Positions 1 to 54,345 of a stretch of 54,345 nt of DNA are shown piece by piece. The position numbers and the translations under genes were made by a program. Below the pieces are notes generated by a model. The model saw nothing but the letters and a program-made list of their open reading frames with translations. It ran no database searches and was not told the origin of the DNA. Numbering within the stretch: the first letter of the stretch is position 1; every line of letters begins with the position of its first letter. Source of the DNA: an uncultured Dokdonia sp. (lineage in GTDB: Bacteria > Bacteroidota > Bacteroidia > Flavobacteriales > Flavobacteriaceae); NCBI RefSeq assembly GCF_947496725.1, contig NZ_CANMDS010000008.1, forward strand, positions 1 through 54,345, written 5' to 3'.

Positions 1-6
1 CGGCTG

Positions 7-36
7 CAAAACTACAACCTTTTTTGACTTTACAAA
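7..36 (-). promoter_or_regulatory. Bacteroidota-type promoter, proximal
   Basis: Read on the minus strand there is TTTG, 18 nt, then TAGTTTTG, matching the Bacteroidota sigma pattern TTG-N19-TAnnTTTG. It is followed immediately by the left edge, so its gene is not visible. Spacing is one base short of the usual 19. Confidence 0.5.
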
Positions 37-122
37 CTATCTTTTGAAAATAATTTGAAATAAATTTTAAAGCCAATCAAACAAACATTTATAAGAACTA
101 CCGCTTGCAGTCAAACGGGTGG

Positions 123-153
123 CAAAGATACACAGAAGTTCAAGTCTGACAAG
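123..153 (-). promoter_or_regulatory. Bacteroidota-type promoter, distal
   Basis: On the minus strand the sequence reads CTTG, 19 nt, then TATCTTTG, a very good match to the Bacteroidota -33/-7 promoter. It lies about 115 bp upstream of the proximal promoter and points the same way, suggesting a twin-promoter leader for the gene beyond the left edge. Confidence 0.55.
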
Positions 154-297
154 TATTTTTTAAATAAATTTCAAAATAATTTACAAACCACTGACCTTCT
201 TTACCTTAAACAATATGAATTATATCTTCTTTTAGAATGAGGCTAATATTGCAGTAATTAAACGTGTACTATGGAGGGGAAATAGTCGAGGATATTA

Positions 298-312
298 TTT
301 CGCGAAAGCGTA
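298..312. repeat. Dispersed palindrome, degenerate copy 1
   Basis: Reads TTTCGCGAAAGCGT; the left arm is eroded (ATTT in place of CTTT). Intergenic, downstream of the DUF4294 gene. Confidence 0.6.
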
Positions 313-342
313 AAAGGTACACTACTCTAAAGTATATAGGTA

Positions 343-1023
343 CTACTCTACTCCTTTATTCTTCCACTTATCTGATAATTCGAGAAATTTAAAATCTAAC
401 ACACTAGGCTGCGGCTCAAGTATACCTGATTGAAAAGAACGCTGTAGTATATCTTCTATAAGGTAATCCTCTTGTTCTTGTTCTGGATTGAATTCTCTCT
501 TAAGTGAAATATCAAAAGCGCTTGCGGTGGTGTTATACCAAAATGCTCTCCAGCCACTGCGTAGTCTCTTTATTAACTCGAAGGCTGTCTCACCTGTTTG
601 ACGATGTATGAGTTTAATAAGTATTTGCCCCTCTGTGCGTGTGAGTTTCTTAAGCTCTGCCGAAAATTCGCCTTCTAGGTACTTATGAATGATTTTTGTG
701 TATTTCTTTCTAGCACGTTTTCCTTCTATGGAGTCAAGTCTATTATTAAGCGCGACCAGCCTATCTGCAGCGAGTTTTGCATAAGGAAAAACCTTTCTGG
801 TTTTACGGCGCAGTATTAGGTATCGTCTTCGGTCTTGCTTATTATCAAATTTTAGCCTTTTAAAAACAATTACCTCATTAAGATCTATAGCGCTCCTTGG
901 AATGGTGTCCCCTTGAATTATGTAATATTCAATTTCAACTTCTGTTGAATCTACAGGAGTTTCTTGAGCTTGTGCAAGCCCTGCTATGAATACTATTATA
1001 TATAGGAGATTATGTATGCGCAT
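343..1023 (-). CDS. DUF4294 family protein, exported
   Basis: 226 aa. An N-terminal signal peptide (about residues 1-19, ending AQA before QETP) predicts export to the periplasm. The rest is a charged, mostly helical domain rich in Arg/Lys (residues 55-150), with the conserved look of the Bacteroidota DUF4294 family, including a segment reading KVFPYAKLAADRL. Function of the family is not known to me. It diverges from the M42 peptidase gene across 108 bp; a -7-like TAATTTTG lies on the minus strand at 1056-1063. The family assignment is from memory of its sequence pattern. Confidence 0.8.
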   Translation of the reverse strand: MRIHNLLYIIVFIAGLAQAQETPVDSTEVEIEYYIIQGDTIPRSAIDLNEVIVFKRLKFDNKQDRRRYLILRRKTRKVFPYAKLAADRLVALNNRLDSIEGKRARKKYTKIIHKYLEGEFSAELKKLTRTEGQILIKLIHRQTGETAFELIKRLRSGWRAFWYNTTASAFDISLKREFNPEQEQEDYLIEDILQRSFQSGILEPQPSVLDFKFLELSDKWKNKGVE

Positions 1024-1131
1024 CTTTTTTATTTCGCTTTAAGCTAAAATCATTCCAAAATTAAAGATTAGAGTGCTATAACGTCATTAACTCTTGGTTA
1101 ATATTCTTACTTTTAAAAAAAATATTATTCT

Positions 1132-2220
1132 ATGGCTTCAAAAAGCATTTTAAATAAAAAGTCTTTAGACTTTCTTGAGAGTTACCTCAACAACGCAGCT
1201 CCTACAGGCTATGAGTGGGATGGACAGAAATTATGGATGGATTATCTCAAACCATATGTAGATGAGTTTATCACAGATACCTACGGTACGGCGGTTGCGG
1301 TAATAAATCCTGAGGCAAAATATAAGGTTGTAATAGAAGGTCACGCAGATGAAATCTCTTGGTATGTAAATTACATAGCAGATAATGGTCTTATCTATGT
1401 AATACGCAATGGTGGTAGTGATCACCAGATTGCACCTTCTAAGATTGTAAACGTGCATACTAAAAACGGAATTGTAAAAGGAGTTTTTGGCTGGCCAGCA
1501 ATACATACTCGTAATAAAGCAAAAGAAGAAGCACCAAAACCTGGCAATATCTTTATAGACATAGGAGCAAAAGATAAAGAGGAGGTAGAAAAAATGGGTG
1601 TACACGTAGGTTGTGTAATTACATATCCAGACACCTTCCATATTCTTAATGACGATAAATTTGTGTGTAGAGCGATAGATAACCGCGCTGGTGGTTTTAT
1701 GATTGCAGAGGTAGCGAGACTTTTACACGAGAATAAAAAGAAACTACCTTTTGGACTATACATCACAAACTCAGTACAAGAAGAGATAGGACTACGTGGA
1801 GCACAAATGATTGCAGAGCGCATAAAACCAGATGTTGCCATTGTCACAGATGTTACTCACGACACGACAACACCTATGATAGATATGAAAAAACAGGGAC
1901 ACGCAGAGATAGGCAAAGGTCCTGTAGTTGCTTATGCTCCTGCTGTACAGCAAAAACTACGTGACCGTATTACAGAGACTGCAGAGAAGAAAGAGATTCC
2001 TTTCCAAAGAGCTGCACTATCCCGTGCTACGGGTACAGATACAGATGCTTTTGCTTATAGCGGTAGTGGTGTTGCCTCTGCTCTTATATCATTACCATTA
2101 AGATATATGCACACTACTGTTGAGATGGTACACCGTGAAGATGTAGAGAATGTAATAAAACTTATTTATGAAACGCTGCTTACTATAGAAGATGGTGAGA
2201 CGTTTTCATATTTTGAATAA
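1132..2220 (+). CDS. M42 family metallopeptidase (glutamyl/aminopeptidase type)
   Basis: 362 aa, normal length for M42 tetrahedral aminopeptidases, which remove N-terminal residues from peptides in the cytoplasm using two metal ions. Visible metal and catalytic motifs are EGHADEI (His about residue 71), CRAIDNRAGG (bridging Asp), SVQEEIGLRG (catalytic Glu pair), TDVTHD (Asp) and the C-terminal MHTTVEMVH (His). No signal peptide. The start at ATG 1132 follows an A-rich stretch, as is usual in this phylum. It ends just before a palindrome copy and a bidirectional terminator shared with menB. Confidence 0.93.
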   Translation: MASKSILNKKSLDFLESYLNNAAPTGYEWDGQKLWMDYLKPYVDEFITDTYGTAVAVINPEAKYKVVIEGHADEISWYVNYIADNGLIYVIRNGGSDHQIAPSKIVNVHTKNGIVKGVFGWPAIHTRNKAKEEAPKPGNIFIDIGAKDKEEVEKMGVHVGCVITYPDTFHILNDDKFVCRAIDNRAGGFMIAEVARLLHENKKKLPFGLYITNSVQEEIGLRGAQMIAERIKPDVAIVTDVTHDTTTPMIDMKKQGHAEIGKGPVVAYAPAVQQKLRDRITETAEKKEIPFQRAALSRATGTDTDAFAYSGSGVASALISLPLRYMHTTVEMVHREDVENVIKLIYETLLTIEDGETFSYFE

Positions 2221-2229
2221 GTAGTAGTT

Positions 2230-2247
2230 ACGCTTTCGCGAAAGCGT
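2230..2247. repeat. Dispersed palindrome, copy 2
   Basis: Exact 18-base palindrome ACGCTTTCGCGAAAGCGT in the convergent gap between the M42 peptidase and menB, 8 bases before the terminator hairpin. Confidence 0.95.
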
Positions 2248-2254
2248 TTTTAAT

Positions 2255-2290
2255 AAAAATCCCGCTCTATAATATAGAGCGGGATTTTTT
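2255..2290. terminator. Bidirectional intrinsic terminator, M42 peptidase / menB
   Basis: Stem AAAAATCCCGCTCTAT pairs with ATAGAGCGGGATTTTT around a short loop, with T-runs on both sides. It serves both convergent genes. Confidence 0.9.
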
Positions 2291-2317
2291 ATGTATACTA
2301 TTAAACTACTCCTTTCA

Positions 2318-3157
2318 TTAAGGAATCCACTTCTTGTCAAAGTTAGGTGCTCTTTTTTCTAAAAATGCATTTCTACCCTCTACGGCCTCATCTGTCATAT
2401 ATGCCAGACGCGTTGCCTCACCAGCAAAAACTTGTTGTCCCACCATACCGTCATCTGTAAGGTTCATCGCAAATTTGAGCATCTTTATAGATATAGGTGA
2501 TTTTGCAAGAATCTCTTGCGCCCACTCGTAGGCAGTATCTTCTAGCTCTGCGTGAGGTATCACTGCATTTACCATACCCATCTCATAAGCCTCTTGAGCA
2601 GAATAGTTTCTACCTAAGAAGAAAATCTCTCTCGCTTTCTTTTGACCTACCATTTTTGCGAGGTAAGCACTTCCGTATCCACCGTCAAAAGAAGTTACAT
2701 CTGCATCTGTTTGTTTAAAAATAGCGTGTTCCTTACTTGCAAGAGTTAGGTCACAAACTACGTGCAGGCTATGCCCACCTCCTACTGCCCATCCCGGGAC
2801 AACAGCAATTACTGCCTTAGGCATAAAACGTATGAGACGTTGCACCTCAAGTATATTTAATCTATGGTATCCATCTTCACCTACATACCCTTCTTTACCA
2901 CGCGCTTTTTGATCTCCTCCAGAGCAAAAACTATAAATACCGTCTTTAGAAGATGGCCCCTCGGCAGAGAGTAACACGACTCCTATAGATGTATCTTCAT
3001 TTGCATCATAAAAGGCATCATATAATTCCTTTGTAGTATTAGGCCTAAACGCGTTGCGCACGTCTGGTCTATTAAACGCTATACGAGCAACACCGTTACT
3101 CTTTTTGTAAGTTATGTCTTTATATTCTTTGGCTGTTTGCCAGTTTGGCTTATCCAT
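2318..3157 (-). CDS. menB: 1,4-dihydroxy-2-naphthoyl-CoA synthase (naphthoate synthase)
   Basis: 279 aa crotonase-fold enzyme that closes the second ring of menaquinone, converting o-succinylbenzoyl-CoA to 1,4-dihydroxy-2-naphthoyl-CoA. Diagnostic features are the oxyanion-hole segments SFCSGGDQKARG and GWAVGGGHSLHVVCDLTLAS, the TDADVTSFDGGYG loop, and the MenB-specific C-terminus with GQQVFAGEATRLAYMTDEA and EKRAPNFDKKW. It is separated from the other men genes here (menD, menF at 5.7-8.7 kb). It diverges from the C1 peptidase gene over only 40 bp, which holds an 18-base palindrome. Confidence 0.95.
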   Translation of the reverse strand: MDKPNWQTAKEYKDITYKKSNGVARIAFNRPDVRNAFRPNTTKELYDAFYDANEDTSIGVVLLSAEGPSSKDGIYSFCSGGDQKARGKEGYVGEDGYHRLNILEVQRLIRFMPKAVIAVVPGWAVGGGHSLHVVCDLTLASKEHAIFKQTDADVTSFDGGYGSAYLAKMVGQKKAREIFFLGRNYSAQEAYEMGMVNAVIPHAELEDTAYEWAQEILAKSPISIKMLKFAMNLTDDGMVGQQVFAGEATRLAYMTDEAVEGRNAFLEKRAPNFDKKWIP

Positions 3158-3164
3158 AATATGC

Positions 3165-3182
3165 TATTTTTACGTAAAAATA
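3165..3182. promoter_or_regulatory. 18-base palindrome in the menB / C1 peptidase divergent gap
   Basis: TATTTTTACGTAAAAATA is a perfect palindrome filling almost half of the 40 bp between two divergent start codons. Each half reads TATTTTTA, close to the -7 pattern TAnnTTTG, so it may be a shared promoter or operator. Function is inferred only. Confidence 0.45.
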
Positions 3183-3197
3183 ATTCTTTATTACTAG

Positions 3198-4340
3198 ATG
3201 ATGAAAAAAGTACTACTAAGTATTGTGGTTGTTTTTGCTTTCGCGAAAGCGTATTACGCACAAGAAAACACTACGGGTTCTTACATTTTTACAGATACTA
3301 TTGATTTACAGGCTACACCAGTCATAAGTCAAGGAGTAACAGGAACGTGCTGGAGTTTTAGTACATCTTCATTTTTAGAAAGCGAGATTGCTAGACTTAC
3401 TGGTAAAATGGTAGATCTTTCGGAAATGTACACAGTAAGGAATACTTACCCGTCAAAAGCTGAAAATTATGTAATGCGTCAAGGAAAGGCTCAATTTTCT
3501 GAAGGCGGACTCGCGCACGATGTCATTAATAGTGTTACGCGTTATGGCCTAGCACCAAACAGCGCCTACACCGGCCTGACACTTACAGACACCAAACATA
3601 ACCACGCCGAAATGGTGGCCGTTATACATAGTATGCTAGACACTTATATAGATAATCCAGGAAGAACTTTAAGCAAAAAGTGGAAAACCGCAGTAGATAA
3701 GGTGCTGGATGTTTATCTAGGTGAGAATATTACTAATTTTTCTTATGATGGCAAAACATACACTCCTAATGAGTTTGCAAATACAATGAAGATAGTGCCT
3801 AGCGATTATGTAACACTAACTTCTTTTACTCACCAGCCATTTTACAAATCATTCATCCTTAATATTCCTGATAACTTTTCTAATGGTGCGATGTATAATC
3901 TTCCGCTAGATGAGTTTGTCTTAAATATAGATAACGCATTGAGCAACGGTTTTACAGTAACGCTAGATTGTGATGTGAGTGAGTTATCTTTTTCTTCAAA
4001 ACACGGTGTAGCTGTAATTCCAGACAATGAAAGTAATAAGAAGCTCGCTGTACTAGGACCAGAGCTAGAAAAAACAATTACACAACAATACCGTCAAGAT
4101 GAGTTTGAAAACTACAATACTACAGATGACCACTTGATGCATATTACAGGGAAAGCAACAGATCAAAATGGTAATGTCTATTATAAAGTAAAAAACTCGT
4201 GGGGTACAGAAACTGGAAGAACGAAGTATGATGGCTACATATATATGAGTGTGCCCTACATACGTCTCAAAGCTATCTCTGTGCTTATGCATAAAGAAGG
4301 GCTAGATAAAGCTACCTCAAAAAAAATGAGCAAAAACTAG
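3198..4340 (+). CDS. Exported C1 family cysteine peptidase (bleomycin hydrolase / PepC-like)
   Basis: 380 aa. Papain-clan catalytic residues are visible: Gln45 and Cys51 in the segment QGVTGTCWSFSTSS (spacing as in papain), His in DDHLMHITG, and Asn in KNSWGTETG near the C-terminus. This arrangement matches aminopeptidase C / bleomycin hydrolase. Unlike the cytoplasmic enzymes it has a signal peptide (residues 1-21, ending AYYA before QEN), so it likely works in the periplasm or outside. Oddity: a copy of the dispersed palindrome encodes A14-A18 (AFAKA), placing a Lys in the signal peptide. Two ATG codons are adjacent (3198, 3201). Confidence 0.9.
   Translation: MMKKVLLSIVVVFAFAKAYYAQENTTGSYIFTDTIDLQATPVISQGVTGTCWSFSTSSFLESEIARLTGKMVDLSEMYTVRNTYPSKAENYVMRQGKAQFSEGGLAHDVINSVTRYGLAPNSAYTGLTLTDTKHNHAEMVAVIHSMLDTYIDNPGRTLSKKWKTAVDKVLDVYLGENITNFSYDGKTYTPNEFANTMKIVPSDYVTLTSFTHQPFYKSFILNIPDNFSNGAMYNLPLDEFVLNIDNALSNGFTVTLDCDVSELSFSSKHGVAVIPDNESNKKLAVLGPELEKTITQQYRQDEFENYNTTDDHLMHITGKATDQNGNVYYKVKNSWGTETGRTKYDGYIYMSVPYIRLKAISVLMHKEGLDKATSKKMSKN
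3237..3252. repeat. Dispersed palindrome, copy 3 (coding, AFAKA frame)
   Basis: GCTTTCGCGAAAGCGT inside the signal-peptide region of the C1 peptidase gene; translated as AFAKAY. Confidence 0.95.
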
Positions 4341-4359
4341 TTATAGTTTTTGCTCATTT
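4324..4359. terminator. Intrinsic terminator spanning a stop codon
   Basis: AAATGAGCAAAAACTA pairs perfectly over 16 bases with TAGTTTTTGCTCATTT around a 4-base loop. The hairpin begins inside the C1 peptidase reading frame and its TAG stop (4338-4340) lies at the top of the stem. T-runs flank both sides, so it can also terminate the cvfB-like gene on the minus strand. Confidence 0.85.
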
Positions 4360-4380
4360 ATATAGTATAAAGAACTTGGG

Positions 4381-5214
4381 TTAATCAATTATATGAATCC
4401 CATCTTCTTTTATTAAAATCTTACGATCTCTATATAGCGTCCCGATTGCTTTTTTAAAGCTCTTCTTACTAAGACCAAGTTGATTTTGAATATCTACTGG
4501 ATCTGATTTATCGTGTAGCGGCATAAAACCATCATTAGCCTGTAACTCTTCATAGATATATTGCGCATTAGGCTCTATACTTTTGTAACCTTCTTCTTGT
4601 AAGATAAGATCTATTTTACCATCTGGTCGTACTTTTTTAACCCAAGCGTCTAGCTTGTCACCGGTTCTTATATCTTCAAAGATGTCTTCTTTATATATAA
4701 GCCCTTTGTGCTTTCCGTTTACTATAGCGTTTGCTCCTCTATCTGTAATATGTGAGATAATGATGTCTACCTTATCAAACTTCTTCACCTCTATATTATC
4801 ATTAGAGAGGTACTTCATTGTTTTACTAGTCGCTGCAAGGCGATTTGTTTTCTCATCTAGATACATATAAACTATGTACCAGCTACCTACCTTCATAGGT
4901 CTTGCTTGTTGAGCAAAAGGAACAAAAAGTTCTTTTTCTAATCCCCAGTCTAAAAAGGCTCCTACATTATTTACCGCAGTACAACGTAAGTACCCAAAAT
5001 TATTAAGCTCTATATAAGGCTTTAGTGTAGTTGCTACTGGTCGCTCCTCGTGATCTAAATAAACATATACATTAAGTTCATCCCAAATTTTATACTCTTC
5101 TGGCACGTACTTATTAGGTAACAAGACATCATCTCCTGCTTCATTAGAAAGAAAGAGCCCTGGCTCTGTCTCTCTGTCTATTCTCATTATGTGGTATTTT
5201 CCTATTTCTAACAT
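4381..5214 (-). CDS. CvfB-like S1 domain RNA-binding protein
   Basis: 277 aa from ATG 5214. It has tandem S1-like OB-fold domains (from about residues 1, 60 and 140) followed by a winged-helix-like C-terminus (LGLSKKSFKKAIGTLYRDRKI), the layout of the CvfB/YitL family of RNA-binding regulators. Motifs include VNNVGAFLDWGLEKELFVP and NGKHKGLIYKEDIF. An upstream in-frame ATG at 5241 would add nine residues, but a -7-like element (TACTTTTG at 5231-5238, minus strand) lies inside that extension, so the later start is preferred. Cytoplasmic; the RNA target is unknown. Confidence 0.85.
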   Translation of the reverse strand: MLEIGKYHIMRIDRETEPGLFLSNEAGDDVLLPNKYVPEEYKIWDELNVYVYLDHEERPVATTLKPYIELNNFGYLRCTAVNNVGAFLDWGLEKELFVPFAQQARPMKVGSWYIVYMYLDEKTNRLAATSKTMKYLSNDNIEVKKFDKVDIIISHITDRGANAIVNGKHKGLIYKEDIFEDIRTGDKLDAWVKKVRPDGKIDLILQEEGYKSIEPNAQYIYEELQANDGFMPLHDKSDPVDIQNQLGLSKKSFKKAIGTLYRDRKILIKEDGIHIID

Positions 5215-5230
5215 ATTCTTTTGTAAAATG

Positions 5231-5238
5231 CAAAAGTA
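5231..5238 (-). promoter_or_regulatory. -7 promoter element of cvfB-like gene
   Basis: Minus strand TACTTTTG fits TAnnTTTG and sits 16 bases ahead of ATG 5214. There is no clear TTG at the -33 position. It supports the shorter reading frame. Confidence 0.4.
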
Positions 5239-5253
5239 CAACTACTACAAAGA

Positions 5254-5286
5254 AAAAAGCGCCTTGACGTGAGTCAAAGCGCTTTC
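5254..5286 (-). terminator. Terminator after the DUF2853 gene
   Basis: AAAGCGC-TTGAC pairs with GTCAA-GCGCTTT, with a single internal mismatch and a four-base loop. On the minus strand it is followed by TTTTTTC, as expected for the end of the DUF2853 transcript. Confidence 0.75.
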
Positions 5287-5306
5287 TACATACATTATAA
5301 AGTAGT

Positions 5307-5648
5307 CTATTTATAAACAGACTCTTTTTTGAAGTGCTTAGTAAGCATATAGTATACTACTGCACGGTATTTATTACGATTAGACTTTCCGTAAGTTTCA
5401 AGAACACTGTCTATAGCTTTATCAAGATCTGCGCTATCTGCAAGACCTAATTTTTTAATCAAAAAGTTATTCTTTACAGTAGCAATTTCTGTTTCAGAAC
5501 TTCCTGATACTGTTGATGAGTCTTTGTTATAAATTGATGGTCCACATCCTATTGTTACTTTAGTAAGGAGATCCATATCTGCGGTCATACCACATTTGTT
5601 CTTTAAATCATCTGCATATTTTGAGATGAGTTCTGCTCTTTTGCTCAT
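5307..5648 (-). CDS. DUF2853 family protein
   Basis: 113 aa, small soluble helical protein without a signal peptide. It matches the look of the DUF2853 family found in Flavobacteriia, with the segments ISKYADDLKNKCGM and SNRNKYRAVVYYMLTKHF. Function unknown. It lies 79 bp downstream of menD on the same strand and has its own terminator. A longer transcript from the men genes is possible but not shown. Confidence 0.8.
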   Translation of the reverse strand: MSKRAELISKYADDLKNKCGMTADMDLLTKVTIGCGPSIYNKDSSTVSGSSETEIATVKNNFLIKKLGLADSADLDKAIDSVLETYGKSNRNKYRAVVYYMLTKHFKKESVYK

Positions 5649-5727
5649 AATTTTTTATAGTTACTTGTTGATTAAATTATTAATTCACTTTAAAGATAAG
5701 GAAAAAGTTAAACTCTCTTAAAAAAAT

Positions 5728-7446
5728 TTATTTTATGAACTTAAAGTAGTCAAGAAGCACTTCATCGTTAATTTTGCGCGGTGTAAAGATTTCTAGCAGC
5801 GTAGGTTGAGATGAAGATGCATATAGCTGTTTTTTTGCTGCTACACATTCCTCTTCGTTTGTTGCCTTGATATATCTAAAATTATACATCTCACAAAGCT
5901 TCTCTGCGGCTAAGTGGTGTGTTGTTTCAAAAAACTCATCAAAGTTATTTGTGTTCTTATCCTCATTAGGTAAAATTCTAAATATACCTCCACCACTATT
6001 ATTAATAACTATAATCTTAAAGTCATTAGGAATATATTGATTCCATAATGCATTACTATCGTAAAAGAAACTAAGCTCTCCCGTTACTAAGGTTGTAATT
6101 TTATCACTTACCATCGCACCACCTATCGCTGTGCTCGTACTACCATCTATACCGCTCGTACCTCTATTACAATATACCTCTAGTGTTTTATTTACGTCAA
6201 AGAGTTGTGCATACCTTACCGTACTACTATTACCTAACTGCAATACAGAGTGATCTGGAATTATCTCTAATATGTGATCAAAGGCTTTAAAGTCACACCA
6301 ATCCATTTGTGCAATGTACTCACTATGCAATCTATCTCTCTTTGCCCGTACAGCGAGCCAACTTTCTTGATAAGTACTTTCTTTAGGCTCGGTAAGTGCC
6401 TGCAGTTTTTCTAAAAAGAAAGAAGCACTTACCTCAAAGTGCCTATTAAGACAGAAATATGTATCGTATGCTTTCTTAGTATCTACGTGCCAGTGTTGCT
6501 CAGGTTGATAATTTCTTAAAAACGCTTTTACCTTTTTTGACACCACCATCCCTCCAAAGGTGAGAAGGATCTCAGGTTGCAAGTCTTTAAATCCAGTATC
6601 GTCTAGACTCCCTATAATGTTATCTATACGTGTAAAAAAATTAGGATGTGCTACATTAGACGTAGTTTCTGTAAACACAACAACACTTGGGTCATTACCT
6701 AGTAAATCTAGCAATGCCGGAGACATTGTATCTGGATCTTGCACTCCTATAATTACAAGTTTACGAGTTGCCTTACTCCAGTCTTGAGCATAAGGCAGTA
6801 ATTCTTTATTAGAAAGTTCTTTTTCTATAAGCTTAGGTGCAATTTCTATAGGAGTATCTATAGATACATCTGTCATCTCATATAATGGCTCATAAAATGG
6901 CACGTTAATATGTACTGGTCCAGATTGTTCAATTGCTACATTAAGCGCTTTATTGATTTCTTGATTATTATGACGCTGGCTTTCCTTTATTTTTTGAGCC
7001 ACCTTTGTATCTGTTACATCATCTGTAGGAACTAACTCAGAATACAAGTTTGCCGAATAAAGGATATGATTTTCAAACACATTTTTTTGTCGTATAGTTT
7101 GTCCATCACCTATATCTATGCGCTCTATGGGTCTGTCTGCACTTATTGCTATGAGCGGTATGTCACTATAAAAAGCCTCTGAGATTGCTGGATAGTAATT
7201 AAGCAAGGCGCTTCCAGATGTGCATACCAGCGCGACAGGTCTACCCGTTTGTTGAGCTATGCCCAAACCTACAAAAGCAGCACATCGCTCGTCTACTATA
7301 CTATATGCCTTGATTTTAGGATTCTTTGTAAACTCTATCGTAAGTGGCGCATTACGTGAGCCCGGTGATATAATAACCGTATCAATACCTTTACTCAAGC
7401 AAAGGTGTACGATAGATTGTGCAACTGGAATTTTTGAATGAATCAT
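5728..7446 (-). CDS. menD: 2-succinyl-5-enolpyruvyl-6-hydroxy-3-cyclohexene-1-carboxylate synthase
   Basis: 572 aa thiamine-diphosphate enzyme that joins isochorismate and 2-oxoglutarate in menaquinone synthesis. Visible features are the N-terminal IISPGSRNAPLTIEF with CTSGSALLNYYPAISEA and IPLIAISADRP (pyrimidine-binding domain), and GTSGIDGSTSTAIGG from residue 429, followed by TGELSFFYDSNALW and INNSGGGIF (pyrophosphate-binding domain). Length is typical. It lies 94 bp downstream of menF on the same strand; a TATTTTTG sequence just before its ATG may be an extra -7 element. Confidence 0.96.
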   Translation of the reverse strand: MIHSKIPVAQSIVHLCLSKGIDTVIISPGSRNAPLTIEFTKNPKIKAYSIVDERCAAFVGLGIAQQTGRPVALVCTSGSALLNYYPAISEAFYSDIPLIAISADRPIERIDIGDGQTIRQKNVFENHILYSANLYSELVPTDDVTDTKVAQKIKESQRHNNQEINKALNVAIEQSGPVHINVPFYEPLYEMTDVSIDTPIEIAPKLIEKELSNKELLPYAQDWSKATRKLVIIGVQDPDTMSPALLDLLGNDPSVVVFTETTSNVAHPNFFTRIDNIIGSLDDTGFKDLQPEILLTFGGMVVSKKVKAFLRNYQPEQHWHVDTKKAYDTYFCLNRHFEVSASFFLEKLQALTEPKESTYQESWLAVRAKRDRLHSEYIAQMDWCDFKAFDHILEIIPDHSVLQLGNSSTVRYAQLFDVNKTLEVYCNRGTSGIDGSTSTAIGGAMVSDKITTLVTGELSFFYDSNALWNQYIPNDFKIIVINNSGGGIFRILPNEDKNTNNFDEFFETTHHLAAEKLCEMYNFRYIKATNEEECVAAKKQLYASSSQPTLLEIFTPRKINDEVLLDYFKFIK

Positions 7447-7540
7447 TAATTACAAAAATACGACTTCTACACCGCAGTATACTAGTAGAAAAAATCAGTT
7501 TTATTGAAATTTCTATTAGAATAGTAAACACATACAATGA

Positions 7541-8668
7541 CTATAAAACAGTTGCAACTGTCTGCAATTTATTTACAGTTTCCTCCCACTCTAACGCCGG
7601 CTTACTAGAAGCGGTTATACCACCACCTACATATAATTGTGCGCCCTGAGCATCTACTTCCATACAGCGTAGATTCACAAATAGATGCGTATGCTTTTTC
7701 ACAGCGCCGTAGGCTAGATTCTCAACATTACGACGTGTGCTTGCTCGTTTTTTTTCTGTCTTTATATTGAGCTCTCCTAAAAAACCAGTATAATATGATC
7801 TATTATAATTCTCATTTTGTAAGATAAAATCTCTGGCCTCAAGCTTAGGCAAACCACATACGGCTGGCGTAGGGTGCAGTGCTTGTATTATAGATGCAAG
7901 CTTAGCATCATTATCGTGTACTATAGCAGTAATATCTGTTTTAAGATGCAATAAAGTACCAGCTTGATGCGTATGGGTTTCAGACACTTTCAAGTCTTCT
8001 ACTACATCTCTAAGATTATATGCTATAGTATCTGTAACAAGCTGCTGCTCTTCTATTTCCTTTGCTCCCCAGCTTACCTCTAGAGTATCTTCTTTCTTCT
8101 GTGTGCCAGCTAGCGACATTGTATAAAGCTTTCTATTTTCGACCGAGAGAAGGGTTTCGGGTGTGGCGCCTAGCCATAATCCTACTTTAGGGTGATACCA
8201 GCAATACACAAAAGCTGTTGCGTAGCTGTCCAGCAATCTTTTAAAAATAGATATAGGTGACTCATAGTTGTGATTTATTTTTTGCTTTCGCGAAAGCACA
8301 ACTTTCTTCAATCCAGTAGTTTCAATCTCATTTATACCACTTTCTACAAGTGCAATATGTTGCTCTTTTGCTCCTTGAGCCGCTTCAACCGAAGTTGTTA
8401 CATTCTCCTCGTTAGATTGAGTAGTTACATACACATCTAGACGCATCTCATAAGACTGTGATTGCGGAATCAATATGGTTTCTGACGTAGTTGTGTCAAA
8501 AGGAGCAAACACAAATCCACTCTCAATAAAGTCTGAAACAGTATATAACTCATCTTCTTCTTGAAGCAAAGCAGTAACCTTTTTTTGGTTTGGCTTCCTG
8601 TATACCACAAAGGGTAATGCTTCATCAAAATGATTTTGAATCTCTATAAAGAATGCGTTTTGATCCAT
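7541..8668 (-). CDS. menF: Isochorismate synthase
   Basis: 375 aa chorismate-binding enzyme converting chorismate to isochorismate, the entry to menaquinone synthesis. C-terminal motifs include HPTPAVCGLP, YYTGFLGEL and NLRCME followed by LYVGGGITASSKPALEWEET, which bind Mg2+ and chorismate in the MenF/EntC family. Its neighbours menD and a hotdog thioesterase favour MenF over a siderophore EntC. The start overlaps the thioesterase stop as TAATG, indicating translational coupling. A palindrome copy encodes LSRK in the segment VVLSRKQKI. Confidence 0.92.
   Translation of the reverse strand: MDQNAFFIEIQNHFDEALPFVVYRKPNQKKVTALLQEEDELYTVSDFIESGFVFAPFDTTTSETILIPQSQSYEMRLDVYVTTQSNEENVTTSVEAAQGAKEQHIALVESGINEIETTGLKKVVLSRKQKINHNYESPISIFKRLLDSYATAFVYCWYHPKVGLWLGATPETLLSVENRKLYTMSLAGTQKKEDTLEVSWGAKEIEEQQLVTDTIAYNLRDVVEDLKVSETHTHQAGTLLHLKTDITAIVHDNDAKLASIIQALHPTPAVCGLPKLEARDFILQNENYNRSYYTGFLGELNIKTEKKRASTRRNVENLAYGAVKKHTHLFVNLRCMEVDAQGAQLYVGGGITASSKPALEWEETVNKLQTVATVL
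8283..8298. repeat. Dispersed palindrome, copy 4 (coding, LSRK frame)
   Basis: TGCTTTCGCGAAAGCA within menF. The outer base pair is changed symmetrically (T/A in place of C/G), preserving dyad symmetry. Confidence 0.95.
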
Positions 8669-9087
8669 TACTTTCTAGGCAGGGCTATCGTTGTAAGTTT
8701 ACACTTTGAAATAAGATTATCTTCTTCATCTACCACATCAATATTCCATAGCTGAGTGGTGCGACCTTTATGAATAAATGTTGCCTTTGCATACACCATT
8801 CCTTCACGTTTACTCTTTACGTGATTTGCAGAGATTTCAATACCTCTTATCGTATGTGCCTGGTCTAAAAACATAAAACTAGCTGCACTACCTACACTCT
8901 CTGCAAGAGCCACCATTGCGCCGCCGTGTAAAACACCGTCTGGCTGGTGAACTCTAGGGGTAACAGGCATTTGTGCTGTCAAAAAATCTTCACCAAAGTC
9001 TATATACTCAATGTCTAAAGTTTCCATTAATGTATTCTTGCAGCTTTCTGCCAGGCGTGCAAGCACTTCGTCTTTTGTGTAATTCAT
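8668..9087 (-). CDS. Hotdog-fold thioesterase, candidate DHNA-CoA thioesterase (MenI role)
   Basis: 139 aa PaaI/YdiI-type thioesterase. The core motif is HQPDGVLHGGAMVALAESVGSAAS, in which the HGG turn and following Glu/Ser form the active site of this family. It is the first gene of the thioesterase-menF-menD run and overlaps menF by one base. That position makes the missing menaquinone step, hydrolysis of 1,4-dihydroxy-2-naphthoyl-CoA, its likely job. The role is inferred from context; the fold from sequence. Cytoplasmic. Confidence 0.85.
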   Translation of the reverse strand: MNYTKDEVLARLAESCKNTLMETLDIEYIDFGEDFLTAQMPVTPRVHQPDGVLHGGAMVALAESVGSAASFMFLDQAHTIRGIEISANHVKSKREGMVYAKATFIHKGRTTQLWNIDVVDEEDNLISKCKLTTIALPRK

Positions 9088-9105
9088 AGTAATATGTTAA
9101 ATAAT

Positions 9106-9119
9106 GTTCTATGCAGAAC
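9106..9119. promoter_or_regulatory. Inverted repeat in a divergent gap
   Basis: GTTCT-ATGC-AGAAC lies between the divergent thioesterase/men genes and a lipoprotein gene. It is short, so an operator role is only a possibility. Confidence 0.25.
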
Positions 9120-9166
9120 TTTCTGTATTCAAATTTCGTTAATATTGCGGACAAATTCCCTTAATT

Positions 9167-9700
9167 ATGATTAAAAAGACCATAGCAATTACCGTATTAC
9201 TCTTAACTTTTATAGCCTGTGATAAGCTAGATGAGTTAACAAAGTTTAATATAGATTACACCACAAACATTACAATACAGTCTACAAGTATACTAGACGC
9301 TCCATTTGATATTGTTACACCAGAAACTACTACAAACTCTCAACAAGAGTTTGAAAATAATAATACAAATGCAGACCTAGTAGAGAGTGTGAAACTCACA
9401 AAACTCACATTAAACTTACAAACGCCAGAGTCTGGTGATTTTGATTTTCTTAATGACATAGCTATCTACATAAATGCAGATGGACTAGAAGAGCGCCTCA
9501 TTGCCTCTAGTACAAGTATACCAGAAGATGGGGCTAGAACATTAGATCTAGACGTAGTAAATACAGAGCTTAAAGATTATATACAAGGTGATACATACAC
9601 ATTGCGCACAGAGACTACTACAGATCAAACCATAGAGTCTGATCACGAGATTGAGATTTATACAAGATTTAGAGTAGATGCAAAGATTTTAGGACTATAA
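9167..9700 (+). CDS. Predicted lipoprotein of unknown function
   Basis: 177 aa. The N-terminus has a lipoprotein signal with lipobox FIAC (Cys18), so it is likely anchored in the outer or inner membrane. The mature part is acidic, Thr-rich and predicted to be mostly beta strand (repeated short Thr/Ile/Leu strands such as KLTKLTLNLQTPES). No catalytic motif is visible and I do not recognise a named family. Followed by a strong hairpin terminator. Confidence 0.8.
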   Translation: MIKKTIAITVLLLTFIACDKLDELTKFNIDYTTNITIQSTSILDAPFDIVTPETTTNSQQEFENNNTNADLVESVKLTKLTLNLQTPESGDFDFLNDIAIYINADGLEERLIASSTSIPEDGARTLDLDVVNTELKDYIQGDTYTLRTETTTDQTIESDHEIEIYTRFRVDAKILGL

Positions 9701-9723
9701 TCTTATAACACCTATCACTTCTT

Positions 9724-9762
9724 AAAAATGTGTCGTACTTTTAAAGTGCGACACATTTTTTT
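9724..9762 (+). terminator. Intrinsic terminator after the lipoprotein gene
   Basis: AAAAATGTGTCG pairs with CGACACATTTTT, and the inner ACTTT pairs with AAAGT, giving a long near-perfect stem followed by T-rich sequence. It ends five bases before the next ATG (9767). Confidence 0.85.
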
Positions 9763-9766
9763 ATAT

Positions 9767-10357
9767 ATGAAAATCAAAACTCTCGAAAACAAGCGTGCAA
9801 AACTTCTCACCCTGGAGAGTTATCACTATCGTGATTTACTACCACTATCAAGTCAGGTAGACCTTAATGCATATGGAGGCTCAGATATTTCAACAGGGCC
9901 AAAATTAAAGAAGTATATCAAAGACGCCATTACCAGACGTCAAGCAGGTACTGCGCTCCCATTTATCATTTTTGACAAGGAGCTATGTAAGTTTGCAGGC
10001 TCTACTCGTTTTGGAAATATAGATAAGGTTAACAAAGTCGTTCATATAGGATGGACGTGGCTTGGAGAAGATTTTCGCGGAAGCGGTCTCAACCAGCATA
10101 TTAAATTTTTAATGCTGCGCTATGCTTTTGAAAAACTCTCGTATGAGCGAGTAGAGTTTCGTATAGATGAGCGTAACACACGATCAAGAAAAGCCGTCGA
10201 AAAGCTGGGCGCAACCCTAGAAGGAATTTTACGCAAGGACATTATTACAAAAAATGGCCGTAGGCGCAACTCCTGCTGCTACTCAATTTTAAGAGATGAG
10301 TGGGAAGATATTAAAAACACTCGCTTTGTAGAAGTGCTTAACCGTAGTGAAGAATAG
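9767..10357 (+). CDS. GNAT family N-acetyltransferase (RimJ/RimL type)
   Basis: 196 aa from ATG 9767; an upstream ATG at 9728 lies within the terminator hairpin and is rejected. The protein has the RimJ/RimL-like pattern: an N-terminal strand KTLENKRAKLLTL, the acetyl-CoA-binding turn WLGEDFRGSGLNQHIKFLML, and the C-terminal VEFRIDERNTRSRKAVEKLGATLEG with conserved Asn, Arg and Ser. It transfers acetyl groups from acetyl-CoA to a protein N-terminus or small molecule; the substrate is unknown. Cytoplasmic. Confidence 0.88.
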   Translation: MKIKTLENKRAKLLTLESYHYRDLLPLSSQVDLNAYGGSDISTGPKLKKYIKDAITRRQAGTALPFIIFDKELCKFAGSTRFGNIDKVNKVVHIGWTWLGEDFRGSGLNQHIKFLMLRYAFEKLSYERVEFRIDERNTRSRKAVEKLGATLEGILRKDIITKNGRRRNSCCYSILRDEWEDIKNTRFVEVLNRSEE

Positions 10358-10366
10358 GGTTAAGAG

Positions 10367-10386
10367 TACGCTTTCGCGAAGGCGTA
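10367..10386. repeat. Dispersed palindrome, degenerate copy 5
   Basis: TACGCTTTCGCGAAGGCGTA, one mismatch to the 20-base palindrome, in the 35 bp convergent gap between the GNAT gene and mtaB. Confidence 0.9.
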
Positions 10387-10392
10387 TAAACA

Positions 10393-11736
10393 CTACGCCT
10401 CTACACCCACAAAGTCAAATCGCACCATACCATCATCATCTATACTGGTAAGTTGTACCTCGTGTAGCTGGTTTACAAGCTCTGGGTTCCAAGGAGCTTT
10501 TACTTTTACATAGTTTTCTGTAAAGCCGTGTATATATCCCTCTTTATTTTCACTTTCAAAAAGTACTGTGCGCTTGGTATCTAGCTGTGATTCATAAAAG
10601 GCACGTCTCATTTTTGCCGAAAGGCCACGCAACATCTTACTGCGTTTGCTACGCACATTTTTTGGTACCACACCATCCATTGTGGCTGCTGGCGTATTAT
10701 CTCTTTCAGAATAAGTAAATACGTGTAAGTATGATATATCTAGGCTGTTAAGAAAGTTATAGGTCTCAAGAAAATCTTCATCTGTCTCTCCCGGAAAACC
10801 TACAATCACATCTACACCTATACAGGCGTGAGGCATCACTTCTTTAATTTTTGCAACGCGATCTACGTAGAGTTCTCGCTGGTAGCGACGTCGCATTAAA
10901 CCTAATATTTTATTACTCCCGCTTTGTAGGGGTATATGGAAGTGAGGCACAAAGGTGCGTGAATTTGACACGACCTCGATGGTTTCATTTTTAAGAAGAT
11001 TAGGCTCTATAGATGAGATGCGTAGTCGCTCTATACCGTCTACCTTATCAAGCTCTTGTACGAGTTCTAGAAAAGTGTGCTCGTGTTTTTTGTTACCAAA
11101 TTCTCCTTTACCGTAGTCACCTATATTTACACCTGTGAGGACAATCTCCTTGATATCTTGTGTAGCGATTTTGGCCGCATTATCCAGTACATTCTGTAAA
11201 GTATCACTTCTAGAGATACCACGTGCTAGTGGTATGGTACAATAGGTACATTTATAATCGCAACCATCTTGCACTTTTAAGAAAGCGCGTGTACGATCAC
11301 CTATAGAGTAAGAGCTTACATAAAAGTCTGCATCTTGTATCTCACAGGCGTGTACCTCTCCTCCATCACGGGCACGGTCTGGATTGTTAAGCAAGTCGTT
11401 TATGTAGCTTGTTACATTAAACTTCTCTGTAGCTCCTAGTACAAGATCTACTCCGTCTACCGCAGCAAGTTCTTCTGGTTTGAGTTGTGCGTAGCACCCT
11501 ACAGCTACTTTTACAGCATCTGGATTTGCTTTTTGAGCTTGCTTTACAATGTTTTTAAAACGTTTATCTGCATTTTCTGTAACACTACAGGTGTTTATCA
11601 CATAAACATCTGCGGCTTCAGAAAAGTCTACCTTATCAAAACCTTCCTTGCCAAAACTGCGCGCGATGGTGCTGGTTTCAGAAAAATTAAGTTTACAACC
11701 TAAGGTATAAAAAGCGACTTTCTTTGTAGAAGACAT
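10393..11736 (-). CDS. mtaB: tRNA (N6-threonylcarbamoyladenosine(37)-C2)-methylthiotransferase
   Basis: 447 aa from ATG 11736. Radical SAM methylthiotransferase that adds a methylthio group to t6A37 of tRNAs. N-terminal Cys14, Cys50 and Cys81 (GCKLN, NTCSVT, GCYAQ) hold one 4Fe-4S cluster; Cys159, Cys163 and Cys166 in CDYKCTYC hold the radical-SAM cluster; a C-terminal TRAM-like RNA-binding domain follows (about residues 380-445). The GCKLNFSE start and overall pattern favour MtaB over MiaB or RimO. Longer in-frame starts exist but lack family similarity. Confidence 0.92.
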   Translation of the reverse strand: MSSTKKVAFYTLGCKLNFSETSTIARSFGKEGFDKVDFSEAADVYVINTCSVTENADKRFKNIVKQAQKANPDAVKVAVGCYAQLKPEELAAVDGVDLVLGATEKFNVTSYINDLLNNPDRARDGGEVHACEIQDADFYVSSYSIGDRTRAFLKVQDGCDYKCTYCTIPLARGISRSDTLQNVLDNAAKIATQDIKEIVLTGVNIGDYGKGEFGNKKHEHTFLELVQELDKVDGIERLRISSIEPNLLKNETIEVVSNSRTFVPHFHIPLQSGSNKILGLMRRRYQRELYVDRVAKIKEVMPHACIGVDVIVGFPGETDEDFLETYNFLNSLDISYLHVFTYSERDNTPAATMDGVVPKNVRSKRSKMLRGLSAKMRRAFYESQLDTKRTVLFESENKEGYIHGFTENYVKVKAPWNPELVNQLHEVQLTSIDDDGMVRFDFVGVEA

Positions 11737-11742
11737 TTGGAC

Positions 11743-11750
11743 TATATTTG
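11743..11750 (+). promoter_or_regulatory. -7 promoter element of the peptide-binding lipoprotein gene
   Basis: TATATTTG matches TAnnTTTG and lies about 60 bases upstream of the TTG start at 11811. A TTG occurs 16 bases upstream rather than 19, so the match is partial. Confidence 0.35.
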
Positions 11751-11810
11751 TGTACTGCTTAGCCTTAAAAAAGGTGGGCAAAGATACTCTTAATTATTTG
11801 CTTACTCAAA

Positions 11811-13436
11811 TTGAAAAACACCCGCTCACTTTTACTCAATTATTCCTTACTTATACTTTGCATACTTAGTACTATAGGTTGTGACAAAGGTGATACGAGT
11901 GATCGTGATCATCAAGTTTTCAGATATAACGAGCAGTATCAAATTTCTACACTAGACCCTGCTTTTGCTCGTAACCCTCCTATAATATGGCCGGTTAACC
12001 AGCTATTTAATGGTCTGGTACAACTAGATAATGATCTTAATGTACAACCAGATATTGCAAAGTCTTGGGAAATATCTCAAGATGCGCTTACGTATACATT
12101 TATACTACGTGATGACGTGCGATTTCATAAACACCCTGCTTTTAACACTAAAGACAGTACACGCATAGTAACCGCTGCAGATTTTGTTTACTCCTTTAAT
12201 AGACTACGTGACCCAAAAATTGCCTCACCTGGGAGCTGGGTATTGGGCAATGTGGCAAGTTACAGCGCTGTAAATGACACCACATTTACCATTACATTAA
12301 AGAAGGCCTTTCCCGCTTATCTAGGTTTACTTAGTATGCGCTACTGCTCTGTTGTTCCTAAAGAGATTACTACACATTATGGTAACGAGTTTAGATCTCA
12401 CCCCATAGGCACTGGGCCATTTAAGTTCAAACGCTGGGAAGAAGGTGTAAAACTAGTATTACGTAAAAATGAGCTCTACTATGAAAAAGATGAGGATGGC
12501 AACCAGCTACCCTATCTTGAGGCGGTCGCCATTACATTTTTACCAGATAAGCAAAGTGAGTTTTTACAATTTGCACAAGGCAATATAGATTACCTTAATA
12601 GTTTAGATCCATCATATAAAGATGAGATTCTTACCGCTTCTGGCACTTTAAGAGCAAAGTATCAAGATCGCGTACAGCTTGAAAAAGTACCGTGGCTTAA
12701 TACAGAGTACATAGGCTTTTACTTAGACAGTGACACGCCAGAGGTACAATCTGCTTTACTACGCAAGGCGGTAAACTACGGTTTTGATCGTAAAAAAATG
12801 ATTACGTACCTGCGCAATGGTATCGGCAAGCCGGCTGTAAATGGTTTTATACCTAAAGGGCTACCTGGCTATGATCATATAAAAGGATATAATTATAATG
12901 GTACGCTTTCGCGAAAGCTCATAGCACAATACATTAAAGAAACAGGAGACACATCTCCAGAAATCACCATAGGCACAAACAGCCAGTACCTAGATATCTG
13001 TGAGTACATACAACGAGAGTTACAAAAGGTAGGTTTAAAAGTAAATATAGACGTGATGCCTCCATCTACGCTACGACAGATGAAGAGTAGCGGAGAGCTA
13101 GATGCCTTTAGAGCAAGCTGGATTGCAGATTATCCAGATGCCGAAAACTACTTAAGCTTATTTTATAGTAAGAACTTCACGCCAAATGGACCAAACTACA
13201 CGCATTTTAAAAGTGCAACCTATGATAGTTTATACGAGCATAGTTTGAGCATTACAGATATAGGCCAGCGCAAAAAATTATATCGCACTATGGATTCTCT
13301 TATAATAGACAAGTCTCCTATTATACCGCTTTATTATGACGAGGTAGTGCGCTTTACTCAAAAAACGATTTCTGGTTTTGAACCTAATGCACAAAACTTT
13401 CTTGTGTTGAAATATGTGAAGAAGCAAAAATTATAA
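11811..13436 (+). CDS. ABC transporter substrate-binding lipoprotein (peptide/nickel family 5)
   Basis: 541 aa. Starts at TTG 11811: no ATG precedes the signal sequence MKNTRSLLLNYSLLILCILS, which ends in a lipobox with Cys24. The mature protein is a family 5 extracellular solute-binding protein, shown by YNEQYQISTLDPAFARNPP, DIAKSWEISQDALTYTFILR, FHKHPAF and PIGTGPFKFKRWEEG. Such proteins deliver oligopeptides or similar ligands to an ABC importer, but no permease or ATPase gene is adjacent, so the partner must be elsewhere. A palindrome copy encodes LSRK in the segment GTLSRKLIAQ. Confidence 0.9.
   Translation: MKNTRSLLLNYSLLILCILSTIGCDKGDTSDRDHQVFRYNEQYQISTLDPAFARNPPIIWPVNQLFNGLVQLDNDLNVQPDIAKSWEISQDALTYTFILRDDVRFHKHPAFNTKDSTRIVTAADFVYSFNRLRDPKIASPGSWVLGNVASYSAVNDTTFTITLKKAFPAYLGLLSMRYCSVVPKEITTHYGNEFRSHPIGTGPFKFKRWEEGVKLVLRKNELYYEKDEDGNQLPYLEAVAITFLPDKQSEFLQFAQGNIDYLNSLDPSYKDEILTASGTLRAKYQDRVQLEKVPWLNTEYIGFYLDSDTPEVQSALLRKAVNYGFDRKKMITYLRNGIGKPAVNGFIPKGLPGYDHIKGYNYNGTLSRKLIAQYIKETGDTSPEITIGTNSQYLDICEYIQRELQKVGLKVNIDVMPPSTLRQMKSSGELDAFRASWIADYPDAENYLSLFYSKNFTPNGPNYTHFKSATYDSLYEHSLSITDIGQRKKLYRTMDSLIIDKSPIIPLYYDEVVRFTQKTISGFEPNAQNFLVLKYVKKQKL
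12903..12918. repeat. Dispersed palindrome, copy 6 (coding, LSRK frame)
   Basis: ACGCTTTCGCGAAAGCT within the peptide-binding lipoprotein gene; core exact, outer right base changed. Confidence 0.93.
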
Positions 13437-13456
13437 CCCCTCATCAATAAAAATCA

Positions 13457-14077
13457 ATAGCCATCGCACCAAAAGACACCTATAAAACAATACTAACCCC
13501 ATCTGAAGAGACACTATTTAAGGATAGAAACAGCAAGTTTTTTGGCTACGCATTTCCGGTGACATCAGAGGCCGAAGTAAAAGAGCATATAGAAGGTCTT
13601 AAAAAACAACATTACCAAGCGCGTCACTGGTGTTATGCATATGTACTAGGTAAAGAGTACGAGCAATACCGAGCAAATGATGATGGAGAACCGTCTAACA
13701 GTGCTGGAGCGCCTATTTATGGACAGCTACAGTCTTATGATGTTACAAATGTGCTTGTTGTAGTCGTGCGTTATTTTGGCGGGACAAAGCTTGGTGTAGG
13801 TGGTTTAATAAATGCGTATCGTACAGGAGCTCAAAATGCACTAGAGGCTTCTCATATTGTAGAAAAAACAATAGACATCCCCTTTAAAGTACAATTTGAG
13901 TACCCACTACTTAATAAAGTAATGCGGTTAATAAATGATTACAAAGTGACTATCATTAACCAGCATATGGAAATGAACTGTATTTTTACACTCGCCATAC
14001 GTAGAAAAGAGTCTAAAAAAGTGATTAATGCTTTTAATGAAGTGTATGGAATAACACTTCTAGAAGACGAAGATTAA
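13457..14077 (+). CDS. IMPACT/YigZ family protein with a non-standard start
   Basis: About 204-206 aa. The UPF0029/IMPACT pattern is clear: HWCYAYVLG, NDDGEPSNSAGAPIYGQL, VVVVRYFGGTKLGVGGLINAYR, then the C-terminal ferredoxin-like half. Function in translation control is suggested for relatives but is unproven. Oddity: the conserved N-terminus (KDTYKTILTPSEETLFKDR, then SKFFGYAFPV) is encoded from about 13472, upstream of the first standard start codon (GTG 13559). The open frame begins after the TAA at 13448 and contains only ATA (13457) or ATC (13463) as possible starts. Confidence 0.8.
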   Translation: MAIAPKDTYKTILTPSEETLFKDRNSKFFGYAFPVTSEAEVKEHIEGLKKQHYQARHWCYAYVLGKEYEQYRANDDGEPSNSAGAPIYGQLQSYDVTNVLVVVVRYFGGTKLGVGGLINAYRTGAQNALEASHIVEKTIDIPFKVQFEYPLLNKVMRLINDYKVTIINQHMEMNCIFTLAIRRKESKKVINAFNEVYGITLLEDED

Positions 14078-14470
14078 TTATAGCTTATCAAGTATGTATT
14101 GCGGACATCTCATAGGTCTGCCAGTTTCGGTATTAATAAAGATCAATTCTGTACTTGCGATTGTTAATAAATCATCATCTTGGTTAAAAACCTCATAATC
14201 GAATGTTATTCTCACCGTCGGTGTAGCGCGCAAGCTTGTAACAATTTTTAGGGTATCATCAAAGAGCGCAGACTTCTTAAACGTAGTTTTTAAATTATAA
14301 ACTGGTAGCATCACTCCGTTCTCCTCCATCCACTTATAAGAGATTCCTAATTTCTCAAGCCACTCAAGCCTAGCCACTTCCAAGTATTGTGCATAGTTAC
14401 TGTGATGGACAAAGCCCATTTGGTCAGTTTCAGAATATCTAACTTTCAGAAAAGTAATATGATTTTTCAC
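14078..14470 (-). CDS. Acyl-CoA thioesterase (YbgC / 4-hydroxybenzoyl-CoA thioesterase type)
   Basis: 130 aa hotdog-fold protein. The N-terminal active-site signature VRYSETDQMGFVHHSNYAQYLEVAR contains the catalytic Asp and the conserved HxNY segment typical of YbgC-like enzymes, which hydrolyse short- or medium-chain acyl-CoA. The C-terminal half continues with STELIFINTETGRPMRCPQ. It is convergent with the IMPACT gene, with no base between the two stop codons. Cytoplasmic; exact substrate unknown. Confidence 0.88.
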   Translation of the reverse strand: MKNHITFLKVRYSETDQMGFVHHSNYAQYLEVARLEWLEKLGISYKWMEENGVMLPVYNLKTTFKKSALFDDTLKIVTSLRATPTVRITFDYEVFNQDDDLLTIASTELIFINTETGRPMRCPQYILDKL

Positions 14471-14602
14471 AGAGTAAACGGTATTTTTTCGTAGTTTTAA
14501 TCCTCAGTTCATATTGCAACAAAAATTGCGAAAAAACAACCCCTATTCAGTTTTTTTATTACTTTTTTTGTTCACATATTTGTGATGCTTTTAAAGGGTA
14601 CT

Positions 14603-14611
14603 TTATCAACA
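14603..14611 (+). promoter_or_regulatory. DnaA-box-like site upstream of dnaA
   Basis: TTATCAACA differs at one position from the DnaA box TTATNCACA and lies 63 bases before the dnaA start. I see only this one in the 203 bp leader, so it could serve autoregulation but does not indicate an origin. Confidence 0.25.
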
Positions 14612-14673
14612 CGACGATAAACCTTTCAAAAGGCTTTCTAGACAACCGAAAACCTAATAATTTAACTAAACGA

Positions 14674-16101
14674 ATGACTCTAACTGCGCAATCTGTATGG
14701 GATAACTGTCTCTCCTTTATAAAGGACAACATTACACCCCAAGCATACAAAACGTGGTTTGAACCGATTAAGGCGGTCAAACTCACAGATAACGCACTAA
14801 GTATTCAAGTACCTAGTAAATTCTTTTACGAGTGGCTTGAAGAACACTACGTAAAGCTCCTTAAAGTTGCTCTCAATAAAGTACTAGGTGAAAACGCCAA
14901 ACTGGTCTATGTGATCAAGATGGAAAATACCTACGGAAACAATCAACCTTTTACAGAAAGAATTCCTAGTGCAAATCGTAGCACTATGAAATCACAAGAG
15001 GTAGATGCTCCGCTTAAAAATAAAAATCCAGAGCTTAAAAATCCTTTTGTAATTCCTGGAATAAGAAATTTACAAATAGAATCACAGCTCAACCCTAACT
15101 ATAATTTTGAAAACTTTTTAGAAGGAGACTCAAACCGTCTTGCAAGATCTGCAGGTATGGCCGTGGCAAATAAACCAGGAGGGACTTCTTTTAATCCGCT
15201 TTTAATATTTGGAGGAGTAGGTTTAGGTAAAACACACCTTGCTCACGCAATAGGTGTACAGATAAAAGATAAGTATCCTGCAAAAACTGTTTTATACATT
15301 TCTGCAGAGAAGTTCACACAACAATATATAGAGTCTGTAAAAAAGAATAATAGAAATGACTTCATTCACTTCTATCAAGTTATAGACGTTCTTATTGTAG
15401 ATGATATTCAACTACTAAGTGGTAAGGCAGGTACACAAGATGTATTTTTCCACATTTTTAACCACCTACACCAAAACGGAAAACAGGTAATCCTTACCTC
15501 AGACAAGGCTCCTGTAGATATGCAAGATATAGAGCAACGTCTCTTATCACGTTTTAAATGGGGATTAAGTGCAGAGCTACAACACCCTAGTTTTGAAACA
15601 CGCATCGCCATTATAAAGCAAAAGCTTTATCAAGATGGTGTTGAAATGCCAGAAGAGATTGTAGAGTTTCTTGCAAATAACATTAAAACTAATGTACGCG
15701 AGCTAGAAGGTGCAATTATATCACTTATAGCACACTCATCTTTTAACAAGAAAGAGATCACTCTCGACCTTGCAAAAAAGATTGTAGACAACTATGTAAA
15801 ACATACTAAGAGAGAGGTCTCTATAGACTATATCCAAAAGATTGTTTCAGATTACTTCCAGATGGATGTAGAAACATTACAGTCTAAAACACGTAAAAGA
15901 CATATCGTACAAGCGAGACAACTAGCAATGTTCTTTGCAAAGAAGCTTACTAAAGCTTCACTAGCAAGCATAGGTTCACAGATAGGACAGCGCGACCACG
16001 CAACAGTTCTTCACGCTTGTAAAACGGTAGATAATCTAGCGAGTACAGATAAGCAGTTTAGAAAATATGTAGAAGACCTTGGCAAAAAACTCTCAGTTTA
16101 A
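14674..16101 (+). CDS. dnaA: Chromosomal replication initiator protein DnaA
   Basis: 475 aa AAA+ initiator that binds DnaA boxes and opens the origin. Domain I covers residues 1-85 (SVWDNCLSFIKDNITPQAYKTWFEPI) and a short linker follows. Domain III holds Walker A GGVGLGKTHLAHAIG (from residue 180), Walker B VLIVDDIQLLSGK and the arginine-finger region QRLLSRFKWGL. C-terminal domain IV carries the DNA-binding signature GQRDHATVLHACKTV. The 203 bp leader is AT-rich but lacks a cluster of DnaA boxes. A strong terminator follows. Confidence 0.97.
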   Translation: MTLTAQSVWDNCLSFIKDNITPQAYKTWFEPIKAVKLTDNALSIQVPSKFFYEWLEEHYVKLLKVALNKVLGENAKLVYVIKMENTYGNNQPFTERIPSANRSTMKSQEVDAPLKNKNPELKNPFVIPGIRNLQIESQLNPNYNFENFLEGDSNRLARSAGMAVANKPGGTSFNPLLIFGGVGLGKTHLAHAIGVQIKDKYPAKTVLYISAEKFTQQYIESVKKNNRNDFIHFYQVIDVLIVDDIQLLSGKAGTQDVFFHIFNHLHQNGKQVILTSDKAPVDMQDIEQRLLSRFKWGLSAELQHPSFETRIAIIKQKLYQDGVEMPEEIVEFLANNIKTNVRELEGAIISLIAHSSFNKKEITLDLAKKIVDNYVKHTKREVSIDYIQKIVSDYFQMDVETLQSKTRKRHIVQARQLAMFFAKKLTKASLASIGSQIGQRDHATVLHACKTVDNLASTDKQFRKYVEDLGKKLSV

Positions 16102-16120
16102 AACCAGAATCATAAAATAG

Positions 16121-16157
16121 AAAAAGCCTCAAAATATATGTTTTGAGGCTTTTTTTT
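16121..16157. terminator. Bidirectional terminator, dnaA / gltD
   Basis: AAAAAGCCTCAAAA pairs with TTTTGAGGCTTTTT around a 6-base loop, with a T-run after it. It lies between the convergent dnaA and gltD genes and is immediately followed by a palindrome copy. Confidence 0.9.
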
Positions 16158-16175
16158 ATGCTTTCGCGAAAGCGT
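16158..16175. repeat. Dispersed palindrome, copy 7
   Basis: ATGCTTTCGCGAAAGCGT abutting the dnaA/gltD terminator; core exact, one outer base asymmetric. Confidence 0.95.
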
Positions 16176-16190
16176 ACTAACTACTATAAA

Positions 16191-17654
16191 CTAGCGTCTA
16201 GGTAAGTCACTATCTTCATCTTTAAGTGGCAATTGCGAACTTCCCATCAAGTATGCATCTACGTGATGTGCAGCTTGTCTTCCTTCTGAGATTGCCCACA
16301 CAATGAGTGATTGCCCTCTACGCATATCTCCAGCAGCAAATACACCTGAAACACTAGTCGCATATGACGTAGCTTTTACGTTACCACGCATATCTGTATC
16401 TAAATGTAGCTGGTCTATAAGTGTCTTTTCCGGCCCTGTAAAGCCTAGTGCAAGGAAAGCCATATCGCAAGGCCACTCCTTTTCTGTTCCTGGTAATTCT
16501 TTAAGCTCACGTCTTCCATTGTCATTTGTAACCCACTCTACCTCTGAGGTTATAAGTCCCGTGAGATTACCACTGGCATCACCCACAAACTCCTTTGTAG
16601 AAATACTAAAAACTCTTTCTACCCCTTCCTTGTGAGAAGAACTGGTGCGCAAGCGCATAGGGTAATAAGGCCAGGGTTGCTCTGTAGGTCGCTCTATAGT
16701 AGGTCTATTAAGAATCTCAAAATTTGTAACGGTTTTTGCTCCTTGTCTATTACTAGTACCTATACAGTCTGAGCCTGTATCACCACCACCTATAACAATC
16801 ACGTTTTTATCTGTAGCTACAATAGTTTCATCCCACTCAGTTATACCATCTTGTCGCTCATTGTTTTGTTTTAAAAAGTCCATTGCTTGATACACTCCTT
16901 TAAGATGCGCCCCTTTTATAGGTATAGACCTCCTCAAAGTAGCACCACCACAGAGTACAATCGCGTCATACTCATCTTGAAGCGTCTCTACACTTATGGT
17001 ATGCCCTACATCTGCATTTGTTTTAAAAGTTATACCCTCATCTTTAAGTACAGCCAGGCGTCTGTCTATCACATTTTTTTCCATCTTAAAATCTGGAATA
17101 CCATACCTTAAGAGACCTCCTACTTTACTATCGCGCTCAAATACGGTCACAGTGTGCCCAGCCCTATTAAGCTGCTGTGCAGCGGCTAGTCCAGAAGGGC
17201 CAGACCCTATCACTGCAACCGATTTGTGTGTACGTTTTTGCGGTGGTTGTGGGACAATCCATCCCTCGTCAAAAGCTCGTTCTACTATATTTTTTTCTAT
17301 ATTTTCTATACTTACGGGATCTGCATTTATACCTAGAACACAAGCCTCTTCACAAGGTGCTGGACATAAACGCCCTGTAAATTCTGGAAAATTATTTGTC
17401 GCGTGTAGTATAGTTGCCGCTTCTTTCCACCTTCCTTTATAGACTGCATCATTAAAATCTGGAATGAGATTGCCCAGCGGGCATCCCGAGTGACAAAACG
17501 GAATACCACAATCCATACAGCGGCCGCCTTGTTCTTTTAAATCTGCTTCTTCTAGCGGTACAGTAAACTCCTTATAATTTTTAACACGCTCTTCTGGCGC
17601 TATATATCCTTCGTCTTTGCGATCGTATTCTAAAAATCCTGTTACTTTCCCCAT
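16191..17654 (-). CDS. gltD: Glutamate synthase (NADPH) small subunit
   Basis: 487 aa. With GltB it makes glutamate from glutamine and 2-oxoglutarate; this subunit takes electrons from NAD(P)H through FAD. Cys46, Cys49, Cys54 and Cys58 (CMDCGIPFCHSGC) bind a 4Fe-4S cluster. The FAD Rossmann motif is VIGSGPSGLAAAQQLNRAGH, and the NADPH motif is VIVIGGGDTGSDCIG. Length matches the family. It lies 3 bases downstream of gltB and is clearly in one operon with it. Confidence 0.96.
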   Translation of the reverse strand: MGKVTGFLEYDRKDEGYIAPEERVKNYKEFTVPLEEADLKEQGGRCMDCGIPFCHSGCPLGNLIPDFNDAVYKGRWKEAATILHATNNFPEFTGRLCPAPCEEACVLGINADPVSIENIEKNIVERAFDEGWIVPQPPQKRTHKSVAVIGSGPSGLAAAQQLNRAGHTVTVFERDSKVGGLLRYGIPDFKMEKNVIDRRLAVLKDEGITFKTNADVGHTISVETLQDEYDAIVLCGGATLRRSIPIKGAHLKGVYQAMDFLKQNNERQDGITEWDETIVATDKNVIVIGGGDTGSDCIGTSNRQGAKTVTNFEILNRPTIERPTEQPWPYYPMRLRTSSSHKEGVERVFSISTKEFVGDASGNLTGLITSEVEWVTNDNGRRELKELPGTEKEWPCDMAFLALGFTGPEKTLIDQLHLDTDMRGNVKATSYATSVSGVFAAGDMRRGQSLIVWAISEGRQAAHHVDAYLMGSSQLPLKDEDSDLPRR

Positions 17655-17657
17655 CTT

Positions 17658-20600
17658 CTAGTTTGCTAATGTTTTTTCTTCTTCTAATCTTATCAATGCC
17701 TTGCGGTACTCTTCTGGTAACACTTTCGTGAAATTTTTAATCTCTGTATCCCAGTTTTCTAACAGTCGTTGAGCCAGTGGAGAGAGCGTGGCGTTGTAAT
17801 GATTTTCAACTAATTGCCTAAGCTCTTTCTTATCTTGATCTTCCTCAACTTTAAGGAAGTTAAGCCCCTCTGTGTTTGCTTTTCGCGAAAGCGTACTTGC
17901 TGTGTCATACACATAAGCAATACCGCCACTCATACCAGCGCCAAAGTTTCTTCCCACCTCGCCTAATATGACTGCAATACCTCCTGTCATATACTCACAA
18001 CCGTGATCACCTATACCCTCTACAACGGCTTTTGCTCCAGAATTACGTACACAAAAACGTTCTCCAGCTTTACCATTTATATATGCCTCACCAGCGGTAG
18101 CACCATAAAATGCTACATTACCTATAATGACATTATCTTCTGGTATAATGGTCGCCTCTACCGGAACCTTCACTATTACCTTGGCCCCAGAAAGTCCTTT
18201 ACCTATGTAATCATTTGTATTACCAGTAACTGCCAGTGTGAGTCCGTGCGTCGCAAAGGCTGCAAAACTCTGCCCTGCAGAACCCTCGAAGTTAATTTTT
18301 AAAGTGTTTTCTGGTAATCCATTCACACCGTAAATCTTAGATATCTCATTACTTAATATAGCTCCTACTGCTCTATCTTCATTTGTAATCTTAAGATCTA
18401 GTGTGGTTTTTTCTTTTCTAAAAAGTGCCGGGTGCGCCTGTGATATAATTTTAAAATCAAGCGCTTTCTCAAGGTCGTGATCTTGCTTTTCTACATTATG
18501 CAAAGGCTGTCCTTTTGAAGTGTCTACCTTATGTAATATAGGGGTAAGGTCTAAGCCTAACGCTTTGTACTGCTCTATGGAGTTATTGCGATCCAGCTTT
18601 TGCACTTGACCTACCATTTCATCTACCGTTTTAAATCCAAGCTTTGCCATAATCTCACGCAACTCTTGCGCTACGAAATACATAAAGTTTACTACGTGCT
18701 CTGGTTTTCCTTTAAAACGCTTACGTAGTTCTGGGTTTTGAGTAGCAATCCCTACCGGACAAGTGTTTAAATGACATACACGCATCATTATACATCCAGA
18801 GGCTACTAGCGGTGCTGTTGCAAAGCCAAACTCTTCGGCTCCTAGCAAACAAGCAATTGCTACGTCTCGGCCTGTTTTGAGCTGACCATCGCACTCAAGT
18901 CGTACACGCCCACGTAAATCATTCATCACAAGGGTTTGCTGTGCTTCTGCTAGACCTAGTTCCCAAGGTAAACCGGTATGTTTTAGCGAGGTAAGAGGTG
19001 TTGCTCCTGTACCTCCATCGTGTCCAGATATAAGTATTACATCTGCTTTTGCTTTTGCAACTCCAGCTGCTACAGTACCTACACCCACTTCAGACACTAG
19101 CTTCACATTAATACGCGCTTCTCTATTTGCAGATTTGAGATCATAAATTAACTGCGATAAATCTTCTATAGAGTAAATGTCGTGATGTGGTGGTGGCGAT
19201 ATAAGCCCTACATATGGTGTAGAATTACGTGTTTTTGCAATCTCAGGATTTACCTTAGGTCCAGGCAACTGTCCGCCCTCACCAGGTTTTGCTCCTTGCG
19301 CCATTTTTATTTGTATCTCGGCAGCGTTTGTTAGGTAGTTTGAGGTTACCCCAAAACGCCCTGAAGCCACTTGCTTTATGGCGCTGTTTTTCCAATCGCC
19401 ATTTACGTCCTTATAAAAACGCTCTTGATTTTCTCCTCCCTCACCAGAGTTAGACTTACCATCTATACGGTTCATTGCTACGGCAAGTGTCTCGTGAGCT
19501 TCCTTACTAATAGAACCATAAGACATCGCACCTGTTTTAAAACGCTTTACAATATCTGTCCACGGTTCTACTTCATCAATATCTATAGGATCATAATTAG
19601 TAAACTCAAATAGACCACGTATGGTCATAAGCTGTTTAGCTTGATTATTTACACGATCTGCATACTCTTTATAAATAACAGGCTTATTGCTACGCACAGA
19701 TTCTTGAAGCTTTGCAATGGTAAGCGGATTAAATAAATGTGCCTCTCCATCTCTTCTCCATCTATACTCACCACCTATCTCAAGAGGAAGATCTGCTGCG
19801 ATATCTTTTGTATGATATGCTGTCTTATGCCTTTTACTTATCTCACCTTCTAACTGGTGTAGCCCTACACCTTCTATTCTCGTAACCGTGCGCGGGAAGT
19901 ACTGATTTACTACCTTTTTACTGATACCTATACACTCAAAAAGTTGTGAGCTCCGGTATGAGTTAAGGGTAGAGATACCTATTTTATTCATCACCTTGAG
20001 GACTCCTTTGCCTACGGCTTTATTAAAATTTTGTATTGCTTCCTCTACATCAACATTTGCAAGTTTTAAATCTTCTGGATGGTTTTCTATAATCTCATTA
20101 ACCATATATGGGTTTATGGCACTAGCACCATATCCAAATAATAAAGCAAAGTGATGCACCTCTCTAGGCTCTGCAGACTCTATAATGAGGCTAAAACTGG
20201 ATCTCTTTTTATTGCCGCCTAGCCCATTATTTACATAAGAGCACGCAAGTAATGCTGGTATGGGTGCAAGCTCTTGAGATGTGTTTCTATCTGACAAGAT
20301 AATGATGTTTGCACCTTCATCTAGCTGTTGAGAAACCTCTTGAAGTAAGTTTTCTAAAGCATCCTCCAAGCCATTGTGTCCTTTTTCTACCTTATATAAA
20401 ATAGGCACAGAGACTACCTTAAAGCTCTCGTTATCTAAACTTTTGATTTTATCTAAATCTTGTTTTGAGATAACAGGATTTTGAATTTTTAGCTTCTTAC
20501 AATGCTCTCCGTTTATTTCAAAAATATTTGAGTCTGCACCCAGCGTGAGTGAGATATCTGTAATTAACTCCTCTCGTATACCATCTAGAGGTGGGTTTGT

Positions 20601-22196
20601 AACCTGTGCAAAGAGTTGCTTAAAATAATTATAGATTAATTGTGGCCTCTCAGAAAGTGCCGCTATAGGAGCATCATTACCCATAGACCCTATAGGCTCT
20701 TTTGCCTTTGCAGCCATAGGCAATATAATCGTATTTATATCTTCTTGCGTGTACCCAAAGGTGAGTAAACGCTCCTTAAGTGGTGCTTCATTTAAAAACA
20801 AAGGGCACTCATTATAAGGTATATCCTTAAGGTGAATAAGGTTATTATCCAGCCACTCTTGATATGGGTGACGTGTTGCAATCTCTTCTTTTATTTCCTC
20901 ATCATTTATAATACGACCTTGCGCCATATCTACCAGAAACATTTTACCTGGCTCGAGACGACCGTGCATCTGTACATTTTGTGGTTCTATCTCTACCACT
21001 CCAATTTCTGAAGACATTATCACATAACCATCTTTTGTGACAGAGTATCGAGAAGGTCTCAATCCATTACGATCTAAAACGGCACCTATATAATTACCAT
21101 CTGTAAATGGTATAGAGGCTGGACCATCCCAAGGCTCCATAAGGCAAGAGTTAAACTCATAAAAAGCACGCTTTGCCGGAGACATATCATCATTTTTCTC
21201 CCACGCTTCTGGCACGAGCATCATCATTACTTCTGGTAATAATCTACCCGTCATAAGTAAGAGCTCTACCACCATATCCATAGAGGCACTGTCTGACTTA
21301 CCTGGTAATACAACTGGAAGTATTTTCTTTATCTCCTCCCCAAATAGTGCACTTTCCATAAGTTCCTCACGCGCATACATTCTGGTCACATTACCCCTTA
21401 AGGTATTGATCTCTCCATTGTGACACATATACCTAAAAGGTTGCGCCAGATCCCAAGTAGGGAATGTATTAGTAGAAAACCGCTGGTGTACAAGCGCTAG
21501 TCTAGTCACCACACGAGGATCCATAAGGTCTTTATAATATACCTTAATATGTTGGGGCATTAATAGTCCTTTATAAATAATGGTCTTGGTTGAGAAGCTA
21601 GGTAAGTAAAAGAATGAGCTTTCAGATAACTTTGAGTTGTAGATAGTATGCTCGGCGATTTTACGAGCAGTAAATAGTTTTAAGTTAAACTCAAACTCTG
21701 GTGTAGGTTTTTGTTGCGCTTTCGCGAAAGCGGAATTATCTCCCTTACTCTCATAACTCACAAAGATTTGCTTTACAAAAGGCTCAGAAACTTGGGCAAT
21801 CTCGCCCAGTATAGATTGATCTACCGGCACATCTCTCCAGCCCAAAATATTGATACCTTGATCTGTAAGGCTTTTTTCAAAAACCGAAATACAATATGCA
21901 CGTTGATTTTCTTTACGAGGTAAGAAAACATTGCTCACGGCATACGTTCCTTCTTTAGGCAATGTAAAGTCACAAGTGGCTTGAAAATAATCGTGAGGGA
22001 TGTCTATTAATATACCTGCTCCATCTCCTGTGCGACCATCTGCACTTACAGCTCCTCTGTGTTCAAGTTTTTCTAGTATCTCAAGTGCCTTATGAATAAT
22101 ATCATTAGACTTTACTCCTTTAAGACTACATATAAATCCTGCACCGCACGCATCGTGCTCAAACTCCCTTAAATATAACCCTTGATCTCTTAGCAT
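17658..22196 (-). CDS. gltB: Glutamate synthase large subunit
   Basis: 1512 aa. It releases ammonia from glutamine and adds it to 2-oxoglutarate. The propeptide is followed by the nucleophile Cys17 (HDACGAGF) of the glutaminase domain (to about residue 430). The FMN-binding synthase domain includes PPPHHDIYSIEDL and SGHDGGTGATPLTS; 3Fe-4S ligands sit in CIMMRVCHLNTCPVG; a C-terminal beta-helix (GXG) domain follows. Two palindrome copies are embedded: one encodes AFAKA near residues 155-160 in the glutaminase domain, and a degenerate one encodes LSRK near the C-terminus. Confidence 0.97.
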   Translation of the reverse strand: MLRDQGLYLREFEHDACGAGFICSLKGVKSNDIIHKALEILEKLEHRGAVSADGRTGDGAGILIDIPHDYFQATCDFTLPKEGTYAVSNVFLPRKENQRAYCISVFEKSLTDQGINILGWRDVPVDQSILGEIAQVSEPFVKQIFVSYESKGDNSAFAKAQQKPTPEFEFNLKLFTARKIAEHTIYNSKLSESSFFYLPSFSTKTIIYKGLLMPQHIKVYYKDLMDPRVVTRLALVHQRFSTNTFPTWDLAQPFRYMCHNGEINTLRGNVTRMYAREELMESALFGEEIKKILPVVLPGKSDSASMDMVVELLLMTGRLLPEVMMMLVPEAWEKNDDMSPAKRAFYEFNSCLMEPWDGPASIPFTDGNYIGAVLDRNGLRPSRYSVTKDGYVIMSSEIGVVEIEPQNVQMHGRLEPGKMFLVDMAQGRIINDEEIKEEIATRHPYQEWLDNNLIHLKDIPYNECPLFLNEAPLKERLLTFGYTQEDINTIILPMAAKAKEPIGSMGNDAPIAALSERPQLIYNYFKQLFAQVTNPPLDGIREELITDISLTLGADSNIFEINGEHCKKLKIQNPVISKQDLDKIKSLDNESFKVVSVPILYKVEKGHNGLEDALENLLQEVSQQLDEGANIIILSDRNTSQELAPIPALLACSYVNNGLGGNKKRSSFSLIIESAEPREVHHFALLFGYGASAINPYMVNEIIENHPEDLKLANVDVEEAIQNFNKAVGKGVLKVMNKIGISTLNSYRSSQLFECIGISKKVVNQYFPRTVTRIEGVGLHQLEGEISKRHKTAYHTKDIAADLPLEIGGEYRWRRDGEAHLFNPLTIAKLQESVRSNKPVIYKEYADRVNNQAKQLMTIRGLFEFTNYDPIDIDEVEPWTDIVKRFKTGAMSYGSISKEAHETLAVAMNRIDGKSNSGEGGENQERFYKDVNGDWKNSAIKQVASGRFGVTSNYLTNAAEIQIKMAQGAKPGEGGQLPGPKVNPEIAKTRNSTPYVGLISPPPHHDIYSIEDLSQLIYDLKSANREARINVKLVSEVGVGTVAAGVAKAKADVILISGHDGGTGATPLTSLKHTGLPWELGLAEAQQTLVMNDLRGRVRLECDGQLKTGRDVAIACLLGAEEFGFATAPLVASGCIMMRVCHLNTCPVGIATQNPELRKRFKGKPEHVVNFMYFVAQELREIMAKLGFKTVDEMVGQVQKLDRNNSIEQYKALGLDLTPILHKVDTSKGQPLHNVEKQDHDLEKALDFKIISQAHPALFRKEKTTLDLKITNEDRAVGAILSNEISKIYGVNGLPENTLKINFEGSAGQSFAAFATHGLTLAVTGNTNDYIGKGLSGAKVIVKVPVEATIIPEDNVIIGNVAFYGATAGEAYINGKAGERFCVRNSGAKAVVEGIGDHGCEYMTGGIAVILGEVGRNFGAGMSGGIAYVYDTASTLSRKANTEGLNFLKVEEDQDKKELRQLVENHYNATLSPLAQRLLENWDTEIKNFTKVLPEEYRKALIRLEEEKTLAN
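17878..17894. repeat. Dispersed palindrome, degenerate copy 8 (coding, LSRK frame)
   Basis: GCTTTTCGCGAAAGCGT in the 3' part of gltB; one base off the core. Encodes TLSRKA in the segment ASTLSRKANTEG. Confidence 0.85.
21717..21732. repeat. Dispersed palindrome, copy 9 (coding, AFAKA frame)
   Basis: CGCTTTCGCGAAAGCG in the 5' part of gltB, encoding AFAKA in the segment DNSAFAKAQQKPT. Confidence 0.95.
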
Positions 22197-22335
22197 AACT
22201 CCTTATTTATATGGTAAAACCATTATTACTTATGCTCAAGATAAATTTACTTATTGAAGTCTCAAAAAATGGTAATCATAATTATGACTATCACATTTTG
22301 ACCCTAGTCAAATTTCTAATTACATATTTTTTGCC

Positions 22336-22357
22336 TTGCAAAATTGAGAATTTGCAA
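22336..22357. promoter_or_regulatory. Inverted repeat TTGCAAA...TTTGCAA
   Basis: Arms TTGCAAAATT and AATTTGCAA flank the trinucleotide GAG, with one extra A in the left arm. A dimeric regulator site is possible. Confidence 0.35.
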
Positions 22358-22512
22358 ACCTTAATTTTTGTTAAAATATGCGAAAACGTTATCGCAATTT
22401 CAATCTATTTCTAAAAATTATGAATTATTCACATTAAAAAAGGCTATTTATTAATAAAAATAGAAAATTGAGAAGAACAAATATTCAGTAAAAACAGTAT
22501 TTATTTATGATA

Positions 22513-22578
22513 CCCCTAAAATTAAGGGGGTCAATTTGAAATTATGATAAAAATTTACACATAACCCCTAAAAATTAA
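22513..22578 (+). promoter_or_regulatory. Direct repeat CCCCTAAAA(A)TTAA upstream of porin-amt
   Basis: CCCCTAAAATTAA at 22513-22525 and CCCCTAAAAATTAA at 22565-22578 are 52 bases apart, on the same strand, 60-125 bases ahead of the porin start. The first is followed by GGGGG, which makes a CCCCT/AGGGG hairpin. They look like operator or activator sites. Confidence 0.4.
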
Positions 22579-22636
22579 TATGTTAATATTTTTTTAAGAT
22601 ACTTTTAACGTCAAATCAACTGAAAATTATATTTTT

Positions 22637-23680
22637 ATGAAATCTATTTGCACGCTTTTATTACTAACCATAAGCACAACATTTATGTTTGCTCAAGAAG
22701 AAACAGAAGACAAGAAAAAATTTACCGTAGAAGGTAGTGTCGATGTCTATTTTAGACAAAATATTTCTGGACCCAATGGTGAAGATGCTATCGCTCCAAA
22801 CACATCTTTTGCAAACCGAAATGGATTTGCACTAGGTATGGCAAATGTGATAGGCTCTTTTGAAAGTGAAAACGGAAAAGTAGGTGCCGTGGCAGATCTT
22901 GTCTTTGGACCTCGTGGTGAAGAAGCAGTCTTCCTCTCTGGACCTTCTTCTAACATTGTAAACCAACTTTATGTATACTGGAACGTATCAGAAAAAGTAA
23001 AACTTACACTGGGTAACTTTAATACCTTCTTAGGGTATGAGGTGATATCACCTACTGCAAACTTCAACTACTCTACCTCGTATATGTTTTCTTATGGACC
23101 TTTTTCTCACACGGGTATTAAGGCAGACTTCACCCTCTCTGAAGATTTTAGTGCGATGCTTGCAGTACTTAACCAGACAGATGCAACAGAGTTTAACTTT
23201 GATAACGACTATACATTAGGAGCTCAACTAGGATACAAGAGCACGTACTTAAACTTTTTATACGGTAAGCAAGGTGGTAGCTCAGAAAGTACTTTTCAAG
23301 TAGACCTTACTACTGGATATGACTTATCTGACGACTTTTTCTTAGGACTTAACGCAACTTATAATGATACAGATGGTGCTTCTTTTTATGGCGTAGCACT
23401 ATACCCACAGTTCAAAACTTCTGACGCATTCACCCTAGGTTTACGTGGTGAGTACTTTGCAGAAGGTGAAGGTGGTGCTGGAGCAATAGGAGGTTATGAC
23501 CTAGAAGGTGATGCCTCTGTAGTGGCAGTAACACTTACAGGTAGCTACAGCGTAGGAGATCTTACTATAAAACCAGAATTTCGTCTAGATAGCGCTAGTG
23601 AAGACACATTTTTAGACACAGATCAAGATCCTAGCAATTCTTTATCATCTTTTGTAATTGCCGGAATATATAAATTTTAA
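22637..23680 (+). CDS. Outer membrane beta-barrel porin (OmpL-like, BBP2 type)
   Basis: 347 aa. A signal peptide (residues 1-19, ending MFA before QEET) is followed by alternating amphipathic strands with Gly/aromatic turns and the C-terminal Phe typical of outer membrane barrels (FVIAGIYKF). The VYFRQN...NRNGFALGMANV opening and the VGAVADLVFG segment resemble the beta-barrel porin-2 family. It lies 24 bases ahead of the ammonium transporter on the same strand. That suggests co-transcription and a role in letting ammonium or other small nitrogen solutes cross the outer membrane; the substrate is inferred. Confidence 0.8.
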   Translation: MKSICTLLLLTISTTFMFAQEETEDKKKFTVEGSVDVYFRQNISGPNGEDAIAPNTSFANRNGFALGMANVIGSFESENGKVGAVADLVFGPRGEEAVFLSGPSSNIVNQLYVYWNVSEKVKLTLGNFNTFLGYEVISPTANFNYSTSYMFSYGPFSHTGIKADFTLSEDFSAMLAVLNQTDATEFNFDNDYTLGAQLGYKSTYLNFLYGKQGGSSESTFQVDLTTGYDLSDDFFLGLNATYNDTDGASFYGVALYPQFKTSDAFTLGLRGEYFAEGEGGAGAIGGYDLEGDASVVAVTLTGSYSVGDLTIKPEFRLDSASEDTFLDTDQDPSNSLSSFVIAGIYKF

Positions 23681-23704
23681 TAAACTAACTACTCATTACT
23701 AATT

Positions 23705-25009
23705 ATGTTACAACTATTAAACTCAATAATGCCTAACCTCCTGTTAATACAAGATACTGTGAGCCCTGAAGATTTGGAAAATGCCATCTCAGGGATTAAT
23801 GGAGACCTAGGAATGCTCTGGATGCTCTTATCTGGAATACTCGTATTCTTTATGCAAGCTGGTTTTACACTCGTAGAATCTGGGATGACCCGATCAAAAA
23901 ATGCTGTAAACATTGCTATGAAAAACCTACTAGACATCTGTGTAGGTTCTTTAACCTACTGGATTGTAGGATACTCACTTATGTATGGAGACACTTCTAA
24001 CGGATGGTTTTTCTGGAGTGGTCTTTTTCAAGGTGAAGGTGCAGATCTTTTCTTCCAGACTATGTTTGCCGCAACTGCCGCAACTATCGTTTCTGGAGCG
24101 ATTGCTGGTAGAACAAAATACTCTACCTATATCATATTCTCTTTAATAATGACAGCAGTTATCTACCCTATTTCTGGTGGATGGCAATGGCAAGGAGAAG
24201 GCTGGTTATCTAACTTAGGCTTCATAGACTTTGCTGGATCATCTATTGTACACTCTGTAGGTGGATGGGCTGCTTTAGTAGCTGCTATACTAGTAGGACC
24301 ACGTATTGGAAAATTTGTTGATGGAAAAGTGTTGGAAATTCCAGGACATAACCAAGTACTTGCAACGCTAGGGGTATTTATCCTTTGGTTAGGATGGTTT
24401 GGTTTTAATGGTGGATCACAACTCGCTTGGGGTGGTGCAGATGCCATAGGAGCTTCAAATGTGGTATTAATTACAAACCTATCTGCCGCTGCAGGTGGAC
24501 TTGGTGCCCTCATCACTACGTGGATCTGGTATGGAAAACCACACCTTGCACAAACTTTAAATGGTGCCCTAGCAGGCTTAGTAAGTATTACCGCAGGATG
24601 TGGTAATATGAGTGCTGGCGGAGCAGCTTTAGCAGGACTTCTTGGAGGAATCTTAGTTGTTTTCTCTATTGAAATCATTGAGAAAAAACTTAAAATAGAC
24701 GACGCAGTAGGTGCTGTTTCTGTACACGGTGTTGTAGGTGTATGGGGAACTATTGTTATTGGTCTTTGGGGTATAGATGGAGATACAGGCATAGGTCTTT
24801 TAAACGGTGGTGGCGCTGGCCAGCTAGGTGTTCAAGCTCTAGGAGCTTTTGCTTATGCTGCTTGGTCTATAGGGCTATCATTTGTTATCCTATTTATACT
24901 CAAGAAAACTATCGGTTTACGTGTAAGTAAGGAGATAGAAGAGCTAGGACTAGATCTAGCAGAGCACGGTACTATTGCATACCCAGGAAAAAGAAATAGA
25001 GGTGAGTAA
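23705..25009 (+). CDS. amt: Ammonium transporter
   Basis: 434 aa Amt/Rh family channel with about 11 membrane helices. Visible signatures are FFMQAGFTLVESGMTRSKN, the twin pore histidines in SSIVHSVGGWAALVAA and AVSVHGVVGVWGTI, and FNGGSQLAWGG. It admits ammonium into the cytoplasm, where GltBD with glutamine synthetase would assimilate it. No PII regulator gene is adjacent, unlike many amt loci. The N-terminus (about 35 residues) precedes the first helix and may include a signal sequence. A terminator follows. Confidence 0.96.
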   Translation: MLQLLNSIMPNLLLIQDTVSPEDLENAISGINGDLGMLWMLLSGILVFFMQAGFTLVESGMTRSKNAVNIAMKNLLDICVGSLTYWIVGYSLMYGDTSNGWFFWSGLFQGEGADLFFQTMFAATAATIVSGAIAGRTKYSTYIIFSLIMTAVIYPISGGWQWQGEGWLSNLGFIDFAGSSIVHSVGGWAALVAAILVGPRIGKFVDGKVLEIPGHNQVLATLGVFILWLGWFGFNGGSQLAWGGADAIGASNVVLITNLSAAAGGLGALITTWIWYGKPHLAQTLNGALAGLVSITAGCGNMSAGGAALAGLLGGILVVFSIEIIEKKLKIDDAVGAVSVHGVVGVWGTIVIGLWGIDGDTGIGLLNGGGAGQLGVQALGAFAYAAWSIGLSFVILFILKKTIGLRVSKEIEELGLDLAEHGTIAYPGKRNRGE

Positions 25010-25053
25010 CAAAATTCTCACTTACATTTAATACTAACTAACCTTAATCATAG

Positions 25054-25088
25054 AGCCTCGACTATATACAGTCGGGGCTTTATATTTT
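25054..25088 (+). terminator. Intrinsic terminator after amt
   Basis: AGCCTCGACT pairs with AGTCGGGGCT (one G-U pair) around a short AT-rich loop, followed by a T-rich tail. A palindrome copy begins 15 bases later. Confidence 0.85.
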
Positions 25089-25103
25089 TTATAAAACGGG
25101 GTA

Positions 25104-25119
25104 CGCTTTCGCGAAAGCG
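25104..25119. repeat. Dispersed palindrome, copy 10
   Basis: CGCTTTCGCGAAAGCG between the amt terminator and the tyrosine phosphatase gene. Confidence 0.95.
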
Positions 25120-25157
25120 CACTCAAAATAATTATCTTTCGGCTCAAAATTTTACAG

Positions 25158-25616
25158 ATGTCAAAAACAAATATCCTTATGGTGTGCCTAGGTAATATAT
25201 GTAGGTCTCCCCTAGCCGAAGGTATCTTACGTAACAAACTAGATAGCGAGCAATTTATAATAGACTCTGCCGGTACTGGTGACTGGCACGTAGGAAATGC
25301 TCCAGATACTAGAAGCATAAAAGTAGCTAGAGATAATGGTTTAGACATCTCACAGTTAAAAGGGAGGCAAATAGCAAAGAGCGATTTTAAAAAATTTGAC
25401 CATATCTATGTGATGGATCAAAACAACCTAGAAGATGTACTAACGCTTGCCAGTACAGATGAGGAACGCCGAAAGGTTATAATGATTTTGGACACCGTTT
25501 TTCCCGGTGAGAAGGTAGATGTTCCAGATCCTTATAATGGTATGCAAGAAGATTTTGAAAGAGTTTATGAGATGCTAGACCAAGCCTGTGAAGAGATTGT
25601 AGGACAGCTACAGTAA
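25158..25616 (+). CDS. Low molecular weight protein tyrosine phosphatase
   Basis: 152 aa. The N-terminal P-loop CLGNICRS (Cys10 to Arg16) is the CX5R(S/T) signature, and the general-acid Asp lies in DPYNG near residue 127. Length is normal. Such enzymes remove phosphate from tyrosine and often act with a tyrosine kinase in polysaccharide export, but no kinase gene is close here, so a general role is equally likely. Cytoplasmic. Confidence 0.93.
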   Translation: MSKTNILMVCLGNICRSPLAEGILRNKLDSEQFIIDSAGTGDWHVGNAPDTRSIKVARDNGLDISQLKGRQIAKSDFKKFDHIYVMDQNNLEDVLTLASTDEERRKVIMILDTVFPGEKVDVPDPYNGMQEDFERVYEMLDQACEEIVGQLQ

Positions 25617-25737
25617 TAAATCTTCTTTGTGAGCAGCAATAGAATATGCGCTTAAGGTTGTGCATCTAGGTAAAGCTATTTATATTGCGTCTATCACGAT
25701 CAGCTCCCCAACCATATGACTGACCGTAGACTTATCT

Positions 25738-26463
25738 ATGAGCACATTTACAACTACCGGAAAATTATATCTCATACCTACTACTCTAGGCGATACAAGT
25801 GCTCTAGAGGTGATGCCTATCTCTGTAAAGAAAGTGGTAGAACTTATAGATACGTATATAGTAGAAAATGAAAAAACGGCACGCCGTTCTATTAAGGCTA
25901 TCTCGCCTAGCAAGTCACAGCCGTCACTCACGCTATTTCAACTCAATAAATACACAGACGTATCTGAGATACCTTCATACTTAGAGCCTTGTTTACAAGG
26001 TGAGTCTGTAGGTTTACTCTCTGAGGCTGGCGTTCCTGGGGTTGCAGATCCCGGTGCAGAAGTGGTAAAAATAGCCCATCAAAAAGGAATACAAGTAGTA
26101 CCACTAGTAGGGCCGTCTTCTATACTTATGGCAATGATGAGTAGTGGTATGAATGGACAAAACTTTGCCTTTAACGGCTACCTTCCCATTGATCAAAAAG
26201 AGCGCAAACAAGAGCTTAAAAGACTGGAACGCCTCTCATTTGAGCACAACCAGACGCAACTTTTTATAGAGACACCGTATCGTAATAATAAAATGCTAGA
26301 AGATATTTGTGCTACAGTACACCCAGATACACAAGTTTGTATAGCCTGTGATATCACCTTACCTACGGAATATATTATCACAAAAAGTGCTTCTTTCTGG
26401 AAATCTAATGCGCCAGACCTACATAAAAGACCTGCTATTTTTATAATACACAAAGGGTTTTAA
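25738..26463 (+). CDS. SAM-dependent methyltransferase, RsmI-like (tetrapyrrole methylase fold)
   Basis: 241 aa. The family pattern is GKLYLIPTTLGD at the N-terminus, LLSEAGVPGVADPGAEVV, and GPSSILMAMMSSGMNGQNFAFNGYLP. It is a shorter Bacteroidota form related to the 16S rRNA 2'-O-methyltransferase RsmI, whose target is C1402. It differs from RsmI in its opening (IPTTLGD rather than TPIGNLxD), so the substrate is uncertain. Five bases separate its stop from the convergent DUF3820 gene. Confidence 0.82.
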   Translation: MSTFTTTGKLYLIPTTLGDTSALEVMPISVKKVVELIDTYIVENEKTARRSIKAISPSKSQPSLTLFQLNKYTDVSEIPSYLEPCLQGESVGLLSEAGVPGVADPGAEVVKIAHQKGIQVVPLVGPSSILMAMMSSGMNGQNFAFNGYLPIDQKERKQELKRLERLSFEHNQTQLFIETPYRNNKMLEDICATVHPDTQVCIACDITLPTEYIITKSASFWKSNAPDLHKRPAIFIIHKGF

Positions 26464-26468
26464 TTTAG

Positions 26469-26711
26469 CTAACTCAAATTAATAGGCTTAGGGAAACCGC
26501 GCTGTATTTTACGCACCATAGGCTCTAGTCCATTAACTTTTATTTCCATCATTTCTTGTAGCAACCTACCTAGCTTCCCTTCTGGAAAGCCTTGTTGCCT
26601 AAACCATACGTAATACGACTCAGGCAGGTCTACCAGGTATTTACCCTTATATTTCCCAAAAGGCATTCTGTAATGAGCAAGCTCAATGAGGTGATCTTGT
26701 TGTGACTTCAT
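26469..26711 (-). CDS. DUF3820 family protein
   Basis: 80 aa. The core RMPFGKYKGKYLVDLPESYYVWFRQQGFP is the DUF3820 signature, a small putative nucleic-acid-associated domain related to quorum-sensing regulator-like folds. Function is not established. Its ATG overlaps the stop of the upstream amidohydrolase gene (TAATG), so the two are translationally coupled. Confidence 0.85.
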   Translation of the reverse strand: MKSQQDHLIELAHYRMPFGKYKGKYLVDLPESYYVWFRQQGFPEGKLGRLLQEMMEIKVNGLEPMVRKIQRGFPKPINLS

Positions 26712-28348
26712 TATAGCTTGTTATAAACGTTTTCGCCGTTTACGTATGTTGCACCCACTTCAAGATTAGGTATTGCATCTTCATCTACGGTCATAATATC
26801 TTGATCCATAATGATAAAGTCTGCAAACTTACCTGACTCGATACTTCCTTTTTCTGCTTCTTCAAAGTTTGAGTAGGCTGCCCATACAGTCATTCCTTTT
26901 AAGGTTTCTTCTCTAGACAATGCATTTTCCATCTGGTAGCCTCCTTCTGGATATTGTTTTAAATCTTTACGAGCCACTGCTGCATAAAATGTGTAAAAAG
27001 GTGACACCTGCTCTACCGGAAAATCTGTTCCTAAAATAACAAGCCCAGATTGTTTAAGTAAGTCTTTATAAGCATAAGCGCCTTTTATACGTTCTGCTCC
27101 TACTCTATCTTCTGCCCAGTACATATCACTTGTCGCGTGCGTAGGCTGTACAGAAGGTAAAATTTTATCACTAAAAACGTCAAAATCTTCTGTAGACACT
27201 ACTTGAGCGTGCTCTACCTTCCAGCGAGGATCTTTTTTTGAAGTAAGAACCTTATCGTATGCTCGTAGTACAACCACGTTTGCACTATCACCTATGGCGT
27301 GCGTGTTCATCTGGAAGTCTGCAGCAGCGATACGCTCTGCAAGTTCATTAATTTCATCTACTGGTGTTACCATTGCCCCAAAGTGACCCTTTTTATCACT
27401 ATATGACTCTCGCATCGCAGCACCTCTAGACCCTAAAGCACCATCACCATACACCTTTACAGAACGCACATTAAGACGATCTGTTTTAATCTTACCAGAG
27501 CTTAAGTAGTGATCTAGGTTTTCTTTATTGTTAGACAACATCGCGTAGATGCGCATTTTTAAGTCTCCCTGCTGTTGCAAGCTGTCTATAAGCTCTACTA
27601 TATCTTTATTAAGACCCGCGTCATTTACCGTAGTAAGCCCGTAAGAAAAACAAAGTTCTTGCGCCTCTAGTAATACTTGAGCATTTTCGGCTACGCTGGC
27701 TTGAGGCATTACGGCATCTACAAGCGTTTGTGGGTTATCTATAAGTACGCCAGTCACTTTACCATCTACCAGCACAATCTCTCCACCACTTACCTTTGTG
27801 GTGTTATCTATTTTTGCGAGATCAAGCGCTTTCTGATTTACAAGATATGCGTGACCATCTACACGCTCTAGTACCACTGGTGTATCTGGAAAAAGAGCAT
27901 CTAGCCTATCTTTAGTAGGAAATTCTTTTACCGCCCAGTCGTTTTGATCCCAACCTCTTCCTCGTATAACGGTTGCTTCTGGATTTGCTTTGGCAAAAGC
28001 GGTTACCTTTTCTATAACCTCATCATAACTTTCGGTACCTACGAGGTCTGCAATTTGTAGGTTTTGCCCCAGTCCATAAAAGTGACAGTGCCCGTCTATA
28101 AGACCTGGTAAAACGGTTTTACCTGTAGCGTCTATAGTTTCGGTGGCTTGATATTGTGTTGTTATATCTGCTGTGCTTCCTACGGCAATAAACTTTCCAT
28201 CTTTTACGGCAAAGGATTCCGCTTTCGCGAAAGCGTCATTAACCGTATACACATTTGCATTTGTGACAATAAGGTCTGCCTCCTGCTTGTTATCGCAAGA
28301 AATGAAAAGACTAAGAACTGATAAAGAAAATAAAAGTTTACGCATCAA
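26711..28348 (-). CDS. Amidohydrolase lipoprotein, YtcJ-like
   Basis: 545 aa. A lipoprotein signal ends at Cys18 (LFISC), so this hydrolase is exported and membrane-anchored. The metal-dependent hydrolase superfamily pattern is clear: DGHCHFYG (His87, His89), NTHAIGDSAN, KVEHAQVVS and LGTDFPVEQ, with the beta-sandwich pieces LIVTNANVYTVN and ADFIIMD at the ends. It resembles YtcJ (amidohydrolase 3); the substrate is unknown. A palindrome copy encodes A39-A43 (AFAKA) in the N-terminal beta-sandwich. Confidence 0.9.
   Translation of the reverse strand: MMRKLLFSLSVLSLFISCDNKQEADLIVTNANVYTVNDAFAKAESFAVKDGKFIAVGSTADITTQYQATETIDATGKTVLPGLIDGHCHFYGLGQNLQIADLVGTESYDEVIEKVTAFAKANPEATVIRGRGWDQNDWAVKEFPTKDRLDALFPDTPVVLERVDGHAYLVNQKALDLAKIDNTTKVSGGEIVLVDGKVTGVLIDNPQTLVDAVMPQASVAENAQVLLEAQELCFSYGLTTVNDAGLNKDIVELIDSLQQQGDLKMRIYAMLSNNKENLDHYLSSGKIKTDRLNVRSVKVYGDGALGSRGAAMRESYSDKKGHFGAMVTPVDEINELAERIAAADFQMNTHAIGDSANVVVLRAYDKVLTSKKDPRWKVEHAQVVSTEDFDVFSDKILPSVQPTHATSDMYWAEDRVGAERIKGAYAYKDLLKQSGLVILGTDFPVEQVSPFYTFYAAVARKDLKQYPEGGYQMENALSREETLKGMTVWAAYSNFEEAEKGSIESGKFADFIIMDQDIMTVDEDAIPNLEVGATYVNGENVYNKL
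28220..28235. repeat. Dispersed palindrome, copy 11 (coding, AFAKA frame)
   Basis: CGCTTTCGCGAAAGCG inside the amidohydrolase gene, encoding AFAKAE. Confidence 0.95.
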
Positions 28349-28393
28349 AATATGGTTTAAAGCATAAAAATACGAAAGAGAAGTTATAAGTGA

Positions 28394-28948
28394 TTACCTA
28401 AGATTATTAATTTGTAAATCTACTTGAGCATCTTGAGGAAACCTATAATTAGAGTGTAGTTGTACGTCTATATCATAGGTGATACCATATAAAGCAAGCA
28501 CGGCATCTACCCGATCTTTTTTAAGTTTTGCCTCTCGAGATTTTAGTACGTACATATTGTACATCCCTATTGCTTGTGATATAATCTTAAGGGCAATTCC
28601 AAAAATTATAAATGGTATTAAGTATATTCTTAAACTATAAGAGCTTGATGAATGAAATGAATTATTAAGATCATTTATGTAAACTATAGAATAAGCAGCC
28701 AAACAAGTGACTCCCACACCTAGCAAGCCAAATATTATAGTATAGCTGTAGTTCCACCATTTATCTTTTATAGCGTGCTCATAAACAACGTTTACTTCTC
28801 TAAGTTGGTTCTTAAATTTTGTAGAAAACAGTTTTTTTGAGCAGGTACGATTAAAGGCTGGTTTTTGCTTTGTAAGATTGCAAATAGAACCTTCTTTTAG
28901 GTTTTTACGCTGGTGGTTACAGAGCTCGCAGTGCCAAGTGTTATTCAA
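28394..28948 (-). CDS. Zinc-ribbon-like membrane protein of unknown function
   Basis: 184 aa, not recognised. The N-terminus has a CxxC (WHCELCNHQ) and two more Cys (SICNLT, RTCSKK), suggesting a small metal-binding ribbon in residues 4-38. Two hydrophobic helices follow (about 66-92 and 105-128) separated by a polar loop rich in Ser, then a Lys-rich stretch (SREAKLKKDRVDAV) and a polar tail. A membrane protein with both ends in the cytoplasm is likely. No named family can be assigned. Confidence 0.65.
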   Translation of the reverse strand: MNNTWHCELCNHQRKNLKEGSICNLTKQKPAFNRTCSKKLFSTKFKNQLREVNVVYEHAIKDKWWNYSYTIIFGLLGVGVTCLAAYSIVYINDLNNSFHSSSSYSLRIYLIPFIIFGIALKIISQAIGMYNMYVLKSREAKLKKDRVDAVLALYGITYDIDVQLHSNYRFPQDAQVDLQINNLR

Positions 28949-28951
28949 AAG

Positions 28952-28988
28952 AAAAAAGGTTTTGCACTAATGTACAAAACCTCTTGTT
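28952..28988 (-). terminator. Terminator after the lipoprotein pair
   Basis: AGGTTTTG pairs with CAAAACCT around a short loop. On the minus strand it is followed by TTTTTTC, as expected downstream of the 29008 gene. Confidence 0.8.
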
Positions 28989-29007
28989 TTTTAGTTTCGA
29001 TTTTTTT

Positions 29008-29448
29008 CTAAAAATCTATGCGCAACCTCAACTCTGGTAATTGTGTTATGGTAATATCCCCACCTGTAGAATTAATGTTACTTATGCTATAATCTGGGCA
29101 ACACCCTGAAGATTCTTGTGTTTGTACTGTTGCATTTATTGTCACATCAAAAACACCTTCTTGAACGATGGTAGCCACCTCTGGAAAAACATATATGACA
29201 AGCTCTCCATTTTGAAAAACGTAACCTTGGTTATATAAAAGCTCTAAGTCATTTTGTACGGTTACAGCAAATCCCTCTGGAGCTTCTCCATCTGTATCTG
29301 TGTATAATTGCTCTCCAGTTTCGGCATCAAAAAAGGTTATTACCATCGCTGGGCCTGGCGCACAGAGTACGTTTGCACAATCTAGATCATCTGAGTCGCA
29401 AGTAACTAGTGACAAACTTAATATGATAAGAACAAGTAGCTTTTTCAT
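29008..29448 (-). CDS. Cys-containing lipoprotein, paralogue B
   Basis: 146 aa. Lipoprotein signal with Cys17 (SLVTC). The mature part begins DSDDLDCANVLCAPGPAM and contains FFDAETGEQL and a later Cys pair (SGCCPDY). It shares the order of these features with the gene just upstream at 29460 (CxxxxC near the N-terminus, F-x-D-x-E-T, then CC), so the two look like a tandem duplication. Likely a beta-rich surface or periplasmic protein; function unknown. Terminator follows. Confidence 0.75.
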   Translation of the reverse strand: MKKLLVLIILSLSLVTCDSDDLDCANVLCAPGPAMVITFFDAETGEQLYTDTDGEAPEGFAVTVQNDLELLYNQGYVFQNGELVIYVFPEVATIVQEGVFDVTINATVQTQESSGCCPDYSISNINSTGGDITITQLPELRLRIDF

Positions 29449-29459
29449 ACCTAAGTGTT

Positions 29460-29930
29460 TTATAAGAATATTTTATATATGAGATCTCCATCACTATCAT
29501 CTACGCTAGTCACATTTGTAAATGATACGTCTGTATAGTTATTTACATTACAACATTCTCCCTCTATAAATGTCACATCAAATGATAAGGTAGTCTCAAA
29601 GCCATCTGGCACGGCTATACGAAGCATCACATTGTTACGACTTTCAAAAAAAGTATTAAGCGCTATTTGTGCAGTTTCAAACTCTTGAGAGGTACCTGTA
29701 AAGAATACAAAATCCTCATTAGTTTCTAGATCTGTTATAACTACATCTTCAAGATTATAAGTGCCGTTAAAAAACACATCTTCTTCTGTCTCACTATCTA
29801 AAAATTGTAATAGTAAATTACCAGAGGCACAATCTACAAGACTACAATCTGAAAGACTAGCAGAATCTAAATCAGAACTGCAAGAAACAGTAGCTATAAA
29901 CAAGGCAACAATGCCTAACATTCTTTTCAT
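29460..29930 (-). CDS. Cys-containing lipoprotein, paralogue A
   Basis: 156 aa. Lipoprotein signal with Cys17 (ATVSC). The mature part has DCSLVDCASGNLLLQFLDSETEEDV near its start and GECCNVNNY near its end, matching the layout of the downstream paralogue at 29008. The four mature Cys could form two disulfides in the periplasm. Eleven bases separate the two genes, so they are one transcript. No family recognised. Confidence 0.75.
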   Translation of the reverse strand: MKRMLGIVALFIATVSCSSDLDSASLSDCSLVDCASGNLLLQFLDSETEEDVFFNGTYNLEDVVITDLETNEDFVFFTGTSQEFETAQIALNTFFESRNNVMLRIAVPDGFETTLSFDVTFIEGECCNVNNYTDVSFTNVTSVDDSDGDLIYKIFL

Positions 29931-29997
29931 TATATAGGGTTTACATAAAGGATGCAGGTACTAGAGAAAGGTTGCTTTGTGATGGGTGTTATTTTTA

Positions 29998-31776
29998 CTA
30001 AAAATCAAACTTATAAGTAGCACCTACCATACCTTGAAGTCCTTGCACTTCATAATTAAGCCACTTCTGGTAGTTACTATCTAGTATGTTATTAACTCTA
30101 GCAAAGGCAGATAGACGATTATTAAAGCGATAACCTACGTGCGCATTTGCATCAAAATAGCTTTCTAATGTTTCTATAGAGCTAGGCGTTAATATATCTA
30201 CCGGGTCTTGACTAAATACAAGATCCTGACGCTCTCCTGTAAAAAATAAGTTTACTCCAGCAAACCATTGCTCTGTAATCTGATAATCTGCAAATAATGA
30301 GGCTTGTAGGTCTGGAAGGTTCCAAGCCTCTGCTTCTATATCTGTAGTATATGAGTTAAACTGCCCGTTGAGCTTCATTTTAAAATTTGCATTTACATCA
30401 AAGTTAAGCTCTGCAAAAACACCTAATGTATTAACATCATCATAGACGATACCAAAAGAGTTTCCATTCTCATAGCCATTTTGCCCAAAGTTGTTACCAC
30501 TCTGCGAGTAAGGGTTATGCTGGTATAGCGCCTTCCCACTCTCTGATGCGTAGCTAGCACGTAAGTTATAACTTAGGGCTTCAGAGAGTTTTCCTTTCAT
30601 ACCTAAAAATCCATCATACTGCTTATTTGTAGGGGCTACTATAAGTGTAGGTGATATAAAAGGGTTTTCTTGAGCAAAGTCGTGGTAGTTATTCTGTATA
30701 AGACCTCCTTCAAGTCCTCCATAAGCAATAAAGTAATCGCCCGCTACTCTATAAGATGCAGCGATTTTTGGGTAAATAAAGAAGTCTGTCTCACTATTTT
30801 CTGTATCAAGAGATACAACACCTTCTACCCCTAGCTTTACCTCTAGGTCATCTCTTAGAATTACTAGACTTGGGTTAATACCTGCGTTTAAAAAGCTATA
30901 GTTAATCTCTGTCCCTGTGGTACCAAAGCTATTTGCAAAAGAACCACTCAGGTAATCTACAGACAGTTTTGTTGTAATTAACTCACCTGCTATAGGAAAC
31001 TCAACCGTAGGTGCTACCACTGCTCTAAGCTCTGTACTCTCTAGGTCATCACCAAAATAACGCACCATTCCCGTAGCCTCCTTAAAGAAAGAATCTTTAA
31101 GACTTATAGAACCATTAAGACCAGCTGTGAGATATGAATGTGTTACATCAAAATCTTCTGTAAATAAAGGACCATCTGCTGGGCCTTGTAATTCCTTAAG
31201 CTCCTCCGGTATACCATACCAGTTATACACTTGATGCTTAGCATCTAGATCTGCACGCCAAGTAAGATCACGCTCTCTTGCTCCATAATTGAGATTGAGA
31301 CGACTATCGTAAAAGAAATCGTCTACCACAGTACCATCTATGCCTCCTTGTGAAGAGTTATGATTTAAAAATACTCCAAAATCTTCTGTACGGCTTATTT
31401 GAAAATTGCTGTAAAACTCTGCTAGTACAGATGTAAAACTTCCAAAACCTAAGGTTGCGTAGTTATCATATAACTTTTCTTTTTTTGCTTTTTTTACAAC
31501 AGCCGCCTTACCTTTTGCTGGTGTAAACGTACTCGCTACAGGTACAGAAAAGATACTGTAAGTCACTTTTTTCTTTGCTGTAGTAATAGAGTCGTTAAGC
31601 TGCGGCGTAGCCTTTACCTTAAAAGCGTCGCGTATGGTAGGCGTGTATGCCTTTACCACATTTACCACTTCTGTACCTATAGTAGACTCTTCTTCTTGAG
31701 CATAACTTACTTGCACAGCTAGAAGTGCTATCACAGCAACTATAAGTTTATATGATGTATGAAATGAACTATTCAT
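29998..31776 (-). CDS. TonB-dependent receptor-like outer membrane beta-barrel without plug
   Basis: 592 aa. Signal peptide (ending SYA before QEEE), then a 70-residue Lys-rich periplasmic region, then a long beta-barrel of alternating strands ending in the aromatic residue (VGATYKFDF). Barrel strands such as YRFNNRLSAFARVNNILDSNYQKW are those of TonB-dependent receptors, but neither a plug domain nor a carboxypeptidase-like extension is visible. It follows the TPR gene by 64 bp on the same strand, so the two products probably act together at the outer membrane. Substrate unknown. Confidence 0.78.
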   Translation of the reverse strand: MNSSFHTSYKLIVAVIALLAVQVSYAQEEESTIGTEVVNVVKAYTPTIRDAFKVKATPQLNDSITTAKKKVTYSIFSVPVASTFTPAKGKAAVVKKAKKEKLYDNYATLGFGSFTSVLAEFYSNFQISRTEDFGVFLNHNSSQGGIDGTVVDDFFYDSRLNLNYGARERDLTWRADLDAKHQVYNWYGIPEELKELQGPADGPLFTEDFDVTHSYLTAGLNGSISLKDSFFKEATGMVRYFGDDLESTELRAVVAPTVEFPIAGELITTKLSVDYLSGSFANSFGTTGTEINYSFLNAGINPSLVILRDDLEVKLGVEGVVSLDTENSETDFFIYPKIAASYRVAGDYFIAYGGLEGGLIQNNYHDFAQENPFISPTLIVAPTNKQYDGFLGMKGKLSEALSYNLRASYASESGKALYQHNPYSQSGNNFGQNGYENGNSFGIVYDDVNTLGVFAELNFDVNANFKMKLNGQFNSYTTDIEAEAWNLPDLQASLFADYQITEQWFAGVNLFFTGERQDLVFSQDPVDILTPSSIETLESYFDANAHVGYRFNNRLSAFARVNNILDSNYQKWLNYEVQGLQGMVGATYKFDF

Positions 31777-31840
31777 AAAATGTGTTTTATTTTTTACGTT
31801 GTTAGACTAACGTGTTTAAATATATATTGTACTACTACTA

Positions 31841-34800
31841 TTATCCTTTCTCTACCGAAGCATTTGTTCTTGCCTCTGCCTCTTTTATAATAGCAAGTTG
31901 CGTTTGTGCTTCTTCTACCGTTTCTGGATAATCTGCAAAGTTTGTGATTACACTCTCAAGTATATAAGTAGCTTGATAAGCATCACCTAGCGCATAAAAG
32001 TTTTTTGCCATAAGAACAAGACCCTTTGCTCCATACTCTTTGTAACCACTATAATCTTTTGCTAGTTTTTGAACAGCAACGTTAGACGCTTCATAGCTTG
32101 TTGCTTTATTTTTAAAATAAGCATCATAATACAAAGCCTCTGCCGCTAGAGAACCTGTTGCAATTTTTTGCACCTCTGCATAGGCTGTTTTTGCTCTTAC
32201 CTCATCTCCTGTTTTTATAGAAGAACGTGCAATAATAATTTGAGCATCACTTTTTACAGTGTTGTCTATTTTTGAGTTTGCTAGCACTTTTGAAGCATAG
32301 ATTACCGCTTGATTATAATCATCGCCCTCATAGTATGATTTCATAAGGTTAGATTGTGCAAAAATGATGTTTTGTGGGAAGTCTGCTTCTCTTTCTAGTC
32401 TTTGTAATACTGGGATGGCTTCTACATAATTTTCGGCAGTAAGGTATACTTGTCCCAGTCTTGCCAGTGCCTGCTCTGTAAACTCGCTACGCTCTTTGTC
32501 TATTACAAACTTGTAGTGTGGTATGGTTTGTTGGTATTCCGCTTTCGCGAAAGCGATCTGACCTACATAAAAATGAGCTTGTAACGCGTGCTGACCATTA
32601 GGATAATTAGTAAGGTACTCCTCAAAGAGTCGTGATGCCTGGTTTATATTATTTTCTACATACTGCTTCTCTGCAGAGGCATATGCAGCATCATCTAGCT
32701 CTGCATCTTCAACATCTATAAAATCTAGCGTGCTTACCCACTGGCCGTACTCATCTACACGACCTAGGTCTATATAAATAAGCTTTGCAGTAGTCACTGC
32801 TTGTAGTGCTTCTGGCGTACCAGGATAATCTGCCGCAACGCCACGTAGTATACGCAACGCCTCATCTGAGTTATTGTTATTATCAAGAATAAGTGCTTTT
32901 TTGAGCAGTGCTTTTGACACGTATGAGCTTCCCGGTAGATCCCTTACAAGTTTATCATAAGCCGCAATGGCCTGGTCATTATTATTTTGTGAGACATACA
33001 TATTACCTAGCTCGTATAAAGCGTCATCACGATAGGTAGATCTCGGGAACTTAGTTGCAAAACTTTTAAGACCCGCTATCTTGTCACTATTCTTTTTTAT
33101 AAAACCGTAGCTCATAGACTTTTGAAAAGTCGCATAATCTTGATCTGTCTCATTAAGTGCAATCGCACTATTATATGCCTCTAGCGCTGGCCAGTACTTA
33201 CTGCTTATAAAGCGACTATCTCCCAGACGAAGAAAGGCGTCATTAAGTCGTGCTCTATCTTGTACATTTCCTTTTGTATAATTTTCAAAATAGCTGGCTG
33301 CTTGCTCATAATTTTTATCAGAAAAATATGCGTAGGCCAGGTTGTAGTTTATATCACCATATTCTGGAGTACTGGCAGCATTACTGCTTCCCAAAAACTG
33401 TTTGTACCCTATGATGGCTTCCTTAAAATCATTTGCAATATAATCGCTCTCTGCTTTCCAGTAGGTTGCTCTTGTAACGTATAATGGATCTTGTGGTTCT
33501 TTAAGCGACTTTGTAAAGGCTGCGCTAGCCTCTGGAAATTTTCCTTCGTTATATAAATCAAGCCCATATAAGAAGGCTACCTTCTGGTAAGCTTTCTTGT
33601 TATCAAAGCTGTTATTGCTCTCAAGCAATTGCATTGCCTCCTTATAGTTTTTTGAGGTGATGTAAGAATCTATAAGTAATGACTCTAGCTCGCTTTTTGC
33701 TGGAGATTTTGGGTACGCCTCCATATAATCTGCTATAACAGTAGGTGTAGGCTTATATGCATTACCTATCTCATAGCTAAGCTTTGCATAATTGAGACCA
33801 CTGTCTTCTTTTATAGTCTCATTATAGTCCATCTCACTCGCATTTTTAAATGCGTTAAGTGCCTCTTGTTTTTTATCAAGCTTTATGTACGATTGTGCAA
33901 GGTGATAGTAAGCATTTTGTGCAACGCTGTTATTACCGTCTATAATTTTATTAAACTCATTTACAGCGCTCGCATAATCTCCTTGCCTGTAATAAGCATA
34001 TCCTAGCTGGTAGTAATCTGTATTATTCCACTTCCCGCGTTTACCTTTATACTCTTTAAGATATGGTAATGCCTCGCTGTATTTATTCTGGTTAAAGTAA
34101 CTCTCACCTATTATTTTGTTAAGCTCAGACTTCTCTTTTGGGTTTGCATTTGCGAGCTGAGATTTACCTTCTGAGATGGCTTGGTCAAATTTTCCTAGTT
34201 TAAAATTGAGGTCTGCTTTAAAATAGGCAAGGTCTTCATTATATGCACCACCACTCTCTGCTTCTACCTCATCAAAAAGTTCATTTGCCTGCTCATAGTC
34301 ATCCCCCTCATATGCCATAAAACCGATATAATACTTAGCCTGTGCCCCGTATTTTTGAGAATCGCGCACACGATTTAAGTATTTTTTTGCTTCGTCAAAA
34401 CGCTTACTCTTAAAATAAGCATACCCATTATTAAAGTAAAAAGTCTCCTTCTCTCCCTCTGTGAGCGTTGCCTCATCTACACGATCATACCATTTACGTG
34501 CATAAGCAAATTTGCCATTTTCAAAATAATACTGCGCTACGTCTAGAAAAGCACTATTGCGTTTTGTACTTGTAGGGTACTCTGTCACAAAAGCAAGCAT
34601 CAAATTATCTGCTCCTTGCTGGTTAAGTCTCACAGCGGCATTTGCAATATAATAAGCACAGTCACCTTGTACTGTTGTATCATCAGTTTGTGCTTTTACT
34701 TCTTCAAAAAGTGTTTGAGATGCTAGGTACTGCTTGCTATTGTATAACGACAGTGCTTTATTAAACTGAGCGAGGTCATTTGTATAAATTGCAGATTGTT

Positions 34801-34861
34801 GCCCTACCGCAATACTGGTGTATAAAAATAATGCAACAAGTACGTACTTGATTTTGTGCAT
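31841..34861 (-). CDS. Large periplasmic tetratricopeptide repeat protein
   Basis: 1006 aa from ATG 34861. A signal peptide (MHKIKYVLVALFLYTSIAVG) is followed by some twenty TPR units across the whole length (for example YYQLGYAYYRQGDYASAVNEF and DALYELGNMYVSQNNNDQAI). Such solenoids bind partner proteins in the periplasm or at the outer membrane. An in-frame ATG at 34945 is rejected: it adds a non-signal segment and includes the intergenic palindrome. A coding palindrome copy encodes AFAKAEYQ at 32540. An inverted repeat overlaps its promoter. Likely operon with the barrel gene. Confidence 0.88.
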   Translation of the reverse strand: MHKIKYVLVALFLYTSIAVGQQSAIYTNDLAQFNKALSLYNSKQYLASQTLFEEVKAQTDDTTVQGDCAYYIANAAVRLNQQGADNLMLAFVTEYPTSTKRNSAFLDVAQYYFENGKFAYARKWYDRVDEATLTEGEKETFYFNNGYAYFKSKRFDEAKKYLNRVRDSQKYGAQAKYYIGFMAYEGDDYEQANELFDEVEAESGGAYNEDLAYFKADLNFKLGKFDQAISEGKSQLANANPKEKSELNKIIGESYFNQNKYSEALPYLKEYKGKRGKWNNTDYYQLGYAYYRQGDYASAVNEFNKIIDGNNSVAQNAYYHLAQSYIKLDKKQEALNAFKNASEMDYNETIKEDSGLNYAKLSYEIGNAYKPTPTVIADYMEAYPKSPAKSELESLLIDSYITSKNYKEAMQLLESNNSFDNKKAYQKVAFLYGLDLYNEGKFPEASAAFTKSLKEPQDPLYVTRATYWKAESDYIANDFKEAIIGYKQFLGSSNAASTPEYGDINYNLAYAYFSDKNYEQAASYFENYTKGNVQDRARLNDAFLRLGDSRFISSKYWPALEAYNSAIALNETDQDYATFQKSMSYGFIKKNSDKIAGLKSFATKFPRSTYRDDALYELGNMYVSQNNNDQAIAAYDKLVRDLPGSSYVSKALLKKALILDNNNNSDEALRILRGVAADYPGTPEALQAVTTAKLIYIDLGRVDEYGQWVSTLDFIDVEDAELDDAAYASAEKQYVENNINQASRLFEEYLTNYPNGQHALQAHFYVGQIAFAKAEYQQTIPHYKFVIDKERSEFTEQALARLGQVYLTAENYVEAIPVLQRLEREADFPQNIIFAQSNLMKSYYEGDDYNQAVIYASKVLANSKIDNTVKSDAQIIIARSSIKTGDEVRAKTAYAEVQKIATGSLAAEALYYDAYFKNKATSYEASNVAVQKLAKDYSGYKEYGAKGLVLMAKNFYALGDAYQATYILESVITNFADYPETVEEAQTQLAIIKEAEARTNASVEKG
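32540..32555. repeat. Dispersed palindrome, copy 12 (coding, AFAKA frame)
   Basis: CGCTTTCGCGAAAGCG inside the TPR gene, encoding AFAKAE within a TPR helix (QIAFAKAEYQ). Confidence 0.95.
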
Positions 34862-34898
34862 AGTTATGAGTTGTTTTATTGATGTTATGTGGGAAGAA

Positions 34899-34920
34899 TT
34901 ACGCTTTCGCGAAAGCGTAA
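34899..34920. repeat. Dispersed palindrome, copy 13 (longest perfect copy)
   Basis: A perfect 22-base palindrome: the 20-base unit with one more T on the left and A on the right. It lies in the leader of the TPR gene between promoter and start codon. Confidence 0.95.
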
Positions 34921-34942
34921 AAACGCCCTTTTCTAGCCTGTT

Positions 34943-34971
34943 CAAAGTTATCTTTCTTACAGTAAGATAAC
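34943..34971 (-). promoter_or_regulatory. TPR-operon -7 element overlapped by an inverted repeat
   Basis: Minus strand TAACTTTG (34943-34950) fits TAnnTTTG. The inverted repeat GTTATCTT...AAGATAAC (34947-34971) covers it and the spacer, the position expected of a repressor operator. There is no TTG at -33. Confidence 0.4.
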
Positions 34972-35143
34972 GACCTAAATCTTTGTTAATTATGTGAAGT
35001 TGTAAAAAGGGTTTTTAACAATCTTGTTTAATAGCTCAAAATAGCGCTGAGCATCATATAACTGAGATACTTAAAGAAATTTTTAGAAGGTCATAAAACA
35101 CTTTCATCTAAATTCCGTTACTTTGAAACTCAGACCAAAACTT

Positions 35144-35827
35144 ATGTCACAACCCGTACTTCAATTATCACACGCCGCAATTTACCAACGAGAAAACCTC
35201 ATTCTCTCTGAAGTAAATGTTACCATAGAGCCAGGTGACTTTGTGTACCTCATAGGTAAAACGGGATCTGGAAAAAGTAGTTTTATGAAAACGCTTTACG
35301 GTGACCTCCCACTTACAGAGGGTAAAGGAAACATAGTAGGCGTAGACCTTAACGGACTTAAAGAAAAGAATATTCCTTTCTTACGTCGTAAACTGGGCGT
35401 TGTTTTTCAAGATTTTAAATTGCTTAATGACCGTACGGTAATAGATAATTTAAAATTTGTACTCAAGGCTACCGGCTGGAAAGATAAAACAGCTATGGAG
35501 GCAAAAATAGATGCCGTTCTTGATAAAGTAGGGATGAAAAGTAAAGGCTTTAAATATCCTTACCAGCTATCTGGAGGTGAGCAGCAACGTATCGCCATTG
35601 CTCGTGCTTTGCTTAATGACCCAGAACTTATTCTGGCAGATGAGCCTACAGGTAACCTAGACCCACAAACAAGTGTAGAGGTTATGGAAGTATTGCAGGA
35701 GATTAATAAAAACGGCAATACCATCCTTATGGCAACACACGACTATGCACTTTTACTTAAATACCCTTCTAAGACATTAAAGTGTGACGGTAACAAGGTT
35801 TTTGAGGTTGTACAGAAGACAGTATAA
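35144..35827 (+). CDS. ftsE: Cell division ATP-binding protein FtsE
   Basis: 227 aa from ATG 35144. ABC ATPase with Walker [10 protein letters not shown] (residues 38-46), Q-loop VFQDFKLL, signature [15 protein letters not shown] and Walker [14 protein letters not shown]. The FtsE-like features are [34 protein letters not shown] and the short length. It normally pairs with the membrane protein FtsX to control cell-wall hydrolases at division; no ftsX is adjacent. The surface-glycan genes begin 85 bp downstream on the same strand. Confidence 0.92.
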
Positions 35828-35911
35828 TCTTTTTATCAAAACAAGCTACCGGCTATCGTTTTTATAAGCGTAGTCATACATCATCTTAATATTGTATTTT
35901 CGTTTGCAGGT

Positions 35912-36790
35912 ATGCTTTCCATTCTTATCCCTACATATAATACAGACATTACTGCACTTGTCACATCACTTCTTGATCAGACACGAGAGGCAGGAGTAGT
36001 CTATGAACTTATTTTTTGTGAGGATGCCTCAACCTTATACCAAGAGCAAAATAGTGCACTCACCGCACAACCCTACGTTCAAGCACTTATAAATAAAACC
36101 AACCTAGGAAGAACAGCCACACGGTCAAAGCTTGCCAAAAACGCACAGTATGACTGGCTTCTCTTTCTTGATGCAGATGTGCTTATAGATAACGATCAAT
36201 TCATCAAAAACTACCTGACAGCATTACCAAGCGATGACTCTATCATAGTAGGTGGTACTTCATATATAGACGTACCACCAAAAAACAAAGAGCTACGCTG
36301 GAAATACGGTATAAAACGAGAGGCAAAAAATGCCAAAATACGAATGGAAAACCCATCGTATATTATCTCTCAAAATATACTTGTAAAAAAAGAAATATTC
36401 TTTAATCTAAACATTGTAGAGAGCAGGCGCTACGGACTTGACAATATATTCTCTTACCAGATTTATCATCAAAAAATTACTGTTTTACACATAGATAATC
36501 CTATTGTACATACGGGTCTTGAAGAGAATTTGATATTTCTAGACAAGTCACTACAGGCTATTGACACACTCATACATTATGAGCGTAGCGGGAGTGTAAG
36601 CAGAGACTTCACATCACTACAACAAGCGTATCAAAAATTAAAAAAACTCCGTCTAGACTTTGTATATCCTACAATTTTTAGTCTCTTTAAATTAGGCATA
36701 CAAAACAACATCGTGAGTAATAGACCTTCGTTATTTCTATTTGACTTATTCAGGCTCAACTACTATATAAAAAGTCGAAAAAATGCCTAA
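35912..36790 (+). CDS. Glycosyltransferase family 2
   Basis: 292 aa. GT-A fold: LSILIPTYNTDITALVTSLL at the N-terminus, the sugar-nucleotide region CEDAS, NLGRTATRSKLAKNAQYDWLLFLDADV with the metal-binding DAD, then a variable acceptor domain. Cytoplasmic-face enzyme of surface polysaccharide assembly; sugar specificity cannot be told. Its 3' end overlaps the next glycosyltransferase gene by 8 bases, so the two are an operon. Confidence 0.9.
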   Translation: MLSILIPTYNTDITALVTSLLDQTREAGVVYELIFCEDASTLYQEQNSALTAQPYVQALINKTNLGRTATRSKLAKNAQYDWLLFLDADVLIDNDQFIKNYLTALPSDDSIIVGGTSYIDVPPKNKELRWKYGIKREAKNAKIRMENPSYIISQNILVKKEIFFNLNIVESRRYGLDNIFSYQIYHQKITVLHIDNPIVHTGLEENLIFLDKSLQAIDTLIHYERSGSVSRDFTSLQQAYQKLKKLRLDFVYPTIFSLFKLGIQNNIVSNRPSLFLFDLFRLNYYIKSRKNA

Positions 36791-37715
36791 ATTCTCTGTG
36801 GTCATTACAGTATATAACAAAGCCTCTTTTGTAAAGGAGACCATAGAGAGTGTACTAAATCAAAGCATTCAAGACTTTGAGATTATAGTAGTAAACGATG
36901 GCTCTACAGATGGTAGTGATACTGTCATAAAATCTATAGCCTCAGAAAAACTTACATATCTCCCGCTTGCAGAAAATGTAGGAGCAGGTGCTGCACGCAA
37001 CATAGGCATAAAATCTGCCAGAGGATCGTTTATCGCACTGCTAGATGGTGATGATTTATGGGCTCCCTCCTACCTAGCAGAAATCACAGCTCTTATTAAT
37101 GTATATCCCGAGCACTATGTATTTGCAACAGCCGTGCTTAAGGAATATAAAAACTCAACAAGACCTAACAGTTATAGCTTTGAAAATCCAGACAACAAAC
37201 CTTTTCTAGACCTTGATTACTTTACAAGCAGTTATAAAAACACACTTCTTACAAGCAGCTCAACAGTTTTTCACCGTTCTGTATGTGAGGATGTAGGCTA
37301 TTTTAATGAAAAGATAAAAAGCGGTCAAGATACCGACTTGTGGATACGCATAGGTTTACAATACAGAATAGCCTTTAGCACAAAAGCGTGTGCAACCTAT
37401 CGCTATGCTCCACAAAGCCTTTATAAAGGAACTCGCTATGTAAAAGATAGACCAGACTATCTAGCATATTTAGAAGAAGAAAAAACAAACAAAGGCCTCA
37501 AAAGATTCATAGATCTCAATAGGTACTCGCTCATCATAAGAGCGCGACTTTGGGGTCAAGAGAAAGAAGTAAATACCTATCTAGAGCATCTTGATATAAA
37601 TAACCTTAATAATAAACAACGGTTTTTATTAAGTCTACCCACCTACGCCTTACGTCTTGCTTTTAAGAGTCAAAGCTTGCTTGAAAGAGCTGGACTCAAA
37701 TTCTCAGCTTTTTAG
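36783..37715 (+). CDS. Glycosyltransferase family 2
   Basis: 310 aa. A typical GT2 start (FSVVITVYNKASFVKETIESVLNQS), VNDGSTDGS, ENVGAGAARNIGIKSARGSFIALLDGDDLW with the DGDD metal site, and a later KSGQDTDLWIRI acceptor-side motif. Adds a sugar to a lipid-linked glycan on the cytoplasmic face; specificity unknown. Starts within the end of the preceding GT gene and overlaps the 3' end of the convergent FdtA-like gene by 12 bases. Confidence 0.92.
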   Translation: MPKFSVVITVYNKASFVKETIESVLNQSIQDFEIIVVNDGSTDGSDTVIKSIASEKLTYLPLAENVGAGAARNIGIKSARGSFIALLDGDDLWAPSYLAEITALINVYPEHYVFATAVLKEYKNSTRPNSYSFENPDNKPFLDLDYFTSSYKNTLLTSSSTVFHRSVCEDVGYFNEKIKSGQDTDLWIRIGLQYRIAFSTKACATYRYAPQSLYKGTRYVKDRPDYLAYLEEEKTNKGLKRFIDLNRYSLIIRARLWGQEKEVNTYLEHLDINNLNNKQRFLLSLPTYALRLAFKSQSLLERAGLKFSAF

Positions 37716-38093
37716 GGACTTGTAATTCTCATAGTTACGTATATAGTCATCTTCGTCATACTCGTGAGATGCCAGCACGAGACATACTGCTCCAGAAGAA
37801 AAGTTTTCTAACTCTCGCCAGATATTTACATCTATGAGTAAACCTTGATTTGGCTTATTAAGCATTACACGCTCCTTTTCTTTTCCATTATCAAGCACTA
37901 CTTCAAAACTCCCACTTACAGCAATGAGCAACTCCTTACACTCCTTATGAGCGTGACCTCCTCTATATGCTCCACTAGGCACATCGTGTAGATAATAAAC
38001 ACGCTTAATAGCATAAGGTAACACCTCTTTTTCTATCACGGCTAGATTACCTCTAGGGTCTGTAATTCTTGGTATTTCAATAAGGTTTTTCAT
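37704..38093 (-). CDS. FdtA/QdtA-like dTDP-sugar 3,4-ketoisomerase (WxcM-like cupin)
   Basis: 129 aa cupin. DPRGNLAVIE at the N-terminus and RGGHAHKECKELLIAVSGS with His47 and His49 are the active-site pattern of FdtA/QdtA, which move the keto group of dTDP-4-keto-6-deoxyglucose from C4 to C3. The product is aminated by an FdtB/QdtB aminotransferase, a candidate for which lies at 42136. FdtA and QdtA differ in product stereochemistry, which I cannot settle. Overlaps the upstream GT4 gene by 4 bases. Confidence 0.85.
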   Translation of the reverse strand: MKNLIEIPRITDPRGNLAVIEKEVLPYAIKRVYYLHDVPSGAYRGGHAHKECKELLIAVSGSFEVVLDNGKEKERVMLNKPNQGLLIDVNIWRELENFSSGAVCLVLASHEYDEDDYIRNYENYKSLKS

Positions 38094-39202
38094 AAGCTAT
38101 CTAGTAATTTTTTCCAGTCTAGAGCAATGTGTTCTGCGGCTAGATGTTTTACACTTTTTTGCGCATTTTTCTCACATCTACTAGCAAGCTCGCCATCTAG
38201 CACAAATGTACGAATGGCGGTACTTAAAGCCACCTCATCATAATTTGCTACTAGCATACCGTTTATACCGTTTTGCACAATCTCTTTTGGTCCTGAGTCA
38301 CAATCCACACTTATAACCGGAGTACCTAGCGCTAGTGACTCTACAAGTACCATTGGGAAGCCTTCGTAATGACTAGTGAGTAAGGTGCACAAGGCTCGCT
38401 CCACTACAGGCGCGGGATTAGATTGATACCCTATAAAGATGACTTTATCATTTATTCCAAGAGATTTTGAGAGTGTTGCTAGCTTTTTGGCATCTGGACC
38501 ATCTCCCATAATCACGAGAGGTAGTTTTAAGTTCGCTTTCGCGAAAGCGGAAATCATCAAACTAAAGTTCTTCACATCATCTACCAGTCGTCCATACCCT
38601 AAAAGATACGTCTCTGGAAGACTTACATTGCTCTTGCCAAAAGTCATTTTTGGTATAGGATTATACACCTGGTGAATATGTTTAAAGCCGTATCTCGCTT
38701 TAATTCTTGCAGCAATACTTTTTGAAACTCCTACAAAGTGACTCTTACCATAAAACCATTTTGCAAGCATATCTGGTGCTGGAAAATATGTTTCTAATCG
38801 AGCACTTCGCACCATATAAAGTATCCTTTGGGCTTTATAAATGTACTTTATGTATACCCATTCTTTTAAGGCAGAAGATCGAGACCTGCTATCTATAACA
38901 AGATCAAACTGCTCATTATGTAAGTAATTCTTTAATCTTTTGAGGTGCTTATACTTTGTTACTAGGCCGTCGTCCTTACGCTTATCTGCGCCTAGATTAA
39001 ATAATGTCCCTTCATAGGGATAAGAAACTCCATCTCTTATACAGATGATATGTACCGTATGCCCAAGACCTGTGAGTACTTGTGATAAAAATGCCGTAGA
39101 CCGCTCTGCACCACCCCCAGATAGGGAGATTGTAACAAGTGCAATTTTTTTATGAGTATCTTTCGGCAACAGAAGGAGTTTTTGTTTACCAAATATAATC
39201 AA
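38090..39202 (-). CDS. Glycosyltransferase family 4
   Basis: About 359-370 aa, GT-B fold. Glycine-rich N-terminal loop IALVTISLSGGGAERSTAFL, and the C-terminal donor site YEGFPMVLVESLALGTPVISVDCDSGPKEI with the EX7E pair. The start is uncertain: TTG 39202 or, more likely, TTG 39169 directly before PKDTHKKIALV, since the first overlaps the divergent gene at 39202. A palindrome copy encodes AFAKAN in the segment ISAFAKANLKLP. It retains sugars using a nucleotide-sugar donor; acceptor unknown. Confidence 0.9.
   Translation of the reverse strand: MIIFGKQKLLLLPKDTHKKIALVTISLSGGGAERSTAFLSQVLTGLGHTVHIICIRDGVSYPYEGTLFNLGADKRKDDGLVTKYKHLKRLKNYLHNEQFDLVIDSRSRSSALKEWVYIKYIYKAQRILYMVRSARLETYFPAPDMLAKWFYGKSHFVGVSKSIAARIKARYGFKHIHQVYNPIPKMTFGKSNVSLPETYLLGYGRLVDDVKNFSLMISAFAKANLKLPLVIMGDGPDAKKLATLSKSLGINDKVIFIGYQSNPAPVVERALCTLLTSHYEGFPMVLVESLALGTPVISVDCDSGPKEIVQNGINGMLVANYDEVALSTAIRTFVLDGELASRCEKNAQKSVKHLAAEHIALDWKKLLDSL
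38534..38549. repeat. Dispersed palindrome, copy 14 (coding, AFAKA frame)
   Basis: CGCTTTCGCGAAAGCG in the GT4 gene, between the two Rossmann-like domains. Confidence 0.95.
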
Positions 39203-40338
39203 TGCGCATCTTACTCGTAGGCGAATACAGCCGACTTCATAATTCTCTCAAAGAAGGTCTCACCGCATTAGGTCACGAGGTTACCCTTGTGGGTTCTGGT
39301 GATGGTTTTAAAAAGTTTCCCGTAGACATTACACTAGAAAGAGGTTACACCTCTGGCTGGAAAAAGAAGCTAAAACTGAGCATTCTTAAATTAGCCGGCA
39401 TTGATATTTCAGAAAAATCACTGCATAACCACTTTACAAAATTAAAACCTCAACTTTCTGGTTATGACGTGGTGCAACTTATTAACGAGTCTAGTTTTAA
39501 CACCACACCGTCATTAGAACTTGAGATAGCAAAGTATCTCAAGGCGCATAATAAAAAACTCTTTCTCCTCTCTTGCGGTACAGATCACATAAGTGTTACC
39601 CACGCTTTTACAGACGAACTGCCATACACAATTGCCACACCTTATATGGAGGGTAAACTCACAAAAACATCGTTTGCCCCAGCACTTAAGTACCTAGCAC
39701 CCGCTTATAAAAAATTACACACGGCACTATATAAGCTTGTAGATGGTGTGATTGCTACAGATCTTGATTATCATTTCCCTCTTAAAATTCATCGTTTATA
39801 CAAAGGGCTCATCCCAAACCCTATTAACATAGATAAGATACCTAAGCAGGAGATTGCATTTACGTATCCTATTACCATCTTCCACGGGATTAATAGAAAT
39901 AACTATTACAAAAAAGGAAATGACCTTTTTGAGCAAGCGCTTGCTATTATAAACAAGAAGTACAACGAAAAAGTAAACATCATCACCACAGAAAATCTAC
40001 CGTATGATGAATATATTACCGCTTACAATAAAGCACATATTGTGCTAGATCAAGTTTATGCCCACGATCAAGGTTACAATGCGCTGGAGTCTATGGCAAA
40101 AGGTAAGGTGGTCTTTACTGGTGCTGGCCCGCATTTTAAAGCACAATATCAATTAGATAAAACGGTGGCAATAGATGCGACACCAGATGTAAATGAAATT
40201 GTGGCAAATCTAGAAAAGCTCATAGCGTCACCTGCGCTTCTTGAAGAGATAAGTGAGAACGCACATCACTTTATAAAAACCCATCACCACTACACAAAAG
40301 TCGCCCAGCAATATCTTAAGACCTGGCAAGCTACCTAA
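39202..40338 (+). CDS. GT-B fold glycosyltransferase, divergent
   Basis: 378 aa. It begins MRILLVGEYSRLHNSLKEGL, a GT-B N-terminal Rossmann strand, and has a C-terminal donor-domain pattern (YDEYITAYNKAHIVLDQVYAHDQGYNALESMAKGKVVFTG) resembling family 4 enzymes but without the classical EX7E spacing. Sits in the glycan locus and is divergent from the GT4 gene, convergent with the acyltransferase gene with no gap between stops. Specificity unknown. Confidence 0.8.
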   Translation: MRILLVGEYSRLHNSLKEGLTALGHEVTLVGSGDGFKKFPVDITLERGYTSGWKKKLKLSILKLAGIDISEKSLHNHFTKLKPQLSGYDVVQLINESSFNTTPSLELEIAKYLKAHNKKLFLLSCGTDHISVTHAFTDELPYTIATPYMEGKLTKTSFAPALKYLAPAYKKLHTALYKLVDGVIATDLDYHFPLKIHRLYKGLIPNPINIDKIPKQEIAFTYPITIFHGINRNNYYKKGNDLFEQALAIINKKYNEKVNIITTENLPYDEYITAYNKAHIVLDQVYAHDQGYNALESMAKGKVVFTGAGPHFKAQYQLDKTVAIDATPDVNEIVANLEKLIASPALLEEISENAHHFIKTHHHYTKVAQQYLKTWQAT

Positions 40339-40869
40339 CTAAAAGAATGTAACTCCCGCAGCTACCGAGGATGTCACAACGCTTCCAGCAGCAATCACGG
40401 CATTATCACCTATGGACACACCTTTCCAGATGCTCACATTATTGCCTATAAAAACGTTTTTACCTATCGTTACTGCGGCACTTGGTCCAGCATCGGTTCG
40501 GCGTCTGGTGGGGTCAAGACTGTGAAAATTACAATTATAAATGGAGCAATTAAGCCCTATTGTTGTATCATCTCCTATCACAATCGTTCCTTCGTTTGCT
40601 ATGGCGCAAAAATTATTATTTATCGCAACGTTGTTCCCAAAAACAATCTCACTTCCCTCCTTTCTTGCCTCTATATAAGCATAGGTATTGTAAAATGATG
40701 GAGAATTAATGACACCTATTTGTACGCTTTCGCGAAAGCGTATCACACCCTTCCCATTAAGTTGTGCGGGTTGATAAAGCATAGGTTTGCCGTCTACATA
40801 GGTAGTCTGTGAGAGCAACTTGTACTTCCAGATTCTAAATGATTGCAATATGTTACCTAGGCTACTCAT
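40339..40869 (-). CDS. Left-handed beta-helix acyltransferase, apparently 3'-shortened
   Basis: 176 aa. Hexapeptide repeats (for example IVIGDDTTIGLNCSIYN and VTIGKNVFIGNNVSIWKG) give a trimeric left-handed beta-helix of the WbbJ/maltose acetyltransferase type, with the catalytic His in NFHSLD. It would acetylate a sugar or glycan. It ends VVTSSVAAGVTFF and stops exactly where relatives continue with GNPA and a closing helix; the stop abuts the convergent GT gene. A palindrome copy encodes RFRES. Overlaps the flippase gene by 8 bases. Confidence 0.82.
   Translation of the reverse strand: MSSLGNILQSFRIWKYKLLSQTTYVDGKPMLYQPAQLNGKGVIRFRESVQIGVINSPSFYNTYAYIEARKEGSEIVFGNNVAINNNFCAIANEGTIVIGDDTTIGLNCSIYNCNFHSLDPTRRRTDAGPSAAVTIGKNVFIGNNVSIWKGVSIGDNAVIAAGSVVTSSVAAGVTFF
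40723..40742. repeat. Dispersed palindrome, copy 15 (coding, RFRES frame)
   Basis: Complete 20-base palindrome TACGCTTTCGCGAAAGCGTA in the acyltransferase gene. It is the only copy read in the RFRES frame (segment VIRFRESVQIG). Confidence 0.95.
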
Positions 40870-42142
40870 TCGTTTTTGTAAAAAGCGGTTCCCGAAAGAT
40901 AAACAGTAATACCAATAAATGCATAAAATAACTTAAACAATGTCCCATTGTAGCACCCTCTGCACCAAAATTTTGTACAAAGTATATTCCAGAAGTATAG
41001 ATTATAACTAGGGAGATCACCTCGGTAATGAGGAATAATTTGAGATTATTTTTGGCAATAATTTGGTAGCCTATCACTAGTGAGGCAACCTTAAAAAAAT
41101 CTCCTAGCAACTGCCATTTAAACAATGAGGTCATAGGCATAAAATCTTCAGTAAATAATAACTGAACAATAAATGAACGCAAAAAATAAATAAGCAACAA
41201 CCCGAGCCCAAACAGGGGTAAGATGGTTTTATAAAACCCGAAAATCTCTTTTCTAAAAGCACTGCTTGTGGTGGCTTTTGATAATTGAGGCAAAATATAT
41301 AGGGTCATTAATGTCGCTACAAACTTAAAATAGTAATCTGACACACGCGTCATAGCATCCCAGTAACCAGCTCCCTCTCCTATTTCTCTACGTATCGCGA
41401 TATATACAAGCGGTAACACAATCATAGAGAATAAGGCCATAAGCGTGTAAGACCCTAGTTTGCGCAAAGCGCCTGTGTCAAATTTTGAGAATGAGATGTT
41501 TTTCAATACGCTACCTTCTTTTCCTAAAGCAACTAGCGTAATCACTAGTATCACCGCCGGACTAACAACAAGCGCAACTAGTGCTCCTTGTACACCATAG
41601 TATATGATGCTTAAGATAGTTATGGCAAGACCTATCAAGTTAGAAAAGATTTGAATCTTCACCACCTTCTTATAAGCCGACTGCCCATTAATAACAGCCA
41701 GCAAAATTCCGTTAAGTGTTATAAAAGGTAGCGCTATTGCCAGCCATTTAAACACATATGTGTACTGTGCCCCATCGCCAAAAATCTGAGTATTAAAATA
41801 AGCAGCCCCTACATATAAAATCGTCGAAACAATTATGGTAGCAATAAAACTAACGATGACAGCAGTAGACAATAACTTTGATAATGGATGACGCTCCTCA
41901 TCACCTGTAGCAATATACTTTACTATACCGTTAGACAAACCTAGATTACCGGCCGCTTGCGTGGTAGTCATAAAATTGCGCAAATAACCCAGCAATGCCA
42001 TACCGCGTTCTCCCAGGTAAATAGCGATAAGCTTTGACGTGATAAGGCCTCCCAGTATTTGTAAGCCCACACTTATTGCATTAAAAGAAGTAATCTTAAG
42101 TAAAAGATTATTTGCAATGCCGCTACGTAGTTTACCTAGCAT
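40862..42142 (-). CDS. Wzx-like polysaccharide flippase
   Basis: 426 aa with about 12 hydrophobic segments and few charges between them, the MATE/PST layout. The N-terminus (SFNAISVGLQILGGLITSKLIAIYLGERGMALLGYLRNFMT) resembles WzxE, which moves a lipid-linked repeat unit across the inner membrane. It lies between a WecE-like aminotransferase and an acyltransferase, the order seen in enterobacterial common antigen loci. Overlaps both neighbours by a few bases. Confidence 0.88.
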   Translation of the reverse strand: MLGKLRSGIANNLLLKITSFNAISVGLQILGGLITSKLIAIYLGERGMALLGYLRNFMTTTQAAGNLGLSNGIVKYIATGDEERHPLSKLLSTAVIVSFIATIIVSTILYVGAAYFNTQIFGDGAQYTYVFKWLAIALPFITLNGILLAVINGQSAYKKVVKIQIFSNLIGLAITILSIIYYGVQGALVALVVSPAVILVITLVALGKEGSVLKNISFSKFDTGALRKLGSYTLMALFSMIVLPLVYIAIRREIGEGAGYWDAMTRVSDYYFKFVATLMTLYILPQLSKATTSSAFRKEIFGFYKTILPLFGLGLLLIYFLRSFIVQLLFTEDFMPMTSLFKWQLLGDFFKVASLVIGYQIIAKNNLKLFLITEVISLVIIYTSGIYFVQNFGAEGATMGHCLSYFMHLLVLLFIFREPLFTKTNE

Positions 42143-43242
42143 TTAAAGTCGTTTATGGCTTTTATAATCTGGGTAATCTCCGTTTTAGCAAGCGATGGAC
42201 TGATAGGTAAACTGAGCACCTCACTATGCAACTGCTCGCAAACCGGTAAGGACATAGATGCAAGCTCTTGTAAAGCCTCTTGCTTGTGTGGAGGCACAGG
42301 ATAATGTATAATCGTTGCGATACCATTTGCCTTGAGATGTTCTTGTAACGCATCCCTCTGTGCACAGCGCACTACAAATAGATGCCAGACGTGATCCTTA
42401 CCCTCAGACCATTGTGGCAAAATAATGTGTTCATTATTTATCCCTTCAAGATATTGCTTTGCAATCGCAATACGCTTACTGTTCTGCGTGTCTAGATCTC
42501 TAAGTTTTATTCTCAAAAAAGCAGCCTGCAGTTCGTCGAGGCGGCTATTTACTCCAGTATATTGTGCGACATAACGCTCTTTAAAACCGTAATTTCTATA
42601 TTTTTCTACAACTTCGGCTAGCGCTTTGTCATTTGTGGTGATTGCTCCCGCATCACCTAGAGCACCTAGATTTTTTGTGGGGTAAAAGCTATGACCGCTC
42701 GCATCTGCCAGAGAGCCACTGCGCTTACCAGAAGCTGTAATTGCCCCGTGTGATTGTGCACAATCTGTAACGGTGAGTAGGTTGTACGCTTTCGCGAAAG
42801 CGTTAACCCTATCCATATCTGTAAGTCTGCCATACAAATGTGTAGGCATAATCACTCTTGTCTTTGACGTGAGCTTCTGTTCTAAATCGCTATAATCAAA
42901 GTTGAATGTATCAAGATTTGCCTCAACTAGTATAGGTATTAATCCCGCTTGTTTAACACCAATGATGGTTGCGATATAGGTGTTACTCGCAACAAGCACC
43001 TCATCGCCCACTTGTAGTTTACCTAGTATTTTATAGCCTTCTAGAATGAGTCTCAAGGCGTCAAGACCATTTGCTGTACCTATACAAAATTGAGTGCCAC
43101 AGTAAGCCGCGTACTCTTTTTGAAAAGCAGTCACCTCGTTGCCCAGAATGTACCATCCCTTCTCTAAAAAAGAATCGAACTTATTTTTAAGCTCCTTTTC
43201 ATAAGGTGCGTTTATCTCTTTTAAGTCTAAAATTGGAATCAT
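42136..43242 (-). CDS. DegT/DnrJ/EryC1/StrS family aminotransferase (FdtB/WecE-like)
   Basis: 368 aa PLP enzyme that aminates a nucleotide-linked keto sugar. The Schiff-base lysine is about Lys190 (HSFYPTKNLGALGDAGAI), with TANGLDAL near residue 56, DCAQSHGA at 160 and NSRLDELQAAFL. With the FdtA-like isomerase at 37704 the likely product is a dTDP-3-amino-3,6-dideoxyhexose; a WecE-type 4-amination is the alternative. A palindrome copy encodes AFAKAY in the segment VNAFAKAYNLL. Four-base overlap with the upstream acyltransferase gene. Confidence 0.9.
   Translation of the reverse strand: MIPILDLKEINAPYEKELKNKFDSFLEKGWYILGNEVTAFQKEYAAYCGTQFCIGTANGLDALRLILEGYKILGKLQVGDEVLVASNTYIATIIGVKQAGLIPILVEANLDTFNFDYSDLEQKLTSKTRVIMPTHLYGRLTDMDRVNAFAKAYNLLTVTDCAQSHGAITASGKRSGSLADASGHSFYPTKNLGALGDAGAITTNDKALAEVVEKYRNYGFKERYVAQYTGVNSRLDELQAAFLRIKLRDLDTQNSKRIAIAKQYLEGINNEHIILPQWSEGKDHVWHLFVVRCAQRDALQEHLKANGIATIIHYPVPPHKQEALQELASMSLPVCEQLHSEVLSLPISPSLAKTEITQIIKAINDFKC
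42786..42803. repeat. Dispersed palindrome, copy 16 (coding, AFAKA frame)
   Basis: ACGCTTTCGCGAAAGCGT in the aminotransferase gene, about 40 codons before the PLP lysine. Confidence 0.95.
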
Positions 43243-44240
43243 ATCAAGACATCTTTAAGTAGTGAATGATTCTGTACGGCAACTTTATAGAATTTGTGAA
43301 CGTGGGTACGTGCTCCAAAACATTCTTTCCAGTAAGATAAGCCACTATTGAGTTTTGTGCCGCCCTCTTCGTTTGAAATACCAAAATCAAAATAGTCTTT
43401 ATGTACAAAGGTTTGCTCTATGAGCTCATAAAACAAGAAGTCTAGCGTTCCTAACTCCTGCTTATTCTCTCCTGCCGAAATATATTGAACGTGTGCCGTG
43501 GTTTTAGTCTCGAATATAGTTGCTCCTCCTACTATCGTATTATTATGGTAGACATTAAACTGCCTTATGTTTTCTGGAAAAGAAGCTTGTAGCTTTTTTA
43601 TTTCCTCTAGTGTATGTGTGGGTTGTGATTGATGTTTTTGCTTTAGGTTAGGTACGAGTATCTCGTTCCAAAAGTTGTCAAAACCTACTTCCTCTTTTAT
43701 AACCAGACCTGCTCTGTCTGCTTTTTTTACTCCTTCCATACGATTAGATTGTATGGATAATTTATTCCTGTAATTTATCACAGACGCAGTATCTACCCGG
43801 TAACAGCTAGCACTAAGTAATTGTGCGATATACTCAAACTCATCACTGGGCATCACCGCATAAAACGTGGGAAGCTGTTTTAGATATAAAGATATGAAGC
43901 CTTGCTGCTGCGCATACTTTAATATTTCTTGAGTAATTGCTATGACATCTTGTAGTTTTTGCTTTCGCGAAAGCAAAATACCACCATACGTTAATCCCTG
44001 ATGACTGTATAGATCATTCCCGTCTGCATTAGCCGGAAGGAGCGCAATAAGTTTTTCACCTTTATAAACCAGCAGCGAGTAATCTGTAAACCTATCGCTG
44101 TGATACTCCATAAAGGAACGGTCGTGTAGAAAGGTCGCATTTTTTGCCTGTGCTACAAATTTGTTCCAGCGCTGGACATCTGCGGATTGATATTTTTTTA
44201 CAGTATAGATAGTTTGGTTGCGAGTTTTAGGATATTTCAA
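43239..44240 (-). CDS. FemAB/GNAT-like acyltransferase (Acetyltransf_6 type)
   Basis: 333 aa. Double-GNAT layout: an N-terminal half (KNATFLHDRSFMEYHSDRF) and a C-terminal half with VGGATIFETKTTAHVQYISAGEN and LDFLFYELIEQTF, then FDFGISNEEGGTKLNSGLSYWKECFGA, typical of FemAB-like proteins in Bacteroidota glycan loci. It is first of a four-gene run with aminotransferase, flippase and hexapeptide acyltransferase, so it may N-acylate the amino sugar. A palindrome copy encodes LSRK in the segment ILLSRKQKLQ. Confidence 0.82.
   Translation of the reverse strand: MKYPKTRNQTIYTVKKYQSADVQRWNKFVAQAKNATFLHDRSFMEYHSDRFTDYSLLVYKGEKLIALLPANADGNDLYSHQGLTYGGILLSRKQKLQDVIAITQEILKYAQQQGFISLYLKQLPTFYAVMPSDEFEYIAQLLSASCYRVDTASVINYRNKLSIQSNRMEGVKKADRAGLVIKEEVGFDNFWNEILVPNLKQKHQSQPTHTLEEIKKLQASFPENIRQFNVYHNNTIVGGATIFETKTTAHVQYISAGENKQELGTLDFLFYELIEQTFVHKDYFDFGISNEEGGTKLNSGLSYWKECFGARTHVHKFYKVAVQNHSLLKDVLI
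43959..43976. repeat. Dispersed palindrome, copy 17 (coding, LSRK frame)
   Basis: TTGCTTTCGCGAAAGCAA: the outer pair is symmetrically changed from C/G to T/A, as in menF, keeping a perfect palindrome. Confidence 0.95.
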
Positions 44241-44290
44241 TAAAAGTAAAACTATTTTTAATTCTATAGGATATGGTAAGAGATTAAATT

Positions 44291-44308
44291 ACGCTTTCGC
44301 GAAAGCGC
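44291..44308. repeat. Dispersed palindrome, copy 18
   Basis: ACGCTTTCGCGAAAGCGC between the FemAB-like gene start and the typA terminator, only 332 bases from copy 17. Confidence 0.95.
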
Positions 44309-44310
44309 AT

Positions 44311-44341
44311 AAAAAAACCCCACTCTTATAAAGCGGGGTTT
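44311..44341 (-). terminator. Terminator after typA
   Basis: AAACCCC pairs with GGGGTTT around an AT-rich loop; on the minus strand a T-run follows. Two bases from the palindrome copy. Confidence 0.85.
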
Positions 44342-44365
44342 ATGATTTATAAGAATACTAAATCC

Positions 44366-46162
44366 TTAAGCAATCTTGTTACGCTTACGGTCTACTTCTT
44401 TTAAGTAAATCTTACGTAGTCTTAAGTGATTAGGAGTTACCTCTACATACTCATCTTTCTGAATATATTCTAGTGCTTCCTCTAGTGAGAACTTAATTGC
44501 AGGTACAATCTTAGCCTTATCATCTGCTCCAGAAGAACGTACGTTAGACTGCTTCTTTGCTTTTGTGATATTGATATTCATATCATCCTGACGAGAGTTT
44601 TCACCTATTACTTGACCTTCATAGATATCTTCACCTGGTGATACGAAAAACTTACCACGATCTTGAAGTTTATCTATAGAGTAAGGGATAGCTGTACCGT
44701 TTTCCATAGATACAAGTGATCCAGAAATACGTCCAGGGATATCACCTTTAAAAGGCTGGTATTCTTTAAAGCGGTGTGCCATAATTGCTTCTCCAGCAGT
44801 AGCAGTAAGAAGTTGGTTACGTAATCCTATAATACCACGTGATGGGATTAAGAATTCTATAATCATACGCTCACCTTTTGCTTCCATAGAAAGCATCTCA
44901 CCTTTACGCATTGTTACAAACTCTACTGCACGACCAGAAACATTTTCTGGAAGGTCAATAGTAAGCTCTTCTACCGGCTCACATTTTACACCGTCTATTT
45001 CTTTTATAATTACTTGAGGCTGTCCTATCTGTAATTCATACCCCTCGCGACGCATTGTCTCGATAAGTACAGAAAGGTGCATTACCCCACGACCATATAC
45101 TAAGAACTTATCTGCACTATCTGTATCGTTTACACGTAGGGCAAGGTTCTTTTCTAGTTCTTTAGTAAGACGATCTTTAATGTGACGTGATGTTACAAAT
45201 TTTCCGTCTTTTCCAAAGAAAGGAGAATCGTTAATAGAGAATAACATACTCATTGTAGGCTCATCAATATCAATCGTTGCAAGACCTTCTGGGTTTTCAA
45301 AATCTGCTACAGTATCACCTATCTCAAATCCTTCAAGACCTACAATCGCACAGATATCACCTGCTTGTACTGACTCTACTTTAATACGACCTAAACCGTC
45401 AAAAGTGTGAAGTTCTTTGATACGAGTTTTCTTGATAGTACCATCGCGCTTTACAAGAGATACTTGCATACCTTCTTTAAGCTCACCACGGTTAAGACGT
45501 CCTATTGCGATACGCCCTGTAAAAGAAGAGAAGTCTAGAGATGTGATAAGCATCTGTGTGTTTCCTTCTTTAGTTTCTGGTACTGGGATGTGCTCCATCA
45601 CCATTTCTAATAATGGCTCGATAGAGTCTGTTTCCTTCTGCCAGTCGTCAGACATCCAGTTATTTTTTGCACTTCCGTATACAGTAGGGAAGTCTAGTTG
45701 CCACTCTTCGGCACCTAGTTCAAACATAAGGTCAAAAACCTTCTCGTGTACCTCCTCTGGAGTACAGTTTTCTTTATCTACTTTATTTACAACCACACAA
45801 GGCTTAAGACCAAGGTCTATTGCCTTCTGTAATACAAAACGTGTTTGTGGCATAGGTCCTTCAAAGGCATCTACAAGTAGACACACACCATCTGCCATAT
45901 TTAAAACACGCTCTACCTCTCCACCAAAATCGGCGTGACCAGGAGTATCAATGATATTAATCTTAGTACCCTTGTAGGTTACAGAAACGTTTTTTGAAGT
46001 AATAGTAATCCCGCGCTCACGCTCCAGGTCATTGTTATCTAATATAAGCTCACCTTTAGACTCATTTTCTCTAAAAAGCTCACAGTGATACATAATTTTG
46101 TCTACCAGGGTTGTTTTACCGTGGTCTACGTGGGCGATAATCGCGATATTCCTTATGTCCAT
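44366..46162 (-). CDS. typA: Translational GTPase TypA/BipA
   Basis: 598 aa, normal length. Ribosome-binding GTPase involved in 50S assembly and stress adaptation. G1 is AHVDHGKTTLVD (residues 10-21), G3 DTPGHADFGGEVERVLNMADG, G4 NKVDKE; EF-G-like domains II, III and V follow, and the BipA-specific C-terminal domain includes RGIIGLRNQLLTATAGEAIM and EYVEVTPNHLRLRK. Monocistronic with its own terminator. Confidence 0.97.
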   Translation of the reverse strand: MDIRNIAIIAHVDHGKTTLVDKIMYHCELFRENESKGELILDNNDLERERGITITSKNVSVTYKGTKINIIDTPGHADFGGEVERVLNMADGVCLLVDAFEGPMPQTRFVLQKAIDLGLKPCVVVNKVDKENCTPEEVHEKVFDLMFELGAEEWQLDFPTVYGSAKNNWMSDDWQKETDSIEPLLEMVMEHIPVPETKEGNTQMLITSLDFSSFTGRIAIGRLNRGELKEGMQVSLVKRDGTIKKTRIKELHTFDGLGRIKVESVQAGDICAIVGLEGFEIGDTVADFENPEGLATIDIDEPTMSMLFSINDSPFFGKDGKFVTSRHIKDRLTKELEKNLALRVNDTDSADKFLVYGRGVMHLSVLIETMRREGYELQIGQPQVIIKEIDGVKCEPVEELTIDLPENVSGRAVEFVTMRKGEMLSMEAKGERMIIEFLIPSRGIIGLRNQLLTATAGEAIMAHRFKEYQPFKGDIPGRISGSLVSMENGTAIPYSIDKLQDRGKFFVSPGEDIYEGQVIGENSRQDDMNINITKAKKQSNVRSSGADDKAKIVPAIKFSLEEALEYIQKDEYVEVTPNHLRLRKIYLKEVDRKRNKIA

Positions 46163-46196
46163 AATAGGTTGTATTAATGCCGTGTTTTTGGCGGTG

Positions 46197-46204
46197 CAAA
46201 AATA
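46197..46204 (-). promoter_or_regulatory. typA: -7 promoter element of typA
   Basis: Minus strand TATTTTTG fits TAnnTTTG 35 bases ahead of the typA ATG. No TTG is seen at -33. Confidence 0.4.
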
Positions 46205-46327
46205 GCTATAATTAATTAATTTATTTGCTATTACATTAATAGATATACATTAACGCAATTTCAAACGTTGTAAATCTCATTTTTATCGTTCTATAACCCA
46301 CAGTTATGAAGTTGTTTTGACACTTTT

Positions 46328-46436
46328 GGGCGTTCCTCTACGAGGCAGGCTATACGCTCATACTCCTCGTCGCTACACAAGTGTCGTCCCTCCACTTGCT
46401 GCACTCCTGTGGGGTAACCGCTGCTATCCTTAACGC
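46328..46436. repeat. Dispersed GC-richer element, copy A
   Basis: 109 bases opening GGGCGTT and ending GCTATCCTTAACGC, followed by a run of A. The ends GCGTT and AACGC are an inverted repeat. Shares GGCTATACG(C/T)TCATAC and GGGTAACC(G/A)CT(G/A)CTATCC with a second copy at 53464. No protein is encoded. Confidence 0.8.
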
Positions 46437-46452
46437 AAAAAAATCAAGGCAC

Positions 46453-46484
46453 AAAAAAAGCCTCTCGTTTATAGAGAGGCTTTT
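46453..46484 (-). terminator. ndk: Terminator after ndk
   Basis: AAAAGCCTCTC pairs with GAGAGGCTTTT around a short loop; a T-run follows on the minus strand. Confidence 0.88.
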
Positions 46485-46534
46485 AAAGTATGGTGTAAAA
46501 CACCTTATATGGTAGTTTGTAACTGCGCTAGCAA

Positions 46535-46951
46535 TTAAAACATCTCACGTCCAGCAAAGTGAAAAGCACTTTCTATAGCTGCATTCTCATCACTATCAGA
46601 ACCGTGTACTGCATTTTCTCCCATAGAAGTTGCATAAAGTGCACGTATAGTACCTTCGGCAGCATCTGCAGGGTTAGTAGCTCCTATTAAAGTACGGAAA
46701 TCTGCTACTGCGTTTTCTTTTTCAAGTACCGCTGCAACGATAGGTCCGCGTGTCATAAACTCTACAAGCTCTCCAAAGAATGGACGCTCATTGTGTACAG
46801 CATAAAACGTCTCAGCATCTGCCTTTGTCATTTGAGTAAGCTTCATCGCTACGATACGGAAACCACTAGCAGTGATTTTTTCTAAAATTGCTCCGATGTG
46901 TCCATTCTCAACGCCATCAGGCTTAATCATTGTAAAAGTTCTATTTGTCAT
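46535..46951 (-). CDS. ndk: Nucleoside diphosphate kinase
   Basis: 139 aa from ATG 46951, the usual family length. It transfers the gamma phosphate of ATP to NDPs through phospho-His116 in [15 protein letters not shown]. Other conserved parts are [31 protein letters not shown] and [18 protein letters not shown]. An upstream in-frame ATG at 46996 is rejected because it adds 15 non-family residues. The 5' leader is about 120 bases and holds a degenerate palindrome copy plus a perfect 14-base palindrome. Confidence 0.97.
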
Positions 46952-47013
46952 ATCTTTCATTTTCTGCAAAGGCTGTACGTTTATGTGCCTAAGCAATTTG
47001 TGTTGTCAAAAAC

Positions 47014-47027
47014 CCTCACATATGTGA
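47014..47027. promoter_or_regulatory. Palindrome CTCACATATGTGAG in the ndk leader
   Basis: Perfect 14-base palindrome between the ndk promoter and start codon; it could be an operator or an RNA hairpin. Different sequence from the dispersed palindrome. Confidence 0.4.
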
Positions 47028-47041
47028 GAATAACTTATTTG

Positions 47042-47056
47042 TTTTCGCGAAAGCGT
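47042..47056. repeat. Dispersed palindrome, degenerate copy 19
   Basis: TTTTCGCGAAAGCGT in the ndk leader, with the left arm eroded. Confidence 0.8.
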
Positions 47057-47079
47057 AAATACCTTCTTGAAATCGCGTG

Positions 47080-47109
47080 CAAAAATACCGATTTTTAATG
47101 TTATCACAA
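47080..47109 (-). promoter_or_regulatory. ndk: ndk promoter
   Basis: Minus strand TTG, exactly 19 nt, then TATTTTTG: a full match to the Bacteroidota promoter. It starts transcription about 120 bases upstream of the ndk ATG. Confidence 0.65.
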
Positions 47110-47193
47110 TATTAAGTTTACAACTACCTAAAATCCCAAATAATTAATCACAAGCAGAAAACAAGCACAAGAGAAATTGTATCTTCGCTATCT

Positions 47194-48207
47194 ATGAATC
47201 CTACGCAAATCACAACCACAAAAGAGTTACTTTCTAACTCAACAAAAATTGCCATTATACCCCACAAAAACCCAGATGGAGATGCTATGGGAAGCACACT
47301 TGCCCTTGCAGCATACCTTAATAAAAAGGGACACGAGGCTGTAGTCGTTGCTCCTAATGAGTATCCACATTTTTTAAAATGGCTTCCGGGAGATAGTGAT
47401 GTATTATTTTACACCTCAAATACAGGCAATGCGAGAAAAGCTATCACAACAGCAGATCTTATTTTTACACTAGACTTTAACCACTTCTCTCGTGCAGGCG
47501 ACCTTGAGGCAGAACTAGATAAAGTAAGTGCTCCCTTTATAATGATAGACCATCACCAGCAGCCAGACACTTATGCGGCTGTAACCTATAGTGACACAAG
47601 TATGAGTAGTACGTGTGAGATGGTATATCACTTTATAAAATCACTAGGCGATGAGGATGTGATTACTGCAGATATGGCTAGCTGTCTGTATACAGGTATT
47701 ATGACAGATACGGGATCTTTTAGATTTCCGTCTACCACAGCTACAACACACGAGGTAATTGCAGCCCTTATTAAGAAAGGAGCAAATAATGACCAGATAC
47801 ATCAAAACATTTATGACACTAATAGTGAGTCTAGACTGCAACTACTAGGCGTTGCACTAAGCAATCTTGTAGTCTTACGTGAATATCGTACGGCATACAT
47901 CACCATATCACAAAAGGAACTAGATGATCATAAATTTCAAAAAGGAGATACAGAGGGGTTTGTAAATTACTGTCTTTCACTAGAGGGCATTATATTTGCC
48001 GTTATATTTATAGAAAATAAAGCAGATCGTATCATTAAAATGTCACTGCGTTCTAAAGGTGATTTTTCTGTAAATGAACTTGCAAGAGCACATTACCACG
48101 GTGGAGGACATACAAATGCAGCGGGAGGTAAAAGTGATGAATCTCTTGAAGAAACCGTAGCGCAGTTTAAAGCATTATTACCTACGTATAAAGAACAGTT
48201 AACATAA
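47194..48207 (+). CDS. DHH family phosphoesterase (NrnA-like nanoRNase / pAp phosphatase)
   Basis: 337 aa. Metal-binding motifs: HKNPDGDAMGS (residues 24-34), FTLDFNH, IDHHQQPD with D119-H120-H121, and the C-terminal DHHA1 motif HYHGGGHTNAAGGKSD. NrnA-type enzymes degrade 2-5 nt RNAs and dephosphorylate 3'-phosphoadenosine 5'-phosphate. First gene of a run with gldI and a PPIase; its stop overlaps the gldI ATG (TAATG). This nrnA-gldI linkage is common in flavobacteria, by my recollection. Confidence 0.92.
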   Translation: MNPTQITTTKELLSNSTKIAIIPHKNPDGDAMGSTLALAAYLNKKGHEAVVVAPNEYPHFLKWLPGDSDVLFYTSNTGNARKAITTADLIFTLDFNHFSRAGDLEAELDKVSAPFIMIDHHQQPDTYAAVTYSDTSMSSTCEMVYHFIKSLGDEDVITADMASCLYTGIMTDTGSFRFPSTTATTHEVIAALIKKGANNDQIHQNIYDTNSESRLQLLGVALSNLVVLREYRTAYITISQKELDDHKFQKGDTEGFVNYCLSLEGIIFAVIFIENKADRIIKMSLRSKGDFSVNELARAHYHGGGHTNAAGGKSDESLEETVAQFKALLPTYKEQLT

Positions 48208-48761
48208 TGAGATACATATTTGTAATACTTTGTATAGCACTGCTTACCATCTCTTGTTCAGAAACTGTAGCAAGAAGGCCAGTTACTCAAAAGTCTGGGT
48301 CTTATGTTAAGACAAAAACTATCACCCGTAATATAGAACGTGTTGCTCAAGAAGAGAAAGCTTTAAAAAAAGTTATTGAGTCTGATACCATAAATGATTA
48401 TCAAAGTTCGGCTAGTGGTTTTTGGTATACATACGTACAAAAAGACACCTTATCAAAACCTACACCTCAGGTAGGAGACCTCGTATTATTTAATTACAAT
48501 ATTGCCGCTATAAATGGCAAGGTACTTGTATCTCAAGAAGAGATAGGTAATACGGTTACTCAAATAGACCAAAGCAATCAAGACCTCATTTCTGGTATAA
48601 GAGAAGGTCTTAAACTTATGAAAGAAGGAGAGACAGTAACTTTTCTTTTTCCTAGCCATAAAGCTTATGGCTATTATGGTGTTGAAAATAGAGTGCCCAG
48701 CAATACTCCGGTGCGTAGTACCGTTACTTTGCTAGAAATTAAAAACCAATCAAACGATTAA
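48207..48761 (+). CDS. gldI: Gliding-motility-associated FKBP-type peptidyl-prolyl isomerase lipoprotein
   Basis: 184 aa. Lipoprotein signal with Cys17 (LLTISC). A helical segment (residues 35-65) precedes an FKBP-type domain (about 75-180) with GDLVLFNYNIAAINGKVL, SGIREGLKLMKEGETVTFLFPSHKAYGY and VPSNTPVRSTVTLLEI. GldI is needed for gliding in Flavobacterium johnsoniae, presumably by folding motility or secretion proteins in the periplasm. Translationally coupled to the DHH phosphoesterase gene. Confidence 0.92.
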   Translation: MRYIFVILCIALLTISCSETVARRPVTQKSGSYVKTKTITRNIERVAQEEKALKKVIESDTINDYQSSASGFWYTYVQKDTLSKPTPQVGDLVLFNYNIAAINGKVLVSQEEIGNTVTQIDQSNQDLISGIREGLKLMKEGETVTFLFPSHKAYGYYGVENRVPSNTPVRSTVTLLEIKNQSND

Positions 48762-48775
48762 GTAAATCATTAACA

Positions 48776-49948
48776 ATGAAAAAAACAGGTATGTTATTAA
48801 TTGCAGTCATTTTATCACTTTTCTCTTGCAACGACAAGTATCCAGATCTAAACGATGGTCTGTATGCAGAGATTGTAACAGATAAGGGAACCATCGTTGC
48901 AGAGCTTTATTATGAAGATGCTCCAGCTACTGTAGCAAATTTTGTTGCACTAGCAGAGGGTACACACCCTCTAGTAGATAGTGCTTATGCTGGGAAGCCT
49001 TTTTACAATGGTCTTACCTTTCATAGAATTATAAAGGACTTTATGATACAAGGTGGTGACCCACAAGGAACAGGTTCTGGCGGGCCAGGTTACAAATTCT
49101 TTGACGAGTTATCTCCAGAGCGTCGTCACGACTCTGTAGGGACACTCTCTATGGCAAACTCTGGTTACGGCACAAACGGTAGTCAGTTTTTTATCACTCA
49201 TAAAGCAACACCACACCTTGATGGGTATGATGCAAATGGCGATCTTAAAAACTGTGAGAACCCACGCGTAAGCTGTCATACAGTATGGGGGCAGGTAGTA
49301 GATGGTCTTAAAGTGGTAGATGCTATCGCTGGTGTATCTATGAATGATCCAAGGGCAGGAAAACCTAAAGACCCTGTTTATATTCAAGAAGTAAACATCA
49401 TACGTAAAGGTAGCGCTGTAAAAAATTATAACGCTGCAGAAACATTTACAAAAGAACTAGCTGCTTTTGAAGATAGAAAAGTAGCAGAAGCTGCAGAAAG
49501 AGCAAAACAATTTGCAGGAAAGAAAACCGAAATCTTTGCAAAAAGAGACAAGGCAGAAGATTTACCAAGTGGTCTTGCCATCTTCTTTGACAAAAAAGGA
49601 AGAGGTGTACAACCTAATACAGGACAAAAAGTTAAAGTTGAGTACGCTGGGTATTTTACAACGGGAGAACTTTTTGACACAAGTAGTGCAGAAATCGCAG
49701 AGAAAAACAATAAACTAGACGAGCGTCGTAAAGCCGTAGGGCAATACAACCCGCTAGAGACTGTATACAGTCCAGAAGCTAGACTCATAGCTGGTTTTAA
49801 GGAAGGACTCCAAAAAATGTCTGTAGGTGACAAAGCAACATTGTTTATCCCTTATCACTTAGGATACGGAGAACAAGGTTATCCAGGAGCTATACCTCCT
49901 AAGTCTGACTTAGTTTTTGAAATAGAATTATTAGAAATTGTTAAGTAA
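48776..49948 (+). CDS. Two-domain PPIase lipoprotein: cyclophilin plus FKBP
   Basis: 390 aa. Lipoprotein signal with Cys18 (LSLFSC). Residues about 28-212 are a cyclophilin domain (FHRIIKDFMIQGGDPQGTGSG; GTNGSQFFIT), an Ala/Lys/Glu-rich helical linker follows (about 215-265), and residues about 280-390 are an FKBP domain (KVKVEYAGYF, GFKEGLQKMSVGDKATLFIP, IPPKSDLVFEIELLEI). Two unrelated isomerase folds are thus fused in one envelope chaperone. It lies 14 bases after gldI, so is probably in its operon. Terminator follows. Confidence 0.93.
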   Translation: MKKTGMLLIAVILSLFSCNDKYPDLNDGLYAEIVTDKGTIVAELYYEDAPATVANFVALAEGTHPLVDSAYAGKPFYNGLTFHRIIKDFMIQGGDPQGTGSGGPGYKFFDELSPERRHDSVGTLSMANSGYGTNGSQFFITHKATPHLDGYDANGDLKNCENPRVSCHTVWGQVVDGLKVVDAIAGVSMNDPRAGKPKDPVYIQEVNIIRKGSAVKNYNAAETFTKELAAFEDRKVAEAAERAKQFAGKKTEIFAKRDKAEDLPSGLAIFFDKKGRGVQPNTGQKVKVEYAGYFTTGELFDTSSAEIAEKNNKLDERRKAVGQYNPLETVYSPEARLIAGFKEGLQKMSVGDKATLFIPYHLGYGEQGYPGAIPPKSDLVFEIELLEIVK

Positions 49949-49967
49949 GCATAAATCTTACAAGCAT

Positions 49968-50000
49968 AAAAAAGGGAGTCATAATTATGACTCCCTTTTT
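49968..50000. terminator. Bidirectional terminator, PPIase / pepD
   Basis: AAAAAGGGAGTCATAA pairs perfectly with TTATGACTCCCTTTTT, with almost no loop sequence outside the palindrome; T-runs lie on both sides. Serves the convergent genes. Confidence 0.9.
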
Positions 50001-50022
50001 ATATATAAACACAAGTAACCTA

Positions 50023-51486
50023 CTAAGCCACTGGTATATCCTCTAATATCTCAATAACAAAATCCCAGTACTTCTGAGCACTTGAAATACTTGCTCTCTC
50101 ATCTGGAGAGTGCGCTCCTTTTATAGTAGGCCCAAAGGATATCATATCCATCTCAGGATAGTTTTGACCTAAAATACCACACTCTAATCCTGCGTGACAA
50201 GCAGCTACGTGCGGAGCTTCATTATTTATTTCTTTATACTTTGCTTCAAGCACTTTTAAAATGGCACTATCCATATTAGGCGCCCATCCTGGATAATCTC
50301 CAGAAAGCGCTACATCAAAACCTGCAAGCTCAAAAGTAGCTGTAAGTGTATTTGCAAGATCATCTTTAGAGCTATCTACAGATGAACGAGTAAGACATCC
50401 TATTTTTATACTTCCATCTTTTACTATAACTCTTGCTATGTTATTTGATGTCTCTACTAGGTCTGCTATATCTGGACTCATTCTGTACACACCATTATGT
50501 GCCGCGTAGATAGCTTTGAGCAACTGTGCTTGTGACTCAAGACTCATCACATTATCATCTAGATCTATTTGCTTGATAGAAAGCTCTAGCTCTTTTTCTA
50601 GTGAAGCATATTCACCGTGTATTGCTGCCGCCATATCTGTAAAATCTGCTTCAAAAGCAGCTTTCTGATTTTCGTCTACAGCTATGATAGCTACGCTTTC
50701 TCTTGGTATCGCGTTACGCAAACTACCGCCATCTATACTAGATATACGTATTTCAAAATTTTCTGCGGCATTGTATAACAGACGGTTCATCATCTTATTT
50801 GCATTACCTAGGCCTTTTATAATATCCATCCCAGAGTGACCTCCGTTAAGACCTGCCACTTTTACTTCATAACCTACAAGACCGTCATCTAGTCCCTCTT
50901 CTGTATAGGTACGTGTAGCCGTGATATCTACACCACCTGCACAACCTACACCTATCTCATCATCTTCTTCTGTATCAAGGTTAAGTAAGATATCGCCTTT
51001 AAGAATTCCTCCTTTAAGACCCATTGCTCCTGTCATCCCAGTCTCTTCATCTATTGTAAAAAGCGCCTCAATAGCAGGATGCTCTATGGTAGTACTTTCA
51101 AGCACAGCCATTATGGTTGCCACTCCAAGACCATTATCTGCTCCTAGTGTAGTGCCTTTTGCACGTACCCAGTCACCATCTACATACATCTCAATACCTT
51201 GATTGTCAAAATCAAACTCGGTATCATTATTTTTTTGATGCACCATATCAAGGTGTGACTGCATCACAATCATCTTTTTATCTTCGTGACCTGCAGTAGC
51301 TGGTTTTCTTATGATCACATTCCCTACTTCATCCTCTATCGTTTCTAGGCCAAGCTTAGTCCCAAAATCTTTCATAAACGCAATCACACGTTCCTCCTTT
51401 TTAGAAGGTCGTGGTACGGCATTAAGATCGGCAAATTTATTCCAGAGTGCTTTTGGCTCGAGATTTCTTATTTCTTGATTATCCAT
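50023..51486 (-). CDS. pepD: Aminoacyl-histidine dipeptidase (Xaa-His dipeptidase, M20)
   Basis: 487 aa from ATG 51486 (a further ATG at 51504 is possible). It hydrolyses Xaa-His and other dipeptides in the cytoplasm. The family opening IRNLEPKALWNKFADLNAVPRPSKKEE and the metal sites MQSHLDMVHQ, TLGADNGLGVA, DEETGMTGA and CHAGLECGIL are visible, with a typical dimerisation domain in the middle. Follows pssA on the same strand by 46 bases, so the two may share a transcript. Confidence 0.93.
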   Translation of the reverse strand: MDNQEIRNLEPKALWNKFADLNAVPRPSKKEERVIAFMKDFGTKLGLETIEDEVGNVIIRKPATAGHEDKKMIVMQSHLDMVHQKNNDTEFDFDNQGIEMYVDGDWVRAKGTTLGADNGLGVATIMAVLESTTIEHPAIEALFTIDEETGMTGAMGLKGGILKGDILLNLDTEEDDEIGVGCAGGVDITATRTYTEEGLDDGLVGYEVKVAGLNGGHSGMDIIKGLGNANKMMNRLLYNAAENFEIRISSIDGGSLRNAIPRESVAIIAVDENQKAAFEADFTDMAAAIHGEYASLEKELELSIKQIDLDDNVMSLESQAQLLKAIYAAHNGVYRMSPDIADLVETSNNIARVIVKDGSIKIGCLTRSSVDSSKDDLANTLTATFELAGFDVALSGDYPGWAPNMDSAILKVLEAKYKEINNEAPHVAACHAGLECGILGQNYPEMDMISFGPTIKGAHSPDERASISSAQKYWDFVIEILEDIPVA

Positions 51487-51532
51487 TGTGTTCAAATTTT
51501 TCACAAAGATAATAGCTTGAAATAAGCTAGAC

Positions 51533-52255
51533 CTATGATTGCTCCCTAAAAACTAAGGAAAGAAGAATGTATAAGATAATAATAAGAGGAACTCCTAAAA
51601 ATTGAAAGAACACCAGTAATAATACACTGGCTAGTAAGAATAAGTAGCGCACTTTATTTTGGCCAAAAGACCAGTTTTTAAACTTCAACGCAAATAAAGG
51701 AAGTTCTGCATTGAGCATAAAACAACTTAATGCGGTAAGTAATATAAGGACATATGGGTTTTCTAATAACGCTTTCGCGAAAGCGTACTCCTCAAACATT
51801 ATTATAAGCGGCAAGCTTAGTATAAATAAGGTATTTGCAGGCGTAGGAAGTCCTATAAAAGAATTAGTCTGACGATCATCTACATTAAATTTTGCTAGCC
51901 TATATGCCGAAGCCATCGTTATTGCAAAGCCTATATACCCTAAGTGAAAGTGCTGCTCTTCAAGTGCCGCTCCCCAAGGGATACCGCTAGCATCTTCTAG
52001 CAGTTGATACATCACCACACCAGGCACTACACCACTAGTCACCATATCTGCCAGTGAGTCTAGTTGCAATCCTACCTCACTAGAGGCATTGAGAATACGC
52101 GCAAAAAATCCATCAAAAAAATCAAAGAAAATCCCAAGAGCTACAAATATTGCAGCAAGTTCAAGCCTGTCATTTACAGCAAATACGACTGCGACACAAC
52201 CGCTTAAAAGGTTGCCCATTGTGATGGCATTAGGTACGTAACTCTTTATAGACAT
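51533..52255 (-). CDS. pssA: CDP-diacylglycerol-serine O-phosphatidyltransferase
   Basis: 240 aa membrane enzyme making phosphatidylserine, the precursor of phosphatidylethanolamine. The CDP-alcohol phosphotransferase motif is complete: D45, D48-G49, A52-R53, G62, D66 and D70. About seven hydrophobic helices follow. The N-terminus SYVPNAITMGNLLSGCVAVVFA fits PssA rather than phosphatidylglycerophosphate synthase. A palindrome copy encodes AFAKAL in a loop between helices (segment EYAFAKALLENP). Confidence 0.92.
   Translation of the reverse strand: MSIKSYVPNAITMGNLLSGCVAVVFAVNDRLELAAIFVALGIFFDFFDGFFARILNASSEVGLQLDSLADMVTSGVVPGVVMYQLLEDASGIPWGAALEEQHFHLGYIGFAITMASAYRLAKFNVDDRQTNSFIGLPTPANTLFILSLPLIIMFEEYAFAKALLENPYVLILLTALSCFMLNAELPLFALKFKNWSFGQNKVRYLFLLASVLLLVFFQFLGVPLIIILYILLSLVFREQS
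51770..51787. repeat. Dispersed palindrome, copy 20 (coding, AFAKA frame)
   Basis: ACGCTTTCGCGAAAGCGT in pssA, between predicted membrane helices. Confidence 0.95.
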
Positions 52256-52349
52256 TTTATAATTTTCGGTAAAAATAGGGAAGATATCTATACTAATGTG
52301 ACTACAGGCAATATCTAGACGGTTTTATTGTTTACAATGTGTACTAAAA

Positions 52350-52367
52350 GTGAGATATTTGTCTCAC
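52350..52367 (+). promoter_or_regulatory. Hairpin in the PorV-like gene leader
   Basis: GTGAGA and TCTCAC are separated by six bases, 12 bases before the TTG start at 52379. It may be an operator or an RNA hairpin, and it supports reading this stretch as leader rather than coding. Confidence 0.35.
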
Positions 52368-52378
52368 AAATCCTGCTA

Positions 52379-53446
52379 TTGAAAAAATCGCTTACCATAC
52401 TATCTATACTTATTACAATGACTGCTGCTTCTCAAGCGGTACGTTCATACTCAAATGAGTTTTTGAATATTGGTGTAGACGCTGCCGCTCTTGGTATGAG
52501 TAATGCGGTTGTGGCAAGTACAAGTGATGTAAATGCGGGCTACTGGAATCCTGCAGGGCTAGTGAATCTAGAAGATAACCAGATCTCTTTAATGCACGCT
52601 TCTTACTTTGCAAACATTGCAAACTACGACTACATAGGCTTTGCAAAACCACTAGATGATAAAAGTGCCGTAGGTATTTCTATCATAAGGTTTGGGGTAG
52701 ACGATATTTTAAACACCACACAGCTCATAGATGATCAAGGTAATATAGATTACAATCGTATAAGCTTATTTTCTACTGCGGACTATGCCTTTACGGTCTC
52801 TTATGCACGCGCGCTGCCACTAGATGGTTTAAATCTAGGGGTGAATGCAAAGGTGGTACGTCGTGTGATAGGCGACTTTGCAAATAGTTGGGGTTTTGGC
52901 CTTGATGTGGGACTACAATTTAAGAGAGGCGACTGGGATTTTGGACTTATGGCGCGTGATATTACCACTACCGTAAATGCGTGGAGCATAGATGAAGAGC
53001 AGTTTGCTACCATAAGCGATGCCGTAGAAGGGCAAAATCAAGAACTTCCAGAAAAAACAGAAATCACCATCCCAAAACTTCAAATAGGTATGGGTAGACA
53101 GTGGATTTTCCATTACGACTACTCCTTAAGAGCAGAACTGGATATGAATTTTAGATTTACTCAAACTAATGATATCATCTCTAGCTCGTCTGTAAGTGCT
53201 ACTCCTGCCCTAGGCCTTGAATTTGGTTATGCAGAGCTGGTGTATGTGCGAGCAGGTATAGGTAATTTTCAAGAACTCACAGCACTAGATAATAGTACTA
53301 CAGTGGGCTTCCAGCCTAATATAGGCGTAGGTTTTAAGTACAAAGGCATTCACGTAGATTATGCACTCACAGACATAGGTGATCAGAGCGCTGCTATATA
53401 TTCTAACGTATTTTCTGTAAAACTAGATTGGGAACTTTTTAGATAG
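52379..53446 (+). CDS. PorV/PorQ-like outer membrane protein
   Basis: 355 aa if it starts at TTG 52379, which gives a clean signal peptide (KKSLTILSILITMTAASQA). ATG 52337 would add 14 residues ahead of it. The mature N-terminus (SNEFLNIGVDAAALGMSNAVVASTSDVNAGYWNPAGL) is the signature of the PorV/PorQ family, 14-stranded outer membrane barrels related to FadL. PorV shuttles type IX secretion substrates to the attachment complex. The specific paralogue (PorV, PorQ or other) cannot be settled. C-terminal strand FSVKLDWELFR. Confidence 0.82.
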   Translation: MKKSLTILSILITMTAASQAVRSYSNEFLNIGVDAAALGMSNAVVASTSDVNAGYWNPAGLVNLEDNQISLMHASYFANIANYDYIGFAKPLDDKSAVGISIIRFGVDDILNTTQLIDDQGNIDYNRISLFSTADYAFTVSYARALPLDGLNLGVNAKVVRRVIGDFANSWGFGLDVGLQFKRGDWDFGLMARDITTTVNAWSIDEEQFATISDAVEGQNQELPEKTEITIPKLQIGMGRQWIFHYDYSLRAELDMNFRFTQTNDIISSSSVSATPALGLEFGYAELVYVRAGIGNFQELTALDNSTTVGFQPNIGVGFKYKGIHVDYALTDIGDQSAAIYSNVFSVKLDWELFR

Positions 53447-53463
53447 TCTCTTTCTTCCTTCTA

Positions 53464-53590
53464 GGGCGTGCCCCTATTCTTTCATCATTTCATTCTTCAA
53501 GTATAGTGACCGGGCTATACGTTCATACGCTTCGTGATGCTACGCTATCGCTCCACAACACTGCAGGGTAACCACTACTATCCCTCACGC
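53464..53590. repeat. Dispersed GC-richer element, copy B
   Basis: 127 bases opening GGGCGTG and ending CTATCCCTCACGC, followed by a run of A. Ends GCGTG and CACGC are inverted repeats, with a compensatory change relative to copy A (GCGTT/AACGC). Central sequence GGGCTATACGTTCATACG matches copy A. Confidence 0.8.
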
Positions 53591-53694
53591 AAAAAAATAA
53601 TCGCTGCTAACTTTCATTGCACATTGCCAAATCAGTATCACAACAATCGAATTACTCCGCGACTAGATTATAATTTACACCTCATACCATAACT

Positions 53695-53730
53695 AAAAAA
53701 GCTCTCAGTATTAAATACTGAGAGCTTTTA
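53695..53730 (-). terminator. Terminator after the T9SS substrate gene
   Basis: AAAAGCTCTCAGTATT pairs with ATACTGAGAGCTTTT around a two-base loop; T-run on the minus strand. Confidence 0.9.
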
Positions 53731-53751
53731 ATAATCGGTTTTATATATTTC

Positions 53752-54345
53752 TTATCGCTTCAACGTAAAGTGACCATTAACCGTTCTCTGTGTCCCTAGG
53801 TCATCTACCTCTGTAAACTCTACTCTAAACCAGTAGTCGTTACTCGGCATCGGTTGGCCATTAAAGGTACCGTCCCATCCTGGGCTTGTAGGACTCAGTT
53901 GTTTTAAGAGCTTCCCGTATCTATCAAAGATAAAGATCTTCGCATTCAGGTTAGGATCTACCCCTAGCCCTATGATATTCCACGTATCGTGAAAACCATC
54001 TGCATTAGGTGTAAAGAAACGAGGGTAATCGATAATCCCTATCTCAAACTCAGAGATCGAACAGTTACCACTTGCTAGTCTCCCAAAAATGGTGTGCGTC
54101 CCCGGAGTCACATTTGTAAAAGTTGTACTACTCTGGAACGGCCCATCATCTAGTGCAAACTCATACTCAGAGGTAGGATCTACGCCTGTGATGTTTATCA
54201 CCTCTACCGTGTACAATCCGCTACTGTTAAAAGAAGGTTCTAGTACAATCGCCTCAAACACCGGTGCGCTCTCTGCCGTATATACCGCCTCTGCTAGGTA
54301 ATCACACTCCGTACCATCTACATACGTAGCTGTGACCAGCACCTG
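53752..54345 (-). CDS. C-terminal part of a secreted protein with a T9SS type B sorting domain
   Basis: At least 198 aa visible; the 5' end lies beyond the right edge. The last ~85 residues are the gliding-motility-associated type B C-terminal domain: FFTPNADGFHDTWNIIG, AKIFIFDRYGKLLKQL, GWDGTFNGQPMPSNDYWFRVEF and HFTLKR. This directs export through the type IX system. The preceding part has Ig-like beta strands (SGLYTVEVINITG; YEFALDDGPFQSSTTFTNV) as found in large adhesins. Partial gene; full size unknown. Confidence 0.92.
   Translation of the reverse strand, partial: QVLVTATYVDGTECDYLAEAVYTAESAPVFEAIVLEPSFNSSGLYTVEVINITGVDPTSEYEFALDDGPFQSSTTFTNVTPGTHTIFGRLASGNCSISEFEIGIIDYPRFFTPNADGFHDTWNIIGLGVDPNLNAKIFIFDRYGKLLKQLSPTSPGWDGTFNGQPMPSNDYWFRVEFTEVDDLGTQRTVNGHFTLKR

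What the first reader, a model, noticed from the sequence alone, without database searches (positions are those of the whole stretch)
298..51787. Highly iterated palindrome with core CTTTCGCGAAAG
Seen: 16 exact copies of CTTTCGCGAAAG and 4 degenerate ones (298, 10367, 17878, 47042) in 54 kb; eleven extend to CGCTTTCGCGAAAGCG and the longest is a 22-base perfect palindrome. At an assumed 39% GC, about 0.002 exact copies are expected by chance. Known comparison: highly iterated palindromes such as HIP1 of cyanobacteria, or chromosome-organising sites (KOPS, matS, Chi). Inference: a genome-wide site read by a DNA-binding, repair, methylation or nucleoid protein, or a REP-like DNA hairpin. I do not recall a described function for this sequence.
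Basis: partly seen in the sequence, partly recalled or inferred. Interest (0 to 1): 0.88.

Follow-up and report, generated by a model that had tools for sequence, protein, structure and literature searches.

The report
Regular genome-wide palindrome lattice in Dokdonia
Marine flavobacteria of the Dokdonia and Nonlabens groups carry about 380 to 940 copies of one 12-base mirror-type DNA word (often extended to 16-22 bases), spaced unusually evenly along the chromosome and conserved in place, which points to an unknown protein that reads the whole chromosome rather like a ruler.

Summary
In detail: 16 exact and 4 one-mismatch copies in the window, 937 exact in its 3.29-Mb genome, control 0. All 18 Dokdonia genomes searched have 383-937 copies. 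In the family, six of 397 sampled genomes (Dokdonia, g11 taken as Nonlabens, g191) have 445 or more; the other 391 have 0-21. In 400 kb the copies are far more even than chance (CV 0.51, null about 1.0; E. coli Chi 1.03), 44% intergenic in about 11% of the DNA, and 85 of 88 alignable copies are intact in a relative of 94% identity. About 20-25 nt on either side are composition-constrained: 5' arm poor in C, 3' arm poor in G, symmetric, without pairing; weak in g191. Best reading: binding site of an unidentified dimeric protein that organises the chromosome. Uptake sequence, Chi-like site and methylation-linked palindrome are rivals. Metal-resistance islands carry copies into other genera. The reader protein was not found; RecC and ParB tests gave no support. 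No paper was found in an open-access library.

The parts
297..308 (.). degenerate copy (ATTTCGCGAAAG)
2233..2244 (.). exact copy
3238..3249 (.). exact copy
8285..8296 (.). exact copy
10371..10382 (.). degenerate copy (CTTTCGCGAAGG)
12906..12917 (.). exact copy
16161..16172 (.). exact copy
17880..17891 (.). degenerate copy (TTTTCGCGAAAG)
21719..21730 (.). exact copy
25106..25117 (.). exact copy between ORFs, 22 bases after a separate terminator-like hairpin (25050-25083, + strand); itself listed as terminator-like on the - strand
28222..28233 (.). exact copy inside the ORF 26711-28348 (-); same codons in 8 of 10 other Dokdonia genomes and in g191 (G207)
32542..32553 (.). exact copy inside the ORF 31841-34945 (-); same codons in 9 of 10 other Dokdonia genomes
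34904..34915 (.). exact copy; centre of the 22-base perfect palindrome 34899-34920
38536..38547 (.). exact copy inside the ORF 38090-39202 (-); same codons in 6 of 6 other Dokdonia genomes that align
40727..40738 (.). exact copy inside the ORF 40339-40869 (-), read as FRES; same codons in 6 of 6 that align
42789..42800 (.). exact copy inside the ORF 42136-43242 (-); same codons in 9 of 10
43962..43973 (.). exact copy inside the ORF 43239-44240 (-); same codons in 4 of 10
44294..44305 (.). exact copy between ORFs, beside a separate terminator-like hairpin (44341-44315, - strand); itself also listed as terminator-like on the - strand
47042..47053 (.). degenerate copy (TTTTCGCGAAAG)
51772..51783 (.). 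exact copy
34879..34940 (.). example of the full element as proposed: 12-mer plus 25 bases on each side; on average over the sampled copies the 5' arm is G/T-rich and C-poor, the 3' arm A/C-rich and G-poor
   Evidence: 123, 139 and 227 sites

Best explanation
The palindrome is the target of an unidentified sequence-specific, dimeric DNA-binding protein of Dokdonia, Nonlabens and g191. Each protomer reads a half-site TTACGCTTTCG and favours about 20 further base pairs without C on the strand that runs 5' into the palindrome. Some 380-940 such sites per genome, on average every 3-7 kb, form a lattice that the protein uses to fold, bridge or partition the chromosome. SHOWN: copy number, regular spacing in the samples, conservation in place, origin without insertion in the genes examined, placement where it costs least (intergenic; in genes 40 of 69 in the frame reading Ala-Phe-Ala-Lys-Ala), symmetric composition-constrained arms in Dokdonia and Nonlabens, confinement to few lineages, carriage by transferred islands and phage-like contigs. 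INFERRED: that a protein reads it, that it acts as a dimer on double-stranded DNA, and that the function is chromosome organisation rather than uptake, repair or methylation.
For: 937 copies; 18 of 18 Dokdonia. Even spacing in 400 kb of G000: CV 0.51, variance/mean 0.15 per 20 kb, neighbouring intervals anticorrelated, -0.28; of 1000 random placements keeping the genic/intergenic split none had CV under 0.77 or variance/mean under 0.28, and their 0.5% quantile for the correlation is -0.21. G001: 5-8 sites in 16 of 18 samples of 20 kb. BBFL7, 220 kb: CV 0.62, variance/mean 0.28-0.36, correlation -0.18. Conserved: 85 of 88 alignable copies intact in G001 at 94.3% identity; with independent changes about half would be (my arithmetic). 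In window genes 43 of 56 copy-genome pairs with other Dokdonia are exact at the same codons (the pairs include near relatives). Arms: C 0.058 in G000, 0.077 in G001, 0.063 in G427, 0.060 in other Nonlabens, backgrounds 0.159-0.191 (5-20 nt outside the 12-mer). Arm positions change about as often as background (0.062 against 0.050 per nt), C/T changes half as often per nt (30 of about 3,500 against 525 of about 33,000), A/G, G/T and A/T changes more often. Both arms are constrained in in-gene copies whichever strand is coding, also at third codon positions, so the function is in the DNA rather than in one transcript. [quoted passage not shown]
Against: No binding protein identified. The 400 kb of G001 orthologous to the sample is less regular (CV 0.78, variance/mean 0.43 per 20 kb). 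In g191 the arms are only weakly C-poor (0.163 against 0.222; 13 sites), so strong arms are not universal. A/C and C/G changes in the arms are as frequent per nt as in the background (13 and 9), so the case for selection rather than mutation bias rests on the C/T class. A roughly 10-bp repeat in the arms, which would suit contacts on one face of a duplex, is weak (p 0.03-0.31 in six tests), and C avoidance shows none (p 0.31), which suits recognition of a single strand equally well. Regular spacing can follow from any need for one site per few kb.
Confidence: 0.4

Rival explanations
1. DNA uptake sequence: the site is recognised on incoming DNA during natural transformation, and biased uptake with recombination keeps the genome filled with copies.
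For: Copy number and in-place origin resemble those of uptake sequences, and a low number of one-mismatch copies is described for uptake sequences too (PMC1939737, passages); in 454 kb of G000 there are 139 exact and 17 one-mismatch copies. Copies sit in DNA exchanged between genera.
Against: The same paper describes uptake sequences as not palindromic and not so even (passages). Competence genes were not searched and competence of these bacteria was not looked up.
Confidence: 0.17
2. A two-way Chi-like site: it stops or switches an AddAB-type recombination nuclease coming from either side, and the G/T-rich 5' arm on each strand helps RecA to load.
For: Mean spacing in G000 (3.2 kb) is close to Chi of both strands in 200 kb of E. 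coli (3.4 kb). Arms are G/T-rich 5' of the core on both strands. The one phage of a Nonlabens-group host examined, P12024S, has no copy within 2 mismatches in 35,000 of its 35,700 bases (its host genome was not examined). RecA preference for GT-rich DNA is recalled, not looked up.
Against: Chi in the E. coli sample is spaced at random (CV 1.03, variance/mean 1.55 per 20 kb; 0.34 per 40 kb on only five windows; one strand alone CV 0.87). Known Chi words are short and asymmetric (recalled). RecC is not found in 24 of 24 genomes with or without the lattice; AddAB was not searched. No comparable word of 10 or 12 bases among the top-ranked words in 15-50 kb of each of 8 other genera.
Confidence: 0.14
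3. A HIP1-type palindrome kept by a DNA methyltransferase and methylation-linked repair.
For: In cyanobacteria HIP words go with methyltransferases for their inner part, and one-base deviants are biased to the first and last base (PMC4390886, abstract). Here 12 of 17 one-mismatch copies in G000 and 7 of 13 in G001 deviate at the outer base.
Against: In BBFL7 0 of 10 deviants are outer. TCGCGA outside the listed copies is not frequent (3 of 23 in the window). None of 13 one-mismatch copies in the 400 kb deviates in the central CGCG; of 3 copies changed in G001, 2 deviate there, by G to T, so no sign of methyl-cytosine decay. A core of up to 22 bases with arms is longer than methyltransferase targets that I know of (recalled). 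Methylation could not be tested and methyltransferases were not searched.
Confidence: 0.1
4. An RNA or DNA hairpin element (terminator, RNA-processing site or REP-like mobile hairpin).
For: The core forms the hairpin in the predicted fold of 3 of 3 tested copies (z -2.1, -1.0, -3.3). 54 of 123 copies are intergenic. Of 9 exact copies in window 25000-44999, 2 (25106, 44294) are listed as terminator-like on the - strand by a permissive scan (23 found, 12.6 expected).
Against: 69 of 123 copies are inside genes. The 3' arm is A/C-rich, not T-rich, and separate terminator-like hairpins lie beside the same two copies. Beyond 3 bases from the 12-mer the arms do not covary (slight excess at bases 2 and 3, z 2.15 each). 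Copies in the genes examined align to site-less homologues without insertion. In genes both arms are constrained.
Confidence: 0.05

Closest known systems
HIP1 (GCGATCGC) and alternate HIPs of cyanobacteria
   Same: A palindrome repeated genome-wide far above expectation, not explained by transposition.
   Different: Here a core of 12 invariant bases extending to 16-22, composition-constrained arms, regular spacing, another phylum, no methyltransferase link shown. Spacing of HIP1 itself was not measured here.
DNA uptake sequences (USS/DUS) of Pasteurellaceae and Neisseriaceae
   Same: Many copies, arising in place by point mutation, few near-misses.
   Different: Described as not palindromic and less even (PMC1939737, passages); competence of these hosts untested.
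Chi of E. coli
   Same: Similar density.
   Different: Chi is short and asymmetric, and spaced at random in my 200-kb sample.
Palindromic chromosome-organising sites: parS/ParB, Noc sites, matS/MatP, SlmA sites (all recalled)
   Same: Palindromic sites of dimeric proteins that act on the chromosome as a whole.
   Different: Known ones number roughly a hundred or fewer (recalled); here hundreds. The host ParB is single-copy and alike in genomes with and without the lattice.
REP/BIME elements (recalled)
   Same: Repeated palindromes, many intergenic.
   Different: No insertion seen, more than half in genes, no pairing of the flanks.

Membership tests
Highly iterated palindrome (HIP) | Palindromic word far above Markov expectation genome-wide | tested here: met
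   123 in 400 kb against 0 in one simulated order-1 and one order-3 sequence; 937 genome-wide, control 0
Highly iterated palindrome (HIP) | A methyltransferase for the word or its inner part | not tested
   No methylation data; no methyltransferase search was run
Highly iterated palindrome (HIP) | One-base deviants biased to the outer bases | tested here: inconclusive
   12 of 17 in G000, 7 of 13 in G001, 0 of 10 in G427
DNA uptake sequence | Raises uptake in a naturally competent host | not testable with these tools
   Needs uptake assays
DNA uptake sequence | As described for known ones: not palindromic, not strongly even (a description rather than a definition) | tested here: not met
   Palindrome; CV 0.51; description from PMC1939737, passages
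Chi-type recombination site | Regulates the host's RecBCD/AddAB/AdnAB enzyme | not testable with these tools
   RecC not found in 24 of 24 genomes; AddAB not searched
Chi-type recombination site | Spacing like E. coli Chi | tested here: not met
   Chi CV 1.03 and variance/mean 1.55 per 20 kb in 200 kb; here 0.51 and 0.15 in 400 kb of G000, 0.78 and 0.43 in G001
parS / ParB-family site | An extra or re-specified ParB-family protein in lattice-bearing genomes | tested here: not met
   One PF02195 match in 10 of 10 lattice-bearing genomes, 1-3 in 12 others; in 7 lattice-bearing and 12 other sequences only one alignment column, in a variable stretch, separates the two sets; Nonlabens alone differs at two residues near the helix that I take for the DNA-reading one (recalled)
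REP/BIME or other mobile hairpin | Inserted copies, mostly extragenic | tested here: not met
   69 of 123 inside genes; alignment without gaps to site-less homologues, e.g. at 27988
Intrinsic terminator | Hairpin followed by a T-run at gene ends | tested here: not met
   3' arm A/C-rich; 54 intergenic copies: 32 co-directional, 12 divergent, 10 convergent; 2 of 9 copies in 20 kb are nevertheless listed by a permissive scan
Chromosome-organising protein site | Bound by a protein that shapes the nucleoid | not testable with these tools
   Needs pull-down, ChIP, Hi-C

The most novel reading that the evidence does not exclude
A bacterial chromosome lattice of nearly fixed pitch: a lineage-specific, possibly horizontally moved DNA-binding protein has, through selection on point mutations, written about 380-940 copies of a palindrome of up to 22 bases with strand-composition arms into the genomes of at least two separate flavobacterial lineages, to organise the nucleoid at intervals of a few kb; the lattice decays where the protein is lost.
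Probability: 0.22. Interest if true: 0.95.

Novelty: new variant of a known kind. Interest (0 to 1): 0.8.

Why it matters
Chromosome-wide palindromes in bacteria (HIP1 above all) still lack an agreed explanation. This one is long enough to pull down its reader, regular enough to suggest a structural ruler, and present in some genera but not in close relatives, so that gain and loss can be compared. Named strains of Nonlabens carry it, so the reader protein and its function are directly testable. The site also marks DNA that moved from such bacteria into other genera.

Tried and rejected
Terminator, operator and RNA hairpin: rejected on placement, flanks and lack of arm covariation, although 2 of 9 copies in 20 kb pass a permissive terminator scan. 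Mobile or REP-like element: rejected, no insertions in the genes examined. Near-variants in other genera: the 14-mer with up to 2 mismatches in 239 family genomes gave 722-1281 in the same three genera; the next highest were 86 (g145, control 20) and 69 (g43, control 8). No other iterated 10- or 12-mer among the top-ranked words in 15-50 kb of each of 8 other genera; these eight were chosen because they hold transferred copies and are no random sample. RecC: not found in 24 of 24 genomes, E. coli control found. ParB: one copy in each of 10 lattice-bearing genomes, alike in sequence; no exact canonical parS in any locus held (the window was not scanned), none within 2 mismatches in the 19 parB loci. 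Phage and plasmid collections by blastn with a 30-base query: 41 and 6 records, all partial matches of 16-22 bases at E 2 or more. Lattice genera as one clade: the 7-protein tree puts Nonlabens outside, one-clade test p-AU 0.012; its branch was flagged as long in the earlier tree. Whether g145 is sister of g191 or outside Dokdonia plus g191 is unresolved.
Full report
WHAT IS THERE. The window holds 16 exact and 4 one-mismatch copies of CTTTCGCGAAAG, all 16 extending to GCTTTCGCGAAAGC and 11 to CGCTTTCGCGAAAGCG. The genome has 937 exact copies in 3,291,590 bases in 121 contigs; the reversed control has none. In a 400-kb sample of contig C1 there are 123 exact, 13 one-mismatch and 17 two-mismatch copies; one simulated order-1 and one order-3 Markov sequence gave 0, 0-2 and 10-14. 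Near-misses beyond chance are few; 9 of the 13 one-mismatch copies differ at the outermost base.

WHO HAS IT. The genus is Dokdonia: a hit contig of 1,213,926 bases titled uncultured Dokdonia has the same length as a contig of G017, a same-genus genome. All 18 genomes of the genus searched have 383-937 copies; the lowest two (383, 394) are 78% and 85% complete. Genomes of 4.8-5.5 Mb have 771-933 copies, no more than those of 3.3 Mb. Of 397 genomes of the family, six have 445 or more (two Dokdonia, three of g11, one of g191) and 391 have 0-21. A 26-base version searched exactly in a collection of 84,980 species met 5 stretches: two Dokdonia MAGs, Nonlabens tegetincola, Nonlabens ulvanivorans and Flavobacteria bacterium BBFL7 (the tool may leave out records very near the window). 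The last three have 580, 503 and 566 copies of the 12-mer.

HOW IT IS LAID OUT. In 400 kb of G000, 54 of 123 copies are intergenic although intergenic DNA is about 11% by a simple ORF caller; 69 lie in genes, 40 of these in the frame reading AFAKA. Per kb, convergent gaps are richest (10 in 4.4 kb; divergent 12 in 10.7; co-directional 32 in 25.3), as expected if the site avoids regulatory DNA. Spacing is regular: mean 3,204, CV 0.51, smallest of 122 intervals 328, lag-1 correlation -0.28, variance/mean 0.15 per 20 kb; of 1000 random placements none reached that CV or variance/mean, and the correlation lies below their 0.5% quantile. E. coli Chi in 200 kb gives CV 1.03 and variance/mean 1.55 per 20 kb, though 0.34 per 40 kb on five windows. 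Against this, the orthologous 400 kb of G001 gives CV 0.78 and variance/mean 0.43. BBFL7 gives CV 0.62 over 220 kb. In eighteen 20-kb samples of the complete G001 chromosome, 16 had 5-8 sites and the two at 285-325 kb had 2 each.

THE ARMS. Base composition is skewed for about 25 nt on both sides of the 12-mer: the 5' arm has little C, the 3' arm little G. Over 5-20 nt outside the 12-mer the C content (both arms read 5' into the core) is 0.058 in G000, 0.077 in G001, 0.063 in G427, 0.060 in other Nonlabens, 0.083 in the G093 island and in the clusters of other genera, 0.139 around the 11 g145 copies and 0.163 in g191 (13 sites), against backgrounds of 0.159-0.222. Left and right covary slightly at bases 2 and 3 outside the 12-mer (z 2.15 each) and not further out, where complementarity is mostly as expected or a little lower, so this is not a longer hairpin. 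In genes both arms are constrained whichever strand is coding, also at third codon positions. Between G000 and G001 arm bases change about as often as background (0.062 against 0.050 per nt), C/T changes half as often per nt, A/C and C/G changes as often, and A/G, G/T and A/T changes more often. The arms thus seem kept by composition, not by sequence; that selection and not mutation bias does this rests on the low C/T class. A faint 10-bp repeat (p 0.03 for purines, 0.08-0.31 for single bases; no value below 0.19 in the control stretch) is only a hint.

HOW IT EVOLVES. G000 and G001 align over 285 kb at 94.3% identity: 85 of 88 alignable copies are intact in both, 3 have one change, and no alignable copy is found only in G001; 35 of 123 G000 copies and 24 of 109 G001 copies could not be aligned and were left out. 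In window genes 43 of 56 copy-genome pairs with other Dokdonia are exact at the same codons (8/10, 9/10, 1/4, 6/6, 6/6, 9/10, 4/10; the 1/4 is 34904 near an ORF start, where the DNA alignment has 5 of 6). A copy at the place of 27988 exists in 5 of 10 other Dokdonia genomes where the window has GCTTTTGCCAAAGC, without indel. In-gene copies of g191 are at the same codons in Dokdonia in 2 of 5 testable cases, of g145 in 1 of 3, of Nonlabens in 1 of 14; in 7 of the other 13 Nonlabens cases the Dokdonia homologue has a copy elsewhere; some of the 14 are the same gene in two Nonlabens genomes. The Dokdonia DNA compared there is about a quarter of a genome. g145, near Dokdonia on all three trees, has 13 and 8 exact copies in two genomes and, in the first, 45 one-mismatch copies against a control of 19 at up to one mismatch. 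I read g145 as having lost the lattice; part of its copies may instead be received DNA. Nonlabens stands apart from Dokdonia plus g191 (p-AU 0.012), so the lattice arose twice, or is old and was lost often.

MOBILE DNA. Small clusters in other genera lie mostly in heavy-metal efflux genes: of 9 site-bearing proteins scanned, 6 are AcrB-type pump, OEP, CusB-like or P-type ATPase proteins and 3 are not. A pair 933 bases apart recurs in G093, G095, G104, G118 and G231. G093 (g77) has all its 19 exact copies in one stretch of about 78 kb. These look like islands received from lattice-bearing donors. In the 80 kb fetched, 6 of 25 copies have an inner mismatch, against 5 of 156 in G000; but G427 has 10 of 54, so decay outside the lineage is suggested, not shown. 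Of 12 virus records counted, 7 (picked for several copies) hold 2-5 copies and 5 hold one; of 10 proteins scanned, four match integrase, transposase, terminase and baseplate families. The one phage of a Nonlabens-group host examined, P12024S, has none.

WHAT IT DOES. A site of this length and symmetry, kept at hundreds of places and nearly indifferent to gene context, needs a reader. Regular spacing separates it from Chi in my E. [quoted passage not shown] I therefore favour a dimeric DNA-binding protein that organises the chromosome, at 0.4. The asymmetry between G and C in the arms needs base-specific or single-strand contacts (inference), which keeps a Chi-like and an uptake role alive.

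LITERATURE. No paper in the open-access library holds CTTTCGCGAAAG or GCTTTCGCGAAAGC; 'highly iterated palindrom' with Bacteroidetes, 'overrepresented palindrom' with Flavobacteri, and a five-term search gave none. Dokdonia or Nonlabens with 'palindrom' gave 5 and 7 papers, judged unrelated from the listing alone. For HIP1 I saw two listings and of PMC4390886 the abstract and outline and one passage search. Subscription journals are not in the library, so an earlier description cannot be excluded.

Noticed in passing
L032, L033, L035, L039 (scanned); L034, L036 (same gene length and 933-base pair, not scanned): Heavy-metal efflux genes in other flavobacterial genera carry the palindrome, often as a pair 933 bases apart in one 405-aa ORF: a tracer of transfer from lattice-bearing donors.
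   Followed up: partly
G093 C3:32332-110028 (most of it in L274-L277): A stretch of about 78 kb in a genus without the lattice holds all 19 exact copies of that genome, about 4.4 kb apart.
   Followed up: partly
L106, L120, L124, L128, L137, L138, L160: Viral contigs with several copies; single proteins of L106, L124, L138 and L160 match terminase, baseplate, integrase and transposase families.
   Followed up: partly
L211, L212 (G001 C1:285000-324999): 40 kb with only 4 copies, higher GC (0.41) and strong GC skew (-0.19).
   Followed up: no
L043, L230, L084 (G207): Another repeated word, ACAACGGTCT, 9 copies in 54 kb of g191.
   Followed up: no
19 parB loci among L326-L349: No canonical parS within 2 mismatches in the stretches held around parB (up to 20 kb each).
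   Followed up: no
G002, G013, G014, G016 against G000: Copy number (771-933) does not rise with genome size (3.3 to 5.5 Mb) within Dokdonia, so added DNA seems poor in sites.
   Followed up: no
G000 C1, e.g. 74644 and 141223: Some in-gene copies encode the end of signal-peptide-like stretches (e.g. FFVFFAFAKAQSQQT), a place where AFAKA may cost little.
   Followed up: no
G059 (g43): 49 copies at up to one mismatch against a control of 11 and 69 against 8 at up to two in the 14-mer: perhaps another decaying lattice.
   Followed up: no
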